From assembly GCF_900290235.1 (NCBI RefSeq), contig NZ_OLMK01000100.1, forward strand, positions 1 to 64,000: 64,000 nucleotides of DNA, given 5' to 3'. Positions 1 to 64,000 of this stretch are shown here, piece by piece; the stretch's first letter is position 1, and each line of letters starts with the position of its first letter. Position numbers and translations under genes: made by a program. Under the pieces are notes generated by a model, which had not been told where the DNA came from, did not search any database, and saw only the letters and a list, made by a program, of their open reading frames with translations. The DNA comes from Streptomyces sp. MA5143a. GTDB lineage: Bacteria > Actinomycetota > Actinomycetes > Streptomycetales > Streptomycetaceae.

Positions 1-1
1 G

Positions 2-307
2 AAGGTCGTCACCGTCACCCCCGACAACGAGACCCGCGTCCTCGTCCACGACGCCCACACCCCCTCCCCCACCACCGCCTTCGCCCTGTCCCGCCTGGCG
101 GACCCGGACACCCTGCACCACACCCCCATCGGCGTGTTCCGCTCCGTCGACCGGCCCGTCTACGACACCCAGATGGCCGACCAGCTGGAGAGGGCCGTCG
201 AGTCGCGGGGCAAGGGCGATCTCGGCGCTCTCCTCGCCGGCAACGACACCTGGACGGTCGGGCGTTCCGTCCGGCACCCCCGCTCCACCACGGCCGGCCG
301 GCCGTGA
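2..307 (+). CDS. 2-oxoacid:ferredoxin oxidoreductase, beta subunit (3' part only)
   Basis: The C-terminal 101 residues of a gene whose start lies left of the window. The stretch GVFRSVDRPVYD followed by a short helix and a variable tail is typical of the end of the thiamine-diphosphate-binding beta subunit of 2-oxoglutarate/pyruvate:ferredoxin oxidoreductases (KorB type). These enzymes decarboxylate a 2-oxoacid to acyl-CoA and pass electrons to ferredoxin. A ferredoxin gene follows 79 bp downstream on the same strand, which fits an electron-transfer pair. The thiamine-binding part is outside the window, so substrate class cannot be judged. Confidence 0.8.
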   Translation, partial: KVVTVTPDNETRVLVHDAHTPSPTTAFALSRLADPDTLHHTPIGVFRSVDRPVYDTQMADQLERAVESRGKGDLGALLAGNDTWTVGRSVRHPRSTTAGRP

Positions 308-386
308 ACCGCGGAACCGTGAACCACGGCACCGTCACCGCAACACCGTCACCATTCGACCGCAGTGCCCCGGGGAGGGACACCAG

Positions 387-707
387 ATGACCTATGTGAT
401 CGCTCAGCCCTGTGTCGACGTCAAGGACCGCGCGTGCATCGACGAATGCCCGGTCGACTGCATCTACGAGGGGCCGAGGAAGCTCTACATCCAGCCCGAC
501 GAATGCGTCGACTGCGGTGCCTGCGAACCCGTCTGCCCGGTGGAGGCGATCTTCTTCGAGGACGACGTCCCGGCCGAGTGGAGCGAGTACCGGACCGCGG
601 ACACCGAGGTGTTCGCCGAACTCGGGTCGCCGGGCGGAGCGAGCGCGGCGGGGCCGCTCGCCGCCGACCATCCCCTGGTCGCCGCACGTTCCACGCAGGC
701 CGCGTAA
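387..707 (+). CDS. fdxA: Seven-iron (3Fe-4S/4Fe-4S) ferredoxin
   Basis: A 106-residue acidic protein with the usual actinobacterial FdxA start (MTYVIAQPCVDVKD). The cysteine pattern is CVDVKDRACIDECPVDC near residues 9-25, then CVDCGACEPVCP near residues 40-51, matching one 3Fe-4S and one 4Fe-4S cluster. It carries electrons in the cytoplasm, here plausibly for the oxidoreductase encoded just upstream. GGGGAGGG lies about 9 bases before the ATG. The last 30 residues form a low-complexity Ala/Ser/Gly tail. It could alternatively serve a redox enzyme elsewhere; nothing in the neighbouring biosynthetic genes obviously needs it. Confidence 0.93.
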   Translation: MTYVIAQPCVDVKDRACIDECPVDCIYEGPRKLYIQPDECVDCGACEPVCPVEAIFFEDDVPAEWSEYRTADTEVFAELGSPGGASAAGPLAADHPLVAARSTQAA

Positions 708-814
708 CCCTCGCACCACCCGGTGTCCGGTCGCCGGATGGCCAGATTCCGCGGTGATCCAGCCCGGTTCCAGGCCAGGTACAGGCCGATACCAGTGATC
801 CAGGACACCGTGGA

Positions 815-843
815 GGCGGTGGCGGAATCCTTTCGCCACCGCC
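815..843 (+). terminator. Hairpin between ferredoxin and AfsA-like gene
   Basis: A perfect 10-bp stem (GGCGGTGGCG at 815-824 with CGCCACCGCC at 834-843) closes a 9-base loop. It lies 108 bp after the ferredoxin stop and 68 bp before the next ATG. There is no T-tract, which is usual for Streptomyces terminators. It could equally be an attenuator in the leader of the AfsA-like gene. Confidence 0.45.
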
Positions 844-911
844 CTGTGGCGTTGTGCGCACCGGCCGCGCCCCACGCTCATCCCGGGCCGGCCATCCCAG
901 AAGGAGCTGCA

Positions 912-1937
912 ATGGACATCACCTTCACCTCTCAGCCCGCCCCCTCCGCCCCGGACTCCAGAGGTCTCGTCGCACCGCTGCACCTGCTGCACAGACCCGT
1001 CACACCGGAGGGCTTCCTGCTGGACGCCGCCGCTCCCGTGGAGCAGCACTTCGCGCTCTCCGCCGAACTGCCCCAGGAGCACGGGACGTTCACCGACGGG
1101 CCGGGCACCTTCCACGATCTGCTCTACATCGCGGAGACCCTGCGCCAGGCGACGCACTTCGTCGCCCACCAGTACTTCCGGGTGCCCGCCGAACGCCCCG
1201 CCGTGTTCGTCTCCAGCGGGCTCGACGTCCTCGACCCGGCCCCGTGGCGCCGTACCGGCCGTCCGGCCCATCTGACGCTGGACCTCACCGTGACGCCCGT
1301 GGACGTGGTCAACGGCGTCCCGCGCGGCCTCGACTGCCGCAGCGACGTGGCGATCGACGGTGTCCCCTGTGGGAGCGCTTCCGCGCGGCTACAGTTCCTG
1401 ATGCCGGGGGTGTACCGGTCGCACCGTGAGGTGGGGCGTCAGGAGAGTCTGCGGAGCACCACTCCGGTGGTGCTCCCGCTGGCCTCCATGACGGTGGTCA
1501 CGCAGGAGGAACCGGCCGCCGTGGCACCGCGGTCGGTGGGGCGCGAGGACCCGCGCAACGTCGTCGTGGGACCGCCGCTGCGGGCGCCCTACGGGGAGTT
1601 CGTGCTGCCCGTGGCCGCCGATCCCGGGCACGAGGTCTTCACGGCGCTGCCCGGCGACCATGTCCCCGGCCCGGTGTTCCTGGAGGCGTCCCGGCAGGCG
1701 TCGCTGCTCGCCGCCGCCGAACTGCACGGGCTGCGGCCCGCCCACGCCCTGCTGACCCGCTGGCGGGCGTCCTTCCGCGGGTTCGGGGACGCAGACCTCC
1801 CGCTGACCTGCACGGTCGTGGCGGAGGAACCGGTCCGCGACGAGACGGGCCGGCCCACCGTACGCACCCGGCTCGCCTTCAGCCAGGGCAGCCGTGTCCT
1901 GTGCACCGCCTCGGCCGTCCTCCTCCAGGACTGCTGA
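912..1937 (+). CDS. AfsA-family hotdog protein (gamma-butyrolactone biosynthesis type)
   Basis: A 341-residue protein with two AfsA-type hotdog repeats, roughly residues 60-190 and 220-340. Family features include the FHDLLYIAETLRQATHFVAH stretch near residue 65 and the matching PGPVFLEASRQASLLAAAEL near residue 255. Characterised relatives (AfsA, ScbA, BarX) condense a beta-ketoacyl-ACP with dihydroxyacetone phosphate to begin A-factor-type signals, or act as regulators. The start at 912 has AAGGAG eight bases upstream; the frame is open back to 723 without a good ribosome site. A SARP gene follows 69 bp downstream. No gamma-butyrolactone receptor of the ScbR type is present in the window, so signalling versus a biosynthetic role stays open. 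Confidence 0.88.
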   Translation: MDITFTSQPAPSAPDSRGLVAPLHLLHRPVTPEGFLLDAAAPVEQHFALSAELPQEHGTFTDGPGTFHDLLYIAETLRQATHFVAHQYFRVPAERPAVFVSSGLDVLDPAPWRRTGRPAHLTLDLTVTPVDVVNGVPRGLDCRSDVAIDGVPCGSASARLQFLMPGVYRSHREVGRQESLRSTTPVVLPLASMTVVTQEEPAAVAPRSVGREDPRNVVVGPPLRAPYGEFVLPVAADPGHEVFTALPGDHVPGPVFLEASRQASLLAAAELHGLRPAHALLTRWRASFRGFGDADLPLTCTVVAEEPVRDETGRPTVRTRLAFSQGSRVLCTASAVLLQDC

Positions 1938-2006
1938 CCGTACGACGCCGCCCGGACCGGCCGACGCTCTCCTCTCCCCCCGTTCTCATGATCAAGGAGC
2001 TCTCCG

Positions 2007-4739
2007 ATGCGTTTCCGGGTACTGGGGCCGGTGAGTCTGTCGCCCCGCACTCCCTCCGCCGCCAAACCGCGCGCCCTGCTCGCCACGCTGCTCGTGCAGG
2101 CCGGTGAAGTGGTCCCCGTGCACAGCCTGATCGACGAGCTGTGGGGGACGGAACCCCCGCGCACCGCGACCACCACCCTCCAGGTGTACGTCTCCCAGCT
2201 GCGCAAGGTCCTCGCCGAGGCCGGCGGCTCCGCGCACTCCGGTGAGCTGCTGACCCGCGCTCCCGGATACCTCCTCGCCGTTCCCGAGCGGGACTTCGAT
2301 CTGCCGTGCTTCGAACGGCTGCGGGCCGAGGGCCGCGCCGCCTACCAGGAGGGCGACTTCGGCCGCGCCTCCGGACTGCTGCACGAGGCGCTCGCCCTGT
2401 GGACGGGCCCCGCCCTGTCCGGGATCCCGCACGGGGTGCGGCTGGAGTCCGCCGCCATCCGGCTGGACGAGCTGCGGATGGAGGTCCTGGAGCAGCGGAT
2501 CGTCGCCGACCTGCGGCTGGGCCGCCACCAGGAGCTCGCAGGGGAACTGCTGGCCCTCGCCAACGAGCATCCGCTGCGGGAGACCCTGCACGGACACCTG
2601 ATGGTGGCGCTGTACCGGACGGGCCGCGGCTCCGACGCGCTGCGGGTGTACGGGCGGCTGCGCCACTCCCTGGTGGAGGAACTCGGCGTCGAGCCGAGCC
2701 CGGGTCTGTCCCGGCTGCACGAACGCGTCCTGCGCCGGGAACCCTCCCTGGACTGGCAGCCGCCCCGCACCGCGCGCCGCGCGAACGGCGACGCCCCGGA
2801 CGGCGCCGCCGGCTCACCGGGACGCCCGGCCGCTCCCCGGCGGGCGGCGGGACCCGCCGACGGGCCGCGGCCCCTGCCCGGCCCGCCCCCGGCGCTGCCC
2901 GCGGCGCCGCCCGGCTTCGTCGGCCGTGACGAGGAACTGGCGTACGCGGAACGGGCGTTGCGTGGTGGGGTCGGCCGGCCGGCGGTACGGGTGCTGGCCG
3001 TCTCCGGGCCCGCCGGTGTCGGCAAGACCGCGCTGGCGCTGCGGCTCGCGCACCGCACGGCGGACCTGTTCCCCGACGGCGGGCTGCTGCTCGGGCTGCG
3101 CGGGCCGCAGGGTCGTCCGCTGAGTGCCGCTCAGGCCGGCGCGGCCCTGCTGCGCCGGCTCACCGACGACGTCCCCGGCGTCCCGCTCACCGACCCGGAG
3201 GAGCTGACCGACCGGCTGCGGCGGGCCCTGCACGGGCGCCGGATGCTGCTCATCCTGGACGACGCCGCGTCCGAGCAGCAGATACGGCCGCTGCTCCAGG
3301 CCGTCACGGAGGGCTCGGTGATCCTCACCGGGCGCCGCCGGGCCGCCGCCCTCGACGGGGCGGAGCATCTGCGGCTGGACGCGGTGCGGCCGGAGGAGGC
3401 GGTGGAGCTGCTGCTCGCCGCCGGCGGCGAGCGGATGGCGCAGGACCCGGTGGCGGTCGCCGAGATCGCCCGGCTGTGCGGCTGCTTCCCCCTGGCGCTG
3501 CGGGTGGCCGCGGCGGCCCTGACGGCGCGCCCGCACACCACGCCCGCCGCGCTGGCGGGCCGGCTGCGCGACGAGCGGACCCGGCTCGGTGTGCTGCGCG
3601 AGGGCGACCTCGACCTGCGCTCCAGCCTGCTGACGGGCTACCAGGAGGCGGGGCCCGCGCTGCGGCGCGCGTTCCGGCTGCTGTCCCTGGCGCCGGCCCC
3701 CGACTTCTCGGGCTGGACCGTCGCGGCCCTGCTGGGCACCGGGCCGGCGGAGGCGGAGGAGACGGCCGAGGAACTGGTGCGGGCCCAGCTGTTGGAGGCC
3801 CGCACCGACGGCCGGTCCGTCCGCTACGGCTTCCACTCGCTGCTGCGGGTGCTGGCCACCGAACTGCGGGAGGCGGAGCCGGACGCCGCCCGGACCCGGC
3901 GGGAGGTCGTGGAGCGGCTGGGCCGGGCCTACGGGAGCCTCGCCCGGTACGCGGACCGGCGGCTCGCCCCCGGACGGGAGTGGCGGGCCCGGCCCGACGC
4001 CGGGCACACCGGCCACACCGGGCCGGACGCGGCCGCGATCGTCGGCGCGAGTCCGCTGGGATGGTTCCGCGAGGAGGCCACGGGCCTGGTGGAGACCGTA
4101 CGGCAGACGCACGCGGCGGGACTGTGGCCGCTGGTGTGGGACCTCGCGGGCAGCGCCGCCGGGTACTTCCACGCGCGCGCCGCGTGGGAGGAGTGGGAGG
4201 AGACCCACCGGCTCGCCCTGGACGCCGCGCGGCGGGCCCGGGACACCGAGGCCGAGGCGGCCGTCCAGTACGCGCTGGGCGACCTGGCCTGGCAGCGCCG
4301 CCAGGCCGACCGGGCGCTGCGCCACCACACCGCCGCCCAGCACGCGTTCGAGCTGGTCCGCGACCGGACCGGGGTGGCCCGCTGCCGGATCGGCGCGGCG
4401 GACGTTCTGCTCGGCCAGGGCCTGCTGGAACACGCCGCCCGGCGCTACGGGCGGGCGTTGGCGCTGTGCTCGGCCGAAGGGGACCTGCGGGGCGAGGTGG
4501 CCGCGCTGAAGGGGCTCGCCCTGGTCAACCTTCGGCGTGGCCGCGTGGACGTGGCCCGGCGGCAGCTGGAGCAGTGCGGGCGCACCGCGGAACGCCTCGG
4601 CGACCGCCGCTGGACGGAGTACGTCCGCCGCACCACGGCCCGCCTGGCCCCGGACCCCACCCACCGCCTCTCCCCCGTCGGCCACGCGGTCGAGGTGGGC
4701 CCCGGCATGTGGCTCCTGGGAACGGCCAAGGCCGCCTGA
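2007..4739 (+). CDS. AfsR-type SARP transcriptional activator with NB-ARC and TPR domains
   Basis: A 910-residue regulator. Residues 1-95 form the OmpR-like winged helix of SARPs (MRFRVLGPVSL, then LQVYVSQLRKVL). Residues about 96-245 are the bacterial transcriptional activator domain. A Pro/Ala-rich linker leads to an NB-ARC ATPase with a P-loop GPAGVGKTAL near residue 334 and LLILDDA near residue 415, then TPR-like helices from about 700. SARPs usually bind 11-bp-spaced heptamer repeats and activate a nearby cluster. The two 11-bp-spaced heptamers at 23115-23136, upstream of the first minus-strand biosynthetic gene, are a candidate target. AAGGAG precedes the ATG. Confidence 0.93.
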   Translation: MRFRVLGPVSLSPRTPSAAKPRALLATLLVQAGEVVPVHSLIDELWGTEPPRTATTTLQVYVSQLRKVLAEAGGSAHSGELLTRAPGYLLAVPERDFDLPCFERLRAEGRAAYQEGDFGRASGLLHEALALWTGPALSGIPHGVRLESAAIRLDELRMEVLEQRIVADLRLGRHQELAGELLALANEHPLRETLHGHLMVALYRTGRGSDALRVYGRLRHSLVEELGVEPSPGLSRLHERVLRREPSLDWQPPRTARRANGDAPDGAAGSPGRPAAPRRAAGPADGPRPLPGPPPALPAAPPGFVGRDEELAYAERALRGGVGRPAVRVLAVSGPAGVGKTALALRLAHRTADLFPDGGLLLGLRGPQGRPLSAAQAGAALLRRLTDDVPGVPLTDPEELTDRLRRALHGRRMLLILDDAASEQQIRPLLQAVTEGSVILTGRRRAAALDGAEHLRLDAVRPEEAVELLLAAGGERMAQDPVAVAEIARLCGCFPLALRVAAAALTARPHTTPAALAGRLRDERTRLGVLREGDLDLRSSLLTGYQEAGPALRRAFRLLSLAPAPDFSGWTVAALLGTGPAEAEETAEELVRAQLLEARTDGRSVRYGFHSLLRVLATELREAEPDAARTRREVVERLGRAYGSLARYADRRLAPGREWRARPDAGHTGHTGPDAAAIVGASPLGWFREEATGLVETVRQTHAAGLWPLVWDLAGSAAGYFHARAAWEEWEETHRLALDAARRARDTEAEAAVQYALGDLAWQRRQADRALRHHTAAQHAFELVRDRTGVARCRIGAADVLLGQGLLEHAARRYGRALALCSAEGDLRGEVAALKGLALVNLRRGRVDVARRQLEQCGRTAERLGDRRWTEYVRRTTARLAPDPTHRLSPVGHAVEVGPGMWLLGTAKAA

Positions 4740-4826
4740 GCCGGAAGGTACGCCGTGAGGTCGCCCCTGCGGGGGCGGCCTGACGGTGTTTCCGGCGGAA
4801 GCGGCGCGAGGCCGTCCCCGCAGGGA

Positions 4827-4992
4827 GCGAGGTGGGGTTGTCCCCGCCCCGCCGAAAGCGGCGCGTCCCTGACCGGGGCAGCGTGACTACGCCCCCGGCG
4901 AAGGGCCATGGCGTCGCCCCTGACGGGGAGCGACGTGAGCGTGTTGCTGGAGGAAGCGAGGTGGGGTTGTCCCCGCCCCGCCGAAAGCGGCG
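4827..4992. repeat. Exact 37-bp direct duplication (4827-4863 and 4956-4992)
   Basis: The two copies begin GCGAGGTGGGGTTGTCCCCG and end GCCGAAAGCGGCG, are identical over 37 bp, and start 129 bp apart. The intervening and flanking DNA contains further partial copies of TCGTCCCCG. The block looks like an older, scrambled relative of the regular array to its right. Confidence 0.8.
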
Positions 4993-5089
4993 TGAGGTCG
5001 TCCCCGCCGGGAACCGCGTGACGGCTCCCGGCGGGAGCACATGACGTCATCCTCGGCAGGAGCCGTACGGCCTGCTCCCCGGCGTGAAC

Positions 5090-5383
5090 CGCGAGACGTC
5101 GTCCCCGGTGTGGACCGTGTGACGTCGTCCCCGACGTAGGCGGCCGTGTGACGTCGTCCCCGGCGTAAGCCGCGTGACGTCGTCCCCGACGCAGGCCGCG
5201 TGACGTCGTCCCCGACGCAGGCGGCCGTGTGACGTCGTCCCCGACGCAGGCGGCCGCGTGACGTCGTCCCTGGTGTAGGCCGTGTGACTCGTCCCCGGCG
5301 TAAGCCGCGTGACGTCGTCCTCAACGTAGGCCGCGTGACGTCGTCCCCAACGTAGGCCGTGTGACGTCGTCCCCGGGGTCAGT
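5090..5383. repeat. Minisatellite of 11 units, 26 or 29 bp each
   Basis: Units begin at 5090, 5116, 5145, 5171, 5197, 5226, 5255, 5281, 5306, 5332 and 5358. Each contains the core GTGACGTCGTCCCCG or a one- to three-base variant; the 29-bp units carry an extra GGC, and the unit at 5281 is one base shorter (25 bp). GACGTC within the core is a perfect hexamer palindrome. Copies differ mainly in a 6-base variable part after the core. There are no unique spacers, so it is not a CRISPR array. Confidence 0.92.
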
Positions 5384-5524
5384 CGTTTGACGGTGGTGGC
5401 CGTGTCGGTCGGGCGGTCGTCGCCGGGGGGAGCCGCGTGACGTCCCGCACGCGGCTCCCGGACGGCCGGCGACGGCAGTGGCGGGGGGCCGGTTCTCCAC
5501 TCCGGTCCCCCGCGTGGCCGGCCG

Positions 5525-6559
5525 TCAGCCGGTGGCCCGCCCCTGGAGGGGACGGGCACCCCGGGTGCGGGCGTGCGCGCGGCGGGTGCGCAGCAGCTGC
5601 CGCCACTCCTCGGGGCTGAACCGGGCGGGGCGGGTGCGGCCGATGAAGTCGTGGAGCACCCCGAGGAATCGCTCCGGGTCCGTGTGGAACGGGAAGTGCC
5701 CGGCGTCCTCGAATATCTCCAGCCGGCTGCCCGGCATGGACACATGGCCGAGGCCGGCGTGCAGGGCCGGGACGACCATGTCGCGTCCGCCCCACACCAG
5801 CATCGTCGGCATGCCCTGCGTCAGATAGCAGCGGTCGAGCAGCGTGCCGACCTGGCCACGCCAGTCGACGACGGCCCGCAGGGTCCGCACGAACGCGCTG
5901 CGCGAACTCGCGTCCGGCAGGGCGTCCACCACCCGCAGCAGATCCGGCGCGTCCACCCCGAGCCCCGTGTTCAGGGTCTTCATGATCCGCACGAACATCT
6001 GCAACTGCCAGCGCACGGTGGGCAGTTGGAAGGCCGACAGCAGCAGTTCGGCGCCGGGTAGCGTGGCGGCCCGCAGCAGCGGGGAGACCTGGCGGCCGAT
6101 GCCGCCGCTGCCGACGAGGACCAGCCGCTCGGTGCGCTCGGGGAACTGGTAGGCGAACTGGGCGGCCACCGCGCCGCCGAGGGAGTGGCCGACGAGGGTG
6201 GCCCGCTCGATGCCCAGCGCGCTGAGCAGATCCCGCAGCCCGTTGGCGTACGCGCCCGGAGAGTAGTCGCCACGGGGCTTGGCGGACGCCCCGTGCCCGA
6301 GCAGGTCGGGGGCGAGGACCCGGTAGCGGGCGGCCAGGCCGGGGATGATGTCGGCCCAGGTCGCGGAGGAGTCGCCGATGCCGTGGATCAGCACCACCGC
6401 GGACTCGCCCTTGCCTGCCATGCGGTAGGCGAAGCGGTAGCCGTGCAGCTCACGGGTGCGGACGCGGATCTCGTTGCGGCCCACCGCCCGCGGCCTGGGC
6501 CGCCCCGGCTGGTGGCTGGGCCGGAACGGCGTGCGGGCGGTGAAGGGGTCGTCGGCCAT
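5525..6559 (-). CDS. Alpha/beta hydrolase
   Basis: A 344-residue soluble alpha/beta hydrolase. The oxyanion region VVLIHGIGDSS is near residue 56, the nucleophile elbow GHSLGG near residue 124, the acid is likely in VWGGRDMVVP near residue 258, and the His in EDAGHFPFH near residue 287. It closes the minus-strand biosynthetic series; its ribosome site AGGAGG lies inside the end of the small gene upstream, so the two are translationally coupled. In a tetronate pathway it could be an elimination enzyme, a type II thioesterase-like editing hydrolase or a lactone hydrolase. The N-terminal 30 residues are rich in Pro/Arg and not conserved-looking. Confidence 0.85.
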   Translation of the reverse strand: MADDPFTARTPFRPSHQPGRPRPRAVGRNEIRVRTRELHGYRFAYRMAGKGESAVVLIHGIGDSSATWADIIPGLAARYRVLAPDLLGHGASAKPRGDYSPGAYANGLRDLLSALGIERATLVGHSLGGAVAAQFAYQFPERTERLVLVGSGGIGRQVSPLLRAATLPGAELLLSAFQLPTVRWQLQMFVRIMKTLNTGLGVDAPDLLRVVDALPDASSRSAFVRTLRAVVDWRGQVGTLLDRCYLTQGMPTMLVWGGRDMVVPALHAGLGHVSMPGSRLEIFEDAGHFPFHTDPERFLGVLHDFIGRTRPARFSPEEWRQLLRTRRAHARTRGARPLQGRATG

Positions 6560-6562
6560 GGG

Positions 6563-6850
6563 TCAGGCCTCCTGCGGGATCGGATGGTGGTCACGGACGG
6601 GGCGGCGCGGGACCGGCGCGGACTCGACGACGTCCGGGGCGCCCGGGGCCTCGCCGCCGGCGGGGCCGGGGACGGGGACGCGCTGGGCGCGGAAGAGGAC
6701 CGGGTCACCGGGGACGCCCTCGGGATCGGGGTCGAGGCCGAGCGAGGTGAGGGAGCGCCAGGGCTGGGCCTGGCCGGGTGTCCTCGTCCGCCAGGGAGTG
6801 TGCGCCTGGGCCGGGGAGGAGGGAGCGCGGAGGGTGTGCACGGAGGACAT
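6563..6850 (-). CDS. Small proline-rich protein of unknown function
   Basis: A 95-residue hypothetical protein, rich in Pro, Arg and Val, with no recognised domain or membrane segment. The ATG at 6850 has AGAGG about nine bases upstream; a GTG at 6859 would add three residues. The stop is 3 bp from the ATG of the following hydrolase, whose Shine-Dalgarno sequence is embedded in this gene. That coupling is the main argument that it is translated. I do not recognise a family. Confidence 0.5.
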   Translation of the reverse strand: MSSVHTLRAPSSPAQAHTPWRTRTPGQAQPWRSLTSLGLDPDPEGVPGDPVLFRAQRVPVPGPAGGEAPGAPDVVESAPVPRRPVRDHHPIPQEA

Positions 6851-6967
6851 GACAGCCACCTCTGGGTAGGTGTGCGAGGAAGCGCACCGGGAACGGTCGC
6901 GGTTACCGCCGCCGACCGGTGGGGACGACGCCCGGCGCGGGGGCGCCGACGGACGGGTGCGGGACTC

Positions 6968-8257
6968 TCACTCGACGGGAGACCGGCGCGGCTGACGGGG
7001 CACGGCGTCGGCCCGGCCGACGACCCCGGTGCCGGAGCCGGAGGGGCCCGCCGCACCGGACGGCCCGACCACGGACGGCCCGACCATCCCGGACGCGCCG
7101 GCCACGGTGGACGTGCCGGGCGCGATGGACGTGCCGGGCGCCTCGGCGCCGACCGCGCGCAACAGGCCGGGCGCGCCGCCGGTCGCCCCCGGTCGCCGCG
7201 CCGCGCCGCCTGCGGACAGGGCGCTGCGGCCGCCGAGGCGGTGGGTGACGCGGGCCCGCAGCAGGGACGCGATCAGCCACTTCCGCATGGCCCCCAGGTG
7301 TGCCGGGGAGCCGTGGACGTCGTCGAACTCCTTGAAGCGCACCCGGGGCAGCGTGGCGCCGAGCAGCTGCCGCTCGGTGGGCGGGATGATCTCGTCCCGC
7401 GAGCTGACGACGTATCCGACGGGGATGTCGACCGCGCCCAGGACGTCCGGGCCGAGCGGGAAGTCGGCGAGCAGCGCCCGCAGGGCGTCGTCGTCGGGGG
7501 CTCCGGTGAGCCGGCGCAGCGTGGCGACGGTGATCCCGGGGACCCGGGGCCACCAGTCGGGGTCGTCGAAGAACCCGGCGACGGGGGCGCCGACGGTGTG
7601 GACGGAGCGGATGCGGGGGTCCTCGGCCGCCGCGCGCAGCGCCAGGTGGCCGCTGAAGCTGAGGCCGAGGACGGACGTGTCGGTCACCCGGGCCCGGCCG
7701 GCGAGTTCGTCCATCAGGAACGGCAGCAGCCGCCAGGAGTCGGCGTGGTAGCGCAGGGTGTTCTCGCCGACGCCGGGCATCTCGGCGACCACCGCCGCCC
7801 AGCCGAGGCGGGCGAGCCGGGGCAGCAGGGGCGCCCACTGCTCCTTGACGCTGACGATGCCGCCCATGACCAGCAGCAGCGGCCGTCGGCGGCGGGAGTC
7901 GAGTCCGCTCGCCCAGCAGGCGACCGTGCCGTCGGGGTGGTCGAGGACCAGGCGTTCGACGCCGCGCCGGCGGCGCCAGTCGTCGAAGGTGCGGACACAG
8001 TTGTCCTGGGCCCGGCGCCGGACGTCGTCGCCGTGGTACGGGAAACGGGCGAGCGCGTAGTGCCGGCACGCGTCGAGGGGGCGGCCCGCGACGGCCAGCC
8101 GGTCGGCCTCGCCGGTCCACACCCGGGCCCACGACGCGGGGTGTCCCGGCTCGTCGTTGGTGATCCTCGGCAGTACGGCCGCGACCTGGCGGTCACCGAT
8201 GCCCTGGCCGCGGGCGTGCAGCCGCGCGAACTCCTTGAGTTCCGCGAGATGGTCCAT
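6968..8257 (-). CDS. FrsA/DUF1100-like alpha/beta hydrolase, candidate tetronate eliminase
   Basis: A 429-residue protein with an N-terminal helical cap and an alpha/beta hydrolase core. The nucleophile is in LGLSFSGH near residue 198, the acid in SSRDEIIP near residue 290, and the His in DDVHGSPAH near residue 315. Such FrsA/dihydropseudooxynicotine-hydrolase-like proteins are large for the fold. Tetronate clusters carry an alpha/beta hydrolase (Agg5/AbyA5 type) that eliminates acetate from the acetylated intermediate; this gene or the one at 5525 is the candidate. The last 75 residues are a low-complexity Pro/Gly/Ser/Thr tail with repeats such as PGTS and GPSG, probably disordered. GGAG precedes the ATG by seven bases. 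Confidence 0.8.
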   Translation of the reverse strand: MDHLAELKEFARLHARGQGIGDRQVAAVLPRITNDEPGHPASWARVWTGEADRLAVAGRPLDACRHYALARFPYHGDDVRRRAQDNCVRTFDDWRRRRGVERLVLDHPDGTVACWASGLDSRRRRPLLLVMGGIVSVKEQWAPLLPRLARLGWAAVVAEMPGVGENTLRYHADSWRLLPFLMDELAGRARVTDTSVLGLSFSGHLALRAAAEDPRIRSVHTVGAPVAGFFDDPDWWPRVPGITVATLRRLTGAPDDDALRALLADFPLGPDVLGAVDIPVGYVVSSRDEIIPPTERQLLGATLPRVRFKEFDDVHGSPAHLGAMRKWLIASLLRARVTHRLGGRSALSAGGAARRPGATGGAPGLLRAVGAEAPGTSIAPGTSTVAGASGMVGPSVVGPSGAAGPSGSGTGVVGRADAVPRQPRRSPVE

Positions 8258-8511
8258 CGCTGTTCTCCGTCTCCTCCGGGATGCGGGTCCGATGCCCGGG
8301 GGATGCGGCCGGAGGGCTCGGGGCCTTCCTGGTCGTACCGGCGGCGGGCGGGGCTGTCCGGTCGTACGGCGGCGGGCCTGCCCGGCCGGGAGCGGGGGAT
8401 GTCCCCCGGCCGGGTGGCCCGCCCGGAGAGATCCTGGCCGCCGTCCCTTAAGCCCTGCTGGCGCACGGGTTGCGCCCCGCTAAGCGCTGCGCGTGGTGTG
8501 TCCCGCGCACG

Positions 8512-8550
8512 GTGTGCCGTGCGTGCGGTGCTTGGGGGCGCACGGCACAC
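8512..8550. repeat. 12-bp perfect inverted repeat
   Basis: GTGTGCCGTGCG (8512-8523) pairs with CGCACGGCACAC (8539-8550) around a 15-base loop. Its right arm overlaps the left arm of the next palindrome by three bases, so the two hairpins would compete. Confidence 0.85.
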
Positions 8551-8602
8551 GGCGGCGCGCTGGTGCGAAGAGGACTCCTCTTCGCACCAGCGCGCCGCCG
8601 TG
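8548..8602 (-). terminator. 27-bp-arm palindrome after the phosphopantetheinyl transferase gene
   Basis: Arms 8548-8574 and 8576-8602 are perfectly complementary around one central base (8575); the centre reads GAAGAGGACTCCTCTTC. The palindrome starts 5 bp after the stop codon of the transferase. Position and strength suggest a transcription terminator for the minus-strand operon, leaving the hydrolases downstream under separate or read-through expression. The length is far beyond what a terminator needs, so another role is possible. Confidence 0.6.
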
Positions 8603-8607
8603 GTCCC

Positions 8608-9498
8608 TCACCAGCCCAGGAGGGCGTCCTCTTCCCCGGCCCGGTCGTCGCACTCCACGTCGTCGCCCAGGGCCTCGGCCACGGCGGCGACGACCCGCGG
8701 GTCGAGCATGGTGCGGGCGTCGGTGTCCCGGGTGCCGCCGAACCCGGCGTCGCTGACCGCGACGCTGACGACATAGCCGTCGTCGACGGAGAAGGTGCGG
8801 AACTGCCACTCGACACCGGTGCCCGGCGCCCCGTCGGGAGCCAGGACCCTGGCGGGCCGGCCGTCGCCGCTGAAACCGAAGTCGGTGAAGCGGAACCGCA
8901 GCCCCTGCCCGATCGCCTTGCTGTAGGCCTCCTTGAGGGTCCACATCCGTACGAGCGCGGCGCCCCGCCGCTGCGCCGGGAGCCGTTCCAGGACGGTCAG
9001 CTCGTGCGGCGTGCAGACGTGGCGGTGCAGCCCGCGCGTGTAGAGCGGGCGGTCGGCCCGCTCCGCGTCCACCCCGATCAGCCCTTTCGTGGTGAGCCCG
9101 ATGAGCAGCAGGTCCTCGGTGTGGCTGAGGCTGATGTCCACCGCGTCGTAGCCGCGCAGATACGGGCGGCCGGTGGGGCCGTACCCGAGTTCGACGGCCT
9201 GCGGGGGCACCCGCAGCGCCACCGAGGCGGCGAACTTCAGCAGCACCCGGGACGCGGCGAACCGGGTCCGCACGTCCGGGTGCGTCATCTCCAGGTAGCG
9301 GTCCCAGTCCCGGCCCAGCAGGGCACGCAGCCGCGGGGCGCCCGCCCGGTCCGGCCGCCAGTCGGCGAGCCGGGCGTGCAACACCGCGACCTCGTGCTCC
9401 TCCAGGTCGGCGCGGACCTGGTCCCAGGCTCCGTCACGGCCGGAGATCCGCACCGGCTCCCCGAGCGATGGGCTGGGTGCCGTCCTCCTCCGCGTCAT
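8608..9498 (-). CDS. Sfp-type 4'-phosphopantetheinyl transferase
   Basis: A 296-residue PPTase that transfers phosphopantetheine from CoA to the serine of carrier proteins. Family motifs are present: DISLSHTEDLLLIGL, then LIGVDAERADRP near residue 140, and RMWTLKEAYSKAIGQGL near residue 185. It would activate the two free ACPs and the ACP of the KS-AT-ACP protein in this cluster. GGAGGG lies five bases before the ATG at 9498, which favours that start even though it overlaps the upstream gene by 65 bp. The C-terminal 40 residues are acidic and extend beyond the usual core. Confidence 0.93.
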   Translation of the reverse strand: MTRRRTAPSPSLGEPVRISGRDGAWDQVRADLEEHEVAVLHARLADWRPDRAGAPRLRALLGRDWDRYLEMTHPDVRTRFAASRVLLKFAASVALRVPPQAVELGYGPTGRPYLRGYDAVDISLSHTEDLLLIGLTTKGLIGVDAERADRPLYTRGLHRHVCTPHELTVLERLPAQRRGAALVRMWTLKEAYSKAIGQGLRFRFTDFGFSGDGRPARVLAPDGAPGTGVEWQFRTFSVDDGYVVSVAVSDAGFGGTRDTDARTMLDPRVVAAVAEALGDDVECDDRAGEEDALLGW

Positions 9499-10297
9499 CG
9501 AAGCCCTCCAATTCCTGCTTGAGATCCCCGAGTACGTCGGCGGCGGCCGCGCCGTCGACGACCCGGTGGTCGAAGGTGAGTCCGAGCCGCATCACCGGGG
9601 CGATGGCGAGCCGCCCGTCCTTGACGACGGGCCGCTCGACGACGCGTCCCGCGTTGAGGGTGATGGCGGTGCCGCCACTGGAGTGGAATCCGTCGACGGG
9701 GCGGTGGCCCAGCGAGCTGACCGCGACGGTGCCGAGGACGGCCGGCCGTCTCGCCGGGTCGCGGGTCGCGGCGGCGAAGGCCAGCCGGCCGAGCGGCACG
9801 GGCAGCCGGCCGAGCATCCGGACCCCGCGGAACTCGGCCATCCGCTCGGTGCCGGGGCCCCGGTAGCGGTCGACGCGTGCCTGGATCCCGTCGAGGTCGG
9901 CGCTCTCCAGGTCGGGCAGCAGCGCGGACAGCACGGTCCGTTCGCCGTCCACGGTGCGGTCCAGCGCCAGCTTGGCGGTGACGCCGCTGAACCGTACGGT
10001 GCGCGGTCCGCGCAGCCCGAACAGGCGGGCCGGGGCGAGGGCCGCGTTGGCCTCCGGGTGGCGGTGCAGCACCCGGCCGGTGGCGTGCAGCAGATAGGTG
10101 ACGACGGAGTAGCGGCGGCCGGCCGCCCGCGCGGCCCCGCGGTGGGCCTCGATCCGGGTCATGTCGATGTCGGTGTCGAGGTGCACGGGCCGCTGCCGGG
10201 CGGCGTGCTCCAGGAAGTACAGGGTGTGCCGCCGCCGGCGCTCGGGGTGCGCCCGGGCGGGGGCCGGCGGGTTCCCGCCGGCCCCGGCGGCGGTCAT
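9434..10297 (-). CDS. E2-type (2-oxoacid dehydrogenase) acyltransferase, tetronate acetyltransferase candidate
   Basis: A 287-residue protein consisting only of the catalytic domain of dihydrolipoamide acyltransferases; no lipoyl or peripheral-subunit-binding domain precedes it. The catalytic motif TFDHRVVDGA (His and Asp of HxxxD) is near residue 242. Free-standing E2 domains of this kind (Agg4/AbyA4 type) acetylate the hydroxymethyl group of tetronate intermediates so that acetate can be eliminated to an exocyclic methylene. The ATG at 10297 overlaps the stop of the ACP gene as ATGA, so translation is coupled; the open frame extends upstream to 10423 but inside the ACP gene. Confidence 0.88.
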   Translation of the reverse strand: MTAAGAGGNPPAPARAHPERRRRHTLYFLEHAARQRPVHLDTDIDMTRIEAHRGAARAAGRRYSVVTYLLHATGRVLHRHPEANAALAPARLFGLRGPRTVRFSGVTAKLALDRTVDGERTVLSALLPDLESADLDGIQARVDRYRGPGTERMAEFRGVRMLGRLPVPLGRLAFAAATRDPARRPAVLGTVAVSSLGHRPVDGFHSSGGTAITLNAGRVVERPVVKDGRLAIAPVMRLGLTFDHRVVDGAAAADVLGDLKQELEGFDDAEEDGTQPIARGAGADLRP

Positions 10298-10521
10298 GTC
10301 CGGGCCGCCAGCTGGTAGATCTCGCCGAGGCTGCGGGCCTCCAGCAGTCTGCCCACGGGCAGGCTGCGGCCGGTGGCCTGTTCCAGCGCGGTGACCAGTT
10401 TCAGCAGGTACAGCGAGTCCCATTCGGGCAGCTGGTCCAGGTCGGCGGAGACCTGGTACTCCTCCAGCGGCATGCCGAGCTCGTCCCTGACGAGGCGGAC
10501 GAAATCGTCGATGGTGTGCAT
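10294..10521 (-). CDS. Acyl carrier protein (glyceryl-ACP type)
   Basis: A 75-residue free ACP. The phosphopantetheine serine lies in LPEWDSLYLLKLV near residue 36. Its place between the KAS III-like enzyme and the E2-type acyltransferase matches the third gene of tetronate sets (RkF/AbyA3/Agg3), whose ACP carries the glyceryl unit made by the FkbH-like enzyme. GGGAGGG precedes the ATG. The WDSL motif differs from the GLDSV motif of the other free ACP (14713-15021), consistent with different partners. Confidence 0.92.
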   Translation of the reverse strand: MHTIDDFVRLVRDELGMPLEEYQVSADLDQLPEWDSLYLLKLVTALEQATGRSLPVGRLLEARSLGEIYQLAART

Positions 10522-10561
10522 TCTGTACGGCCCTCCCGGGGGCGGCGGGTGTGTGCGGAGG

Positions 10562-11620
10562 TCAGATCTTCTCGAGCGCGAAACCGGACTTGATCCATTT
10601 GCTGGACTCGACGGCGACCGCCAGCGCGCGCTGCCCCTGGCCGATCTTGCCCAGCAGTCCCTCCAGTTGGAGGAAGGGCAGGGCGTTGCCGTTGTTGCCG
10701 GTGTCCGCGACGCAGGACACCTCGACGGCGTCGGGCAGTCCGAGTCCGTCCGCGATCCGCCGGGTCATCCGGCCGGACAGCTGCGGCGGCAGCAGGAAGT
10801 CCACGTCCTCGGGGGTCCAGTCGAGCTCCTCCAGGAGTTCCCAGAGGATCTCCACGGCCATGGTGGGGACGGACTCCTCGATGGCCTTGTAGTCCTCCCG
10901 GACGGCCTGCCGGTCCTCGTGGCGGTCGGCGAGCCCGAACCAGTCGATGACCTGGCCGGGTTCCCGGCCGAGTCCGGTGAACCGGTTGAGGACGGTGCGC
11001 AGGGCGAGGCGCTCTCCGCGCGGGGTCGAGGTGACCACGGCGGCGCCCGCCCCGTCGCCGAAGAGGACGTAGTTGACGAGGTCGCTGGGGGCGGCCGAGG
11101 ACAGGTCCCGGTCGAGGTCGAGGTGCTTGCTGCAGACGTCCCCGCCGATGACCAGTCCCGCCTTGTGGCCGCCGCCGGTGACGAGGGTGTGGCCCAGTTG
11201 CAGGGCCTGCACGGCGCCCGCGCAGCCGGACTGGAGCTGGTAGGTGGGGATCTGGTCGAGGCCCAGCTGGTCGACGACGTGGTTGACGGTGGCGGGCATG
11301 AGGTGGTCCGGGGTCGCGGTGCCCATGACCACGAAGTCGATCTCGTGCGGGGCGAGTCCGGAGGCGGTGAGTGCCTGCTCGGCGGCGCGGGCGCACAGGT
11401 CGGCGAGCGACCAGCGGACCTCACCGGTCTCCAGGTCGCGGGCGAAGTGCCGGGTCCGGGTGCCGATGAACACGTCGATCCACTCTTCGTTGACGCCGAG
11501 TGTCCTCGCCAGCGCCGCGTTGTCGACCGGGTCGCCCGGCAGCGCGGTGCCGACCGAGGCGAGGTAGGAGACGGCGCCGGGCGGTGCCGAGCCGTGCTGG
11601 GGCGAGTGTTCCGACTGCAT
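10562..11620 (-). CDS. KAS III (FabH)-like enzyme, tetronate ring former candidate
   Basis: A 352-residue thiolase-fold protein. The nucleophile Cys133 sits in QLQSGCAGAVQAL, and the Asn309 region reads TGNNGNA. The catalytic His of FabH (in VPHQAN) is replaced: the aligned segment here is LLPPQLSGRM, with Pro279 in the His position. In characterised tetronate pathways a FabH-like enzyme forms both the C-C and C-O bonds between a beta-ketoacyl thioester and glyceryl-ACP. Such a reaction needs no decarboxylation, which may explain the loss of His. GGAAGGA precedes the ATG. It lies between the PKS and ACP genes, as in known tetronate sets. Confidence 0.9.
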   Translation of the reverse strand: MQSEHSPQHGSAPPGAVSYLASVGTALPGDPVDNAALARTLGVNEEWIDVFIGTRTRHFARDLETGEVRWSLADLCARAAEQALTASGLAPHEIDFVVMGTATPDHLMPATVNHVVDQLGLDQIPTYQLQSGCAGAVQALQLGHTLVTGGGHKAGLVIGGDVCSKHLDLDRDLSSAAPSDLVNYVLFGDGAGAAVVTSTPRGERLALRTVLNRFTGLGREPGQVIDWFGLADRHEDRQAVREDYKAIEESVPTMAVEILWELLEELDWTPEDVDFLLPPQLSGRMTRRIADGLGLPDAVEVSCVADTGNNGNALPFLQLEGLLGKIGQGQRALAVAVESSKWIKSGFALEKI

Positions 11621-11677
11621 GCGAGCGGTCCTTCCTTGAAGTCCGTGACGGGAGCGCGGCGCGCGGGCGGCGGGGGT

Positions 11678-14600
11678 CTAGGCGACGGCCGAGCCGGCGC
11701 GGTCCTGGAGGTAGTCGACGAGGTCTCCGACCGAGGACAGTCGCGGGAGCAGGTCCTGCACGCTGATCGTCTCCAGCCCGTCGAGGCGTTCCTGGAGCCG
11801 GTCCTTCAACTCCATGATCATCACCGAGTCGAAGCCGAGGTCCTCGTAGAGCAGGGACAGCCGCGAGACCTCGTCCGTGGCGTAGCCGCCGACCTCCGCG
11901 ACGGCCTCGATGACGGCGCGGGTCACCGGGTCCACCGCCGAGTCCTCCACGGCGGAGGGCAGGACGGCGGTGAGCACGGCGCCGTGCCCGTGCGGGGCCG
12001 TCTCGTCCCGCGGGTGCGCCTGAGCGGTGTCCGCGTGGTCGGGGACGACGCTGAGGTCCGCCGGGGCGGCCCGTACGGTGGTGCGGGCCCAGAACCGGTG
12101 GGCGTCGGAGAAGGCGTACGGGGCGAGCCGCTGCGGCTGCCGCTCCTCCTGCGGGTAGACGGCGTCCCACCGGGGGTCGAGGCCGCTGCGGAAGAGTTCG
12201 GCCAGCGCCTCGGCGAAGGTGCCGCCGTCGGCCTCCTCACCCGACACGGGGGCGACGCTGTGCACACCGGCTCCGGCGGCGGAGCGCAGGGCGCGCGCCA
12301 TGCCGCTGAGCACCGGGCGGGGGCCGACCTCCACCAGATGGGTGGGGCCCGCCTCCAGCAGCCGGCTCATCGCGTCGCCGAACAGGACGGGGGCGCTGAT
12401 GTGCTCGGTCCAGTACTTGGCGTCCATCGGCTCGGCCTCCAGGAGCCGCCCGCGCACGGTGGAGTACACCGGGAGCTTGGGAACGCCGCCGCCCGTCTCG
12501 TCCGCGATCGCGGCGAACGCGTCGAGCATGGGTTCCATCAGCGGCGAGTGGAACGCGTGCGAGACCTCCAGGCGGCGGGTCCTGACGCCCCGTCGTCCGA
12601 GCGTGTCGTCGATGCGTTCCAGTGCCGCCAGGTCCCCGGACAGGACGGTGGCCCCAGGGCCGTTGACCGCGCCCACGCCGACCAGGGGCTCCGCGTCGAC
12701 GAGTTCGGTCAGCTCCGAAAGCGGCGCCCGTACGGCGAGCATGCCGCCGCCCTCGGGCAGCCGCTCCATCAGGGCGCCACGGGCGGCGATCAGCCGTGCG
12801 GCCTGCTCCAGCGGGAAGACCTCCGCGAGGACGGCGGCGGCGTACTCGCCGACGCTGTGGCCGAGCAGCAGCGCCGGCGGCACCCCGAGTTCGGTCAGGC
12901 TCGCCGCCAGGGCGTACTCCACGGCGAACAGGGCGGGCTGGGTCCAGCCGGTGCGGTGCACGGCCTCGTCACCGGAGAGCAGCAGGTCGCGCACCGAGCC
13001 GCCGAGGTGCGGGGCGAGCGCCTCGTCGGCCTCGTTGAGGAACCGCCGGTACAGCGGCGACTGGAGGTACAGCCGCGCCGTCATGCCCGGGTACTGGGAG
13101 CCCTGGCCGGTGAACAGCAGTCCCACCTGGGGCTTGCCCGTGGCGTTGCCGACGAGCCGGGCCAGCAGGTCGTCGTCGCCGGCGGCCTCGCGCAGGGTCG
13201 CGGCGAGTTCGCCGGTGTCCCGGGCGGGCAGCGCGAAGCGGTAGCGGTGCCCGGTCTTGGTCCGGTTGCTGCTCCAGCACAGCGGGCCGGCCGGGACCCG
13301 GCGCCGTTCCAGGGCGTCGGCCTGGACGAGCAGGTTGCGGCGGAGCGCGGCCGTCGAGGGGGCGGTCAGGGTGAAGACGCCGGCGCCGAGCCCGGTGGCG
13401 CCGGTGCGCCCGGCGTCCGGGTCCCGCTCCTCGGGGCGGGCGGCGTACGGCGGTGCGGACTCCAGGACGGCGTGGGCGTTGGTGCCGCCCATGCCGAAGC
13501 TGCTCAGGCCGCCGATCGCCGGTCCGGAGCGCAGCCGCAGCGGCGCCTTGAGGAGCCGTATGCCCTGCTTGGCGAGTTTCAGGGCGGGGTTCTCCTTGGC
13601 GGCGAACCGGCTGGCCGGGACCGTCTTGTGATGCAGCGACAGGGCGACCTTGATGAGGCCGGCGATGCCCGCGGCCCCCTCGGTGTGCCCGATGTTGCCC
13701 TTGACGGAGCCGAGGGCCAGCGGGCGCCCGGAGCGGCCGGAGTGCAGATGGCCGAGTGCCTTGATCTCGATCATGTCGCCGAGGACGGTGCCGGTGCCGT
13801 GGGCCTCGGTGAAGGTGACGTCGGAGGGGTCGACGCCGGCGCGGCGGTAGGCGGCGGCCAGCACCTCCTGCTGCGACCAGCGGTTGGGGGCGGTGATGCC
13901 GTTGCTGCGGCCGTCCTGGTTGACGGCGGTGCCGCGGATCACCGCGTACACCGGCTGGCCGTCGGCGATCGCGTCCTCCAGTCGGCGCAGCACCACCGCG
14001 CCGACGCCCTCGCCCCGGCCGATGCCGTCGGCGTCGGCGCTGAAGGGCTTGCACCGGCCGTCGGGCGCGGACAGTCCGGCCTGGGTGTAGAAGATGCCGA
14101 GCGCCGGGGTGAGCGCCACGTTGACCCCGGCGGCGATGGCGGTGTCGCACTCCCCCGCCAGCAGGGCGTTGCACGCCAGGTGGACGGCGACGAGGGAGGA
14201 CGAGCAGGCGGTGTCGACCGCGAGGCTGGGGCCCTTGAGGTCGAGGTGGTACGAGATCCGGTTGGCGGTCATGCAGTAGCCGTTGCCGGAGCCGAGCTGG
14301 GCGGTGACCTTGGCGTAGTCGGTCATGTGCAGGTGCGCCCACTCGTTGCCCATGATGCCGACGAAGACACCGGTGTCGGTGCCGGCCAGCTTCTGCGGGG
14401 CGACCCCGGCGTCCTCGACGGCCCGCCAGGCGCACTGGAGCAGCAGCCGCTGCTGCGGGTCCATGGCGGCCGCCTCGCGCGGGGAGACGGTGAAGAACTC
14501 GTTGTCGAAGGCGTCCGGGTCGGAGATGAAGCCGCCCTCGGTGGTGTTGGAGTGTCCTTCGGCGCCGGAGCGGGAGTGGAAGTCACGGGCGTCCCAGCGC

Positions 14601-14716
14601 TGCCGGGGCACCTTGTCCACCCCGTCCCCGGAGCGCATCAGCATGTCCCAGTAGGCGGCCGTGTCGGGCGCCCCCGGGAATCGGCAGTCGATGCCGACTA
14701 TGGCGACGGGCCTCAT
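11678..14716 (-). CDS. Modular type I polyketide synthase, KS-AT-ACP
   Basis: A 1012-residue single extension module. The KS (residues 1-425) has Cys171 in DTACSSSL and both histidine motifs (EAHGTGT, NIGHTEGAAG). The AT (about 535-830) has the GHSVGE active site and HAFH, the signature of malonyl-CoA selection. The ACP (about 930-1005) has GFDSVMIMEL. No KR, DH, ER or TE is present, so the product stays a beta-ketoacyl thioester, exactly the substrate expected by a tetronate-forming KAS III. There is no docking domain; the ATG overlaps the stop of the upstream ACP gene (ATGA), and GGGGGAG precedes it. Confidence 0.95.
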   Translation of the reverse strand: MRPVAIVGIDCRFPGAPDTAAYWDMLMRSGDGVDKVPRQRWDARDFHSRSGAEGHSNTTEGGFISDPDAFDNEFFTVSPREAAAMDPQQRLLLQCAWRAVEDAGVAPQKLAGTDTGVFVGIMGNEWAHLHMTDYAKVTAQLGSGNGYCMTANRISYHLDLKGPSLAVDTACSSSLVAVHLACNALLAGECDTAIAAGVNVALTPALGIFYTQAGLSAPDGRCKPFSADADGIGRGEGVGAVVLRRLEDAIADGQPVYAVIRGTAVNQDGRSNGITAPNRWSQQEVLAAAYRRAGVDPSDVTFTEAHGTGTVLGDMIEIKALGHLHSGRSGRPLALGSVKGNIGHTEGAAGIAGLIKVALSLHHKTVPASRFAAKENPALKLAKQGIRLLKAPLRLRSGPAIGGLSSFGMGGTNAHAVLESAPPYAARPEERDPDAGRTGATGLGAGVFTLTAPSTAALRRNLLVQADALERRRVPAGPLCWSSNRTKTGHRYRFALPARDTGELAATLREAAGDDDLLARLVGNATGKPQVGLLFTGQGSQYPGMTARLYLQSPLYRRFLNEADEALAPHLGGSVRDLLLSGDEAVHRTGWTQPALFAVEYALAASLTELGVPPALLLGHSVGEYAAAVLAEVFPLEQAARLIAARGALMERLPEGGGMLAVRAPLSELTELVDAEPLVGVGAVNGPGATVLSGDLAALERIDDTLGRRGVRTRRLEVSHAFHSPLMEPMLDAFAAIADETGGGVPKLPVYSTVRGRLLEAEPMDAKYWTEHISAPVLFGDAMSRLLEAGPTHLVEVGPRPVLSGMARALRSAAGAGVHSVAPVSGEEADGGTFAEALAELFRSGLDPRWDAVYPQEERQPQRLAPYAFSDAHRFWARTTVRAAPADLSVVPDHADTAQAHPRDETAPHGHGAVLTAVLPSAVEDSAVDPVTRAVIEAVAEVGGYATDEVSRLSLLYEDLGFDSVMIMELKDRLQERLDGLETISVQDLLPRLSSVGDLVDYLQDRAGSAVA

Positions 14717-15021
14717 CGATTCTCTCCCCCCATCTCCCCGAGCTCCTCCACCAGGTGCCCGGCCAGCGCCTCGACGGTCGGGTAGTCCCACGCCACGGTG
14801 GGTTCGAGGACGAGGTCGAAGTCCTCCTCGATGTCACCGCACAGGCTGAGTGCGGCCACCGAGTCCAGCCCGTACTCGGCCAGCGGCACGGTCGGGGAGA
14901 TCTCGGACGGTGTCCGCTTGAGGTACAGGGCGATCCGGTCGGCGAGCCAGCTGCTCAGCGACTCGACGGTGTGTGCGGTGTGCTCGTTGTTCGCGGTGCG
15001 GTCGGTCGCGGGAACAGACAT
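14713..15021 (-). CDS. Acyl carrier protein (starter acyl-ACP type)
   Basis: A 102-residue free ACP of the polyketide type with phosphopantetheine serine in EYGLDSVAALSL near residue 54. Located between the second acyl-CoA dehydrogenase and the PKS, it is the likely acceptor of the fatty acyl-AMP made by the ligase and the carrier on which dehydrogenation occurs, before transfer to the KS. GAGGAG lies seven bases before the ATG. Its stop overlaps the PKS start, so the two proteins would be made in step. Confidence 0.92.
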   Translation of the reverse strand: MSVPATDRTANNEHTAHTVESLSSWLADRIALYLKRTPSEISPTVPLAEYGLDSVAALSLCGDIEEDFDLVLEPTVAWDYPTVEALAGHLVEELGEMGGENR

Positions 15022-15066
15022 GGTGTAACTCCTCGTGAAGGCGCGTCAGGTCCGGTCGGCCGGCGG

Positions 15067-16866
15067 TCAGCCGGCCAGCGGGGTGTCGTAGAGGTCGTAG
15101 CTGCGGCGTTCGTGGAAGCGCCGGAGCACTTCTTCGTGCACCCGGGCCTCGCAGCCGGGCGGCAGGTCGGCCGGGCGCTGCCCGAGCCGTCGCGCCAGCC
15201 GGTGCAGTGCGGCGGCCACCCAGGCCGGGTCGGCCAGGAAGGGGTCGTCGCCGCCCTGTGCCCCGCGCCAGACGCCCAGGACGGACGCCGCCGCGAGGAA
15301 CACCGCGTAGCGGTCGGCGAGCGCGAAGCTGGCGGGGCTGGCGAGGGCGGTGCGGTCCTGCGGGGACAGGTTCAGGCTGTCCTCCTGGATCTGGCGCAGC
15401 TGGTCCAGGAGCCGCATGACGAGGGCCTGGACGGCGAGTTCCTCGGGGGAGCCGCTGGGCAGGTCGTCGGCGGCCGCGACGAGGGAGGCGCTGAGGCTGT
15501 CCCGGCCGCTGGCGAGGGCGAGCCGGTCGAAGGGGATGCCGGGCAGTGCCTCGCGGGGGCGGAACAGGCTCTGCGGGGCCTCGTCCCCGGAGAACCAGGC
15601 GCGCCGGGCCAGCCGGGACAGCTGCGGGATGATCGTGGCCTGGCAGGCGGCCGAGCCGGCGTGGCCGAGGCTGAGCACCGGCAGGTCACGGACGTGCTTC
15701 TGGAAGAGGCCGAACTCGCCCTCCCGGACGTAGAACCGCGCCCCGAGCACGATCGACAGGTCGTACATGGTGTCGGTGAGCATCTTGGGCACCAGGTACT
15801 TCACCGCGGCCGCGTACACGCTGGTCTCGTCGGGCAGCAGGTGCACCGCCCGGGTGCCGACCGTCGCCATGCTGTCGCAGATCAGCAGGTCGAGGAAGGC
15901 GCCGGTGAGGGTGGCGGAGGCGTGCGGTATCTCCATCACCGAACGCCGGTACAGCTGGCGTCCGAGGGCGAACCGCACGACCGTGCGCAGACTCGTGTCG
16001 AGGGCGCCGACGGCCATGCTGGGGACGGCGCTGCGGGTGATCTGGAAGGAGCGCAGCGCCAGTTCCACGCCCTGGCCGCGGGCGCCGACGAGGGTGCTGT
16101 CGGGCACCGGGCAGTCGGTGAAGTCCAGCCCGGACAGCCGGCAGCCACGCACGCCGACCGCGGAGTAGCGGGGCAGGACCGCGAAGCGCTCCGTGTCGAG
16201 CTGGTCGCGTTCGACGAGCAGCACCGAGTGGCTGCGGCTGCCGGGGCTGTCGTCGGTGCGGCTGAACAGGGCGTAGGCGTCGGCCCGGTCGGCGTTGTTG
16301 ATGACCTCCTTGCGGCCGTTGAGACGGAAACCGCCGGACACGGGCTCGGCGCGGAACTCGTTGCGCACGAAGTCGTTGCCGTGCGGCAGCTCGTGGTAGG
16401 CGACGGAGACCTTGGAGCCGCCGAGCAGCAGCTCCGCCGTCCGGCGGCGCTGCTCCTCGCTGCCGGCCGTCCACACGTTGACGGCGGCCATGAACGACGT
16501 GATGCCGTAGCCGAGGCCGAGCGCCACGTCGCGGCGGAACACCTGACGCATCACGCGGACGAGCGTGTCGAGGCGATCGAGGCGCCCGCCGAGGTCGGTG
16601 GGCACGAACTCGGCGTTGAGGACCAGGTCGTCGAGGAGCCGCTCACCGGCGGCGGGCAGTTCCCCCGCTTCGTCGGCGGCCAGCAGTCCGGCGGCGCCCA
16701 GCGGGTTGGCGGGGTCCTGGGGGTCCCCGAAGCGGCTCTCCAGGTCGGCGATCCTCGCCCGGACCGCGTCCTCCGCCGCCTTGTGGGCGGCCGGGTCGAT
16801 GGCAGGGGCGGTGCCGTTCGGGGCTGCGTCGCCGTGCAGCCCCTGGACCGCGGGATCACTCAGCAT
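15067..16866 (-). CDS. Acyl-CoA dehydrogenase family protein 2
   Basis: A 599-residue flavoprotein of the acyl-CoA dehydrogenase superfamily with a C-terminal extension. Recognisable parts are GLGYGITSFMAAVNVW, KVSVAYHELPHGNDF (flavin/substrate loop), RKEVINNADRADAY and ALGRQLYRRSVMEIPHA. The position that holds the catalytic Glu in MCAD-type enzymes (YEGT) reads SLGHAGSAACQ, without an acid. Pairs of long dehydrogenases beside a fatty acyl-AMP ligase and ACP are known from lipopeptide clusters such as ramoplanin and enduracidin, where they make a 2,4-dienoyl chain. The start overlaps the upstream dehydrogenase gene by 7 bp. Confidence 0.87.
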   Translation of the reverse strand: MLSDPAVQGLHGDAAPNGTAPAIDPAAHKAAEDAVRARIADLESRFGDPQDPANPLGAAGLLAADEAGELPAAGERLLDDLVLNAEFVPTDLGGRLDRLDTLVRVMRQVFRRDVALGLGYGITSFMAAVNVWTAGSEEQRRRTAELLLGGSKVSVAYHELPHGNDFVRNEFRAEPVSGGFRLNGRKEVINNADRADAYALFSRTDDSPGSRSHSVLLVERDQLDTERFAVLPRYSAVGVRGCRLSGLDFTDCPVPDSTLVGARGQGVELALRSFQITRSAVPSMAVGALDTSLRTVVRFALGRQLYRRSVMEIPHASATLTGAFLDLLICDSMATVGTRAVHLLPDETSVYAAAVKYLVPKMLTDTMYDLSIVLGARFYVREGEFGLFQKHVRDLPVLSLGHAGSAACQATIIPQLSRLARRAWFSGDEAPQSLFRPREALPGIPFDRLALASGRDSLSASLVAAADDLPSGSPEELAVQALVMRLLDQLRQIQEDSLNLSPQDRTALASPASFALADRYAVFLAAASVLGVWRGAQGGDDPFLADPAWVAAALHRLARRLGQRPADLPPGCEARVHEEVLRRFHERRSYDLYDTPLAG

Positions 16867-18740
16867 GACGTCCCCTCGGATGTCCGGGTGCCGCCGACGG
16901 CGACCCGGGTGTCGGTGTGTGCGTGCGCCGCGGCGGCCGGCGGACCGCCGGTCGTGCCGGGCGCGTGGGTGAGCGGGGCGGTGTCGCCGGGTGACCCGGC
17001 CGACCCGTGCAGCGCGAACGGGAACAGGGAGAACAGCTCGCCCGCCCCCCGTACGGCGCGCAGCCGCTCCAGCAGCGGGGGGTAGGCGTCGGGGTCGCCC
17101 GCGTCGGGCTCGCCCAGCCGCGCGAGCAGCCGGTCGAGGACGGGCCACAGCCACACCCCGTCCCGCCACAGCGGCCCGGTGCTCCCGGTCTGTGCCGCCC
17201 GGTGGTTGTGCGTCCACAGGCCGAGGCAGGCGGCGCCGGCCAGGCACAGGCTGTACCGCCGGGCCACGTCGAAGGCGGCGGGCGGCACATCGGAGACCAC
17301 GGTGCGATAGGCGTCCATCTCCTCGTGGACCCGGCCGGTCACGGCGAGCAGCCGCTCCGCCGCGCCGAGCGCGCCCTTGAGTTCGGGCCGCGCGCCGGCC
17401 TCGGCGCGCAGGGCCGCCACCGACGCGGGCAGGGTGGCCATGATGCCGCTGCCGCGCCGGGCCACCAGGGACAGCCGCTCCGGGGCGAGCGGGGGCAGCG
17501 GCTCCGCCAGGTCGAAGGCGCGGGCGGCGCCGGCCGTGTCGCCGGTGCCGCGCACCCAGCCGCGGGACAGCGAACGGAACTGGTTGACCAGGGAGTTGAG
17601 GTTGACCAGGGTGTTGCCGTCGAAGAGGCCGACGATGCGGTGGTCGCGGTCGACCTTCTGGAACATCCCGAGGGCGTGGACGTCCTTGAGGAAGGCCCGC
17701 GCCCCGAGCAGCCGGGTCAGCTCGGCGATCACTTGCTCGGTGCCGGTGGGCACCAGGTACTTGGTGACGGCGGCGGCCACGCTCAGCTCGTCGGGGACGG
17801 TGTGCACGGAGCGGGCGGCGACCGTGGCCAGCGCCTCCCCGGCGAGGACGTCCGCGGCGGCCGAGGCGAGCACGTGCCGTGCCTGCGGCAGGTCGACGAG
17901 GCGCCGCCCGAACAGTTCGCGCCGCTCGGCGAAGTCCAGGGCGATGTTCAGCGCGTGGTCGGCCGAGCCCAGTGACAGCGAGGCGCACATGGTGCGGGTG
18001 AGCTGGAGCGCCTTGAGCACGGTCTCGACGCCGCCGCCCTCCCCGCCGACCGCCGCGTCCGCCGGCACCGGGGCGCCGTCGAAGGCGATGCCGCTGATGT
18101 CGGCGCCCCGGATGCCATGCGTGTGGATCTTGTCGACGCAGCGGTAGTGCTCCCCCTGCGTCATCGGCCGCTTGTCGACGAGCAGCACGGTGAAGCCGCG
18201 CGGCCCGCCGTCCTCGGAGGTGCGGGTGAGCACGGAGAGCAGGCTGCCGCGGGTGGCGTTGTTGATCAGCCACTTCTCGCCGCTGATCCGCCAGCCGCCC
18301 GCTTCGTCGGCCTCGCCCCGCACGTCCCCGGCGAGCAGGTCGCTGCCGTGGGCGCGCTCGGTGAGGGCCAGCGAGACGGGCACGCCCGCCCGGATGTCCT
18401 CGGCGAGCCGGCGGGCCTGCTCGGGGGTGCCGGAGATCCAGACGCAGACCCCGCCCAGGTACGTCTTGCCGTGGCCGACGGCGACGGTCAGATCGCGGCG
18501 GGCCACGACCCGCATGACCTGCATGACGGTCTCGTAGTCGGTGAGCCTGCCGCCGTGCTCGGCCGGGATGTAGAACTCCTGGAGCCCCCAGCCCTCCAGC
18601 ACCCGGCAGATGTCGGACGGGAACTCCTCGTTCTCGTCCAGTTCCAGGCAGCGGGCGTGGGAGAAGGGCGTGGCGGGGTCGTCGGGGTCGCCGAGCAGCG
18701 ACTCCAGTTCCTGTGCGACGCGGTAAGGGGGATGGTCCAT
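16860..18740 (-). CDS. Acyl-CoA dehydrogenase family protein 1
   Basis: A 626-residue acyl-CoA dehydrogenase-like flavoprotein, paralogous to its downstream neighbour. The N-terminal domain has VSLALTERAHGSDL and EKWLINNATRGS, the middle has AERRELFGRRLVDLPQ. The catalytic-base segment reads VGLFDGNTLVNLNS, with Asp where MCAD has Glu. It most likely desaturates the fatty acyl chain bound to the free ACP. The ATG at 18740 sits 3 bp after the ligase stop codon, so expression is tightly linked to chain activation. The C-terminal 200 residues extend beyond the 380-residue family core. Confidence 0.88.
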   Translation of the reverse strand: MDHPPYRVAQELESLLGDPDDPATPFSHARCLELDENEEFPSDICRVLEGWGLQEFYIPAEHGGRLTDYETVMQVMRVVARRDLTVAVGHGKTYLGGVCVWISGTPEQARRLAEDIRAGVPVSLALTERAHGSDLLAGDVRGEADEAGGWRISGEKWLINNATRGSLLSVLTRTSEDGGPRGFTVLLVDKRPMTQGEHYRCVDKIHTHGIRGADISGIAFDGAPVPADAAVGGEGGGVETVLKALQLTRTMCASLSLGSADHALNIALDFAERRELFGRRLVDLPQARHVLASAAADVLAGEALATVAARSVHTVPDELSVAAAVTKYLVPTGTEQVIAELTRLLGARAFLKDVHALGMFQKVDRDHRIVGLFDGNTLVNLNSLVNQFRSLSRGWVRGTGDTAGAARAFDLAEPLPPLAPERLSLVARRGSGIMATLPASVAALRAEAGARPELKGALGAAERLLAVTGRVHEEMDAYRTVVSDVPPAAFDVARRYSLCLAGAACLGLWTHNHRAAQTGSTGPLWRDGVWLWPVLDRLLARLGEPDAGDPDAYPPLLERLRAVRGAGELFSLFPFALHGSAGSPGDTAPLTHAPGTTGGPPAAAAHAHTDTRVAVGGTRTSEGTSC

Positions 18741-18743
18741 GGT

Positions 18744-20549
18744 TCAGCCCACCGGTGCCATGGCCGGGTCGGCGGCCGGGGTGCCCGCCGCGGCGGCCGC
18801 GGCCGCTTCGACGAGGGTGCGCACCGACGGGTCCAGCACGGAGTGCAGCGCGGTGACGGCGCCCTGGAGGAACAGCTTGCGCATCAGGGTCCGCTGGATC
18901 TTGCCGCTGGTGGTCCTGCGGACGGTGCCGGGGCGGACCAGCAGCACGTTGCCGGCCGGTACGGCGAACTCCATGCCGATGTGCCGCTGGATGTCGGTGG
19001 CGATGCTCTTGAGGTCGTCGCCCGCGGCGGCGGCCCGGATCTCGTGGATCACCACGAGGTGCTCCTGGCCGCCGGTGTCGACGGCGAAGACGGCCCCGGC
19101 GCCGATCGCCGGGTTGAGGCCGCGGACCGCGCTCTCCACGTCGTACGGGTAGATGTTGCGGCCGTTGATGAGGACCATCTCCTTCAGGCGGCCCGTCACG
19201 AACAGCTCGCCGCCGCCCAGGACGCCCATGTCGCCGGTGCGCAGCCAGGCGCCCAGCTCCTCCTGGCCGGCGATGCGGGCGCCGAAGATCTCCGCGTTGA
19301 CCTCGGGCCGCTCCCAGTAGCCGGAGGCCACGCTGGCGCCGCGCACCCAGATCTCGCCGACCCGGCCCTCGGGCTGCTCGGCGAGCGTCTCGGGGTCGAC
19401 GATCCGCACCTCGAAGTCCTCGGCCAGCGCGACCCCGCTGCTGACCAGGGTGCGGCGCGGGGCGCCCAGGAACGGTCCGGCGAGGGTGCCCTGCTCCAGG
19501 CCGGCCGCGTCGACCTCGCGCAGCAGCGCGCCCCGCGTCTTGGGGGTGCCGGTCACCAGCAGGGTCGTCTCGGCCATGCCGTAGCAGGGGAACATGGTCT
19601 CCGCGCGGAACCCGTGGGGTCCGAAGCGCTCGGTGAACGCCTGGAGGGTCTCGGCGCGGACGGGTTCGGCGCCGTTGCAGGCGGTGCGCCACGTCGACAG
19701 GTCCAGGCCCTCCAGCTGCGCGTCGGTGACCCGGCGGACGCACAGGTCGTACGCGAAGTTGGGGCCGCCGCTCGCGTTCACGCCGTACTCGCTGACCAGT
19801 TCGAGCCAGCGGGCGGGCTTGCGCAGGAACGACACCGGCGGGATGAGCACGCTCGTGGTGCCCAGCCACAGCGGCTGGAGGATGTGCCCGATCAGGCCCA
19901 TGTCGTGGTAGAAGGGCAGCCAGCCGCCGATCATCGTGTCGGGGGTGTTGCCCGTGGAGCGGGCGATGGCCGCCTCGTTGGCGAGCAGGTTGCCGTGCGA
20001 GACCATCACGCCCTTGGGGGCGCTGGTGGAGCCCGAGGTGTACTGGAGGAAGGCCAGGTGGTCCGGGGTCAGCGCCGGGTCGCGCCAGGCGTCCGCGTCA
20101 CCGACCGTCCCCTGGTCGGTGGGCAGGCACACCACGTCGGAGAAGCCCTCGGCCGCCAGCCACGCCTCCACCTCCGGGGCGTGCTCGGCGAGGGTCAGCA
20201 CGGCGCCGACGCGGGCGTCGCGGACGATCCCCGAGACCCGGCGGAAGTGCTGGCCCTGCTCGGAGGGCAGGGGCGCGGGCACCGCGACGGCGCCGGCGTA
20301 GAGGCAGCCCACGAACGCCTTCACGAAGTCCAGGCCCGAGGGGTACAGCAGCAGGACCTGTCGTCCCGCGAGGCCCCGTTCCTGCAACCAGGACGCGATG
20401 TCCTTGGCCGCGCGGTCCAGGTTCCGGTACGGCAGTCGCTCGGGCTCCTTGCCCCGTACGCCGTCCGCGAGGAACAGGAACGCGTCCTTGTCCCTCTGTT
20501 CGTCCGACCGCGTCAGCACGAGCTCCGCGAATGAACCGAATTCCGCCAC
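18744..20549 (-). CDS. Fatty acyl-AMP ligase (FAAL)
   Basis: A 601-residue adenylate-forming enzyme. The P-loop-like motif is LQYTSGSTSAPKGVMVSH near residue 172, the core motif CYGMAETTLLV near residue 327, YWERPEVNAEIFGA, then LRTGDMGVL and the hinge GRLKEMVLINGRNIYP. FLRKPARWLELVSEY is typical of FAALs, which load fatty acids onto ACPs rather than CoA. It would start the pathway by charging the free ACP (14713-15021). The GTG at 20549 has GAGGGG about ten bases upstream; the open frame extends to 20717 but without family similarity. The C-terminal 50 residues are Ala-rich. Confidence 0.93.
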   Translation of the reverse strand: MAEFGSFAELVLTRSDEQRDKDAFLFLADGVRGKEPERLPYRNLDRAAKDIASWLQERGLAGRQVLLLYPSGLDFVKAFVGCLYAGAVAVPAPLPSEQGQHFRRVSGIVRDARVGAVLTLAEHAPEVEAWLAAEGFSDVVCLPTDQGTVGDADAWRDPALTPDHLAFLQYTSGSTSAPKGVMVSHGNLLANEAAIARSTGNTPDTMIGGWLPFYHDMGLIGHILQPLWLGTTSVLIPPVSFLRKPARWLELVSEYGVNASGGPNFAYDLCVRRVTDAQLEGLDLSTWRTACNGAEPVRAETLQAFTERFGPHGFRAETMFPCYGMAETTLLVTGTPKTRGALLREVDAAGLEQGTLAGPFLGAPRRTLVSSGVALAEDFEVRIVDPETLAEQPEGRVGEIWVRGASVASGYWERPEVNAEIFGARIAGQEELGAWLRTGDMGVLGGGELFVTGRLKEMVLINGRNIYPYDVESAVRGLNPAIGAGAVFAVDTGGQEHLVVIHEIRAAAAGDDLKSIATDIQRHIGMEFAVPAGNVLLVRPGTVRRTTSGKIQRTLMRKLFLQGAVTALHSVLDPSVRTLVEAAAAAAAGTPAADPAMAPVG

Positions 20550-20713
20550 CGTCTTTCCCCTCGCCTCGAAGCGACTCGTATCGCGTTGAAACCGGCTGAA
20601 CCGGCCGGGCCGGCCGCACCGGGTGGACCGGGCGGCCGGCCGGACCCACTGGTCCGCCCGACCTGTCGTGCCGATCGTCGGGTCCGTCTCTAAAGCCCCT
20701 CTTGCGGCCGACG

Positions 20714-21031
20714 TCACTCCCGTCGGCCGGGGCCGTCCTCCACCCGGCCGTGCCCCTGCAACTGCGCCCAGAGCTCCCGTTCACGCGGGGAGAGGGGCAC
20801 GTCGGCGACCAGGCGCTCGGGGTGGGCGGGCGGCGGCTCGTCGAGCGGCAGCGCGCCGCCCCGCGCCCCGGGGTCCGGGTCGCCGAGCCACCACTGTTTT
20901 GCCTGCTCGACGTGGGCCGGCGGCACCATGCCGAAGATGACGGCGAGCGCGCCGAAACCGTCCACGAAGAACGTGACGACGCCCCGCCAGACGCGGCGCG
21001 GAGACCACCACATGCCGGGCGGGGCCGCCAT
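20714..21031 (-). CDS. Small membrane-associated protein of unknown function
   Basis: A 105-residue protein with one hydrophobic segment (VVTFFVDGFGALAVIFGMV, residues 18-36) and a Pro/acidic C-terminal half ending in a charged helix (LSPRERELWAQL). The ATG lies 11 bp after the FkbH-like gene's stop, with GAGG nine bases upstream, so it belongs to the operon. It faintly resembles small unnamed Streptomyces proteins found in polyketide clusters (possibly DUF6059), but I am not certain. A membrane anchor or scaffold role is only a guess. Confidence 0.6.
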   Translation of the reverse strand: MAAPPGMWWSPRRVWRGVVTFFVDGFGALAVIFGMVPPAHVEQAKQWWLGDPDPGARGGALPLDEPPPAHPERLVADVPLSPRERELWAQLQGHGRVEDGPGRRE

Positions 21032-21042
21032 GTCGCCCCGCC

Positions 21043-22986
21043 TCAGGACGAACGCCGGGCGATGTCCGCGCTCAGCCGGACATGCGCCGGCGGCGTCGGC
21101 AGGTTCTCCTCGGACAGGTCGTGCCGGAACGACACGGTGCCGTCCGCGTCCTGCCCCGTCTCGGCGAAGCCCATCGACGGGTACAGGTCGCGCACCCGGT
21201 GGTTCTTGGCCGTCGGACGGTAGCGGGCGTGCACGGCGCCCGCCCCCCGGGCCCGGGCCTCGTGCAGCAGGGCGGTCAGGCAGGCCTGCTCGATGCCGCG
21301 GGCGAACACCCGGCAGCTCAGCAGCATGTTGTCGATGTGCCACTCGCCCGCCGGTTCGGCGCCGCTCACCAGGACGGCGCCGACGAGGCCGTTGTCCCCG
21401 AACCGGTCCGCGGAGCGGATGGCCAGCACCAGCCCGTCGGCGGACTCGTGCCGGGCCCGTACGTCGGCCTGCTGGAGCCGCTCGGTGGTGAGGTTGAACT
21501 GGTTGGTCCGCAGCGTCACCTGGGAGACGCGGGCGATCTCGTGGTCGCGTACGGGCGAGAAGGAGACCTCGACGCCCAGTTCGGCGAGGTACTCCTCCAT
21601 GGAGTCGGCGCTCTCCAGGAGGTCCTGGCGGGCCACCTCGGTGCGGTACTGGGTCGCGCGGGCGCGGTCCTCGGCGGTCAGCTCCCGCACGTCGAACCAG
21701 CCGTCGGCGAGCAGCCGTTCGATGTGCAGGGCGGGCTCCTCGTCGAGGCGGACCACGGCGACACCGGGCAGGCTGCGGGCCACCAGCCCGCACTCGAACG
21801 GGGAGTCGTCGGCGAAGACGAAGCTGTCCACCCCGAGGTTGAGCTTCTGGGCGATCTCCAGCAGGTTCCGGTCCTTGGGCTCCCAGTTGGCGGTGACCTG
21901 GACGAAGTCGCTCTCCCGCAGGGCCATGTCGGGGTGGTCGCGCAGCACTCCGCGGACGGGCTCGATGTCGTTCTTGCTGCACACGGCGAGCAGGACGCCC
22001 TGGGCGCCGATCTGTCCGACGGCCTTCTGGAAGCGGCCGAACGCCTCGCCCCGGTAGGTGGTGGCGGCGGCGATGCCGTCCGGGCCGTCGTCGCCGAGGA
22101 TGCCGTCCCACAGGGTGTTGTCCAGGTCGACGACCAGCACCTTCTTGGTGCGGCCGCGCAGCACCCGGGCCAGGTGGCCGACCTCGCGGGCGTAGCCGGC
22201 GAGGAGTTCCTCGCCGAACTGCACCTTGGCGTAGGCGGCGAGCCGGGGCTCGTTGACGGGGCCGCTGGAGGCGATCAGCGGGTCGAGGTCCACGACGTGG
22301 ACGCGGTCGTGCACGGCGGCCAGCCGGAGCAGCCCCGCGTTGAACTCCCGCCAGATCACACCGAGTCGGGCCCTGGAGCGGGCGTCGACCAGGCGGCGCA
22401 GCTGGGTGCGGAGGAGGGGCACGGTGTTGAGCACCAGGGTGCCGGCGCCGCGCGTGACATAGCGTTCCGCGAGCGAGCCGATCAGGGAGAGCTTGCCGGA
22501 GAGGACGCGCTGGACGTCCTCCACCGACCAGGGGTGCGGCAGTTCCGCGAAGACGATCTCGGCGTCCAGGACGCACAGCGCGAGGTCGGCGGCGTAGACG
22601 TCGCTGGAGATGTCGTGGAGGTCGCGCCGCCATGCGCCGTAGTCGCCCTCGGTCAGCCTGCCCAGCAGGCCGTGCCGGGCGAGTTCGGCGGTCAGCGGGG
22701 CGGTGAGCCCGCTCAGTGTGGAGCCGCCGGTGACGGCGACGGTGATCGTCTCGGTGCCGGGGTGCTCGCGCAGCACCTCCTCCCGGTCCAGCCGGGAGAG
22801 CAGCTGCCCGGCCCGCGCCAGGTCCGGGGCGGGCGGTCCGGCGGGGTCGCCCGCCGCGGCCAGCTCGGACAGCAGACCGGGCACCTCGTCGTACGCGTCG
22901 GCGAGGCGTCCTTCGGCGTGGAGGGCGCGCAGCCGGTCCAGCGGTCCGGTCCGCTCGCCCACGGCGGTGCTCACAACCGTGGCCAT
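21043..22986 (-). CDS. FkbH-like HAD-superfamily glyceryl-ACP synthase
   Basis: A 647-residue FkbH family protein. Residues about 80-230 form the N-terminal SGNH-like part (VTGGSTLSGL). The HAD phosphatase core has VLVVDLDNTLWDGILGDDG near residue 277, CSKNDIEPV and FADDSPFECGLV. The C-terminal part has LRTNQFNLTTERL and a GNAT-like fold. FkbH enzymes take D-1,3-bisphosphoglycerate, dephosphorylate it and load a glyceryl group on an ACP. Without the dehydrogenases needed for methoxymalonyl-ACP, the product here should feed tetronate formation. ATG 22986 is chosen because GGAG lies five bases upstream; another ATG is at 23001. It is the first gene of the operon. Confidence 0.92.
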   Translation of the reverse strand: MATVVSTAVGERTGPLDRLRALHAEGRLADAYDEVPGLLSELAAAGDPAGPPAPDLARAGQLLSRLDREEVLREHPGTETITVAVTGGSTLSGLTAPLTAELARHGLLGRLTEGDYGAWRRDLHDISSDVYAADLALCVLDAEIVFAELPHPWSVEDVQRVLSGKLSLIGSLAERYVTRGAGTLVLNTVPLLRTQLRRLVDARSRARLGVIWREFNAGLLRLAAVHDRVHVVDLDPLIASSGPVNEPRLAAYAKVQFGEELLAGYAREVGHLARVLRGRTKKVLVVDLDNTLWDGILGDDGPDGIAAATTYRGEAFGRFQKAVGQIGAQGVLLAVCSKNDIEPVRGVLRDHPDMALRESDFVQVTANWEPKDRNLLEIAQKLNLGVDSFVFADDSPFECGLVARSLPGVAVVRLDEEPALHIERLLADGWFDVRELTAEDRARATQYRTEVARQDLLESADSMEEYLAELGVEVSFSPVRDHEIARVSQVTLRTNQFNLTTERLQQADVRARHESADGLVLAIRSADRFGDNGLVGAVLVSGAEPAGEWHIDNMLLSCRVFARGIEQACLTALLHEARARGAGAVHARYRPTAKNHRVRDLYPSMGFAETGQDADGTVSFRHDLSEENLPTPPAHVRLSADIARRSS

Positions 22987-23104
22987 GGTGTCTCCATTCA
23001 CTGAATCGCCCGTCGCGCGGCGCTCTCGGTGGTACGAGATCGCCGCTACGGACCCGCGCCCCGTCCCGGAACCGGGCCCACCACCACTGCCGGTGGCCGG
23101 ACCG

Positions 23105-23136
23105 AGCCTGCCGAGCGGGTCTTAAGCGGGCCTTGA
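23105..23136 (-). promoter_or_regulatory. Candidate SARP-binding repeats and -10 box
   Basis: Read on the minus strand, heptamers TCAAGGC (23136-23130) and TTAAGAC (23125-23119) start 11 bp apart, and eight bases after the second comes CAGGCT (23110-23105), a poor but possible -10. SARPs typically bind such 11-bp-spaced TCGAG-like heptamers eight bases upstream of the -10. The site is about 120 bp before the FkbH-like ATG. The only SARP gene in the window (2007) is the inferred partner. Confidence 0.45.
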
Positions 23137-23197
23137 GCGCGGGGGCCCCGGCGGCCGACCCGGCGACGCGGGAGACGGCGACGCGTGTGACGCGGGG

Positions 23198-23239
23198 TGA
23201 CCGGGCCGCTCCAGGTGCTGACCGGGCCGCTCCATGTGC
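23198..23239. repeat. 21-bp tandem duplication
   Basis: Two adjacent 21-bp units (23198-23218 and 23219-23239) beginning TGACCGGGCCGCTCCA differ at a single base. The period is two helical turns, so it could present two protein-binding sites on one face of the helix between the divergent genes. Confidence 0.8.
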
Positions 23240-23294
23240 GCGGCATTCGAGTGAGGCGCAGACTGGCCGCAGGGGTCGACGATCTGGAGGCGCC

Positions 23295-23531
23295 ATGCGG
23301 CTGAGCAAGGAGATCGACTGCACGGTCAGACTGGGGCTGCACGACATCGGTGATCAGGACGTGGCGACCCTCGTCAGCGGTGTCCGGAGCAGGGAGCACG
23401 AGGTCGCCATGCTCTGGGAGCCGGGCGCCGACTGCGCGCTGACCGTGGATTTCGGCGAGGACCTGGAGGGCGCGCGGGCGCTCGTCGAGGCGGCGCAGGA
23501 GCTGGAGAAGAGTTCAGGCGACCAGGGCTGA
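23295..23531 (+). CDS. Small hypothetical protein
   Basis: A 78-residue soluble, acidic protein (starts MRLSKEIDCTVRLGLHDIGD) with a predicted alpha/beta pattern and no recognised domain. GGAGG precedes the ATG by six bases, and codon usage is typical. It is divergent from the tetronate-type operon and convergent with the molybdenum hydroxylase genes, so context gives little guidance. Confidence 0.65.
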   Translation: MRLSKEIDCTVRLGLHDIGDQDVATLVSGVRSREHEVAMLWEPGADCALTVDFGEDLEGARALVEAAQELEKSSGDQG

Positions 23532-23736
23532 GCCCCCGTGATCGCCCGCGCCCCGGCCCGCCCCCTGCCCGCCGGTCCCCGGGTACGCCGAGGTCGCGTG
23601 CCGCAGGGCCGACGCGACCCCGGCAGGGAAACGGGCAGCATCCGGGGCCTCGCGGCTGCCGCACGCCGGTGACCGGCGGAAACACCTTAGTGAGCGGGGG
23701 CCTCCGCTCGTGTCCGGCGGCAGTGCGGCTGAGCCG

Positions 23737-24192
23737 TCAGTCCTGCGCCGCGGCCTGCTTGATCGCCTCGCGGATCCGGCAGTACGTGCCGCAACGGCAG
23801 ACGTTCTCGATGCGGTCGATGTCCGCGTCCGTCGGGTGGGACGTCTTCTTCAGCAGCGCCGCCGCGGCCATGATCTGGCCCGGCTGGCAGAAGCCGCACT
23901 GCGCGACGTCTCGGTCGAGCCATGCCCGCTGCACGGGGTGCAGCTCGTCACCGTCGGCCAGCCCCTCGATCGTGGTGACCGCACGGCCCGCGCAGTCCGC
24001 GACCGGGACGACACAGGGCTGGACGTCCTCGCCGTCCAGGTGGCTCGTGCAGGCGCGGCAGACGCCGACGCCGCAGCCGTACTTGGGGCCGGTGACGTCC
24101 AGCATGTCCCGCAGCACCCACAGCAGCGGCATGTCGGCCGGGGCCTCGACGGTGACCGGTTTCCCGTTGAGGACGAAGGAGTAGGACGGCAT
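23737..24192 (-). CDS. 2Fe-2S subunit of a molybdenum hydroxylase (IorA type)
   Basis: A 151-residue protein with the two-domain layout of small iron-sulfur subunits of xanthine oxidase-like enzymes. The plant-ferredoxin-type cluster is CGVGVCRACTSHLDG near residues 40-54, and the helical domain has CGFCQPGQIMAAA and CRCGTYCRIREAI. It passes electrons from the molybdopterin subunit encoded just upstream. The chosen ATG (24192) has AAGG five bases before it; a GTG two codons earlier is possible. In IorAB-type enzymes the FAD subunit is absent, as here. Confidence 0.92.
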   Translation of the reverse strand: MPSYSFVLNGKPVTVEAPADMPLLWVLRDMLDVTGPKYGCGVGVCRACTSHLDGEDVQPCVVPVADCAGRAVTTIEGLADGDELHPVQRAWLDRDVAQCGFCQPGQIMAAAALLKKTSHPTDADIDRIENVCRCGTYCRIREAIKQAAAQD

Positions 24193-24213
24193 CGGCACCT
24201 TCTCGGAGTCGGG

Positions 24214-26376
24214 TCAGAAGTTGAGGGGGAAACGGCGGGGCCGGGTGCCGGTCGCCCGCGCGTAGGCGTTGGCGACGGCGCCGGCCGCGGCGGGCACGCC
24301 GAGTTCGCCCGCCCCGCCCGGTTCCCGGCGTGAGGGCATGATGTGGGCCTCGAACAGCAGCGGGGCGTGCCGCTGGCGGGCGTACGCGAAGTCGGCGTAG
24401 CTGGTCTCGCGGACGGCGCCCCGGTCGATGTGCAGGCCGGCCCGCAAGACGGTGGAGATGCCGTCGATCGCCGCGCCCATGAGCTGTGCCTCGAGTCCGC
24501 GCGGGTTGACGGCCGTTCCGACGTCGGCCGCCATCACCACCTTGGTGACCCGGGGGTTCTCCGGGTCGGCGGCGTCGATCTCGACGAGGCACGCCACGCG
24601 GGAGCCGTACTCCTCGTGGACGGCGACGCCCTGCGCGTGGCCGGCGGGCAGGGTCCGGCCCCAGTCACCGGCGTCCGCGACCTTGTCGAGCACGGCCTTG
24701 ACGGCCTTGTTCCTGAGGGTGGTGCGCCGGAAGGCCACCGGGTCCTTGCCCAGGCTCCTCGCGACCTCGTCGACGACGATCTCCTCGGCGGTGCGCATCG
24801 TCCCGGAGTCCACCGAGCGCCAGGCACCGAGGGGCATCGCCAGTTCGACCGAGCCCGAATCCCCGGAGACACGGCCGAAGTTGTACAGCCCGCTGTCGCT
24901 GGGCAGCGGTCCGGCGGCGCGGGCGGCGGCCCGGGTCACCCGGCCCTGGGCGGGCCCTTGGCCGGGCCCCTGGGCGGTTTCCCGCGCGGACGGCCCCTGC
25001 GCCTCGAACGTCTCGGTCACGGAGGCCATCGCGTGGGTGAACGCCACCACCCGGCCGCGTGCGTGGCTGGCCCGGATCCGGTGGTGGCTGGCCGGGCGCA
25101 TCCTGCCGTGCCGGAGGTCGTCGGCGCGGCTCCACATCAGCTTGACCGGTCGGCGGGCCGCCTTCGAGATGAGGGCCGCCTCGATCGCGGCGTCGTGGTT
25201 CAGTCTCCGGCCGAAGGAGCCGCCGCCGCGTACGACGTGAACCTTGACCTTGGCCTCGGGCAGCCCGACCGCCGAGGCGATGCTGTCCCGCGCGTACATC
25301 GGCGTCTGGGACGAGAACCAGATCTCGGCGCGGGTCGCGCGGACGTCCGCCACCGCGGTCAGCACCTCCATCGGGGCGTGGCTGACGAAGGCGAACTCGA
25401 ACTCCGCCTCCGTCTGGGTGGAGCCGCGCGGCGGGGTGCCGAGCCGGGGGACGGCGGCCCGCAGCCGTGAGCGGATCGCGGCGTCGGAGAGCGGCGCGAG
25501 CGGGCCCGGGGCCCAGGTGATCCGCAGGGCGTCCCGCGCGGTGAAGGCGTGGTGGAAGGTGTCCGCGACCACGGCGACCCCTCCGGCGATCTCGACGACC
25601 GCGTGGACGCCCGGCATGGCCCGCGCGGCCCGGGAGTCGACCGAGACGGCCTTCCCGCCGAGCGTCGGCGGCCGGGCCACCACGGTCGGCTTCGCCCCGG
25701 CCACCGTCAGGTCACCGGCGTACACCGCCTTGCCGGTGACGATGTCGCGGGCGTCGATCCGGGTGGTCGCCTTCCCGATCACCCGGTGCCTGGACGCCGG
25801 CTTGGGCCGGCTCGACACGGCCGGCCGGGTGATCCGGGCGGCGCTCGCGGTCAGCGACCCGAAGGTGGCCGAGCGGCCGTCCGGCGCGACCACCTTCGTG
25901 TTCCGGGTCTTCAGGGTCCGCGCGGGAAGCCTCCAGCGTCTGGCCGCCGCGGTCACCAGCTTGGCGCGCGCCAGGGCGGCCAGCTCGCGGGCCGGGCCGT
26001 ACAGCGAACTCACCGAGCTGGAACCGCCGGTGAACTGGTTGCCCTTGGTGCGGGCGTCGGCGAGCGGGATGTCGACATCGGCGAGCCGGGCGTCCAGTTC
26101 CTCGGCGATCATCATGGCGACGGCGGTCGTGACGCCCTGGCCGACCTCGACGCGCGGCAGCCGTACGACGACCCTGTTGGCCTTGGTGACCTCGAGGACG
26201 AGCATCTCCTCGTCGGTACCGGTCACCAGGACGTCGGAAGGCCGACGGGGGGCGGAGTCGGCGGCCTCGGCGCCTTCCGCCGCCGTCGCGTCGCAGCCGA
26301 GCGGCGCGGCGACGGTCAGCGTGGACGCCGCGAGCGAGTACACGACGAACTTCCGGCGCGACAACTGACGAGCCAA
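24214..26376 (-). CDS. Molybdopterin-binding large subunit of a periplasm-type hydroxylase (IorB type)
   Basis: A 720-residue xanthine dehydrogenase-family molybdopterin subunit. It begins with a Tat signal (RQLSRRKFVVYSLAAS) and a cysteine at residue 28, so it is exported folded with its small subunit. Other landmarks are VGQGVTTAVAMMIAEELD near residue 78, GSFGRRLNHDAAIEAAL and a C-terminal PGGAGELGVPAAAGAVANA with the catalytic-Glu-type GE near residue 695. Substrates of this group are N-heterocycles or aldehydes; none can be assigned. The start is TTG with GAGGAG seven bases upstream. The Mo cofactor need is noteworthy because a modABC system lies 21 kb away. Confidence 0.9.
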   Translation of the reverse strand: MARQLSRRKFVVYSLAASTLTVAAPLGCDATAAEGAEAADSAPRRPSDVLVTGTDEEMLVLEVTKANRVVVRLPRVEVGQGVTTAVAMMIAEELDARLADVDIPLADARTKGNQFTGGSSSVSSLYGPARELAALARAKLVTAAARRWRLPARTLKTRNTKVVAPDGRSATFGSLTASAARITRPAVSSRPKPASRHRVIGKATTRIDARDIVTGKAVYAGDLTVAGAKPTVVARPPTLGGKAVSVDSRAARAMPGVHAVVEIAGGVAVVADTFHHAFTARDALRITWAPGPLAPLSDAAIRSRLRAAVPRLGTPPRGSTQTEAEFEFAFVSHAPMEVLTAVADVRATRAEIWFSSQTPMYARDSIASAVGLPEAKVKVHVVRGGGSFGRRLNHDAAIEAALISKAARRPVKLMWSRADDLRHGRMRPASHHRIRASHARGRVVAFTHAMASVTETFEAQGPSARETAQGPGQGPAQGRVTRAAARAAGPLPSDSGLYNFGRVSGDSGSVELAMPLGAWRSVDSGTMRTAEEIVVDEVARSLGKDPVAFRRTTLRNKAVKAVLDKVADAGDWGRTLPAGHAQGVAVHEEYGSRVACLVEIDAADPENPRVTKVVMAADVGTAVNPRGLEAQLMGAAIDGISTVLRAGLHIDRGAVRETSYADFAYARQRHAPLLFEAHIMPSRREPGGAGELGVPAAAGAVANAYARATGTRPRRFPLNF

Positions 26377-26501
26377 CGGAACGCTCCTCTGCGAATATCC
26401 CGGCGCTTCGACAGGTATGAGGGCCAGGCGCCCCCCGGGGTTGCCTGACGATCACCGGGAGAGAATGACATGTGAGGGGAATGTGAAGTCAGGGGGCAAC
26501 T

Positions 26502-29500
26502 GTGGCAGGGCACACGGCAGTTGGCGGAGGTGGGACTCCGCTGCTGGGCCGCTCCGTCGAACTGGCCCGGTTCGACGCGCTGCTCGACCGCGCGGCGGCC
26601 GACGCGCGCGGCACGGCGAGCGGCGGCGGGTCCCGTGGCACGGCGAGCGGCGGCGGGTCCCGTGGCGCGGCGGGAGGCGCGGGATCCCGAGGCGCGGCGG
26701 GAGTCGGGGAGCCCCCTGACGGCGGCCGTTCCCGGCTCGTCGACATCACCGGTGAGGCCGGCATCGGCAAGAGCCGGCTGCTCGGCGAGGTGTGCGCACG
26801 GGCGCACCGGCGGGGCATGACGGTCCTGCGCGGCAGGGCCACGGAGTACGAGCGGCAGGTGCCGTTCCAACTGTTCACCGACGCGCTCGCCCACCTCGAC
26901 CCGCACGCCCTGGACGGCTTCGAGGAGACCGACGCGGTGGCGCCGCTCCTCCAGCGGGGCGACGCCGTCGACCGTTTCGCCCTGCACCGCTCCACGGCCG
27001 CGCTGCTGGCCCGGCTCGCCGCCCCGTCCGGGCTGCTGCTGGCCCTCGACGACCTGCACTGGGCGGACCCGGCGTCCCTGGAGCTGCTGGACCATCTCGT
27101 ACGCCATCCCGTGCACGCCCCCGTGGTCCTGGCCGTGACGCGCCGTGACCGCCAGAGCCCCGAGTCCCTCGCCGCCAGGCTCACCCGGGAGCTCGACACC
27201 GGCACGGTGGTCCGCCTCGCCCTGGGTCCGCTGAGCGCACGCGACTGCGCCGAACTGGCCGGCCCGGCCCTGCCACACGCCGAGACGGCCGCGCTGCACG
27301 CCGCGAGCGAGGGCAACCCGTTCTACTTCCTGACCCTCCTCCAGGCCCACCGCGGGGGCACGGCGCCCGAGTCCTGCGCGCCGCCCGGGCTCGGCACCCT
27401 GCTGCTGGACGAACTGACCGTGCTCTCCCCTGCCCGGCGCGGCATCGTCGAGGCCGTGGCGGTCCTGGGCGAGCACGCCACCTTGGCGATGGTCGGCCGG
27501 GTGACCGGCCGCTCCGGCACCGCCCTCACCGCCGACGTCCACGCCCTCACCCGCCGCGACCTGCTGCGCTCCGGCCCACAGGGCCTGCTGACCCTGCGGC
27601 ATCCGGTCGTGCGGACCCTCGTCCACGAGAGCACGCCCTACCTCAGGCGCGTCGAGATCCACCGGCTCGCCGCGCGGGAACTGGCCCGCGCGGGCGCCTC
27701 CGCCGCCGAGCGGGCCCACCATGTGGAACAGTCACTGACCGCCTGGGACCCGGAGGCGGTGGCCGTGCTCGTCGAGGCCGCCGCACGTACCGCCCGGACG
27801 GCCCCGGCGAGCTGCGCCCACTGGCTCGACGTGGCGCTCCGCCACCTCCCCCACACTCCCGAACACGCCGCCCGGCGACGCGGGTTGACGCTGCGGCGGG
27901 CCCGCGCCCTGGCCGCGTGCGGTGGTCTGCGCGAGAGCCGCGACCTGCTCCAGGAGCTGATCGCCACCCCACGGCGACCAGCCGCCTCCCCGGCCGCCGA
28001 CGAGGACCGGGGGCTGCGGGTGCGGGCGGTCGTCCTGTGCGCGCTGGTGGAGCGTCATCTGGGGCGCCGCACCGAGGCCGTCGCGCTGCTGCGCCGCGAG
28101 CTGGCCCGCGACCCCGCGCCCGCCGACGTGGTCCGGCTCGGCCTGGAGCTCGGCTCGGCCGCGCCCGAGCACGGCGACACCTCGTACGCCCGGGTGCGCG
28201 GCGAGGTCGAGGCGGCGCTCGCGGCGGCCCGGTCCACGGGCGACGAGGTCGGGGAGGCGGGCGTCCTCGCGGTCGCCGCCCTGGGCGAGGCGTACGAGGG
28301 CAACATGAGCGCGGCGCACGGGTTCGCCCGGCAGGCCGCCGCCCTGGTGGACTCCCTGCCGGACAACGACCTCACCGCGCTGTGCGAACCGCTGGCCCGG
28401 CTCGGCTGGGCGGAGGCGTTCCTGGAGCACTACCCGGACGCCGAGCGGCACGCGGAGCGCGGCCTCGCCATCGCCCGCCGCAGCGGCCAGCTCTATGTCG
28501 TGCCCCATCTGCTGCTGTGCCTGTCCCATGTCCGGGTCCAGACCTGCCGGATCTCCTCGGCGCTGGAACTGGCGGACCGGGCCGAGGACATCGCCCGTGG
28601 CATCGGCAGCGACCAGTTGCTGGCGTTCGTCCTGGCGAGCAAGGCCGCGGCCCTCGTCGCCGCCTGCCCGCCGGGCGATCCGCGTCCGCTCGCCGTCGCC
28701 GAGGAGGCGGTGGCCGCGGCCGGCACGGGGGTCGACTGGTGGGCCTCCACGGCCTGGTGCATCTTCGGCTGGGCCGCGCTGATGGCCGGCGACCCGGTGC
28801 GCGCGCGGGAGGCGATGCTCCGGGCGGGCGGCCCCGAACTACAGCGGATGCAGCCCTCGATGCGGCCGCTGTACCTGGAGATCCTGGTGACGTCCGCGCT
28901 GGTGACGGGGAGGCCGGAGGAGGCCCGGGGCTGGGCCGAGCGGGCGCGGAAGGAGGCGGAACAGCTGGGGCTGCCGATGCAGCGGGCGTCGGCGCTGCGC
29001 AGCACCGCCCATCTGCCGTTGGCGCGAGGGGACACGGCCGCCGCGGCGGACCTGTTCGCGGAGGCCGCCGAGGAGAGCGCCCGCTGCGGCGCGGTCTTCT
29101 GGGAGGCCCACTCCCTGCTGCTCGGCGCCCCGCTGGAGGCGACGGCGGGACGGGGCCGGGCCGGTGGGCAGGCCTGGGTGCGGGGTCGCCGGCTCGCCGA
29201 GGCCGGCGGCAGCGGTCTGCTGGTCGGCCTCGCCGACACGACGCGTCCGCCCGGCGGCGGCCCCGAGGCGCCGTACGGCTCCCCGGACCGCGCCGAGCTC
29301 ACCGAGCTGCTGGCCACCCTGACCGCCCGGGAGCTGGAGATCGCCGAGCTGGTGGCGCAGGGCCTCACCAGCCGGGCCATCGCGGACCGGCTCTACGTCA
29401 GCCGGCGCACCGTGGAGACCCATGTCTCCCGCGCCTTCCGCAAGACGGGGGTCTCCTCGCGTACGGCCCTGGCCACACTGATGGCGCGCCGCCGCTCCGG

Positions 29501-29537
29501 GAGCCGTTTCGGGGACGCCCGCGCGGAGCAGGAGTGA
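26502..29537 (+). CDS. LAL-type LuxR-family regulator
   Basis: A 1011-residue large ATP-binding regulator. The P-loop ITGEAGIGKSRLL is near residue 85, Walker-B-like LLLALDDLHWADP near residue 178, TPR-like helices fill the middle, and the C-terminal LuxR helix-turn-helix reads LTARELEIAELVAQGLTSRA (about 940-1000). Residues 37-66 are an insertion of nine-residue repeats (GTASGGGSR twice, then GAAGGAGSR) encoded by a 27-bp tandem duplication. The start is GTG with AGGGGG upstream. The target is unknown; it sits between a molybdenum hydroxylase and a secreted protein. Confidence 0.92.
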   Translation: MAGHTAVGGGGTPLLGRSVELARFDALLDRAAADARGTASGGGSRGTASGGGSRGAAGGAGSRGAAGVGEPPDGGRSRLVDITGEAGIGKSRLLGEVCARAHRRGMTVLRGRATEYERQVPFQLFTDALAHLDPHALDGFEETDAVAPLLQRGDAVDRFALHRSTAALLARLAAPSGLLLALDDLHWADPASLELLDHLVRHPVHAPVVLAVTRRDRQSPESLAARLTRELDTGTVVRLALGPLSARDCAELAGPALPHAETAALHAASEGNPFYFLTLLQAHRGGTAPESCAPPGLGTLLLDELTVLSPARRGIVEAVAVLGEHATLAMVGRVTGRSGTALTADVHALTRRDLLRSGPQGLLTLRHPVVRTLVHESTPYLRRVEIHRLAARELARAGASAAERAHHVEQSLTAWDPEAVAVLVEAAARTARTAPASCAHWLDVALRHLPHTPEHAARRRGLTLRRARALAACGGLRESRDLLQELIATPRRPAASPAADEDRGLRVRAVVLCALVERHLGRRTEAVALLRRELARDPAPADVVRLGLELGSAAPEHGDTSYARVRGEVEAALAAARSTGDEVGEAGVLAVAALGEAYEGNMSAAHGFARQAAALVDSLPDNDLTALCEPLARLGWAEAFLEHYPDAERHAERGLAIARRSGQLYVVPHLLLCLSHVRVQTCRISSALELADRAEDIARGIGSDQLLAFVLASKAAALVAACPPGDPRPLAVAEEAVAAAGTGVDWWASTAWCIFGWAALMAGDPVRAREAMLRAGGPELQRMQPSMRPLYLEILVTSALVTGRPEEARGWAERARKEAEQLGLPMQRASALRSTAHLPLARGDTAAAADLFAEAAEESARCGAVFWEAHSLLLGAPLEATAGRGRAGGQAWVRGRRLAEAGGSGLLVGLADTTRPPGGGPEAPYGSPDRAELTELLATLTARELEIAELVAQGLTSRAIADRLYVSRRTVETHVSRAFRKTGVSSRTALATLMARRRSGSRFGDARAEQE
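26610..26663 (+). repeat. 27-bp tandem duplication within the LAL regulator gene
   Basis: Units 26610-26636 and 26637-26663 are identical, beginning GGCACGGCGAGCGGCGGCGG, and are followed by two degenerate copies to about 26707. The period is a multiple of three, so the frame is kept and a Gly/Ser-rich flexible insert is added between the N-terminus and P-loop. Confidence 0.85.
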
Positions 29538-29573
29538 GGACCCCTCAGACCCGCCGGGTGTCCCGGGCGGTGC

Positions 29574-29597
29574 CCGGTGCGCCCCTGTACGCACCGG
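29574..29597. terminator. Bidirectional terminator hairpin
   Basis: CCGGTGCG (29574-29581) pairs with CGCACCGG (29590-29597) around an 8-base loop, midway between the converging LAL regulator and secreted-protein genes. Confidence 0.6.
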
Positions 29598-29626
29598 CCA
29601 CCGCGGTCCGGGCCGGGTTCGGCCGT

Positions 29627-30478
29627 CTACCTGACGTCGACGTGGTCGCCGGGCGCCGTCGCGGGGCCGGTCGTGGTGGTGCCGGCGAAGACGAAGCGGT
29701 AGGAGCCGTCCGCGCCTGCCCTGGTGGTCGCTCGCAGGGCGCCACCGCTCCCGGTCCTGACCGTCTTGACGGTGGTGTAGGTGCTGCTGCCCTGCCTGCG
29801 GAACTGCAACCGCACCGGCTGGGAGGCGTATCCCGCGTACCTGCCTGTGGCCCAGTCGGCGCGGGTCAGTCTGCCGGTGACCGTGATGGTCCTGCCGCGC
29901 CGCACCGGCTCCGGGGAGGCGTCGGCGGTCAGCTCGGCGGCCCGCTTGATCCTGGTTCTGGCGACGTCGTCGTCGTAACTGGCGTTCGCGTAGAGGTCGT
30001 AGGCGCCGAGGAAGAGTTTCCAGGTCCCGGCGGTGCCGTTGCCGTCCTTGAAGGCGACCGCGGGGTCGATGGTGAAGACCGTTCGGCAGCTGTAGCTGTA
30101 GCCGTCCTGGACCGGAGTCTCCGTGCAGGCGGGGTCGCCGTCCGCCCCGAGGCCGCCGGTGATGGTGTCGGTGCTCGAACTGTCGGTGCCCTGCCACAGG
30201 AACGCCTGGGTGACGGCCACGCCCTCCTCGTCGAAGGCGGTGAAGGTGACGGGCACGGCCTTCTTGCCCCGCACGCCGAGGACGATGTCCTTGCCCTTGT
30301 TGACGACGCCGTCCTTGAAGGTGGTGCCGCCCAGCGCGTCCGGCCGGACGCCGCCCGAGGAGAAGGCCCCGAGACCGGTCGCGGCGGGGTGCTCCGCCGC
30401 CCGGGCGGGCCCCGGAAGGACGAGTGACGTGAGGACGACGGCGCTGGAAAGGACCGCGGCCGCGGTGTATGTACGCAT
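29627..30478 (-). CDS. Secreted protein of unknown function
   Basis: A 283-residue exported protein. It has a Sec signal peptide (MRTYTAAAVLSSAVVLTSLV, cleavage likely after ARA near residue 27). The middle has many Asp/Gly/Thr residues (GLGADGDPACTETP, with paired cysteines near 120 and 132), and the C-terminal 90 residues look like a beta-sandwich (TITVTGRLTRADW near residue 200, YRFVFAGTTTT). The latter pattern resembles bacterial Ig-like or stress-relief repeat domains in Streptomyces surface proteins. GAGGGAG precedes the ATG. No enzymatic motif is visible. Confidence 0.8.
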   Translation of the reverse strand: MRTYTAAAVLSSAVVLTSLVLPGPARAAEHPAATGLGAFSSGGVRPDALGGTTFKDGVVNKGKDIVLGVRGKKAVPVTFTAFDEEGVAVTQAFLWQGTDSSSTDTITGGLGADGDPACTETPVQDGYSYSCRTVFTIDPAVAFKDGNGTAGTWKLFLGAYDLYANASYDDDVARTRIKRAAELTADASPEPVRRGRTITVTGRLTRADWATGRYAGYASQPVRLQFRRQGSSTYTTVKTVRTGSGGALRATTRAGADGSYRFVFAGTTTTGPATAPGDHVDVR

Positions 30479-30608
30479 GTGACTCCCTCGGGACGAGGTC
30501 GAGCGGCCCCGCCGAACCATGGTCGTGGCAGGGCCTGTTGATGTGAGGAAGAGGCCGGTGCTCACCGGGACCCCGCACAGGGGCCCCGGGCGTGGGAGGG
30601 CGGGTGCC

Positions 30609-31013
30609 TCATCGGTCGAACCAGTTCCTGGCCTCCGCGGAACTGAAGCCCCGCAGCACGGCGAGGGCGAAGACGATACCGGGGAGGACCGAGACGCCGC
30701 CGCCCTGGAGCAGCCCCAGCACACCGCCGACGAGGCTCACCGCCTCGACGACGACGACCGTGACCCGGATCGCGTTCGACCTCTTGCCCACGAGAACGCC
30801 GCACAGCAGGAGCGCCGCCGCGATCAGCAGCGACAGCACGGCCACGAACCGGATCAGCCCGACCCCCTCGTCCTGACCGTGTTCCACCGCGTCGCTCACC
30901 ACGGCCAGCAACAGGGCTCCGGCGGCCGCGTTCAGCACGGCCTGGACCCACACCCCCACCGTCGCCAGCCTCACACTCTTCGGCATTCTCGCCCGCACGC
31001 CTGGTGTCGTCAT
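30609..31013 (-). CDS. Small integral membrane protein
   Basis: A 134-residue protein with four predicted membrane helices (about residues 17-40, 54-72, 80-100 and 103-122) and a short C-terminal tail (SSAEARNWFDR). This is a common hypothetical type in Streptomyces. There is no strong Shine-Dalgarno sequence at the ATG at 31013; a second ATG ten codons in is equally possible. Function unknown. Confidence 0.7.
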   Translation of the reverse strand: MTTPGVRARMPKSVRLATVGVWVQAVLNAAAGALLLAVVSDAVEHGQDEGVGLIRFVAVLSLLIAAALLLCGVLVGKRSNAIRVTVVVVEAVSLVGGVLGLLQGGGVSVLPGIVFALAVLRGFSSAEARNWFDR

Positions 31014-31067
31014 GCACGCAAGGAAACGCCACGGCTGTCAGGGACACGTCGGTAGGAGTACGTATTC

Positions 31068-31081
31068 CACGTACGTACGTG
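31068..31081. promoter_or_regulatory. 14-bp perfect palindrome built on CGTA
   Basis: CACGTACGTACGTG is perfectly self-complementary and lies 55-68 bp upstream of the membrane protein ATG (31013). It could be an operator for that gene or simply a simple-sequence tract next to the hexamer run. Confidence 0.35.
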
Positions 31082-31083
31082 CC

Positions 31084-31143
<60 letters not shown>

Positions 31144-31527
31144 GCAGCCGAGCGGGAGGACCTCACGAGGTGTCGCGCGTGCGAGGTGCCGAGGGCGTGC
31201 CGCACACCGCTATGGTGCAGGCGGCGGAGCACGGTCGTGCCGCCGCTGCCCGGGGGCCTGCGCAGGGCCGCGGCCCGGGCCCGTCGACGCGACTACGGGA
31301 TCGTCCCCACGCCCGACTACGGCTATCCGCTCGTCCTCCTGGAGGCTCCCGAGGAGCGCGAGTACTGGAGCCACAGCCACCGCCTCGTCGCGTCACTCGG
31401 CTGAACCTCAGTCACGAGGGCTGCGGCTGCCTCCAGTGGGTGGAGGGCGCCGAGATCACGGCGCGCCGCCCGCTCCGGCGCCCCCGCCAGGGGCTGTCGT
31501 CACTCGGGGGCCTCTGTCCGCTCGGGG

Positions 31528-34497
31528 TCAGCGGGAGTGGCCGAGTTGACCGAGGGCCACGTCGAGCATGTCGGCGAAGAAGTCGGCGGCGGCGGCGTCG
31601 AGGCACAGCGGTGGCTTGATCTTGAGGATGTTGAGGTGGTCCCCGGTGGGCTGGACGACCACGCCGAGGTCGAGCATGCGGTCGCAGAGTTCGGCGGTCT
31701 CCTCCGTGGCGGGTTCCAGACGCTCGCGGTCCCGGACGAGTTCGAGGCCGAGGTAGAGGCCCGAGCCGTGGACGGCGCCGATGATGTCGTAGCGGTCGGC
31801 CAGCGCCTCCAGCCGGTTCTTCAGATGGCCGCCGACGCGGACCGCGTTGCCCTGGAGGTCCTCGTCGCGCAGGGTGTCCAGGACGGTGAGGCCCACGACG
31901 CTGGAGACGGGGCTGCCGCCGGTGGAGGAGAAGAAGTAGCCCTGGTCGCGGTACCGGTCCGCGACCGCCTTGGACGTGATGACGGCGCCGAGGGGGTGTC
32001 CGTTGCCCATGGCCTTGGCGACACAGACGATGTCGGGCACCACCCGCTGCTGCTCGAAGCCCCAGAACCAGTGCCCCAGGCGGCCGTATCCGACCTGGAC
32101 CTCGTCGGCGACGGCCAGACCGCCGTGGCGCCGCACCGCCTCGTACACCTGGGCGAGATAGCCGTCGGGAAGGGCGACTCCCCCGGCGTTGCCGTAGTAG
32201 GTCTCGCCGATGAACGCGCCCGCCGGGCGGCCTGAGGCGGCCAGTTCGTCGAGCAGCGCCACGGCCTCGGGTGCGTAGCGCACGGCGTCCGGCCCGCGGT
32301 GGCGGCCGCGGTAGGAGTTCGGCGAGTCCACGGTGTGCACCCAGCTCGGGCGGCTGGCCAGGGCGTTCGGGTTGTCCTGGAGCGAGGTGGACACCGCGTC
32401 GGAGGCGTACGTCCAGCCGTGGTACGCCTCGCGCAGCGCGACGACGTCGTGCCGCCCGGAGGCCCCGATGGCCAGCCGAAGACCCAGGTCCACGGCTTCC
32501 GAGCCGGAGTTGACGAGGAACACCGTGTCCAGCGGGTCGGGCAGGAGCGCGGCGAGGCGCTCGGTGAACTCCACCACGGAGGCGTAGTGGAAGCGCGAGT
32601 TGGTGTTGAGCCGCCGCGACTGCCGGGACACCGCTCCCTCGACGCGGGGGTGGGCGTGGCCCAGCGGGGTGACGTTGTTGACGATGTCGAGGTACGAGCG
32701 GCCGTCGGTGGACAGCAGATGGTGGCGCCAACCCCGTTCGATACGCGGCGGGTCGGCGTAGTAGTGCTCCTGCACGGTGGCGAACACGGCGTCGCGCCGG
32801 TCGAGCAGGTCCTTCTCGTCCGCGCGGCCCGGGTCGCTCGGGAGGCCGAGGAGCGGGGCCGGGTCGGCGGTGAGCGCGAGCCAGCCGGCGGCGTACTCGG
32901 GGCGGACCAGGGGCGGGGCGGCGGGGCTGCCGGCGTCGCGCAGCGCGACGTGGACCGCGGCACCGGAGGTGAGGTGGGCGACGTCCTCGCCCGCCCGCAC
33001 CGTCGCGCCGGTGGTGACGACGGGCCGGTCCGTGTGCGGGAAGGACAGCGACAGCACCTGTGTGCCGTAGGTGAGTTCCACGTGGCCCGGCGCCGCGACG
33101 CCGACCGTCCCCTCGGCGGGCGCCTGCACGACGACGTCCCGGCCGAGCCGGAGGTCGATCCCGGTGGGCACCGTGGCCGGGGACAGCGCCGACAGCGCCG
33201 GTGTCCGGCTGAGGCGCGGACGGGCGTACGGGAGGGCGACGGCGGCCGCCCCGTCCGCGAGGGCGGCGGTCGTCAGCCGGTCCTCGGTGCCGGGGTCCGT
33301 CCAGGCCCCGTGGTCCATGGAATCGGCGTCGGTGGACAGGTCGAGGAGGGTGATGTCGGCTGCGGCGAGGTCCCGCACGAGAGGGCGTACGGGTGCGTCG
33401 GCGCGAGCGGTCCGGGCGGGTGCGTCGGCGAGGCCGGCCGCGTCCCTGACGAGGCGGGTCATCACCGGCAGGGGCTGGCTGGTGGCCTGTTCGAAGATGC
33501 GCCATTCATGGTCGAGCGCGTCCTTGGCGTAGGCGTTGCCCTCGTCGACGACGGCCTGGTGCCGTCCGCTGACCACCAGGACGGCGGCGCGCAGCACCAC
33601 GATCGGCCACACCGCGTCGGCCTCCTCGGCGGAGAGCGGCCGGACGGCGTGGAAGGCGCGGACGGCCGGCAGCACATGGTGGGGCTCGACGCCGTCGTGG
33701 TGGAGCATCGAGGACAGCGGTATGGCGAGTTCGCCGACCGCCCAGCTCGTGGTCACGTCACCGAAGTCGATGATCCCGTCGGGCAGGGGCGGACGGCTGT
33801 CGGGACGGCGGATCAGGTTGTCGTCGGTGAGGTCCATGTGCACGGCCTGCGAGGGCAGCGCGTCGGCGAGCCTGTGGACCTGGGCCCAGGCATCCTCGGT
33901 CGCGGCCAGGACGGCGGCGCGCCGGTCGGGTTCGGCGATGTGCCCGGCGAGCTTGGCGACGACGCGATCGGCGTGCCGCGGGTCCCACTGGAGCACACGG
34001 TCGAGGCCGGGGTGCCGGAAGTCGCGCAGGGCGGTGCTGACCTTCCCGGCGAGCGTGCCCATGCCCGCGACGGTGCCGGGAGACAGGTGCCGGGGTCCGG
34101 AGAGGGTGCCGCCGGGCAGGTGGCGCAGCAGGCGCGCGACGGCCGGACCGCTGTCGGTCTCCACCGTCGTACGCCGCGGGGAGCCGTCGGGGCGGCGCAG
34201 GACGGTGGCGATCCGCAGGTCCGGGCAGGCCGCGGCGATCAGGTCGGCGACCGCGTCCGCGGCCTCGATCTCCACCGCGCCGAACGCGGGGTTGGCGATC
34301 TTCAGGATCGCCGTGGGTGTCCCGTCCTCGGCGTGCATCAGGAAGTTGGCGTCCTGCTGGCTGCCCAGCGCCTGCGCGCGGGCGGTGACACCGAGGTGGG
34401 CGGCGGCGATGTGCTCGGCCTCGGCCGGCGCCAGGCGGGGCGCGGGGAGGGCGTCCTCGGAGAAGAAGTCGATCGTGCGGTGCTCGTCGGGCTGCAT
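31528..34497 (-). CDS. Phosphotransferase / M23-like / class III aminotransferase fusion
   Basis: A 989-residue three-part protein. Residues about 20-330 are an aminoglycoside-phosphotransferase-type kinase (HMDLTDDNLI catalytic loop near residue 219, IIDFGDVTTSW). Residues about 440-540 resemble the M23 peptidase/lipoyl-like beta domain. Residues about 565-985 are a class III PLP aminotransferase with NSGSEAVDLGLRLA, ADEVQVGYGRLG and the lysine in CVAKAMGNGHPLG. Such fusions are related to ethanolamine-phosphate phospho-lyases and are thought to phosphorylate an amino alcohol or hydroxylated amine and then eliminate phosphate. It is downstream of an Lrp gene and a Dpp transporter. GAGGAA precedes the ATG. 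Confidence 0.92.
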   Translation of the reverse strand: MQPDEHRTIDFFSEDALPAPRLAPAEAEHIAAAHLGVTARAQALGSQQDANFLMHAEDGTPTAILKIANPAFGAVEIEAADAVADLIAAACPDLRIATVLRRPDGSPRRTTVETDSGPAVARLLRHLPGGTLSGPRHLSPGTVAGMGTLAGKVSTALRDFRHPGLDRVLQWDPRHADRVVAKLAGHIAEPDRRAAVLAATEDAWAQVHRLADALPSQAVHMDLTDDNLIRRPDSRPPLPDGIIDFGDVTTSWAVGELAIPLSSMLHHDGVEPHHVLPAVRAFHAVRPLSAEEADAVWPIVVLRAAVLVVSGRHQAVVDEGNAYAKDALDHEWRIFEQATSQPLPVMTRLVRDAAGLADAPARTARADAPVRPLVRDLAAADITLLDLSTDADSMDHGAWTDPGTEDRLTTAALADGAAAVALPYARPRLSRTPALSALSPATVPTGIDLRLGRDVVVQAPAEGTVGVAAPGHVELTYGTQVLSLSFPHTDRPVVTTGATVRAGEDVAHLTSGAAVHVALRDAGSPAAPPLVRPEYAAGWLALTADPAPLLGLPSDPGRADEKDLLDRRDAVFATVQEHYYADPPRIERGWRHHLLSTDGRSYLDIVNNVTPLGHAHPRVEGAVSRQSRRLNTNSRFHYASVVEFTERLAALLPDPLDTVFLVNSGSEAVDLGLRLAIGASGRHDVVALREAYHGWTYASDAVSTSLQDNPNALASRPSWVHTVDSPNSYRGRHRGPDAVRYAPEAVALLDELAASGRPAGAFIGETYYGNAGGVALPDGYLAQVYEAVRRHGGLAVADEVQVGYGRLGHWFWGFEQQRVVPDIVCVAKAMGNGHPLGAVITSKAVADRYRDQGYFFSSTGGSPVSSVVGLTVLDTLRDEDLQGNAVRVGGHLKNRLEALADRYDIIGAVHGSGLYLGLELVRDRERLEPATEETAELCDRMLDLGVVVQPTGDHLNILKIKPPLCLDAAAADFFADMLDVALGQLGHSR

Positions 34498-34561
34498 GCG
34501 GGGTTCCTCGGCTGGTGCGGGCGGGACGGGGCTCGGACGGGTGCCTCGGTCGGTGGAGCCT

Positions 34562-35002
34562 TCAGTCGACGTGCCACAGGAAGCGGTGGGTGTGGATCGC
34601 GAAGTAGGGGAAGTTCTCCACGGCCGCGACGCCCTCGACGGGCCGTACGACGTCGTTGATGAAGTCCAGGAGGTCCCGCGGCCCGGGGCACACCACCTCG
34701 GCGAACAGGTCGAAGCCGCCGGAGGTCAGGACCGTGTACACGACCTCGTCGTGCCGGGACAGTTCGTCGGCGACCGCGCGGGGATCGCCGTCGACGCGCA
34801 GGCCCAGCAGTGCCATCGCCTGCTGGCCCATGGTCATCGGGTCGGTCACCCCGACGACCTGGACCGCCTTGGCGTCGATGAGCCGCTGGAGCCGGAGCCT
34901 CGCGGCCGAGGGCGACAGCCCCACCTTGGGGCCCAGATCGGCGTACGGGATCCGGCCGTCGACCTGCAACTCCCGCAGGATGGCCCGGTCGATGTCGTCC
35001 AT
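34562..35002 (-). CDS. Lrp/AsnC-family regulator
   Basis: A 146-residue regulator. The N-terminal helix-turn-helix (MDDIDRAILRELQVDGRIPY, then GLSPSAARLRLQRL) is followed by a RAM ligand-binding domain (VVYTVLTSGGFDLFAEVVCP). It would sense an amino acid or amine and control the adjacent kinase-aminotransferase and transporter genes. The ATG at 35002 has GGGGAGAGG five bases upstream; the frame extends to a TTG at 35050. Upstream DNA carries three phased TTCAAGC-like repeats. Confidence 0.93.
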   Translation of the reverse strand: MDDIDRAILRELQVDGRIPYADLGPKVGLSPSAARLRLQRLIDAKAVQVVGVTDPMTMGQQAMALLGLRVDGDPRAVADELSRHDEVVYTVLTSGGFDLFAEVVCPGPRDLLDFINDVVRPVEGVAAVENFPYFAIHTHRFLWHVD

Positions 35003-35045
35003 GCGGACCTCTCCCCTGTGCGAATCCGGCAGGCGTGATGCCTGC

Positions 35046-35107
35046 TTCAAGCACCATGCCGCATCCGAACGCTCGATTCAAGCGTGCGAACGATGGAATC
35101 AAGCACG
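35046..35107. promoter_or_regulatory. Helically phased CAAGC repeats, candidate Lrp site
   Basis: TTCAAGCAC (35046), TTCAAGCGT (35077) and ATCAAGCAC (35098) are direct repeats 31 and 21 bp apart, three and two helical turns. They lie 44-105 bp upstream of the Lrp ATG. Phased arrays of this type are usual for Lrp-family autoregulation. Confidence 0.5.
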
Positions 35108-35195
35108 TACGGCGGAATCGTCGAGCGAAACAACAGTTCCGGCCCGCCGACGGGGAGGGGTCGGCGGGCCGGGAGTGGGACGGTGTCCGATCGGT

Positions 35196-36023
35196 TCAGA
35201 CCGTGGCGGGCTCGTCGTCGAGACGGAACCTCGGGTCGCCCGGGACGGACGCGAGGAGCCGGGCGGTGTACGGGTGGTCCGGCTCGGCGAAGGTGGCCGC
35301 GGTCGGGCCGAGTTCGACGAGGTCCCCGTGCAGCAGGACCGCGACCGTGTCGCTCACGTGCCGGACGACGGCCAGGTCGTGCGAGATGAACAGCATCGTC
35401 AGCGAGAGTCGGAGGCGCAGATCGGCGAGCAGGTTGAGGATCTCGGCCTGGGTCGTCAGGTCGAGGGCCGAGGTGATCTCGTCGGCGATGACGAACCGGG
35501 GGCGCGGCGCGAGGGCCCGCGCGATGGCCAGCCGCTGCCGCTGGCCGCCGGAGAACTCGTGCGGGTAGCGGTCCATGCCGTCCGGGTCGAGGCTCACCTG
35601 GCCGAGCAGTTCGGCGATCCGGGTCCGGACCGGTCCGACCCTGGCGCGGACCGGATCGAGCGCCTCGGCGAGCGACTGCGCGACGGTGCGCCGCGGGTCG
35701 AACGACGAGTACGGGTCCTGCGGGATCATCTGGACCGTCGCGGCTCCCTCCCGTCCGCGTGCGCCGCGCAGCGGGGCGCCGTCCACGAGGATCCGGCCCC
35801 CCGACGGCCGGTGGACACCGACGAGTGTCCGCGCGAGGGTCGTCTTGCCCGACCCGGACTCGCCGACGAGGGCGAGGGTGCTGCCCCGGGGGATGTCGAA
35901 CGAGACCCCCTTGAGCACCCTGCGGGCCGCGGCGCCGTGGCCGAGCTCGACGGTGAGGTCCTCGACGCGCAGCAGCGGGTCGGCCGTCCCCGCGTCCGGT
36001 GCGGTGGTGGCGGTGGCGGACAT
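35196..36023 (-). CDS. ABC transporter ATP-binding protein, DppF/OppF type
   Basis: A 275-residue ATPase of the peptide/nickel family. Walker A is GESGSGKTTLA near residue 54, the Q-loop is in MIPQDPYSSFDPRRTV, the signature FSGGQRQRLAIA near residue 157, Walker B FVIADEITSALD and the switch His in FISHDLAVV. HPYTARLL near the C-terminus is the family's peptide-transporter tail. It energises uptake together with the fused permease-ATPase encoded upstream; its ATG overlaps that gene's stop by one base. Confidence 0.93.
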   Translation of the reverse strand: MSATATTAPDAGTADPLLRVEDLTVELGHGAAARRVLKGVSFDIPRGSTLALVGESGSGKTTLARTLVGVHRPSGGRILVDGAPLRGARGREGAATVQMIPQDPYSSFDPRRTVAQSLAEALDPVRARVGPVRTRIAELLGQVSLDPDGMDRYPHEFSGGQRQRLAIARALAPRPRFVIADEITSALDLTTQAEILNLLADLRLRLSLTMLFISHDLAVVRHVSDTVAVLLHGDLVELGPTAATFAEPDHPYTARLLASVPGDPRFRLDDEPATV

Positions 36024-38044
36024 CAGCGGCTCCCTTCCGCGGCCGGCGGGCGGCCCGCGGCTGTGTCGGACAGGTCGTCCGGTGGCGTCCCGTGCGCCGG
36101 TATCCCGTCCAGCGGCATCGCATCAGGCGGTGCCTTGTCCGGCTGCGTCCCGCCCAGCGACGTCCCGTCGGCCGGAGTCCCGTCCAGCGGCGTCCCGCCG
36201 ACCGGAGTCCCGTCGAGCGACGTCCCGTCGGCCGGAGTCCCGTCGAGCGGCGTCCCGTCGCGCGGTGTCCCGTCCGGCTGGGCCGGAGCCGTGTCGGCCG
36301 TCCACCGGACCGCGCTGAGGGTCGCGCCGGCCTCGACCGCGGCGGGCGTCGCCGCGAGCAACGCGCGGGTGTACGGGTGGGTGACCGTGCCCCGGCGCAG
36401 GTCGGCGCCCGTCGTACGGTCGACGACCCGGCCGCCGTGGAGCACCAGGACGGTGTCGCAGAGCACGCCGACCACGCCGATGTCGTGCGAGATGAACAGC
36501 ATCGCCGTGCCGTGCTCGCGGTTGATGCGGCGGAACTGCCGCAGCACCTCCGCCTGGACGGTGACGTCGAGTGCCGTGGTCGGCTCGTCGGCGATGAGGA
36601 GACGCGGGTTCGTCGTCATCGCGGAGGCGATCGAGGCACGCTGGAGCATGCCGCCGCTCAGCTCGTGCGGGTGCTGGCGCAGCCGCCGCTCGGGCTCGGT
36701 GACATGGATGTCGGCGAGGGCGCGGGCCATGTCCCGCCGGGCCTGACGACGGGATGTCCCGAGGTGCGTCCGGGCCACCTCGGTGAGCTGGGCGCCGAGC
36801 CGCAGCGCGGGGTTGAACGTGCCGATCGGGTCCTGGTAGACGATGCCGATCTCGGTGGCGAGGCGCCGGCCCGGCGGTGTTCCGAGCAGGTCGAGGTCAC
36901 CGAGGGCGAGGCGGGACGCGTTCGCCCGGACCCCCTCGGGGAGCAGGCCCGCGACCGCCATGGCGATGGTCGACTTGCCCGAGCCGGACTCCCCGACGAG
37001 GCCGACGATCCGCCCGGCGCCGATGGTGAACGACACGTCGTCGACGAGTGTCCGGTCACCGGCCCGCACGGTCAGCCCGTCGACGGTCAGCAGACCGTCC
37101 GGCTCCGTGCCGGCCGTGGCCCCCGCACCGCCCGGTGCCCGGGGCGCGCGAGCCTCCTTCGCCGGGGTGGCCGGTACCGCCGCGTCCGCCGCCCCGGTCG
37201 CCGCGGGCGCCGTGCCGCGGGTGCGCGGGTCGACGAGCGAGGCCACGCCGTCCCCGAGGAGCATGGCGCCCACACCGGTGACGATGAGCATGATCGACGG
37301 GGCGAGGACGACCGACGGCTGGGCGAAGATCGACGGCAGCGCCTCGTTGAGCAGCCGGCCCCAGTCGTACTGCGGGCTCTGCACGCCGAGGCCGACGAAG
37401 GACAGGCTGCTGATGTCGAGCAGGGACAGGGTGAAGCTGGAGCTGAGGAGCACCAGCAGCGGCCCGCTGATGTTCGGCAGGACGTGCCGGGTCAGGATGC
37501 GCGGGCCGGGAACGCCGAGCAGCCGCGCGGTGAGCACGTAGTCCTTGTCCGCGACGGTCGCGGCGAGGTTCGCCGTCAGCCGGGCGAACCCGGGGATGCC
37601 GGCGACGGCGATGGCGACGATCGCGGACCCCGTCCCCGGTCCGAGCACCGCCGCGATGACGAGGGCGAGCACGAGCGAGGGGAACGCCACCGCCGAATCG
37701 ATGAGCCGCAGACAGGTCTCGCGCAGCCATCGGGGGGCCAGGTGGACGAGCGCGCCGATCGCGACGCCGACGACGAACGAGGCGGCGGTGGCGGCGGCGG
37801 CCATGAGCAGGGTGAGGCGGGTCGCGACGAGGGCCCGGGCGAGGACGTCACGGCCGAAGGCGTCGGTGCCGAGGAGGTGTTCGGCTCCGGGCCCCAGCCG
37901 GGCGTCGTCGGTGAGGGTCTCGGCGGAACCGCTCAGCAGCGGCGGGGCCACGAGGGCCACGACGACGAGCAGTCCGAGGATCACGGCGCCGGCCAGCAGC
38001 GACGGGTTGCGGCGCCACCGGCGCGCGGTCGTGTCAGTGGCCAC
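36023..38044 (-). CDS. ABC transporter permease-ATPase fusion (DppC-DppD type) with repeat tail
   Basis: A 673-residue protein joining two transporter subunits. Residues 1-290 are a DppC-like permease with about six membrane helices (HLLGTDAFGRDVLARAL, the EAA-like loop GVPGPRILTRHVLPNI). Residues about 315-560 are an ATPase (GESGSGKSTIA, LSGGMLQRASIA, LLIADEPTTALD, HPYTRALL). The last about 85 residues are a tail of five-residue repeats of the form DGTPx, encoded by 15-bp DNA repeats (36085-36285). Permease and ATPase fused in one chain implies fixed 1:1 stoichiometry. The start overlaps the DppB-like gene by 11 bp. Confidence 0.92.
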   Translation of the reverse strand: MATDTTARRWRRNPSLLAGAVILGLLVVVALVAPPLLSGSAETLTDDARLGPGAEHLLGTDAFGRDVLARALVATRLTLLMAAAATAASFVVGVAIGALVHLAPRWLRETCLRLIDSAVAFPSLVLALVIAAVLGPGTGSAIVAIAVAGIPGFARLTANLAATVADKDYVLTARLLGVPGPRILTRHVLPNISGPLLVLLSSSFTLSLLDISSLSFVGLGVQSPQYDWGRLLNEALPSIFAQPSVVLAPSIMLIVTGVGAMLLGDGVASLVDPRTRGTAPAATGAADAAVPATPAKEARAPRAPGGAGATAGTEPDGLLTVDGLTVRAGDRTLVDDVSFTIGAGRIVGLVGESGSGKSTIAMAVAGLLPEGVRANASRLALGDLDLLGTPPGRRLATEIGIVYQDPIGTFNPALRLGAQLTEVARTHLGTSRRQARRDMARALADIHVTEPERRLRQHPHELSGGMLQRASIASAMTTNPRLLIADEPTTALDVTVQAEVLRQFRRINREHGTAMLFISHDIGVVGVLCDTVLVLHGGRVVDRTTGADLRRGTVTHPYTRALLAATPAAVEAGATLSAVRWTADTAPAQPDGTPRDGTPLDGTPADGTSLDGTPVGGTPLDGTPADGTSLGGTQPDKAPPDAMPLDGIPAHGTPPDDLSDTAAGRPPAAEGSR
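36085..36285. repeat. 15-bp in-frame repeats encoding a DGTPx tail
   Basis: On the + strand the word CGTCCCGTC recurs every 15 bp with variable flanks, about 13 times. The period keeps the frame of the fused transporter gene on the minus strand and produces a charged, Pro/Thr-rich tail at its C-terminus. Confidence 0.85.
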
Positions 38045-39065
38045 GCCGGCCTCCGTCGAGAGTGCGGGGGTCGACGATCCCGAGGACGACGTCGACGAGG
38101 AGGTTGACCAGCAGGGCGAGCATGCCGACGACGAGGATGATGCCCTGGATCACCGGATAGTCCTTGTAGATGATCGCCTGGACGACCTCGGTGCCGAGCC
38201 CCGGATAGGTGAAGACGTTCTCCAGGATGATCGTGCCGCCGAGCAGCGACGTGAGGACGAGACCGCTCAGGGTGAGGACGCTCGTCACCAGGTTGGGCAG
38301 CGCGTGGCGCAGGTGGAGGCGCACGGATCCGAGGCGGTGGCCGCGGGCGGTCCTCATGTAGTCCTGGGCGAGGACGGAGGCCGTCTCCTGCCGGACGACC
38401 CGGGCGATGGCGAAGGCCGGGCCGATGCACAGCGCGGCGATCGGCAGGACGAGCGCGCTCGGTGTCGTGGCGCCGCCGGACGGCAGCAGGCCGAGGCTGA
38501 TCGAGAACAGCACGATGAGGAGGGTCGCGACGACGTAGACCGGTGCCGACGCGAGGAGTCCGGCGACCGTGCCGAAGGCGACGCCGAGCCTGCGGCGGCG
38601 TCCGTCGCGGGTGAGGACGCCGACGGTCATGCCCAGCGGGACGGCGATGAGCAGGGAGAGCAGCACGGCCGGGATGACGAGCTGGACGGTGTACGGCAGC
38701 CGGGTCGAGACGATGTCCGCGACGGGGGTGTCGAACCGGAACGAGGTGCCGAGGCGCCCGGACGCGATGTCGCCGAGGTAGTGGACGAACCGCGTCGTCA
38801 TCGGCTCGTCGAGGCCCAGTCGTTCGCGGATCGCCGCGAGCGTGGCCGGGGACGAGTTGGTGCCGGCGATGGCGCGGGCCGGGTCCCCCGGCAGCAGGGG
38901 CACGATGAGGAACGTCACGACGACGAGCAGCAGCATCGACATCAGCAGGCCGCCCGCCCGGCGGACGGCGAACCCGGCCCATCCGCCGCCCAGTCGCAGG
39001 CCGGGGGCCCGCTTGACGACCGCGGCGGGCAGCGGCCCGGCCGGGAGCGCGGGCCCGGCACTCAC
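38034..39065 (-). CDS. ABC transporter permease, DppB type
   Basis: A 343-residue permease. A 30-residue N-terminal extension precedes the first helix (SMLLLVVVTFLIVPLLPGDP, residues 41-60); the family features PGDPAR, RLGLDEP and the EAA loop (ARGHRLGSVRLHLRHALPN) follow, with six predicted helices. It pairs with the DppC half of the fusion protein. The GTG at 39065 overlaps the stop of the amidase gene (GTGA), so it is translationally coupled; a later ATG at residue 41 would delete the cytoplasmic extension. Confidence 0.9.
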   Translation of the reverse strand: MSAGPALPAGPLPAAVVKRAPGLRLGGGWAGFAVRRAGGLLMSMLLLVVVTFLIVPLLPGDPARAIAGTNSSPATLAAIRERLGLDEPMTTRFVHYLGDIASGRLGTSFRFDTPVADIVSTRLPYTVQLVIPAVLLSLLIAVPLGMTVGVLTRDGRRRRLGVAFGTVAGLLASAPVYVVATLLIVLFSISLGLLPSGGATTPSALVLPIAALCIGPAFAIARVVRQETASVLAQDYMRTARGHRLGSVRLHLRHALPNLVTSVLTLSGLVLTSLLGGTIILENVFTYPGLGTEVVQAIIYKDYPVIQGIILVVGMLALLVNLLVDVVLGIVDPRTLDGGRRGH

Positions 39066-40489
39066 AACGCCCCCGCGAGCGCCGCGTCGTCCGGCCGCCG
39101 CTCGTGCCAGCGGAACCGCGGTTCGAGCTGGGCGGACAGCCTCAGCAGCGTCGCCTCGTCGTAGGGTGCGCCGATGAGCTGGGCGCCGACCGGGAGGCCG
39201 TCGGCGGTCGTGTGGACGGGCAGCGAGATGGCGGGCAGCCCGGCGATGTTGACGAACGCGGTGAACGAGACCATCCGGGTCTCGGTGGCCCGCGGACCGT
39301 CCGGGTCGGAGTTCGCCTCGTCGTACACGGGGCCGACCGGCGGCGCCACGACCGCCGTGGTCGGGGTGAGGAGAACGTCGAAGTCCCGGCCCCACTGGGC
39401 GACCACGTCGCGCGACTCGGCCTGTAGGCGTGCCGCCGTCCGGGCGTAGTCGCCGGCGGTGACCTCCAGGGCGGTCTCCCGGCGGCGCCGGATGTAGGGG
39501 TCCACCGCGTCGGGGTCGTCGACGTCGATGGCGTAGGTGGAGGCGCTGATGATCGTCCAGGTGAAGCCCATGATCGCCTCGTAGGAGAACATCTTCGGGC
39601 GGGCCTCGACGACGTCGTGCCCGAGGTCGCGCAGGGCCTGCGCGGCCGTCAGCGCCGCCGTGCGGCACTCCTCGTCGACGGGCAGCCCGGTCGGCGCGTC
39701 GAGGAGCAGGCCGATCCGCAGCCGCCCGGGGTCGGCGCCGACCTCGTCGAGGTAGGGGCGCACCGGGTCGGGCGCGCTGTACCAGGCGAGCCGGTCGGCA
39801 CGGCCCATGACGTCGAGCATGAGGGCCGTGTCGCCCACGGTGCGGGTGATGGCGCCCTCGGTCGTCGAGTGTTCCCAGGCCCGGACGAACGCGGGCACGC
39901 GGCCCCGGCTCGGCTTGAGGCCCACGAGGCCGGTGACGGACGCCGGGACCCGGATCGATCCGCCGCCGTCGGAGGCGTGTGCCACCGGGGCGAGCCCGGC
40001 CGCGACGGCCGCCGACGCGCCTCCGCTCGACCCGCCGGAGGTGTGCGCCGGGTTCCACGGGTTGCGTGTCTTGCCGTGCCGGGCGTTCTCGGAGACGGTC
40101 AGGGCGCCGAACTCGGGCGAGTTGGTCCGGCCGAGGGGGATCGCGCCGGCGTCGAGGAGGAGCTGGACGTCGGGGTCCGTGGTGGTCCTCGGGGTGTCCC
40201 GGACGGCCAGTGAGGACATCGTGTTGGGTTGTCCCGCGAGGGAGTTGAGGTCCTTGATGGGGACGGGGACGCCGTGCAGCGGGCCGAGCGGCTCGCCGCG
40301 CAGCACCGCCCGCTCGGCCCGGACGGCCGCCGTGCGCACGGCGTCGGCGTCGAGCCAGACGACGGCGTTGACGGCGGGGTTGATCCGTTCGATGCGGTCG
40401 AGATAGGTCTCGGCCACCTCCACCGGGCTGACCTCTTTGGTGCGGATGAGGTCGGCGATCTGCTGGGCGGTGCTGTAAGGGTCGATCAC
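39062..40489 (-). CDS. Amidase signature enzyme
   Basis: A 475-residue amidase. The catalytic Lys is in PIKDLNSLAG near residue 79. The Gly/Ser-rich signature begins HTSGGSSGGASA near residue 149, and the second serine and nucleophile lie in DGGGSIRVPAS near residue 175. These enzymes hydrolyse amide bonds; close relatives include 6-aminohexanoate cyclic dimer hydrolases and glutamyl-tRNA amidotransferase subunits. Without gatB/gatC partners it is likely catabolic, releasing an amine or acid from a compound taken up by the Dpp-type system. The start is GTG with AGGAG seven bases upstream. Confidence 0.92.
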   Translation of the reverse strand: MIDPYSTAQQIADLIRTKEVSPVEVAETYLDRIERINPAVNAVVWLDADAVRTAAVRAERAVLRGEPLGPLHGVPVPIKDLNSLAGQPNTMSSLAVRDTPRTTTDPDVQLLLDAGAIPLGRTNSPEFGALTVSENARHGKTRNPWNPAHTSGGSSGGASAAVAAGLAPVAHASDGGGSIRVPASVTGLVGLKPSRGRVPAFVRAWEHSTTEGAITRTVGDTALMLDVMGRADRLAWYSAPDPVRPYLDEVGADPGRLRIGLLLDAPTGLPVDEECRTAALTAAQALRDLGHDVVEARPKMFSYEAIMGFTWTIISASTYAIDVDDPDAVDPYIRRRRETALEVTAGDYARTAARLQAESRDVVAQWGRDFDVLLTPTTAVVAPPVGPVYDEANSDPDGPRATETRMVSFTAFVNIAGLPAISLPVHTTADGLPVGAQLIGAPYDEATLLRLSAQLEPRFRWHERRPDDAALAGAL

Positions 40490-40541
40490 CAGGGGGCTCC
40501 TGTGTCGGAAACGGTGCGAGGGGGTGCGGAGGGCCGGTCCG

Positions 40542-42122
40542 TCAGCCGGTGATGCGCAGGATCGGGTCGTCGAGCGAGCCGCCGAGCATCTGTGCGCTGA
40601 AGCCCTCGCGCAGTGCGTAGATGAACGGGTCGTTGACCAGCGGCACCGCGTCCACGTTCGAGATCAGGGCCTTGGCGGCCTTCTGGTAGGCGGCGCAGCG
40701 GGCCCCCTCGTTGGTCGCTTCGACGCCCTGGGCGAAGGCCTTGTCCAGGGCGGGGTTCTTCACCGCGCCGAGGTTGCCGCCGCCCTCGGGGACGGTCGGG
40801 CCCACGAACTTGGCGAGCGGATTGGCGACGCTGCCGAGGAAGTTGAGGTCGGCGAAGACCGTGAGGTCCCAGGCGTCGGGCTTGCCGAACACGGTGCCGA
40901 CCCAGGCACCGACGTCGACGTTGGCGAGGGTGACGTCCGCGCCCGCGGCCCGCAGCGCCTCCTGGATGTACTGGTTCCCGGCGCCGGCGGGCCCGACGAC
41001 CTGGGGGCCGACGAGGCGGATCCTCTTGCCCTTGAGCACGGCGGACGCCGCGGCCTTGTCCTTCGGCACGAGGGACGAGGAGTCGGGGTCGTTGCAGGGG
41101 ATGGCCTTCTGCACGAACATCGTCGACGGCTCGCCCGTGTCCTTGGAGACGACCTTGGTGAAGGCGGCGCGGTCGACGGCCTGGGCGACCGCCCGGCGGG
41201 TGGCTTCGTCCGCGAAGACGGTGCCGGGGCGTTCGTTGAACAGCAGGTAGAAGTCGGAGAACCGGCTGATGCTGACACTGTGGCCGTTCACGCCGTCGAA
41301 GCGCGGGATGCCCGAGGCGTCGATCTTGCCGATGTCGAGCTGACCGCTGGTCACGAGGTTGCCGGTCGCGGTCGGGTCGGGCGAGACCAGGTACTCCACG
41401 GTCGTGGCGACCTTGCCGGGGATCTTCGTGCGCCAGGCCGGCCACGCCTTGTACTCGGGGCGCAGCGCGTAGGTGTACGAGACGCCGGACTGGGACTTCT
41501 CCAGCAGGTACGGGCCGGACTGCGAGCCCTTGGCCTTTCCGGCGGCGAGGGCCTTGACGTCCTTGAGTCCCGCCGGACAGACGATGCCCGTGCTCGCGAC
41601 CGACAGACCGGTGACCATGTCACCCCACGGTCTGGTGAGCGCGATCTCCACCTTGTTCGCCGCGTCGTCGGCGGTCACCTTCACCTTGTTGCCGGGGCCG
41701 AAGACCATGGGGAGGTCGGGCGCCGCCGTCTTGGGATCGGCGAAGCGGTCGAGGGACGCCTTGACGATCTTCGGCGTGATCGGCGTCCCGTCGGCGCACG
41801 TGGCGTCGGTGCGCAGGGTGAACGTCGCCGAGGTCGGCGTGGCTTTCCAGTCGGTGGCCAGGCCGCCGACGAGCCCGCCGTCGTCCTTGCGCACGAGGGT
41901 GTCGTAACCGTTGCGGGCCAGCACGTAGTCGGGCAGGGACAGCGCCTTGACCGGGTCGAAGCTGGCCGGCACGTCGATCGTCGTCCGGATCTTCGTCGCG
42001 CCGCCGGCGTCGCCGCCGCCCGGATCTGAGGACGTGGCGCCTGTGGTGGTGCAGCCGGCGAGGACGGCCGTCATGGCTACGGCCGCCGTCACGGGGACCG
42101 CGCGGGTACGGGTGTGGCGCAT
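40542..42122 (-). CDS. Family 5 solute-binding lipoprotein of the Dpp-type ABC transporter
   Basis: A 526-residue lipoprotein. The signal peptide ends in a lipobox VLAGC (cysteine near residue 24), followed by a Ser/Gly-rich linker. The family 5 fold includes DYVLARNGYDTLV near residue 67, DWKATPTSATFTLRTDATCA, and ERPGTVFADEATRRAVAQAV near residue 294. It delivers peptides or amides to the permease genes downstream in the same operon. AGGAG lies five bases before the ATG. A promoter and palindromic operator lie 145-190 bp upstream. Confidence 0.93.
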   Translation of the reverse strand: MRHTRTRAVPVTAAVAMTAVLAGCTTTGATSSDPGGGDAGGATKIRTTIDVPASFDPVKALSLPDYVLARNGYDTLVRKDDGGLVGGLATDWKATPTSATFTLRTDATCADGTPITPKIVKASLDRFADPKTAAPDLPMVFGPGNKVKVTADDAANKVEIALTRPWGDMVTGLSVASTGIVCPAGLKDVKALAAGKAKGSQSGPYLLEKSQSGVSYTYALRPEYKAWPAWRTKIPGKVATTVEYLVSPDPTATGNLVTSGQLDIGKIDASGIPRFDGVNGHSVSISRFSDFYLLFNERPGTVFADEATRRAVAQAVDRAAFTKVVSKDTGEPSTMFVQKAIPCNDPDSSSLVPKDKAAASAVLKGKRIRLVGPQVVGPAGAGNQYIQEALRAAGADVTLANVDVGAWVGTVFGKPDAWDLTVFADLNFLGSVANPLAKFVGPTVPEGGGNLGAVKNPALDKAFAQGVEATNEGARCAAYQKAAKALISNVDAVPLVNDPFIYALREGFSAQMLGGSLDDPILRITG

Positions 42123-42267
42123 GGGTGCTCCTGGAGAGGGGTGTCGCGCTCGGCGCGGGTCGCACGGGATCTGCGGGACGAGCGCGAGCAGGTTCGGGCC
42201 GGAGGCGGTGCGCGTGGCGCTCGGCGGACGCTGCGTGGGAGCGGTCCGTGGAGCTCTCGGTGGGGAG

Positions 42268-42297
42268 AGAATGCCGCGTAGTTAACGGCGTAGTCAA
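42268..42297 (-). promoter_or_regulatory. Promoter of the Dpp-type operon
   Basis: Read on the minus strand, TTGACT (42297-42292) and CATTCT (42273-42268) are 18 bp apart. The -35 is a one-base variant of the consensus. The promoter sits inside and beside the palindrome at 42279-42309, about 150 bp before the binding-protein ATG. Confidence 0.5.
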
Positions 42298-42309
42298 TAG
42301 CGTTAACTA
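42279..42309. promoter_or_regulatory. TetR-type operator palindrome
   Basis: TAGTTAACG (42279-42287) and CGTTAACTA (42301-42309) are perfect 9-bp inverted repeats separated by 13 bp. The element is unusually AT-rich for this genome. It overlaps the -35/-10 region of the operon beginning at 42122, so binding would block transcription. The adjacent TetR-family gene is the obvious candidate repressor. Confidence 0.7.
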
Positions 42310-42374
42310 TCTTTGGCCGTGGAGTGGCGGAACCCTGTCGTTCGGCTGTGGTGGAGTCCTGCGGGTGGCGCGTG

Positions 42375-43058
42375 TCAGTCGCGCGGGAGCGTCGCCGCCT
42401 CCGCCTGGAGGGCGGTGAGGAGGATGTCCATCTGCCGGTGGAAGACGTCCGTCATGTCGAGGCTGCGCAGGTGCTCCTTGGCCGCCTCGGCGTAGGGGTA
42501 CGTGGCGGGGTCGGCCGGCTGGTACTCCTGCACCCAGCTGACCTCGGCGCCGAACCGCTGGTTGACGAGCCGCCAGGCGTTGTTGCTCGCCATGGCGAGG
42601 GCGAAGTTCGAGAACGCCTGGTAGTGCAGGACTGCCGCCCGGCCGCGCCAGCCGCCGCGGTGGAACGCCTCCAGGACGGCGTCGACGGCACGCAGCTCGT
42701 TGAGGCCGCGGGTGACGCGCCCCATGCAGAGCGCGGCGGCCGCCGGGTGTTCCATGGCGGTGTTCCAGGCACGGATCGCCAGGTCCCGCAGCGACTCGGT
42801 CCATGACTCGTGGGGCTCGTACCCGTCCAGGCAGAGCCTGTCGATCTCCTCCGCCACGGCGACCATGATGTGGTCGCGACTCGCGAAGTGCCGGTAGACC
42901 GCGGTCGCGGAGGAGGACAGTTCCTTGCCGAGCCGCTGGAAGGTCAGCGCGTCCGGCCCGTCCTCGTCGAGGATCCGCAGCGCGGTCGCCACGATGAGCC
43001 CCTGGGAGAGAGTCCCCCGTTGGAGTCGCTTCGTCGACCGGCCCCCAGCCGCTGCCAC
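42375..43058 (-). CDS. TetR-family repressor
   Basis: A 227-residue regulator with an N-terminal TetR helix-turn-helix (LIVATALRILDEDGPDALTF, then ELSSSATAVYRHFASRDHIM, residues 21-70) and a helical ligand-binding domain. The start is GTG with GGGAGG seven bases upstream. It lies just upstream of, and in the same direction as, the Dpp-type operon, with a palindromic operator between them. The ligand is probably a substrate or product of that operon. Confidence 0.92.
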   Translation of the reverse strand: MAAAGGRSTKRLQRGTLSQGLIVATALRILDEDGPDALTFQRLGKELSSSATAVYRHFASRDHIMVAVAEEIDRLCLDGYEPHESWTESLRDLAIRAWNTAMEHPAAAALCMGRVTRGLNELRAVDAVLEAFHRGGWRGRAAVLHYQAFSNFALAMASNNAWRLVNQRFGAEVSWVQEYQPADPATYPYAEAAKEHLRSLDMTDVFHRQMDILLTALQAEAATLPRD

Positions 43059-43571
43059 TCGAACGCCTCCCTACGACGGACGGCGGGCCCACGCCGCCGC
43101 GGCCTGCGCCTCTTCACCGGCGACACCGAACCCAGCCTATGCGACCGATTTCGAGCGGGTCACCCTGGACCGGGCGCCCCGGACCGGACTCCCGCCCGGC
43201 CTCGCCAGACCCCGCGCCACGTTCACCCCGCCGACCGAGGCCCTGGCGAGCCGAGGGTACGTGGTGGCCGGATTCGACCACACCCACGGTGGAGACCCCG
43301 GCCCCGCCGAGCCGTTGCAGACGCGGTACGTGAGGCTCCTGTCGTCTGTCTGGGCGGGAGCTGTCGTGTGTGCCGTGAGTCCAGCCATGTGACTTGTTTT
43401 GTCAGTGACGCAGACCACGTTGAACGTTGAAACTACTGGAGCCGCCACCGCACTTCGGTGTTGCCGCTCCGCACCTCCGCACGATGCTCGACATTTCCAC
43501 ATGATCGAGGCACGTCAGCGTTCAGTAGCCCGAGGCATCTTCTTCCCACACAGCCAGGAGGTCTGTGAGGC
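43059..43571. other. 513-bp intergenic region with a gene remnant
   Basis: Divergent region between the TetR gene and the adenylation gene. The middle contains a short stretch resembling an alpha/beta hydrolase, listed separately. The right third (43381-43560) is less GC-rich and should hold the promoter of the three-gene unit, but no convincing -35/-10 pair was found. Confidence 0.5.
43181..43330 (+). pseudogene. Fragment of a lipase/PAF-acetylhydrolase-like alpha/beta hydrolase
   Basis: About 50 codons read LPPGLARPRATF, then EALASRGYVVAGFDHTHGG. The spacing and words match the oxyanion-hole region of Streptomyces lipase/PAF-acetylhydrolase proteins (PGLGGPR..., LASRGYVVV.VDHTYDA). No start codon, nucleophile or C-terminal part follows; the frame ends at 43390. 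It is most likely the remains of a deleted gene. Confidence 0.45.
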
Positions 43572-45179
43572 ATGCCCCTGAGCCATCTGTCCCCCCGAGA
43601 CAGGGCCCTGTTCTGGCAGTTCGGCCAAGGCCCTGAAGTCCTCGTCCCCCACCCCCTCGTCCACCGGGCCGTCGAACGGCGGGCCATCGCCACGCCGCAC
43701 GCGGTCGCCGCCGAGCACCAGGGCACGACGATCACGTACGGCGAGCTGAACCGTCGCGCCGACCGGCTCGCGGCCAGACTCGTACGGGAGGGCGTACGGC
43801 CCGGCGATCACGTCGGCCTCTTCGTACGCCGCTCCCTCCCGATGCTCGTCGGACTGCTCGGCACGCTGAAGGCCGGTGCCGCGTACGTCCCGCAGGACGT
43901 CGGACTCACCCCCGCCGCCCAGCTGCGGCACGTCATCCGCACCGCCGGGATCCGGGTCGTCCTCACTCAGTCGGAGCACACGCTGCGGGTGCCTCCGGCC
44001 GGCGCGGGACAGCGCCTGATCACCCTCGACGACGATCTCACCGACCTCTCCCCGGAAGGCCCCGTCCGCCTCGAACGGCCCGTACGCCCCGACGACGGGT
44101 GCTACGTCCTGTTCACCTCCGGTACGACCGGCAAGCCCAACGGCGTGAAGGTCACCCACCGCAACGTCGCGAACATCCTCCTCACCGCCCCCGGCGACCT
44201 GGGCATCCGCCCCGGTGACCGGGTCGCCCAGCTCCTCAACATCGCCTTCGACATGGCCGCCTGGGAGATCCTCGGCTGCCTCGCCCACGGCGGCACGCTC
44301 GTCGTCCGCGGCAAGGACGTCGCGGCAGCGGCCCGTACGGCGAACGTGCTGATCGCGACGCCGACGGTGCTGTCCGGGATCGACCCGGCGGACTGCCCCC
44401 AGGTGCGGACGGTGGCCGTCGCGGGCGAGCCGTGCCCTCGGCCGCTCGCGGACGCCTGGGCCCGGCGGTCCGCCTTCCACAACTGTTGCGGGCCCACGGA
44501 GACGACGATCGTCAACACGATGCGCCGCCACCGCGTGGACGACGCCCTCCTCACGATCGGCCGCCCCACCCCGAACAACACGGTGTACGTCCTCGACGAG
44601 CACCGGCGTGCGCTGCCCATCGGGGAGGTCGGCGAGATGTGGGCCGGCGGCGACTGCGTCTCGGCGGGCTATCTGGACAACGAGGCGCTGAACGCCGAGC
44701 GGTACGCCCCCGACCCCTTCCTCGGCGGCGGACGCCGTATGTTCCGCACCCGCGACCTCGGCCGCTGGACACCGGACGGCGAACTGGAGCACCTGGGCCG
44801 TACCGACGACCAGGTCAAGGTCCGCGGCTTCCGCGTGGAACTCGACTCCGTCTCCTCGGTGCTGGAGTCGGTGGCGGGCTGCGCCCGCGCCGTCACCCTC
44901 AAGCGGGACGCCCGCAGTCTGATCTCCTTCGTGTGCCCGGCCGACGTCGACCCGGACACGGCCCGGCGCGCGGTGGCCGACGCACTGCCGTACTACTGCG
45001 TGCCGGCCACGGTCCTCCCGGTCGCCGCGCTGCCGGAGACGGACCGGGGCAAGGTCGACCGGGGCGCACTGCTGCGGCTGGCGGCGGAGCGGGAGGAGGC
45101 CGCGCGGGCGGTGCCGGTTCCCGGCGAGGGAGCCACCCTGCTGCCGGTGTCGGCGGTACGAGAGGGGGCGGTCCGATGA
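43572..45179 (+). CDS. Stand-alone NRPS-like adenylation enzyme
   Basis: A 535-residue adenylate-forming enzyme with the NRPS-type core motifs in order: TYGELNRRADRLA, LKAGAAYVPQD, LFTSGTTGKPNGVKVTH near residue 184, NCCGPTETTI near residue 304, RMFRTRDLGRW, GRTDDQVKVRGFRVEL and the lysine in ETDRGKVDR. No carrier protein, condensation or reductase domain follows, and no carrier gene is nearby, so the acceptor of the activated acid is unknown. Its stop overlaps the start of the next gene (ATGA). Together with that membrane reductase it matches the domain set of fungal TmpL, divided into two proteins. AGGAGG precedes the ATG. Confidence 0.92.
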   Translation: MPLSHLSPRDRALFWQFGQGPEVLVPHPLVHRAVERRAIATPHAVAAEHQGTTITYGELNRRADRLAARLVREGVRPGDHVGLFVRRSLPMLVGLLGTLKAGAAYVPQDVGLTPAAQLRHVIRTAGIRVVLTQSEHTLRVPPAGAGQRLITLDDDLTDLSPEGPVRLERPVRPDDGCYVLFTSGTTGKPNGVKVTHRNVANILLTAPGDLGIRPGDRVAQLLNIAFDMAAWEILGCLAHGGTLVVRGKDVAAAARTANVLIATPTVLSGIDPADCPQVRTVAVAGEPCPRPLADAWARRSAFHNCCGPTETTIVNTMRRHRVDDALLTIGRPTPNNTVYVLDEHRRALPIGEVGEMWAGGDCVSAGYLDNEALNAERYAPDPFLGGGRRMFRTRDLGRWTPDGELEHLGRTDDQVKVRGFRVELDSVSSVLESVAGCARAVTLKRDARSLISFVCPADVDPDTARRAVADALPYYCVPATVLPVAALPETDRGKVDRGALLRLAAEREEAARAVPVPGEGATLLPVSAVREGAVR

Positions 45180-46528
45180 CGTCGTCCATCGAGACCGCGT
45201 CGACGGAGACCGGAGGCACCCGGCAGGCACCGCCTCCCGTACCTCCCGCATCCCCTGCGCCTCCCGCACCCCCCACACCCCCCGCCGCTCTCGCCGAGCT
45301 CCCTCCCCTCACGTCCGCGCCCCGTCGCCTCCTCAAGCACCCCCGCCTGATGCACTACAACCGCCTGGCGGCCCTGGTGATACTGGCCAACATCGGAGTG
45401 CCGGCGGCGACGAGTTGGGCACCGGACGCCGAGACCATGGGCTACGCGGCCCTCGGCAACCTCGCGCTCGCCGTGGTCGTACGGCAGCAGTACGTCATCA
45501 ACCTCTTCTTCCGACTGGCGACCCGGGCTCCGACGAGCTGGCCGCTGAAGGCACGGTGGACGCTCGGGAAGGTGTACCACTTCGGTGGACTGCACGTGGG
45601 CGGGGCACTGGCCGGAGCGGTGTGGTTCCTCGCCGGAACGGTCGCGTCGACCGCCGACGGCGCCAACCGGCCACTGGTCACGGTGGGTTGGACTCTGGTC
45701 GCCCTGCTCGCCGTCATCGTCGCCACCGCCCTGCCGCCCTTCCGCTCCCGCTTCCACGACCACTTCGAGAAGATCCACCGCTTCGGCGGCTGGAGCGCCC
45801 TCGCACTGTTCTGGACGCATACGCTGCTGGCCGGACAAGGGCCGGTCGCCCTCGGGGTGCTGGCCGTGGTCACCTTCAGCGTCGCCCTGCCCTGGCTGCG
45901 GCTGCGCAAGGTGGACGTACGGATCGAAAGGCCCTCCGCGCACGTAGCGCTGGCCCGTTTCGACCACGGCGTGACCCCGTTCGCGGGGTCCTCCACCGCC
46001 ATCAGCCGCAGCCCGCTCACCGAGTGGCACTCCTTCGCCAACGTGCCCTCCCCCGGCGAACCCGGCTTCCGGCTGACCATCTCCCGTGCGGGCGACTGGA
46101 CGGGCTCGTTCATCGACGACGCGCCCCCGAAGGTCTGGGTCAAGGGCATCACCACGGCCGGGGTCGCCAACATCGAGACGTTGTTCAGCAAGGTGGTCTA
46201 CGTGGCCACCGGGAGCGGGATCGGCCCCTGTCTGCCGCATCTGCTGGCCGCCGAGGTGCCTTCACGGCTCGTGTGGGCGACCCGTGATCCCCGCAGGACC
46301 TACGGGGACGACCTGGTCGACGAGATCCTCGCCGTCCAGCCGAACGCGCTGGTCTGGGACACCTCCCAGCACGGCAAACCGGACATGGTGCGGCTCGCGT
46401 ACACCGCGTACCGCGACTTCGGCGCCGAGGCCGTCATCTGCATCTCCAACAAGAAGCTGACCTGGCAGGTCGTCCACGGTCTGGAGCGGCGCGGCATACC
46501 CGCGTACGGCGCGATCTGGGACTCATGA
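45176..46528 (+). CDS. Membrane flavoprotein reductase-like protein (TmpL-type C-terminal half)
   Basis: A 450-residue membrane protein. A Pro-rich 55-residue N-terminal tail precedes about six membrane helices (residues 60-250) with histidines in VYHFGGLHVGG and in IHRFGGWSALALFWTHTLL that could bind heme, as in ferric reductase-like domains. The C-terminal 200 residues look like an FAD/NAD(P)-binding reductase: LTEWHSFANVPSP (flavin-side motif) and YVATGSGIGPCLPHLL (nucleotide-binding glycine motif). It probably moves electrons across the membrane or reduces a product made with the adenylation enzyme. Function is inferred only from architecture. Confidence 0.8.
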   Translation: MTSSIETASTETGGTRQAPPPVPPASPAPPAPPTPPAALAELPPLTSAPRRLLKHPRLMHYNRLAALVILANIGVPAATSWAPDAETMGYAALGNLALAVVVRQQYVINLFFRLATRAPTSWPLKARWTLGKVYHFGGLHVGGALAGAVWFLAGTVASTADGANRPLVTVGWTLVALLAVIVATALPPFRSRFHDHFEKIHRFGGWSALALFWTHTLLAGQGPVALGVLAVVTFSVALPWLRLRKVDVRIERPSAHVALARFDHGVTPFAGSSTAISRSPLTEWHSFANVPSPGEPGFRLTISRAGDWTGSFIDDAPPKVWVKGITTAGVANIETLFSKVVYVATGSGIGPCLPHLLAAEVPSRLVWATRDPRRTYGDDLVDEILAVQPNALVWDTSQHGKPDMVRLAYTAYRDFGAEAVICISNKKLTWQVVHGLERRGIPAYGAIWDS

Positions 46529-46567
46529 CGAACCGTCAGGACCAAGGGAAACGGAGAGGGACAGTCG

Positions 46568-47335
46568 ATGAACACCCTCAAGATCGAACGTCTTGACCGC
46601 GTCGTCACGGTACGACTTCACCGACCGCACGCCCTGAACGCCCTCAGCAGTGAGCTGCTGGCCGAACTCCTGGACGTGCTCCGCCCGTTGGACCGCGACC
46701 CGGAGGTCGGCTGCTTCGTGGTCACCGGTTCGGAGAAGGTCTTCGCGGCCGGCGCGGACATCAAGGAGATGGCCGGGAAGTCGGCCGTGGACATGGCCGC
46801 GGAGGACTACTTCGCGGGCTGGGAGGAGTTCGCCGGGTTACGGACACCGAAGATCGCGGCGGTGGGCGGCTACGCGCTGGGCGGGGGTTGCGAACTCGCG
46901 ATGATGTGCGACCTGATCATCGCGGGTGAGTCGGCGGTCTTCGGCCAGCCGGAGATCAAGCTCGGCGTGATCCCCGGCATCGGCGGCACCCAGCGGCTCA
47001 CCCGCCTGGTGGGCCGCGCCAAGGCCATGGACCTGATCCTCACGGGCCGCACGATGAACGCCCGCGAGGCGGAGGCGGCTGGCCTGGTGTCACGGGTGGT
47101 CCCGGACGACCACGTCCTCCCCGAGGCCACGGAAGCCGCCGCGACCATCGCCTCCTACGGCCGCCCGGCCGTCCGGGCGGCCCGCGAGTCGGTCGACCGG
47201 GCCCTGGAGACCGGCCTGCGCGACGGACTCCTCTTCGAACGCCGCGTGTTCCACGCGCTGTTCGCGACAGAGGACCAGAAGGAGGGGATGAGCGCGTTCA
47301 AGGAGAAGAGGACGCCCGCCTTCAAGGGCCGCTGA
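46568..47335 (+). CDS. Enoyl-CoA hydratase/isomerase family protein
   Basis: A 255-residue crotonase-fold enzyme. Both acidic residues of true hydratases are present: Glu in [10 protein letters not shown] near residue 114 and Glu in [18 protein letters not shown] near residue 134; the oxyanion segment [10 protein letters not shown] is intact. It would hydrate an enoyl-CoA in beta-oxidation-like chemistry, and here may act on the acid activated upstream. Codon 91 is TTA (46838-46840), the rare leucine codon read by the bldA tRNA in Streptomyces, implying developmentally timed expression. GGAGAGGG precedes the ATG; the gene is 39 bp after the reductase-like gene. Confidence 0.93.
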
Positions 47336-47358
47336 ACGGCTGACCCGACCCGGCGAGC

Positions 47359-47391
47359 GGGGCGGCGGACGGACTCCCGATCCGCCGCCCC
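47359..47391 (+). terminator. Strong hairpin after the enoyl-CoA hydratase gene
   Basis: GGGGCGGCGGA (47359-47369) pairs with TCCGCCGCCCC (47381-47391) around an 11-base loop, starting 23 bp after the stop codon. It lacks a T-tract but is the clear end of the three-gene unit. Confidence 0.7.
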
Positions 47392-47588
47392 CTCGTCATG
47401 CGCGGGCAGCGAGTGCACCGGGACGGGCGCCGGATGCCGGCCCCCCACTTCACCGTGGCCGTCCGGTCGCGGCCCACGCGTGCAGCACATACAGCGCATG
47501 TAGCGCGACCGCATATACCCCACACCTGAAGCGTATGACCCTGCTTCTGCCATGACGACCGGCTGCTTTCCGTCGCACCTGCGGCAGT
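47392..47588. other. Leader region of the molybdate operon
   Basis: About 200 bp with a locally AT-richer patch near 47485-47540 (including AGCGCATGTAGCGC and CCGCATATACC) that may hold the molybdate operon promoter and an operator. No gene is supported. Confidence 0.4.
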
Positions 47589-47750
47589 ATGATCCAAGCA
47601 CGCACACCATCGGGTCGGCGACGCGGCCGCCTACGCGACGAGCCGGGCCGGGCCGGGCCGCCGGAACATCACCGGGCCGGACCGATCCGGGTGCGGCGAT
47701 CGTCAGCCGGGAGTCGGCTGAGGAGCTGGAGCTGGGAGAGAGGGAGTGGA
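47589..47750 (+). pseudogene. Remnant of a Mop/TOBE-domain molybdate-responsive regulator
   Basis: Streptomyces modABC operons are commonly preceded by a small regulator with an excisionase-type DNA-binding head (TIGQAARLLG) and a Mop domain ending AGP.RV..L.SREA.DELGL. Here HTIGSATRPP is followed at once by AGPIRV and, after a frameshift at about 47690, AIVSRESAEELELGE. The head and the end of the domain are thus recognisable, with the middle deleted and the frame broken. The fragment ends a few bases before the modA start. Confidence 0.5.
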
Positions 47751-47756
47751 CCCGTG

Positions 47757-48569
47757 ATGACCCGTTCCGCACGCCGGACCCGCCGGATGTCGCAGGTGAC
47801 CGGCGCGGGCGCGGCCGCCCTGCTGGCCCTGAGCGCCTGCTCGTCCGACTCGGACCCGTCCGCGAAGCCGGGCTCCTCCGCCCCGGACAAGCTGTCCGGT
47901 GAGGTGACCGTCTTCGCCGCGGCCTCGCTGAAGGAGAGCTTCACGACGCTGGGCAAGGAGTTCGAGAAGGCCCACCCGGGCACGAAGGTCACCTTCAACT
48001 TCGGCGGCAGCGACACCCTCGCCGCGAGCATCACCGGCGGCGCCCCGGCCGATGTGTTCGCCTCGGCCAGCCCCGGGACGATGAAGATCGTCACCGACGC
48101 GAAGGGCAACGCCGGCGAGCCGGCCACCTTCGTGCGCAACCAGTTGGAGATCGCCACGCTGCCGGGCAACCCCGACAGGCTCTCCGCGCTCAAGGACCTC
48201 ACCAACCCCGACCTGAAGGTCGTGCTGTGCGACAAGGCGGTGCCGTGCGGCGCCGCCGCCCAGAAGGCTCTGGACGCCGGCAAGCTCAAGCTCACCCCGG
48301 TCTCCTACGAGGAGGACGTCAAGTCCGCCCTCAACAAGGTGGTGCTGAAGGAGGCCGACGCCGCGGTCGTCTACAAGACCGATGTGAAGGCCGCGGGTGG
48401 CAAGGTGGAGGGCGTGGACTTCCCCGAGTCGGCCGACGCCATCAACGACTACCCGATCACCCTGCTCAAGGACTCCGAGAACGCCGGGACCGCCAAGGCG
48501 TTCATCGCGCTCGTGCGGTCCGCCGAGGGCCAGAAGGTCCTGACCGAGGCCGGGTTCCTCCAGCCGTGA
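47757..48569 (+). CDS. modA: Molybdate ABC transporter substrate-binding lipoprotein
   Basis: A 270-residue lipoprotein. The signal peptide (after twin arginines) ends in LLALSAC near residue 30, then a Ser/Pro linker. The mature part is ModA-like: VTVFAAASLKESF, FNFGGSDTLAASI, GAPADVFASAS and AAVVYKTDVKAAGG, covering the oxyanion-binding serines. It captures molybdate (or tungstate) outside the membrane for the ModBC pump. ATG 47757 is preferred, with GGGAG about 12 bases upstream; a GTG one codon earlier is possible. The supply may serve the molybdenum hydroxylase encoded at 23.7-26.4 kb. Confidence 0.93.
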   Translation: MTRSARRTRRMSQVTGAGAAALLALSACSSDSDPSAKPGSSAPDKLSGEVTVFAAASLKESFTTLGKEFEKAHPGTKVTFNFGGSDTLAASITGGAPADVFASASPGTMKIVTDAKGNAGEPATFVRNQLEIATLPGNPDRLSALKDLTNPDLKVVLCDKAVPCGAAAQKALDAGKLKLTPVSYEEDVKSALNKVVLKEADAAVVYKTDVKAAGGKVEGVDFPESADAINDYPITLLKDSENAGTAKAFIALVRSAEGQKVLTEAGFLQP

Positions 48570-49428
48570 CCTCGCCCTCCCCTGACAAGGCCGGCGCCAC
48601 GGACACCCCGACCGGTGGCCCGCGGCGCCGCACCCCTGGGCGTCGAGGGGGTCGAGGCGGCGCCCCGGTGCCCCTCCTGCTGCCCGCGCTGGTCGGCCTG
48701 GCGTTTCTCGCCCTTCCGCTCGTCGCGCTGCTGATCCGGGCCCCCTGGCGCAACATGCCCGACCTGCTGACCAGCACCGAGGTCTGGCAGGCGCTCCAGT
48801 TGTCCCTGCTCTGCGCCACGGCGGCGACCGGGGTCAGCCTCCTGCTCGGGGTGCCGCTGGCCTGGCTGCTGGCCCGGGTCGAGTTCCCGGGGCGCGGACT
48901 CGTACGGGCCCTGGTCACCCTCCCCCTCGTCCTGCCACCCGTGGTCGGCGGTGTGGCCCTGCTGATGGCGCTCGGTCGCAACGGGGTCATCGGCAGGTGG
49001 CTGGACTCGTGGTTCGGCATCACCCTGCCGTTCACGACCGCGGGAGTCGTGGTCGCGGAGGCCTTCGTGGCGATGCCGTTCCTGGTCATCAGCGTGGAGG
49101 GCACCCTGCGTGCCGCCGACCCACGCTACGAGGAGGCCGCCACGACGCTGGGTGCCTCCCGCTTCACCGCGTTCCGCCGGGTCACGCTGCCGCTCATCGC
49201 GCCGGGCATCGCGGCGGGTGCCGTACTGGCCTGGGCCCGGGCGCTCGGCGAGTTCGGCGCGACGATCACCTTCGCCGGCAACTTCCCCGGCCGCACCCAG
49301 ACGATGCCGCTGGCCGTCTACCTCGCCCTGCAGAGCGACCCGGAGGCGGCCGTCGCCCTCAGTCTGGTCCTGCTGGCCGTGTCCGTCCTGGTGCTGGCCG
49401 GGCTGCGCGACCGCTGGATGACCGCCTC

Positions 49429-49432
<4 letters not shown>
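48566..49432 (+). CDS. modB: Molybdate ABC transporter permease
   Basis: A 288-residue permease with five to six membrane helices after a 35-residue Pro/Arg-rich N-terminus. The EAA loop reads EEAATTLGASRFTAFRRVTL, and GEFGATITFAGNFPG is characteristic of ModB. The GTG start overlaps the modA stop (GTGA), coupling translation. It forms the membrane channel for molybdate. Confidence 0.93.
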
Positions 49433-50517
<1,085 letters not shown>

Positions 50518-50555
50518 CGAACCCTCCCGTCGGCCCGTGGGACGCGATGGGCGTG

Positions 50556-50577
50556 CGAACCGGCCTACGCCGGTTCG
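50556..50577. terminator. Bidirectional terminator between modC and TetR gene
   Basis: CGAACCGGC (50556-50564) pairs perfectly with GCCGGTTCG (50569-50577) around CTAC. The hairpin contains the TetR stop codon (50565-50567) and ends both converging transcripts. Confidence 0.75.
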
Positions 50578-51314
50578 GTGAACTGGTCGAACACCGTCAC
50601 GGCGGCGCGGGTGGCGAGGGACCAGCGGTCCTCTCCTTGCGGGTCCTCCAGGTTGGGGTGTCCGGCGATCCAGCGCATGTGGAAGCCGTCGAGCAGGGCG
50701 GCGATGGTGGTGGCGAGGTGTTCGACCGTGTAGGGCGCGCGCATACGGAGTCCGTAGGTGTCCAGCAGCGCCTGGTACGCCTCGCAGGCGACCTCGGTGA
50801 ACGACTCCCCGTAGTGCCCCAGGGCTTCGCGGACGCGCGGGTTGGCGGCACTGGCGTAGAAGCCGAGCAGCACGCGGTAGACCGGGTCCACGCGGTGGTT
50901 CTCGTGGTTGTCCGTCAGGACGTCGTTGAGAGCCTCCTGCCAGGTCGTGCCGCTGTCGACCGCCTCCTTGAAACGGCGGATGCTCTCCGGCAGCCCCGGG
51001 ACCAGTTCGGCCTGTCGGCTGGTGAGGTGGAAGAGGAGATCCGCCTGGAAGTCGGCCTGGGCGGGCCAGATCTGGTAGATGGAGCCGGTCGTGATCGCCG
51101 GGGCCGTGTCGTCGCCCAGCCTCTCCCGCATGATGCGGGTGGCTTCCTCGGTGACCCGCTTGACGCGGATGTGAGCAAGGGCCGCGGAGACAGCCTCCTC
51201 GCTCGTGTCGGAGGCGCCGGCGCAGACGAGCCGGGTGGCCGCTTCCAGCATGAGGGCCCGGGTCTCCTCGGGTGCGCGCCGAGGGAGTCTGCGTCTCACG
51301 GCGGGCTCCGTCAT
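50565..51314 (-). CDS. TetR-family regulator
   Basis: A 249-residue regulator. The N-terminal helix-turn-helix region is atypical: after LMLEAATRLVCAG there is an insertion before ITTGSIYQIWPAQADFQADL, so the DNA-binding head is about 95 residues instead of 50. The rest is a helical ligand-binding domain. GGGAGGG lies about eight bases before the ATG at 51314. It is divergent from the Liv-type transporter operon, whose promoter carries a small palindrome; it is the likely repressor. Confidence 0.9.
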   Translation of the reverse strand: MTEPAVRRRLPRRAPEETRALMLEAATRLVCAGASDTSEEAVSAALAHIRVKRVTEEATRIMRERLGDDTAPAITTGSIYQIWPAQADFQADLLFHLTSRQAELVPGLPESIRRFKEAVDSGTTWQEALNDVLTDNHENHRVDPVYRVLLGFYASAANPRVREALGHYGESFTEVACEAYQALLDTYGLRMRAPYTVEHLATTIAALLDGFHMRWIAGHPNLEDPQGEDRWSLATRAAVTVFDQFTEPA

Positions 51315-51362
51315 GTCCGTCCCTCCCATTGCATGATCGTTGATTCGGTGTGAACCGGGGCG

Positions 51363-51391
51363 TTGACAGGGCGCCAGCGTACACCTAGATT
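51363..51391 (+). promoter_or_regulatory. Sigma-70-type promoter of the Liv operon
   Basis: TTGACA (51363-51368) and TAGATT (51386-51391) are separated by exactly 17 bp, near-consensus for the vegetative sigma factor. The start of transcription would be near 51398, giving an mRNA leader of about 250 bases. Confidence 0.7.
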
Positions 51392-51398
51392 CCCGATC

Positions 51399-51413
51399 CG
51401 TAAGAAAGTTACG
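51399..51413. promoter_or_regulatory. Operator palindrome at the Liv transcription start
   Basis: CGTAA (51399-51403) and TTACG (51409-51413) are inverted repeats around GAAAG, centred just downstream of the -10 box. The position is ideal for repression by the divergent TetR-family regulator. Confidence 0.55.
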
Positions 51414-51645
51414 AAACTCGGAAGCGCCGGTCACCTGGCCTTTCGAAGGTCCTCGGGCTGGTCCGAGGCACCGGTCACCCCGGTGCGCCCTCCTGCCTTC
51501 CCCCGCCTTCCGCGCTCTCCCCGCCTTCTCTGTTCTTCCTGTCTTCCGCGCTCTCCCCGCCTTGCCTGCTCTCCCCGTCCTCTGTGCTCCCCCGCATGCC
51601 GTGCCGGGCGCCGCCCTGCCGTTTTCCGATCCTGGAGGATCCCGC

Positions 51646-52956
51646 ATGCCCTCGATCTCACGCCCCATAAGACTGGGCCTCGTCTCCGCCGCCATGGCAC
51701 CGCTGCTGGGTGTCGCCGCATGCGGCGGATCGGGCACCACCACGTCGTCGTCCGGCTCCTCCGGCGGCGGTTCCTCCGCGACCGCGGACTCCCGCTCGGC
51801 GAGTGACGTCGTGACCGACTACCTCGGCTACGTCGGCGGAAAGGCGGGCAAGGCCGACGCCGGCCTCGACCCGGTCACCCTGGGCTGGGTGAACGTCGAA
51901 GGCGGCCCCGGCGGCAACCCCGAGGCCACCCTGGGTGCCCGTGCCGCCGTGAAGTACGTCAACGACAAGCTGGGCGGCATCGGCGGGCACCCGCTGAAGC
52001 TGAACGTCTGCACGGTGGTGTCCGCCGAGGAGGAGGGACAGAAGTGCGGCCAGCAACTGCTCGGCGCCAAGGACGTCCCCGCCATCGGTGTGGGCAACCT
52101 CTACCTCGGAGACGCCTCCTTCAACTCCGTGATCGCGGGGAAGAAGCCCGTGCTGGTCGGCGTGGCGACGGGCCCGACCATGCCCACCGCGACGAACACC
52201 TTCAGCACGTTCGGCGACCTGCCGCACATCTTCGGCACCTGGGGTACGTACGCCCGTGACGTGCTGAAGGCGAAGACCGCGGCGGTGATCCACACGAACA
52301 CACCCGGCGACAAGATCGCCTCCGGGGCCGCGGTGAAGGGCCTGAAGGCCGCCGGTCTGAAGGTGAAGTCCGTCGGCTTCGACGCGCAGTCGACCGACCT
52401 GATCGGCCCGGTCACCGCAGCCGGGGCGAACACCGCGGATGTCGTGGTCCCCGTCTCCATCGGCGGCGGATGCGTCGGCATCGCCAAGGCGCTGAAGCAG
52501 CTCAATGTCACCAAGCCGGTGGTCTCCACGCCGCTGTGCATGTCCCCCGACGTCGCCCAGGGGCTCGGAGGAGACCTGCCCACCTGGACCTACGGCGTCG
52601 CCCAGACACTGCCGATGGACTCCTCGGCCGCCGACTCCAAGGCGTTCCTGAAGGCCTCGGCGGAGGCCGGGCTGGGCAAGGACGACCAGTCCAAGGTCTT
52701 CGCGCCGCTGGGCTGGAGCACGATCCTGACGTACGCGAAGGTGCTCAACGCCATCGGCCCGGACAAGATCACTTCCGCGTCCGTGACCGCGCGGCTCAAG
52801 AAGTTCCCCGGGCCGGTCATCATGGGCGCCGCGGAGGTCGAGTGCGGCAAGTACCCGGACGCCCCCGCCGTCTGCAACGACCAGGCCAGGTTCTACCAGT
52901 ACGAGGGCAAGGGCCGGTTCAAGCCCCTGACCGACTGGATCCGCCCGCCCCAGTGA
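51646..52956 (+). CDS. Liv-type (branched-chain amino acid family) substrate-binding lipoprotein
   Basis: A 436-residue lipoprotein. Signal peptide MPSISRPIRLGLVSAAMAPL ends with the lipobox GVAAC near residue 26, followed by a Ser/Gly-rich linker. The mature part has the LivJ-like fold: VTLGWVNVEGGPGGNPEATL near residue 80, AAVKYVNDKLGGIGGHPLKL and later DVVVPVSIGGGCVGIAKAL. It binds an amino acid, amide or small aromatic acid for the permease downstream. GGAGG precedes the ATG. The ligand is not deducible; the hydrolase at the operon's end hints at an ester or lipid-derived compound. Confidence 0.9.
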   Translation: MPSISRPIRLGLVSAAMAPLLGVAACGGSGTTTSSSGSSGGGSSATADSRSASDVVTDYLGYVGGKAGKADAGLDPVTLGWVNVEGGPGGNPEATLGARAAVKYVNDKLGGIGGHPLKLNVCTVVSAEEEGQKCGQQLLGAKDVPAIGVGNLYLGDASFNSVIAGKKPVLVGVATGPTMPTATNTFSTFGDLPHIFGTWGTYARDVLKAKTAAVIHTNTPGDKIASGAAVKGLKAAGLKVKSVGFDAQSTDLIGPVTAAGANTADVVVPVSIGGGCVGIAKALKQLNVTKPVVSTPLCMSPDVAQGLGGDLPTWTYGVAQTLPMDSSAADSKAFLKASAEAGLGKDDQSKVFAPLGWSTILTYAKVLNAIGPDKITSASVTARLKKFPGPVIMGAAEVECGKYPDAPAVCNDQARFYQYEGKGRFKPLTDWIRPPQ

Positions 52957-53056
52957 GCCCCCGCCCGCACGCGCCGCCGCTGAGGTCGCGGCCCTCGCAG
53001 GACGCGGCCTCAGAGCCGGACCCGCGGATGCGCGGACTCATGACAGGAGTCATGCA

Positions 53057-55084
53057 TTGGAACAGATCCTGCTCTTCGCCCTGCTCGGCCTCGGCCAGGG
53101 GGCACTGATCGCCGGCATCGCGCTCGGCGTGGTGACCACCTACCGGGGCTCGGGCATCATCAACCTGTCCACCGGCGCCGTCGCCATGGTCTCGGCCTAT
53201 GCCTTCTGGGCCCTGACCACCGGTTTCTTCGGGCTGACGCTGCCCGTGGGGGCCGCCCTCGCGGGTGCCCTCGCCGTCGCGCTCGCCGTCGGGGTGCTGA
53301 CCGAGGTGGCGGTCTTCAAGCCGCTGCGCACCGTCTCGCCCCTGGCCAAGCTCGCGGCCTCCCTCGGCATCCTGCTCACCCTTCAGGCCACCGTCCTGCT
53401 GGTCTTCGGGGTCCAGCCGCAGCAGGCACCGAGCATCCTTCCGGCCGGCACCGTCACCCTGCTGGGCGTCACCACACCCTCCGACCGCTTCGTCCTGGCC
53501 GGCCTGGTCGTCGTGATCGCGCTGGTCCTCGGGGCCCTGTACCGGTGGAGCCGCTTCGGCCTGGCCACCCGCGCGGCCTCGGAGAACGAACAGGCCGCCC
53601 TTCTGGCCGGCCTGTCGCCCAACAGTGTCTCGATGGCCAACACGCTCCTGGCCGCCCTGGTCGCCGGGCTCCTCGGTGTCCTGGCCGCGCCCATCGTCCA
53701 GGTCGACTCCATGACGCTGCCCCTCCAGGTGGTCCCGGCCCTGGCCGCCGCCCTCTTCGCCGGGTTCACCTCCCTGTGGATCGCCTGCACCGCGGGCATC
53801 CTCATCGGAGTGCTCCAGTCGGTCGTCTACTACCTGTCCACGCAGAGCTGGTTCCCGACCGACAACGGCAACGCCATGCCCGGTCTCCAGCAGCTCCTCG
53901 TCTTCGCCCTGATGGTCGTCGCCCTGTACGTGCGGGGTGCCGGTCTGCCGCGCCGCGGTGAACTCGTCGAACAGCGACTGCCCGCGGTGCCCCTGCCGGA
54001 GCGGCTGCTGCGTCCCGCTCTGATATCCGCCGCGGTCGCCGCCGCCGCACTGATCGTGTTCCCGTTCGACTTCCGCCAGGCACTCACGAACTCGTTGATC
54101 GGCATGATCATCGTCCTGTCCTACGTCGTCATCACCGGCTATGTGGGACAGATCTCCGTGATGCAGCTCGCGCTCTCCGGAACCGCGGGCTTCGTCCTCT
54201 CCCACCTCTCGGTCCGGCTGGGGATCCCGTTCCCGTTCTCCGCCCTCGGCGCGATGGTGCTGGCCACCCTGCTGGGCGTGGCCGCGGGCGTCTCCGCCCT
54301 GCGGGTGCGGGGAGTGAGCCTGGCCGTCGTCACCCTGGCCGCGGCCCTGGCCATGGAACAGGCGCTCTTCAACAACACCTCGTTCGGCGGAACGGCCGGG
54401 GTGTCCGTACCCCCGCCGCGCCTGTTCGGGATCGACCTCGGGCCGAAAGCGGACTTCCGCGGCCTGGACGGCAACGAACCCAGCCCCATGTTCGGCTTCC
54501 TCGTGCTGGCCGTCACCGTCGCCCTCGGACTGTACGTCGCCCATCTCCGGCGCACCGGACTCGGCCGGCGGATGCTCGCCGTCCGCTCCAACGAACGCGC
54601 CGCCGCGGCAGCCGGTGTCGACGTGCGGGCCGTGAAGATCGCCGCGTTCACCATCAGCTCCTTCATCGCCAGCGCCGCCGGCACCCTCTACGGCTACAAC
54701 TTCGGCTCGGTCAGCGCCGCCCGCTTCACCGCGCTGGCCGCCCTCGGCCTGATCGGCTTCGCCTACATCGGCGGCATCACCATGGTGTCCGGAGCCGTGA
54801 TCGCGGGGCTGATGTCCACCGAGGCGCTGCTGCCGCACGCGCTGGACAAGTGGTTCGGGATCAAGGGGACCTGGGCCCTGCTCTTCGGCGGTGTCTCCCT
54901 GATCGTGACGCTGATCGCCAACCCCGACGGCATCGCGGGCGCCGCCCATCGCCGGAAGAGGGCGAAGAGGGCGGCACGCGCCGCGGCCACGGCGGGACCA
55001 CCGCCGGCCGGCGCGTCCACCGCCGGTTCCCCGGGGCTCCACCTCGGCGGTACCCCTGCCGACGTCAAGGAGGTCGCACCGTGA
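53057..55084 (+). CDS. Liv-type ABC permease fusion (LivH-LivM)
   Basis: A 675-residue membrane protein joining the two permeases of the family. Residues 1-300 are LivH-like ([19 protein letters not shown] near residue 34; [16 protein letters not shown]), residues about 320-640 are LivM-like ([20 protein letters not shown] near residue 358; [19 protein letters not shown]). The C-terminal 35 residues are a cationic, then Pro/Ala-rich tail. The start appears to be TTG at 53057 with AGGAG upstream; the nearby ATG at 53052 is out of frame. Fusion gives one chain for the whole channel. Confidence 0.9.
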
Positions 55085-55896
55085 GCGTGCTCTCTGTCCA
55101 GCGGCTGGGCGTCAGCTACGGCGGCGTCCACGCGCTCAGCGATGTCTCCCTGGAGGTCGGCGAGGGCCAACTCGTCGGGCTCATCGGCCCCAACGGGGCC
55201 GGCAAGACCACCTTCGTGGACGCCGTCACCGGCCTCGTCGCCGCCCGGGGACGCGTGGAACTGGACGGCAAGGACCTGACCGGACGGCCGCCCCATGTAC
55301 GGGCCCGCCGAGGACTCGCCCGCACCTTCCAGAGCAGCGAACTCTTCGAGGACCTCACGGTCGCGGAGAACCTCCAGGTCACGGCGGACCCCTCGACGTG
55401 GTGGACCGCGCTGGGCGAGACCTTCGGACGCCGCCCGGCCGCGAACCCCGCTGTCCCCGAGGCCCTCGCGGCCCTGGGCCTGGAGGACCTGGCCGGCGCC
55501 TCGGCGCACGAACTGTCCCAGGGCAGACGCAAACTCGTCGGTGTGGCACGGGCCCTGGCGGCCCGGCCCCGCCTCATCTGTCTCGACGAACCGGCGGCCG
55601 GCCTGGACACGACGGAGAGCGCCGAACTGGGACGCAGACTGCGCGGCGTCGCCGAAGCCGGCACGGCGCTGCTCCTCATCGACCACGACATGAGCCTCGT
55701 GATGGGCATCTGCGACCACGTCGTCGTCCTGGAGTTCGGCAAGGTGATCGCCTCCGGGACCCCCGCCCAGGTCCGTACCGACCCCGCCGTCGTCACCGCC
55801 TACCTCGGGGCGTCCGCCGTCCAGCCCGCCACCGCGCCCGGCACGCCGACGGGCGGCTCCGCCAAGGCCCTGACCAGCACACCGGAGACACCATGA
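55081..55896 (+). CDS. Liv-type ABC transporter ATP-binding protein (LivG type)
   Basis: A 271-residue ATPase. Walker [14 protein letters not shown] near residue 37, [16 protein letters not shown], a divergent signature [16 protein letters not shown], Walker [13 protein letters not shown] and switch His in [11 protein letters not shown]. The C-terminal 30 residues are a Thr/Pro tail. The GTG start overlaps the permease stop, and its own stop overlaps the next ATPase gene. Confidence 0.92.
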
Positions 55897-56606
55897 GCAC
55901 CCCCGTCCTGAAGGTGGCCGGACTCACCGCCGGTTACGACGGAGCCGCCGTCATCCGCGGGATCGACCTGGAGGTGGGCGCGGGAGAGGTCGTCGCCCTC
56001 CTCGGGGCCAACGGCGCGGGCAAGACCACCACGCTCAAGACGGTCTCCGCGCTGCTGCGCCCCCTGGCCGGCACGATCACCTTCAACGGAACGGACCTCG
56101 GCAGGATCCCGGCAGCGACCCGCGCCCGCCTCGGTATCGCCCACGTTCCGGAAGGACGAGGCATCTTCTCCGGCCTCACGGTGGCGGAACACCTGCGCCT
56201 CGGTCACCGGGGCGAGCGCCTCGACCAGGCGGCCGCCCACCGGTACTTCCCCGCCCTGGCCCGCCTCCAGGACCGCAAGGCAGGGCTGCTCTCCGGCGGT
56301 GAGCAGCAGATGCTCGCCATGGGGCGAGCCCTGGCACGGGGCCCCAAGCTGCTCCTGCTGGACGAGCTGAGCCTCGGTCTGGCGCCCATCATCGTCGAGG
56401 AGCTGCTGCCCATCGTCAGGCGCTACGCCGACGACACCGGCTGCGGGGTGCTGCTCGTCGAACAGCATGTCGGCCTCGCCCTCGACATCGCCGACCGCGG
56501 CTACGTCCTCTCCCACGGCGAGATCACCGCGCACGCCACCGCCCGGGAACTCCGGGCCGACCAGTCGCGGATCGTCGCCGGCTACCTCGGCGAGCAGCAC
56601 ACCTGA
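55893..56606 (+). CDS. Liv-type ABC transporter ATP-binding protein (LivF type)
   Basis: A 237-residue ATPase with Walker [15 protein letters not shown] near residue 34, [20 protein letters not shown] (typical of LivF), signature [15 protein letters not shown] and Walker [14 protein letters not shown]. It forms the ATPase pair with LivG. The ATG overlaps the previous stop (ATGA). Confidence 0.93.
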
Positions 56607-56634
56607 CCCGGCCGTACCCAAGAGAAGGAACCCG

Positions 56635-57531
56635 ATGTTCACCTTCGACAGCGAAGACGGCGTCCAGATCCATGTGCACGCATGGCAGCCGGACGCCCCA
56701 CCGCGCGCCGTCGTGCAGATCGCCCACGGCATGGGCGAGCACGCCGGCCGCTACGCCCCACTCGCGGCAGCGCTGACGGCCCAGGGCTACGCCGTCTACG
56801 CCAACGATCACCGCGGACACGGGCTGAGCAGGCACGCCGAGCCCGGCCATCTCGGGGACGACGGCTGGAACCGCCTCGTCAGCGACATGGTCACCCTGTC
56901 GAAGACCATCCGCGAGCGGCACCCCGGCCTGCCGCTGGTGCTGCTCGGACACAGCCTCGGTTCCTTCGCCTCGCAGCAGTACGTCCTCGACCACGCCCAC
57001 CTGATCGACGCGCTCGCCCTGGCCGGCACCACCGCGGTCGACGCCATGCTGGCGGCCCAGGCGCAGACGGTCATGGCGGGAGGCGACCCGCTGCTCGCGC
57101 TCAACCAGGCGTTCCGGCCCGGCCGCACGCCGTTCGACTGGCTCAGCCGGGACGAGGCGGCCGTCGACGCCTACCTCGCCGACCCGATGTGCGGCTTCAG
57201 CCTCGACGCCCGGGGCATGGCCGACATCGCCCTCGCCTCGGCGTCCCTCGCCCGGCCCCGGGGCATCCCGGCGGATCTGCCCGTCTGCGTCCTGGTCGGG
57301 GATCACGACCCGCTGAACGCCGACCTCTCCCTCAGCGACCTGCTGGTCGAACGCTACGGCGAGGCCGGCCTCACCGAGGTGACCTGTCTCGTCTATCCGG
57401 GGGCGCGCCACGAGCTGTTCCACGAGACCAACAGACAGGAGATCGTCAGCGACCTCCTGTCCTGGCTGAACCGCGCCCTCGCCGCCGCGGGTTCGCGCAC
57501 TGCGGCGGTGATGGACGGGCACAGCGGCTGA
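56635..57531 (+). CDS. Alpha/beta hydrolase, monoacylglycerol lipase/lysophospholipase type
   Basis: A 298-residue serine hydrolase. The oxyanion motif AHGMGEHAGRY is near residue 27, DHRGHGLS near residue 62, the nucleophile in LGHSLGSFAS near residue 106, Asp in VGDHDPLNAD near residue 225 and His in YPGARHELFHE near residue 263. This is the classic monoacylglycerol lipase-like set. It is the last gene of the Liv-type operon (29-bp gap, GAAGGA before ATG), so it may hydrolyse the imported compound. Confidence 0.9.
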   Translation: MFTFDSEDGVQIHVHAWQPDAPPRAVVQIAHGMGEHAGRYAPLAAALTAQGYAVYANDHRGHGLSRHAEPGHLGDDGWNRLVSDMVTLSKTIRERHPGLPLVLLGHSLGSFASQQYVLDHAHLIDALALAGTTAVDAMLAAQAQTVMAGGDPLLALNQAFRPGRTPFDWLSRDEAAVDAYLADPMCGFSLDARGMADIALASASLARPRGIPADLPVCVLVGDHDPLNADLSLSDLLVERYGEAGLTEVTCLVYPGARHELFHETNRQEIVSDLLSWLNRALAAAGSRTAAVMDGHSG

Positions 57532-57534
57532 GGA

Positions 57535-59142
57535 TCAGCTCCAGGGCTCCGCGAGGACGAAGGAGCGGCTGGCCCGGTACGCGGCCGTGCCGTCGGAAGG
57601 GTCGATCCACAGCTGGAGGTCGTCCCGGTGGCGGAGGTAGCGGCCGGGGTAGTTGTAGGACTCCAGGGAGACCGAACCGGCCGTGGAACCCGCGCGGGGG
57701 CAGAAGGTGGCGTCCTTCCGGAAGATGGCGGATCCGTCGTCGGTGTCCAGCCTGATACGGAAGGCGTAGTGCCGCAGATACCTGCCCGTGGCGTCCCTGA
57801 GTGAGGAGCAGCGGGGGTCGGCCAGTCCGGGCACGAAGGTGAAGGTGGCCGCCTGCCGGGTGGCCGCGGAGCTGGTGGCATCGACCGGGCCCAGGACGCC
57901 GAGTCGGCCGGACTGGCTCACGTAGTCACCGGGGTTGTCGACCGACCGCAGGGCATGCCGTCCCGCCAAGCTCGTCCCAGGGGTCGTCGCCGGGGCTGAT
58001 GTCGGTGTCGACGGCGATGGTGATGTCGGCGTAGGCGTAGGCGTCGATGTCGATGTCGGTGTCGGTGTCGGTGTCGGTGAGGCGGACGTTCTCGGGGACG
58101 GCGGCGCGGACGAGGCGGCGGGCGAGAGCGGGGCCGCGACGGCGGGCCGCGGGGGCGGATCGTGCGGTCCGGCGGCCGTGTACCAGGCCGCTCCGGCGGC
58201 CGCGAGCGTGGCGGCACCCACGGCTGCCGTCGCCAGGGGCTTGGCGGCGAGCTTGCCGATCGTCCGCGCCGTACGGCTCGCACCGCTCGCCGTGGGTGTG
58301 CCCGCGCCGACGGTCGCCTCGGCCGAGCCCGCCCCCAGCACCCTGACGAGGACCAGGCCGGTCAGGCCGGCCGGCACCGGTACCAGCGCGAGGCCGGCCA
58401 GCAGCCCCTCCGCCGGTATCAGGTCGGACGAGCTCGACAGGCACCGCGGACAGTCGCGGACATGGCGTGCCAGCCGCTTGCGCCACAGCCCGGACGGCCG
58501 CCCGTCCCACGAGGCGAGCACGGCGGCCAGGTCCGGACAGCGCGGCGAGGCCGTCACGGCTCGTACGACAGTGCGCGCCGTCTCCAGCCGTTCCTTGACC
58601 CGCTGGACGCGGACCGCGGCATGCTGCGGTGTGAGACCGCAGGCCTCCGAGAGCTCGCCGCGGGTCAGTTCGCCGACGCTCTCCATCCACCACAGCGCGA
58701 GTACCTCGCGTTCCTCCTCCTCCAGCCAGCGGGTCGCCTCCACCGCCTCACGCCGCTGGCCCGACAGCGTGAGCCGGAGGATCGTCAGGTCGGAGAAGTC
58801 GGCCCGCGGGTCCGACTCGTGGGCGTTCTCCTCCAGGGGTTCCGCGGTGAGCGGGGTACGCCCCCTGCGCCACCGGTCACGGATCTGTCGCACGGTGATG
58901 GCGACGAGCCAGGACCGGAACCGGTCCGGTTGCTTCAGCCCGGGCAACCCGTCCAGGACCCGCATCATCGTCTCCTGGACCACGTCGTCGACGTCGCTGT
59001 GCCCGTCCAGCGCCCGCCCGACGATGTTGTAGACCAACGGCAGACAGTCCCGTACCAGCTGTTCCGTGGCCTGCCGGTTGCCCGCCCGCGCCGCCGTGAC
59101 GACGGCGGCGTCCGGCCGCTCCTGCCTGTCCTGCGAGCGCAC
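57535..59142 (-). CDS. ECF sigma factor fused to zinc anti-sigma motif, membrane segment and AbfB domain
   Basis: A 535-residue one-piece signalling protein. Residues 14-95 are sigma region 2 (VDDVVQETMMRVLDGL, RFRSWLVAITVRQI) and 130-190 region 4 with its helix-turn-helix. Residues 227-234 read HVRDCPRC, the HxxxCxxC zinc motif of anti-sigma factors. A membrane helix follows (about 303-322), then a 65-residue Pro/Thr/Ser linker, and a C-terminal AbfB (arabinose-binding beta-trefoil) domain (392-535) with SVDNPGDYVSQS and SYNYPGRYLRHRDD. It should sense arabinose-containing sugar outside and control the glycoside hydrolase genes nearby. The start is GTG. Confidence 0.9.
   Translation of the reverse strand: MRSQDRQERPDAAVVTAARAGNRQATEQLVRDCLPLVYNIVGRALDGHSDVDDVVQETMMRVLDGLPGLKQPDRFRSWLVAITVRQIRDRWRRGRTPLTAEPLEENAHESDPRADFSDLTILRLTLSGQRREAVEATRWLEEEEREVLALWWMESVGELTRGELSEACGLTPQHAAVRVQRVKERLETARTVVRAVTASPRCPDLAAVLASWDGRPSGLWRKRLARHVRDCPRCLSSSSDLIPAEGLLAGLALVPVPAGLTGLVLVRVLGAGSAEATVGAGTPTASGASRTARTIGKLAAKPLATAAVGAATLAAAGAAWYTAAGPHDPPPRPAVAAPLSPAASSAPPSPRTSASPTPTPTPTSTSTPTPTPTSPSPSTPTSAPATTPGTSLAGRHALRSVDNPGDYVSQSGRLGVLGPVDATSSAATRQAATFTFVPGLADPRCSSLRDATGRYLRHYAFRIRLDTDDGSAIFRKDATFCPRAGSTAGSVSLESYNYPGRYLRHRDDLQLWIDPSDGTAAYRASRSFVLAEPWS
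57990..58080. repeat. Simple repeats encoding the Pro/Thr/Ser linker of the sigma factor
   Basis: GGTGTC, GGCGTA and GATGTC hexamers repeat in tandem (densest from 58020 to 58080), in frame on the minus strand as Pro-Thr and Ser-Thr dipeptides. The linker length is likely to vary between strains. Confidence 0.75.
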
Positions 59143-59245
59143 CGCGCCCCACCTGCCCCGTCGCCGCGCCGATGTGCCGAGGCGCCAGTGTGCCAGGAGT
59201 GATTCCGGAGGGTTCGTGTGGGTCCCTTCCCCGGTGCCGGCGGCG

Positions 59246-61180
59246 TCAGCTCGGCTTCAGCACCACCGCCTGGCCGCCCGAGGGGGCCATCGCCATGCTG
59301 AGCACGGTCGCCGAGGTGACGGTCCGGGTGCTCACCACGACGGGCGTCTGGTAGGCGGAGGTGCCGGGCGTGCCGTCGGCGTAGACCGTCGCCGTCCAGT
59401 CGCCGCCGCCGAGGAAGGACAGCGGGAGCGACAGCGTCCGGGCCGACTCGTTGGTCATCGCGCCCAGGTACCAGGTGGTGCCCTTGCGGCGGGCGACCGC
59501 GATGTGCTGGCCGATCGCTCCGGTGAGGGTGTGGCTCTCGTCCCAGGTGGTGGGGATGGCGTCGAACCACGGCAGTCCGGGCCAGTTGGCGGTGTTGGCG
59601 AACTTCGACGGGGAGTCGTACCAGTAGATGAAGTTGAGCGGCTGGTAGTAGACCGCCGCCATCGCCATCTGATGGGCGTTGGTCGTCCTGTCGCGCGACT
59701 GCCCGTAGCAGATGGTGTAGTCCATCGGGCCGCCGACGTTGCGGGCGAAGGGCAGCGTGACGTTGTGGCTCGCCGTCGGGAACTGCTCGTTGCCGCGTAC
59801 GCCCTCCATGCTGACCCAGTTCGGGTAGGTGCGCTCGAAGCCGAACGGGCGGACGTCGTCGTGCATGTCGATCAGCAGGTGGTACTTGGCCGCCGTCTTC
59901 GCCCAGGCGATGATCTGGTTCGTCATCGCCTGGGTGCCGTCGTTGATGAAGCCGAGTTTGACGCCCGCGACACCCCAGCTCTCGTAGAGGCGGAACAAGC
60001 CGTCCACGTCGGCCATCGCCATGGGGTTGATGTAGAGCAGCAGGCCGACGCCGTTGTCGGCGGCGTGGGAGAGGACCCTGGGCAGGTCGATCTCGGGGAT
60101 GGATCTGGTGGCGTCGGTGGTGCCGCGCTCGGGGCCGTACCAGCCGGAGTCGTACTCGATGTACTGCATCCCACGGGCGACGGCGAAGTCGACGCCGGCC
60201 AGTCCGGCGGCGGTGGTGAGCTGGCAGCGGAAGACCTTGCCGGGCTTGATCCACGAGGTGTCGGTCAGCACGTTGGCGGGTGCGAGGTTGAGCACCAGCT
60301 CGGCGTTGTCGACCAGTTCGGCGTGGTCGGAGCCGGTCACCACCGCCCGCCAGGGAGTGGCGAACGGTGTGGTCACCGGGGAGGTCGTCTGGACCGGCCC
60401 GCTCCCTCGGGCGGTGTGCTCCATCAGATAGGTGGTCAGCGTGTTCGGCTGCCCGGACACCGAGCTCAGCATCAGGCGGGGGAAGTTGACCCGGGACGAC
60501 TCGCAGATGCAGGCGATCAGCCCGCCGCTCGCGTACGTCGCGGTCAGCGGCAGATCGGTCAGCGGGCCGTTGTCGGTGCCGGAGGTTCCGGTGACCGGGA
60601 TCGAGCCCGGGGCGACCGGGTTGTACGCGCCCTCGTCCCGGGCGCTGTGGACGAGCGTGCCGTCGGGGAAGACGAACGTCGTCAGCTCGTCGGCGATGGT
60701 GGCGGTGCCCTTGTCGAGCAGCACGTACCGGAAGGCGACACCGCTCGGATAGGCGCGGATCTGGACGCTGAAGTTGATGAGGGTGGCGGTGTCGCGGAGG
60801 TTCCAGCGCATCTCCTGGTACCGGTCGCGGACGGTCGCGTTGCGGCCGTAGGTCGGCGTCCAGGTGTTGTCGACGGTCCAGTGCTGGTAGTTGGTGATGA
60901 CCGTGCCGCCGCGGCCGAGCATCGTCCCGTCGCTCAGCTTCAGGCCGAGGGCCGAGCCGTTCACGACGGTAGCGCCCCCGCGCTTGGCCGACCAGCTCAG
61001 AACGCCGCCGGTCAGGGACATCGTGATCGTGGTGCTGCCGTCGGGGGCCGTCGCGGTGACGGAGGCGTCCGCCGCCGCGGCCGTACCCGTCGTACCGATG
61101 CCGACCGCGGCCGTACCGGCGGCGACCGCCGCGCCCTTGAGCAGTCCTCGGCGGGACACCGAAGGCGATGGAAGCTGCAT
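59246..61180 (-). CDS. Secreted glycoside hydrolase family 97 enzyme
   Basis: A 644-residue exported enzyme. A Tat signal (SVSRRGLLKGAAVAAG) is followed by a beta-sandwich domain (about 40-280), a TIM barrel (about 290-550: YIEYDSGWYGPE near residue 345, IDMHDDVRPFGFERTYPNW and EGVRGNEQ) and a C-terminal beta domain. These are GH97 hallmarks; the family includes alpha-glucosidases and alpha-galactosidases. The retaining members have Asp in GVK-D-F; here the segment reads GVKLGFINDG, with Gly in that position, so the mechanism may be the inverting one or the activity altered. GGAGAGG precedes the ATG. Confidence 0.88.
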   Translation of the reverse strand: MQLPSPSVSRRGLLKGAAVAAGTAAVGIGTTGTAAAADASVTATAPDGSTTITMSLTGGVLSWSAKRGGATVVNGSALGLKLSDGTMLGRGGTVITNYQHWTVDNTWTPTYGRNATVRDRYQEMRWNLRDTATLINFSVQIRAYPSGVAFRYVLLDKGTATIADELTTFVFPDGTLVHSARDEGAYNPVAPGSIPVTGTSGTDNGPLTDLPLTATYASGGLIACICESSRVNFPRLMLSSVSGQPNTLTTYLMEHTARGSGPVQTTSPVTTPFATPWRAVVTGSDHAELVDNAELVLNLAPANVLTDTSWIKPGKVFRCQLTTAAGLAGVDFAVARGMQYIEYDSGWYGPERGTTDATRSIPEIDLPRVLSHAADNGVGLLLYINPMAMADVDGLFRLYESWGVAGVKLGFINDGTQAMTNQIIAWAKTAAKYHLLIDMHDDVRPFGFERTYPNWVSMEGVRGNEQFPTASHNVTLPFARNVGGPMDYTICYGQSRDRTTNAHQMAMAAVYYQPLNFIYWYDSPSKFANTANWPGLPWFDAIPTTWDESHTLTGAIGQHIAVARRKGTTWYLGAMTNESARTLSLPLSFLGGGDWTATVYADGTPGTSAYQTPVVVSTRTVTSATVLSMAMAPSGGQAVVLKPS

Positions 61181-61631
61181 GGCTGTACGCCTCTCCGTTG
61201 AGTGACCAGCAAGGCGGCGAGGAAACCAACCAAACACAACTACACAGCAGCAAACGATTTCCCACCGACATCGGGCAGTTCTACGGCAGTACCCGTGGTA
61301 GGTCAACGGGATGGACATCACCTCAACGGCCCGCCAGGTCCCGGCCGAAAGGGTTCTTCGGCGCACCAATGCGCCCACTCAAGGCCGAGTTAGCAGGTGA
61401 AAGACCCCATCTCTAGGTCGGACATCCTCGTCAAGGGCAAACAAAATCGATCGCATCTCTTGACACCCCCCGAACAGGAAGCTCTCATTTCCCACTGAAC
61501 ACCACACCCGCTTCCCCACGTTCGTCGCGTTTGCCGTTTTCCGCGGCCCCCACTCCTCCGTGCATACGCGCCGCCAGGCACCCCGCCGGACGGACGACGT
61601 CACGTCGGGGGCCCTCTCAGGAGAGGCAGAG
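61181..61631. other. 451-bp divergent region between the GH97 and GH43 genes
   Basis: No gene is supported. It is locally less GC-rich. It contains a candidate promoter for the GH97 gene (listed) and, for the GH43 gene, TTGACA at 61460-61465 without a good -10 at the usual distance, which might suit an alternative sigma factor such as the one encoded nearby. Confidence 0.5.
61278..61306 (-). promoter_or_regulatory. Candidate promoter of the GH97 gene
   Basis: On the minus strand TTGACC (61306-61301) and TAGAAC (61283-61278) are 17 bp apart, about 100 bp upstream of the GH97 ATG. Both boxes are one base off consensus. Confidence 0.45.
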
Positions 61632-63131
61632 ATGCCGCATCGCGCACCTGACCACAGAACCCCGCCCAGCCGGTGGCGTGCACTCGCCGCCGCGTTCCTC
61701 ACCCTGCTCGGAGGTTTCACGGCACTCCTGCTGCCCGCCACGCCCGCCAGCGCCGCCTCCGTCTCGTTCACCCTGGGCGCCACCAGGACCGACCAGAACG
61801 GCAACACCCTCCAGCTGCACGGCCTGGGCATCGTCAAGGTGGGCGACACCTGGTACGGCTTCGGCGAGGACAAGACCGGCGAGAACTCGACCGACACGTC
61901 CTTCCAGGACATCCCCTGCTACACCTCGACCGACCTCGCCAACTGGACGTACCAGGGCCAGGCCCTGAGCCGGCAGGACAGCGGCGATCTGGGCCCCAAC
62001 CGCGTCGTGGAGCGGCCGAAGGTCATCCACAACGCGTCGACCGGCACGTACGTGATGTACACGCACATCGACAGCCGCACCTACGGCGACGCGAGGGTCG
62101 GGGTGGCCACCAGCAGCACCCCCTGCGGCCCCTACACCTACCGGGGCAGTTTCCGCCCGATGGGCAACATCAGCCGTGACATCGGCCTGTTCCAGGACAC
62201 CGACGGCACCGGCTACCTGCTGAGCGAGGACCGCAACAACGGCCTGCGCGTCTACAAGCTGTCCGCCGACTACCTCTCCGTCGACAGCCTGGTGACGACC
62301 CTGGGCAGCGGCGGCTCGGCCAACAGCTTCGAGTCGCCCGCCATGGTGAAGGTCAACGGCGTCTACTACCTGCTCGCCTCCCACCTGACCGGGTGGGGCC
62401 TCAACGACAACGTCTACACCACCGCGACCTCGCTGGGCGGCCCCTGGGCGCCGATGCGCAACTTCGCGGCACCGGGCACCAAGACGTACGGCAGCCAGAC
62501 GGCGAACATCATCACTGTGCAGGGCAGTTCCGGCAGCACCTACATCTACGCCGGCGACCGGTGGGACACCTCCAACCTCGGCGAGTCGAAGCTGATCTGG
62601 CTGCCGATGACCATCCGCGGCACCATGGTCAACGTCGGCCAGTACCCGAGCTGGTCGCTCGACGTCGCCGCCGGCACCTGGACGCCCAACTCCGGCGTGC
62701 CCACCAGCGCGGTGCACACCCTCACCAACGCGGGCAGTTCCCTGCTGATGGATGTCGCGAGCGGCTCCACGGCCACCGGAGCCAAGGTCATCCAGTGGCA
62801 GTCCAACGGTGGCGACAACCAGAAGTGGACGCTGAACCGGGTGGCGGACAACGTCTACACGCTCAAGAGCGTCAAGAGCGGCCTGTGCCTGGACGTCCCC
62901 AGCAGGTCGACCGCGGAGAACGTGAAACTGCAGCAGTGGACCTGCAACGGCGGCGCCAACCAGCAGTTCGCCTTCGACCTCGTCGGCAGCCTCACCGGCT
63001 CCAAGTACATGCTCGTCAACGTGGGAAGCGGACTGAACATCGGCGTGGACTCCGCCTCCACCACCGCGGGTGCCGCCGTCGTCCAGCTCACCGGAGCCGG
63101 CGCCGCCGGCCAGCAGTGGACGCTGTCCTGA
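61632..63131 (+). CDS. Secreted GH43-type enzyme with ricin-type carbohydrate-binding domain
   Basis: A 499-residue exported protein. The signal peptide ends near PASAA (residue 40). Residues 45-345 have the five-bladed propeller pattern of GH43/exo-beta-1,3-galactanase relatives: GLGIVKVGDTWYGFGEDK near residue 58, SRDIGLFQDTDGTGYLLSED near residue 180 and FESPAMVKVNGVYYLLASH near residue 236. Residues 355-499 are a ricin-B-type (CBM13) lectin with QxW repeats (NQKWTL, NQQFAF, QQWTL). It likely trims arabinogalactan-type side chains outside the cell, matching the AbfB sensor of the nearby sigma factor. GGAGAGG precedes the ATG. Confidence 0.9.
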   Translation: MPHRAPDHRTPPSRWRALAAAFLTLLGGFTALLLPATPASAASVSFTLGATRTDQNGNTLQLHGLGIVKVGDTWYGFGEDKTGENSTDTSFQDIPCYTSTDLANWTYQGQALSRQDSGDLGPNRVVERPKVIHNASTGTYVMYTHIDSRTYGDARVGVATSSTPCGPYTYRGSFRPMGNISRDIGLFQDTDGTGYLLSEDRNNGLRVYKLSADYLSVDSLVTTLGSGGSANSFESPAMVKVNGVYYLLASHLTGWGLNDNVYTTATSLGGPWAPMRNFAAPGTKTYGSQTANIITVQGSSGSTYIYAGDRWDTSNLGESKLIWLPMTIRGTMVNVGQYPSWSLDVAAGTWTPNSGVPTSAVHTLTNAGSSLLMDVASGSTATGAKVIQWQSNGGDNQKWTLNRVADNVYTLKSVKSGLCLDVPSRSTAENVKLQQWTCNGGANQQFAFDLVGSLTGSKYMLVNVGSGLNIGVDSASTTAGAAVVQLTGAGAAGQQWTLS

Positions 63132-63141
63132 CCCTCTGAAC

Positions 63142-63175
63142 GTGGCCTGTCTGCAAGTCCTCGCAGACAGGCCAC
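63142..63175 (+). terminator. Terminator hairpin after the GH43 gene
   Basis: A perfect 13-bp stem (63142-63154 with 63163-63175; arms include GGCCTGTCTGC and GCAGACAGGCC) closes an 8-base loop, 11 bp after the stop codon. Confidence 0.85.
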
Positions 63176-63262
63176 ACGCACGCGCGGGACGTGACAGACA
63201 CACACCGTTGCCCGACATTCCGAAAACGGTTCGAGATTCCGTACACCGCTGAAGGAAGTCAG

Positions 63263-64000
63263 ATGCCACAACGAAGAAGCAGGCAGGGCTCGCGGCTGCG
63301 GCTGCGCGCCCGGCTCATCGGGGCGGCCGCCGGCGCCGCCCTGCTGGCCGGCGGCCTGACGGGCCTCACCGCCACTCCCGCCGCCGCGGCGGCCACCCTG
63401 GCCGGCCACTGGGCCATGGACGAGGGCAGCGGCTCCACCGCCGCCGACTCCTCCGGCAACGGCAACACGGCCACCCTCGGACCCGCCGCGACCTGGACGA
63501 CCGGCCAGGTCGGACCGGGCGCCGTCGAGATGGGCGGCACCGCCGGCTCCGTCGTCGACGTTCCCACTCCGGTGGTGGACACCTCGGCGAGCTTCACCGT
63601 GTCGGCGTGGGTGAGGCTCAGCAGCACCTCCGGCTTCCAGACCGCGGTGAGCATCGACGGAACCAGCCTCAGCGGCTTCTACCTGCAACTGAACGGCACG
63701 ACGGGCAAGTTCTCCTTCACCCGGCGCGCCTCGGACAGCTCCTCGGCGGCCGCTACCCGCGCCGACGCCACCTCCGCCCCCTCCACCGGCACCTGGTACC
63801 ACCTGGTGGGCGTGGACGACGTCGCCGCCGGCACGCTGCGGCTCTACGTCGACGGGCAGGCGCAGGGCTCGGCCCCGTACACCGGCGCCTGGAAGGCCAC
63901 CGGCCACACCGTCATCGGCCGCGGACTGTACGGCGGAAAGCCGACGGACTACCTCAAGGGCTCGGTCGACGACGTGCGCCTCTACTCCGGCGCGATGACC
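63263..64000 (+). CDS. Secreted LamG (concanavalin-like) domain protein, 5' part
   Basis: The first 246 residues of a gene running off the right edge. A signal peptide (cleavage near AAAAA, residue 47) leads into a LamG/LamGL jelly-roll domain: GHWAMDEGSGSTAADSSGNG near residue 51, FTVSAWVRLSS near residue 112, GTWYHLVGVDDVAAGTLRLY near residue 175 and GSVDDVRLYSGAM at the edge. In Streptomyces such N-terminal domains often precede a glycoside hydrolase, which would fit the locus, but that part is not visible. GAAGGAAG precedes the ATG. Confidence 0.88.
   Translation, partial: MPQRRSRQGSRLRLRARLIGAAAGAALLAGGLTGLTATPAAAAATLAGHWAMDEGSGSTAADSSGNGNTATLGPAATWTTGQVGPGAVEMGGTAGSVVDVPTPVVDTSASFTVSAWVRLSSTSGFQTAVSIDGTSLSGFYLQLNGTTGKFSFTRRASDSSSAAATRADATSAPSTGTWYHLVGVDDVAAGTLRLYVDGQAQGSAPYTGAWKATGHTVIGRGLYGGKPTDYLKGSVDDVRLYSGAMT

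Follow-up and report, generated by a model that had tools for sequence, protein, structure and literature searches.

A fast-turnover minisatellite, probably seeded by a gene end, between a SARP regulator gene and a biosynthetic operon in Streptomyces

Does a regular tandem repeat at the end of a biosynthetic operon carry a selected signal, or does it reflect the turnover of the repeat itself? This question is raised by an array in the genome of Streptomyces sp. MA5143a (9.81 Mb, 191 contigs), located in a stretch of 64,000 nt that was analyzed as a whole and is referred to here as the window (G+C 68–78%). The left neighbor of the array is a gene for a SARP-family regulator (2007–4739, plus strand; BTAD, Trans_reg_C, NB-ARC, and TPR domains by Pfam), before which lie genes for an AfsA-domain protein and a ferredoxin. 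The right neighbor encodes an alpha/beta hydrolase (5525–6559, minus strand; Pfam) and is the last gene of a minus-strand biosynthetic operon, which also encodes an FrsA-like esterase, a phosphopantetheinyl transferase, a 2-oxoacid dehydrogenase acyltransferase-domain protein, a KAS III-like enzyme, a KS-AT-ACP polyketide synthase, an ACP, and an acyl-CoA dehydrogenase. The SARP stop codon is at 4739, and the gap to the hydrolase gene is convergent. That the array sits at the convergent operon end, as a first-pass annotation had read from the sequence, agrees with the Pfam gene content and gene orientation.

TRF places the array at 5089–5376 with a period of 26, 10.7 copies, 83% matches, and a score of 325; an alternative period of 55 for the same interval scores 341, and a longer array at 4990–5376 is also called. 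The array consists of 11 units, starting at 5093, 5119, 5148, 5174, 5200, 5229, 5258, 5284, 5309, 5335, and 5361. Ten of these starts come from the unit listing, and that at 5284, which fell under its cut-off and has lost one G of the core (a 1-nt deletion), was taken from the sequence itself. The units at 5119, 5200, and 5229 are 29 nt long owing to a 3-nt GGC insert, and the others are of the 26-nt type. The coordinates and unit description in the first-pass annotation were accurate. The self-match of 5089–5376 at lag 26 is 0.668, far above chance, since 200 dinucleotide shuffles reach 0.437 at most. Units are contiguous and head-to-tail, unique spacers are absent, and the unit length lies in the range of roughly 10–100 nt that is typical of minisatellites. 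Because the periods of 26 and 29 nt are not divisible by three, the array is not a coding repeat.

The first-pass annotation had missed that the repeat extends beyond this block. At 4740–5085, the lag-26 self-match is 0.447 versus a shuffle maximum of 0.421 (200 shuffles), a decayed 26-nt periodicity, and a unit matrix (described below) finds 23 copies spread over the SARP-hydrolase gap from offset 6 onward. The gap is occupied from 4740 to ~5427 by one extended 26-nt array, largely decayed, of which the block of 11 units is the youngest part. Three parts, none of them assigned to a strand, can be distinguished. Older, diverged copies of the unit lie directly after the SARP stop codon (4740–5088; lag-26, matrix, and TRF), followed by the youngest and most homogeneous 26/29-nt block (5089–5376; TRF, unit listing, and autocorrelation) and by ragged last units that lead from the array to a conserved flank (5377–5427; sequence and five-species alignment).

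The same junction was then compared among relatives. A hydrolase homologue (E ≤ 1e-60) is present in 87 of 392 genomes of the genus, the source genome counted; the 87 loci inspected came from two collections (7 from the first and 80 from the second), and four genomes occur in both. A SARP gene faces the hydrolase gene across a measurable gap at 22 of the 87 loci, which represent 18 distinct genomes besides the window when L077/L085, L078/L087, L079/L089, and L080/L104 are each treated as a single genome. TRF finds arrays in the gaps of six of the 18. Units of 26 to 28 nt are present in S. ossamyceticus, S. neyagawaensis, S. torulosus, and strain HM190; the gap of SID12488 holds a 17-nt unit and that of S. 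lacrimifluminis 6-nt and 25-nt units, and these last two arrays are unrelated to the 26-nt family. No array was found by TRF in 11 of the 18 gaps, one of which (L100) contains a masked run of N, and a further gap (L099, 49 nt) is too short for TRF. The gaps without an array include those of S. scabiei and S. stelliscabiei, with lengths of 141 and 132 nt as counted from the last aligned SARP codon. Identity of the hydrolase DNA to the window is 97.7% in S. torulosus, 97.0% in S. ossamyceticus, 96.5% in S. neyagawaensis, and 94.8% in HM190; the hydrolase DNA of S. scabiei and S. stelliscabiei is ~90% identical. The last 112–115 nt of the gap are 96.4% identical to S. ossamyceticus and 90.4% to HM190. 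Since the HM190 sequence is recorded as a complete chromosome, short-read assembly artefacts alone do not account for the arrays. In S. albipurpureus (L080:4936-7831), the SARP-hydrolase gap measures 2.9 kb and seemingly holds two extra genes, judged by eye to be one alpha/beta hydrolase-like and one transporter-like frame.

Within the 26-nt family, unit and copy number differ between close relatives (between species, with one genome each), as in a VNTR. The S. ossamyceticus array has 18 copies of a 27-nt unit with blocks of 79 and 105 nt, that of S. neyagawaensis a 26-nt unit in blocks of 102/128 nt, that of S. torulosus 3.1 copies of a 101-nt unit, and that of HM190 9.5 copies of a 28-nt unit. 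The best mean 26-mer match falls within the same species in all five rows of the comparison (0.777–0.906), as against 0.602–0.795 between species and 0.592–0.640 for a shuffled baseline. Matches of HM190 units to other species are at this baseline, and the HM190 array may either have turned over completely or have expanded separately. Units are thus rapidly replaced while the flanking genes remain 95–98% identical.

The exact 15-nt core GTGACGTCGTCCCCG occurs six times in the window array, whereas S. neyagawaensis and S. torulosus have one copy apiece; it is absent from the loci of S. ossamyceticus, HM190, SID12488, S. lacrimifluminis, S. scabiei, and S. stelliscabiei. The single copy in S. 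torulosus and S. neyagawaensis corresponds in the alignment to the final unit of the window array, beside the conserved flank, which suggests that the 11 copies arose when one existing unit expanded in this lineage. This distribution supports a recent expansion, one of several explanations offered in the first-pass annotation. Among the 11 units, 25 of 28 changes are transitions. Neighboring units are not significantly more similar than in shuffled order (1877 of 20,000 orders as low); this lack of a one-unit slippage signature indicates that block-wise events are needed.

The origin of the unit was examined with a 26-column matrix derived from 67 units across the five species. The final 115 nt of every gap were left out, only two of the 67 units came from HM190, and the matrix was seeded with its consensus string GGGAGCCGCGTGACGTCGTCCCCGGC, so the register was chosen by hand. 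When both strands were scanned, the SARP stop codon, with its TGA in register, ranked first in SID12488 (of 22014 positions), S. lacrimifluminis (22014), and S. stelliscabiei (21972), and the stop site of S. scabiei ranked 74th of 21972. Of the four relatives closest to the array clade but outside it, three thus have the site as their best match, although these three top ranks stem from two pairs related by identity and are not fully independent. Farther away, at nine junctions, the SARP stop site drops to ranks between 382 and 8527 and does not score, and the seed is therefore seen only in the nearest relatives. It is very unlikely that the stop-codon match arose by chance. To judge from these sequences, the repeat probably began as a tandem duplication of the SARP gene end; the reverse direction is also possible, with the gene tail acquired from an array that has since been deleted.

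We propose that ~26 nt across the end of the SARP gene (the last codons, the TGA, and ~13 nt beyond) would have been duplicated in tandem, presumably in an ancestor shared by a small Streptomyces clade. Slippage during replication or unequal recombination could then have gained, lost, and homogenized single units and blocks of units, so that at one shared place each species would have a unit variant and a block period specific to it. In the source genome, the unit beside the right-hand flank may recently have expanded to 11 copies. The exact unit sequence would have no selected function, and the array would be tolerated in an untranslated convergent gap. Taken together, we regard it as likely that the array is a locus-specific, fast-turnover minisatellite that was seeded by a gene end and has no sequence-specific function.

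The gap also contains conserved structures outside the array. A hairpin with a perfect 12-bp stem and an 8-nt loop (GGGAGCCGCGTG acgtcccg CACGCGGCTCCC) is located at 5428–5459 (no strand assigned; stem search, alignment, and fold). Its stem is unchanged in all five array-bearing species of the 26-nt family and ends 66 nt from the hydrolase stop. A second hairpin at 5481–5513 (no strand assigned) adjoins the hydrolase stop codon and is indicated by a conserved block and by the fold of 5420–5524 on both strands. Based on predicted structure and position near a CDS end, the stable, GC-rich 5428–5459 hairpin is a probable terminator for one or both convergent transcripts and that at 5481–5513 a probable terminator of the minus-strand operon; both would end transcription there. 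No U-rich tract follows the 5428–5459 stem in a terminator scan, and a promoter/terminator scan of the region returned nothing on either strand. According to the excerpted text of PMC12207403, Streptomyces terminators are long GC-rich hairpins, often with weak U tracts, at a median distance of 66–76 nt from the CDS, and the conserved, U-poor junction hairpins resemble them to that extent. Stems of 16 and 15 bp with another sequence lie close to the hydrolase end in S. scabiei and S. stelliscabiei by stem search, and for S. scabiei the fold shows it too. The 5′ arm and loop start of the 5428–5459 hairpin resemble the repeat unit, and therefore the unit and the terminator may share history. The first-pass annotation had also suggested a boundary element; a boundary or terminator role is possible at the level of the junction, with the two conserved hairpins rather than the repeats as candidates.

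Could the repeats themselves be the functional element? If a regulator, a nucleoid protein, or a boundary factor recognized the GACGTC core, eleven near-identical cores spaced by ~2.5 helical turns would be a suitable arrangement, and selection on such binding sites was among the suggestions of the first-pass annotation. The conserved core and variable part that it described are marginally distinct in the window array, where 6 minority letters fall in the 15 core columns and 23 in the remaining 11 (918 of 20,000 column permutations as extreme, the choice of window allowed for), but the split is not seen in sister arrays: in 44 sister-species units, core columns carry ~0.99 bits and the rest ~0.93 (hand-averaged), which is about equal. 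The core is single or absent in all eight relatives compared, sisters with near-identical flanking genes have different units, and the array lies 3′ of both genes and not at a promoter. Its lack in S. scabiei and S. stelliscabiei comes close to the absence from relatives with identical flanks that the first-pass annotation had itself named as counter-evidence. A search of the 9.8-Mb genome, which it had recommended, found seven exact copies of the 14-mer core, six of them in the array. We therefore consider repeated binding sites highly unlikely. A conserved-looking core within one tandem array is no evidence of selection, because homogenization makes the copies alike without it. The lone outside copy, on contig C74, sits in a stretch that by eye resembles repetitive coding sequence.

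Alternatively, the repeats could act as a multi-hairpin bidirectional terminator or insulator that halts transcription both ways, with hairpin-forming ability selected instead of sequence. The unit-like arm of the conserved hairpin, the resemblance to known Streptomyces terminators noted above, and internal hairpins with 9- to 11-bp stems in several arrays are in line with this, as is a roughly twofold enrichment of arrays in convergent gaps (10 of 30, P = 0.04, 1.26-Mb sample), although the enrichment is weak and derives from a crude gene caller. Against it, tandem copies of nine consensus units show no gain in folding over copies of circularly shuffled units, whichever strand or species is taken (18 tests; lowest fraction, 0.07). 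In addition, the junctions of S. scabiei and S. stelliscabiei lack an array yet keep a strong hairpin. The interval 5080–5460 does fold better than plain shuffles (z −3.5 and −2.3), but this control destroys the repeats and the interval includes the conserved hairpin; folding beyond composition was rejected for the array, as the effect is gone once the unit is shuffled and then repeated. Since hairpins and repeats recur at the junction, this explanation keeps a small probability, and on balance we judge it unlikely. A related view is that the junction is selected as a repeat-filled, hairpin-rich spacer, in which read-through between the SARP gene and the operon is tuned by array length or transcript-end structure and not by sequence. 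The origin of three mutually unrelated array types (26-, 17-, and 6-nt) at one junction in one small clade would point to such tuning, which we nevertheless find quite improbable. It is hardly credible that the array is a relic of another repeat class, namely a CRISPR array, a MIRU/REP-like mobile or dispersed element, or a riboswitch-like RNA. A CRISPR array was ruled out by the contiguous, spacer-free units and a dispersed MIRU/REP-like family by the restriction of the unit to one locus: all three own-genome matches of the array query are at the array, and the older part (the 4740–5088 side) matches only itself. The array query has matches in 14 of 61 genomes including its own, the others being short and weak (E 5e-5 to 1e-3). 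What favors an RNA element is a minus-strand match to Guanidine-II at 4808–4849 (30.1 bits, gathering score 32), but the only sequence 3′ of it is antisense to the SARP gene, which leaves the match without a gene to control. The Rfam scan of the region gave five sub-threshold matches and none at the gathering score, and six related loci likewise have none at that score; the Guanidine-II riboswitch was accordingly rejected, also for its weaker match (26.4 bits). The two Guanidine-II matches, at 4808–4849 and 4962–5009 on the minus strand, fall within the decayed repeats and are probably chance likenesses of GC-rich hairpins.

To place the minisatellite in the context of its genome, 1.263 Mb of the source genome (the window and 60 further stretches) were surveyed with a simple codon-usage gene caller and cut-offs of period ≥10 and TRF score ≥100. 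Besides 30 classified intergenic arrays, the survey yielded one at the edge of a stretch and 30 within coding sequence. The window array is second by score among the intergenic ones. Convergent gaps as a class make up 19% of intergenic bases and hold 10 of the 30. Arrays of this kind are thus nothing unusual in the source genome and are mildly over-represented in convergent gaps. Two other repeats were noted in the window: a 15/30/45/60-nt tandem repeat at 36137–36278 (TRF score up to 209), which perhaps lies within coding sequence because its periods are divisible by three, and a hexanucleotide GTCGCT at 31084–31142 (9.8 copies, 98% matches by TRF).

Concerted evolution with higher-order repeats is a feature of eukaryotic satellites. 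The window array is like them in its species-specific homogenization and multi-unit blocks, and unlike them in that it spans a few hundred bases at a single bacterial locus. Mycobacterial MIRUs are intergenic direct repeats near gene ends. They share this arrangement with the window unit but are scattered over 41 locations (PMC2734929, excerpt), whereas the window unit is confined to one locus. As far as the excerpted text of the same paper goes, the rnc-fpg1 repeats of M. tuberculosis are similar in having units of tens of bases in a single intergenic gap, an array that begins shortly after a stop codon, and one clade with the array and relatives without it, the gap of the relatives being a few bases long at rnc-fpg1. 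They differ in that the window gap is convergent and not 5′ of a gene start and in that the window unit is replaced between sisters. Borg tandem repeats, as described in the excerpted part of PMC9879509, also vary or are missing among close relatives whose flanks are conserved, may begin within the end of an ORF, and are flanked by partial repeats; their units are perfect and A-enriched, in contrast to the imperfect, GC-rich, and decayed units of the window. A table row in the excerpt of PMC6749651 lists 38 satellites for S. coelicolor, and among open-access titles and abstract beginnings no report of Streptomyces intergenic minisatellites of the window type was found. The locus may be a well-resolved natural case of a bacterial minisatellite that starts from the stop-codon segment of a gene. 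The array could serve as a marker for strain typing or as a gauge of how fast slippage proceeds in Streptomyces.

As control loci, three further intergenic arrays from the source genome were compared with S. ossamyceticus. The 21-nt array at C74:150472 has kept its period in S. ossamyceticus, with ~5 copies in both genomes and 92% identity across the region. At the approximately aligned place of the 30-nt array at C61:286432, S. ossamyceticus has a 15-nt array with other letters. The third is a larger convergent-gap array on C61 at ~311.2–311.9 kb (L179:11150-11870) with an 18-nt unit, ~35 copies, and a 194-nt block, and its S. ossamyceticus counterpart, at the matching contig end, is a 17-nt array with a different unit. 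Unit turnover is thus neither unique to the window nor universal, and three loci are too few for more. A dispersed repeat of ~66 nt lies at C61 ~285500–285566 (L178:5500-5566); three relatives each contain dozens of matches to it, which frequently form inverted pairs spaced roughly 50–150 nt apart. On its minus strand, the repeat carries a GGGGCGCGGGGAACTGCGCGAA-like stretch, and a near-identical one is present in the SARP-hydrolase gap of L098.

Follow-up and report, generated by a model that had tools for sequence, protein, structure and literature searches.

In Streptomyces sp. MA5143a, a minus-strand operon running from 23.0 to 5.5 kb of the 64,000-nucleotide window (the whole stretch of DNA analysed) probably encodes a fatty-acid-primed tetronate pathway, which proceeds through to a 5-methylene group under SARP control. 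A 3-acyl-5-methylene tetronate with one or two double bonds in its chain is predicted, and this product should belong to the class of small acidic ring lipids built from an unsaturated fatty acid and glycerate. The operon combines three known parts: a FAAL–ACAD–ACAD–ACP cassette for acyl loading and desaturation; one KS-AT-ACP module with a malonyl-type AT and without reducing domains; and a full glycerate/tetronate set, comprising FkbH, an ACP, a tetronate KASIII, an E2-type acetyltransferase and an AbyA5-type eliminase. By analogy, each step of the pathway has a known counterpart. The chemical steps proposed for the organism, like the chain length and the number and geometry of the double bonds, are predictions from the observed gene content, motifs, synteny and family-specific homology.

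A preliminary description of the sequence had proposed this gene content, and domain searches and comparison with relatives bore it out (Table 1). All of the enzymes that it named lie on the minus strand between 5525 and 23001, with a strong codon-position GC bias and family matches. The FAAL, its ACP, the two ACADs and the single malonyl module were recovered by Pfam, NCBIfam and PDB matches and would account for the chain, and the five-part tetronate set withstood a part-by-part check of motifs and family or PDB matches. Dozens of species share the complete gene order, which excludes a chance origin of the gene set.

Table 1. Features of the tetronate operon and its linked genes, in window coordinates.
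Feature	Position	Strand	Evidence
korB 3' end (2-oxoacid:ferredoxin oxidoreductase beta)	1..307	+	contig begins inside gene
Ferredoxin (7Fe FdxA-like)	387..707	+	Fer4 matches; linked in relatives
AfsA-like enzyme (butyrolactone-type signal synthesis)	723..1937	+	PF03756 E 4e-30
SARP/AfsR-type activator, linked regulator	2007..4739	+	PF03704, PF00486, PF00931; syntenic
Second alpha/beta hydrolase (HsaD/BphD-like), accessory	5525..6559	-	PF00561 E 4.5e-33; PDB HsaD/BphD
Small ORF, 98 aa, doubtful	6563..6859	-	no Pfam match
AbyA5/Agg5-type acetate eliminase	6968..8257	-	PDB AbyA5 5no5 E 1.1e-82
Phosphopantetheinyl transferase (PPTase)	8608..9498	-	PF01648 E 6e-16
E2-type O-acetyltransferase (Agg4/AbmA4-type)	9434..10297	-	PF00198 E 1.5e-17; DHRVVDG
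ACP2, putative glyceryl carrier	10294..10521	-	PF00550; WDS motif
Tetronate-forming KASIII (RkD/AbmA1-type)	10562..11620	-	PDB 5by7 E 4e-118, best PDB match
Single PKS module KS-AT-ACP, malonyl-type AT (HAFH)	11678..14716	-	PF00109, PF02801, PF00698, PF00550
ACP1, putative FAAL-loaded acyl carrier	14713..15021	-	PF00550 E 2.8e-15
ACAD2, acyl-CoA-dehydrogenase-like	15067..16866	-	PF02770/PF00441; RthJ homologue 47-51%
ACAD1, acyl-CoA-dehydrogenase-like	16860..18740	-	PF00441/02770/02771; RthI homologue ~46%
Fatty acyl-AMP ligase (FAAL), start codon uncertain	18744..20717	-	PF00501 E 4e-67; FAAL NCBIfam models
FkbH-like glyceryl-ACP synthase (HAD)	21043..22986	-	TIGR01686 E 2.8e-93; PDB 3slr

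The acyl-loading cassette is pairwise homologous (~46-51%) to and colinear with rotihibin rthH-I-J-K, which encodes a FAAL, two ACADs and an ACP in the same order. RthH-I-J-K has been proposed to supply rotihibin with its cis-2-decenoyl tail and has been likened to ramoplanin as well. The FAAL is ~48% identical to RthH, and its nearest PDB chains are mostly FAALs. ACP1 shares 48% identity with the ACP at the RthK position and retains its Ser motif in 64 of 64 sequences. In ACAD1 the catalytic Glu is replaced by Asp (FDG, 36/36), and in ACAD2 by His (GH, 55/55); the rotihibin ACADs carry the same substitutions. Because the canonical Glu is absent from both proteins, the chemistry of the ACAD pair is extrapolated. 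Among complete loci ACAD1 never occurs without ACAD2, and clade C has ACAD2 alone. Whereas the rotihibin acyl chain primes a lipopeptide, the chain of the present cluster would prime a PKS module and a tetronate.

The ring-forming enzymes carry the motifs of 3-acyl tetronate pathways. The FkbH-like gene is the sole copy found in the genome and is accompanied by a discrete ACP2, which adjoins the KASIII gene and contains a DS motif in all 70 sequences compared. In the KASIII, PPQL replaces the PHQ of FabH, which holds the catalytic His, in 80 of 80 relatives; compared with this enzyme, the genome's own FabH-like proteins carry HQ. ATGA overlaps join ACP1 to the PKS module and ACP2 to the E2 gene. 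The PPTase gene is missing from some relatives, and the 98-aa ORF is kept only among near relatives (44-97%).

Both enzymes of the acetylation-elimination route to an exocyclic methylene (Agg4/Agg5, AbmA4/AbmA5) are present. The catalytic-His motif DHxxxDG of the E2-type enzyme is retained in 48 of 48 sequences. The Ser, Asp and His regions of the eliminase are conserved, with the Asp-Glu and His motifs in 31 of 31, and its C-terminal tail varies. The E2 enzyme and an intact eliminase co-occur across relatives; in a clade that has neither E2 nor ACADs, the catalytic His is gone from the AbyA5 homologue (8/8). The alpha/beta hydrolase of the proposed five-part set is the protein at 6968-8257, which matches AbyA5 (E 1e-82), whereas the left-edge hydrolase is generic, matches HsaD/BphD in the PDB and was rejected as the eliminase; it is also missing from several complete relatives. 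Enzyme homology and motifs thus support the earlier prediction of a 3-acyl tetronate with an exocyclic methylene, which as a product is itself predicted.

We propose that a fatty acid is adenylated by the FAAL and transferred to ACP1, where the two dedicated ACADs would desaturate the bound chain. ACAD2 probably introduces the first double bond, at C2-C3, and ACAD1 may add another further along, so that the chain would become enoyl or dienoyl, maybe cis. A diene is not certain, because the two ACADs of rotihibin can yield mainly one double bond. The KS-AT-ACP module would add one malonate and keep the beta-ketone, and FkbH would transfer glycerate from 1,3-bisphosphoglycerate onto ACP2. The His-less KASIII may then join glyceryl-ACP2 and the beta-ketoacyl thioester into a closed 3-acyl-5-hydroxymethyl tetronate. 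The E2-type enzyme would acetylate the primary OH, after which elimination of acetate by the AbyA5-type lyase would give the 5-methylene. The SARP would control the cluster, probably together with an AfsA-made signal.

RK-682 carries a hydroxymethyl group and a saturated fatty acyl chain. It is likewise a fatty-chain 3-acyl tetronate, formed via RkD (KASIII), RkE (FkbH) and the ACPs RkC and RkF (PMC4979870, PMC5819245), and the rk cluster of Streptomyces sp. 88-682 has been sequenced (PMC4979870). Compared with RK-682, by descriptions rather than by rk sequence, the present cluster adds the E2 enzyme, the eliminase and two ACADs. The agglomerin cluster (agg; likened by description, not by sequence) and those of abyssomicin and neoabyssomicin (aby, abm) share the five-gene set including acetylation-elimination to an exocyclic methylene. 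Agg4 and Agg5 have been reconstituted in vitro (PMC4979870), and when the five homologous neoabyssomicin genes were deleted, the pathway was either lost or came to a halt at the hydroxymethyl and acetyl stages, as expected (PMC5819245). Abyssomicins are assembled on long modular PKSs and undergo a [4+2] reaction, whereas the present cluster has one module and a FAAL-loaded chain.

The complete version with two ACADs and E2 occurs in 30 of 80 relatives, and sister clades lack the ACADs and/or the methylene enzymes. Strain HM190 carries a closely identical copy of the cluster genes (84-100%). We take the RK-682-like 'cluster 10' of HM190 to be, likely, this same locus. RK-682-like clusters in Streptomyces have been noted by published surveys (PMC7333363, PMC6522549), and HM190 is among the strains reported (PMC7333363). 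In the literature searched, which leaves out most subscription journals, no product was tied to any of these loci and no S. scabiei tetronates were found. The compound may be undescribed, as first suggested, but RK-682-like clusters are published and the locus is common rather than unique to Streptomyces sp. MA5143a.

The pathway might stop short of the methylene, leaving an RK-682-like tetronate with a 5-hydroxymethyl or 5-acetoxymethyl group, if the E2 and AbyA5 homologues were inactive or acted elsewhere; RK-682 is a known tetronate with a sequenced cluster. One class-A relative (L039) does have E2 and no close eliminase in its genome. Against this unlikely outcome, the catalytic motifs of both enzymes are kept, and five genomes that have lost the eliminase from its usual place (L033, L034, L035, L038 and L040) each retain a 62-70% orthologue elsewhere. 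The 5-methylene tetronate could alternatively be only an intermediate, since one molecule is predicted to hold both a dienophile (the exocyclic methylene) and a possible diene (a dienoyl chain), which could combine in a [4+2] reaction into spiro compounds or oligomers, as happens for quartromicin. We consider this quite improbable. The cluster has one module rather than the long modular PKS of spirotetronate pathways and contains no AOC-like (AbyU/VstJ-type) Diels-Alderase, the lone AOC_like match of the genome search lying on another contig; a diene adjoining the ketone would also make an intramolecular reaction geometrically implausible.

The homology to RthH-K would also fit a cassette that serves a lipopeptide and merely neighbours the tetronate genes. 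The conserved block has no NRPS, however, its start and stop codons overlap, and the cassette, PKS module and KASIII stay together without a break in the 30 complete loci as well as in divergent clades, which makes a separate lipopeptide function highly improbable.

The predicted 5-methylene tetronate cluster ends on the right at ~23.1–23.5 kb. A Mo-hydroxylase pair (23737-26343) and a LuxR gene (26502-29537) were left out because in HM190 and S. scabiei this stretch is missing directly after the FkbH gene, and the S. scabiei MoCo homologue sits 2.9 Mb away. To the left, outside the 5525-22986 first described, lie the SARP, AfsA, ferredoxin and korAB genes. AfsA was found in 22 of the 32 class-A loci listed, and some absences are due to contig ends. 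The linked korAB is a second copy, which in most genomes has been homogenised with the housekeeping one. It is conceivable, though doubtful, that this copy and the ferredoxin belong to the system: the tetronate would act on 2-oxoacid:ferredoxin oxidoreductases, the extra copy would protect the producer by dosage, and gene conversion would maintain its near-identity to the housekeeping copy. No literature on korAB as a resistance gene was found in the same search, which does not extend to most subscription journals. If the proposal is true, the korAB copy could point to the target of the tetronate.

The locus represents a large, conserved and apparently uncharacterised Streptomyces pathway group with an unusually precise product forecast, and at ~18 kb it is compact enough for whole expression. 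The Asp/His-substituted ACAD pair raises the question of how carrier-bound chains, possibly with cis double bonds, arise, and the sister clades without ACADs, acetyltransferase or eliminase offer natural controls for each step.

Codon-position GC and six-frame ORFs delineate a single minus-strand operon from the FkbH gene to an alpha/beta hydrolase gene, on a contig (C69) that starts where the window starts in a genome of 9.8 Mb. Its products match Pfam and NCBIfam families for FkbH, a fatty acyl-AMP ligase (FAAL), two acyl-CoA-dehydrogenase-like proteins (ACAD1 and ACAD2), ACP1, KS-AT-ACP, KASIII, ACP2, an E2-type acyltransferase (E2), a PPTase and two alpha/beta hydrolases. The two ACAD genes overlap at their start and stop codons, and ATGA overlaps occur at the ACP1/PKS and ACP2/E2 junctions. 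Matches for all families bear out the gene list of the preliminary description. Its observation and main interpretation, a FAAL-primed cluster predicted to make a lipid 5-methylene tetronate, hold up; the analysis establishes gene content, family-specific signatures, conservation and borders. The hydrolase at its left edge is present; considered as the eliminase, this protein proved to be a generic second hydrolase, the eliminase being a separate gene.

Table. Coordinates of the operon and its neighbours in the window.
Feature	Positions	Strand	Remarks
korB end of the korAB and ferredoxin genes	1-707	plus	a second korAB and ferredoxin are cluster-linked across many species; 1579-4943 in the relative L113
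AfsA homologue	723-1937	plus	404 aa
Operon, hydrolase to FkbH	5525-22986	minus	
Tetronate eliminase	6968-8257	minus	
ACAD2	15067-16866	minus	
ACAD1	16860-18740	minus	
[2Fe-2S] and molybdopterin subunits	23737-26343		xanthine-dehydrogenase-type; no adjoining FAD subunit; LuxR regulator next
989-aa protein	31528-34497		class-III aminotransferase confined to last 390 residues
Oligopeptide-type ABC transporter	36023-38044		permease (BPD_transp_1) and ATPase fused in a single reading frame; adjoins amidase and solute-binding protein

The KASIII matches PDB 5by7 (E 4e-118) far above any FabH. PPQ occurs where FabH has PHQ in 80/80 relatives, which are loci from a scan with KASIII, so that Pro stands in place of the catalytic His; the readable FabH-like proteins of the genome itself retain HQ. 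The eliminase matches the solved abyssomicin eliminase AbyA5 across 334 residues, and the E2-type enzyme retains the DHxxxDG motif. In neoabyssomicin, deletion of the E2 homologue gives a hydroxymethyl intermediate and deletion of the hydrolase homologue an acetyl intermediate (PMC5819245), and the acetylation-elimination pair of agglomerin has been reconstituted (PMC4979870). Because these precedents stand beside the enzyme matches here, a 5-methylene group formed by acetylation-elimination is the best-supported predicted outcome.

Tetronate-type KASIII is present in 49 of the 296 sampled Streptomyces genomes. Complete loci comprise 30 with two ACADs and E2, 15 with a lone ACAD of the ACAD2 type that lack both E2 and eliminase, 10 without ACAD or E2, and 11 large-PKS tetronates, including the S. 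abyssomicinicus locus. These classes form clades in the KASIII tree, where the window lies in the two-ACAD clade and three distant two-ACAD loci are separate from it. In the clade without E2 and ACADs, an AbyA5 homologue is present and the catalytic His is kept in 0/8 (L045, L048, L049, L051, L055, L056, L058, L061), which serves as a control provided by nature, coupling eliminase and acetyltransferase. No close AbyA5 homologue was found in the genome of Streptacidiphilus jiangxiensis, which carries a two-ACAD locus with E2; the product of this cluster may be an acetoxymethyl tetronate.

The PKS module contains a KS with the active-site TACSSS, one ACP and an AT with HAFH, which is predicted to be malonyl-type by established AT signatures. 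As no reducing domain was found in the module, it should leave the beta-ketone that is required for tetronate closure. FAAL, ACAD1, ACAD2 and ACP1 are pairwise homologous (~46-51%) to the rotihibin acyl-loading proteins RthH, RthI, RthJ and RthK, in the same order, whereas the two ACAD types share only ~35%. At the position of the catalytic Glu in the ordinary ACADs of S. scabiei, the comparison set, ACAD1 has Asp (36/36, FDG) and ACAD2 has His (55/55, GH). RthI and RthJ share these substitutions; that they cause cis geometry is speculation. The chemistry, chain length and double-bond number in this strain are predictions: one or two double bonds would be possible, because the rotihibin tail is cis-2-decenoyl and minor forms are lighter by 2 Da.

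The right-hand border is set by alignment. The closely identical cluster of Streptomyces strain HM190 aligns to 23536 and resumes at 31527, and that of S. scabiei aligns to 23140 and resumes at 43356. Both skip the [2Fe-2S]/molybdopterin pair and LuxR, which are thus neighbours and not members. The pair is present in S. ossamyceticus. The first ~590 residues of the 989-aa protein beyond it match no Pfam family.

SARP, AfsA, ferredoxin and korB genes lie left of the operon on the plus strand and are cluster-linked in many Streptomyces relatives. The AfsA homologue is expected to use substrates of the kind that the adjoining tetronate synthase takes, a beta-ketoacyl thioester and a C3 unit. Regulation is likewise a prediction; a signal built from the cluster's own acyl chain is conceivable.

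Of 118 Streptomyces genomes that gave a match, most carry only one strong korB (korA and korB encode 2-oxoacid:ferredoxin oxidoreductase subunits). Nearly all readable genomes among the cluster-bearing ones checked have a second korAB beside the cluster; S. brasiliensis keeps the ferredoxin alone there. In a korA tree, the linked copy is sister to the same-genome housekeeping copy in HM190, S. stelliscabiei, S. griseosporeus and two further genomes, G103 and G094 (support 99-100), as is a second copy 18 kb from the one-ACAD cluster of G038; in S. scabiei it is not. This pairing indicates concerted evolution, in which gene conversion or recurrent re-duplication keeps the linked korAB uniform with its housekeeping counterpart in most genomes. 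In the window's genome, korA was found as two fragments only, both ending at residue 141, and the assembly breaks within korB at the start of C69, as expected if two near-identical copies had collapsed. Dosage resistance is one idea for the purpose of the copy; the near-identity argues against a resistant variant.

Set against abyssomicin-type and rotihibin sequences, the gene set is widespread and joins known modules in a probably new combination, rather than being a system of a new kind.
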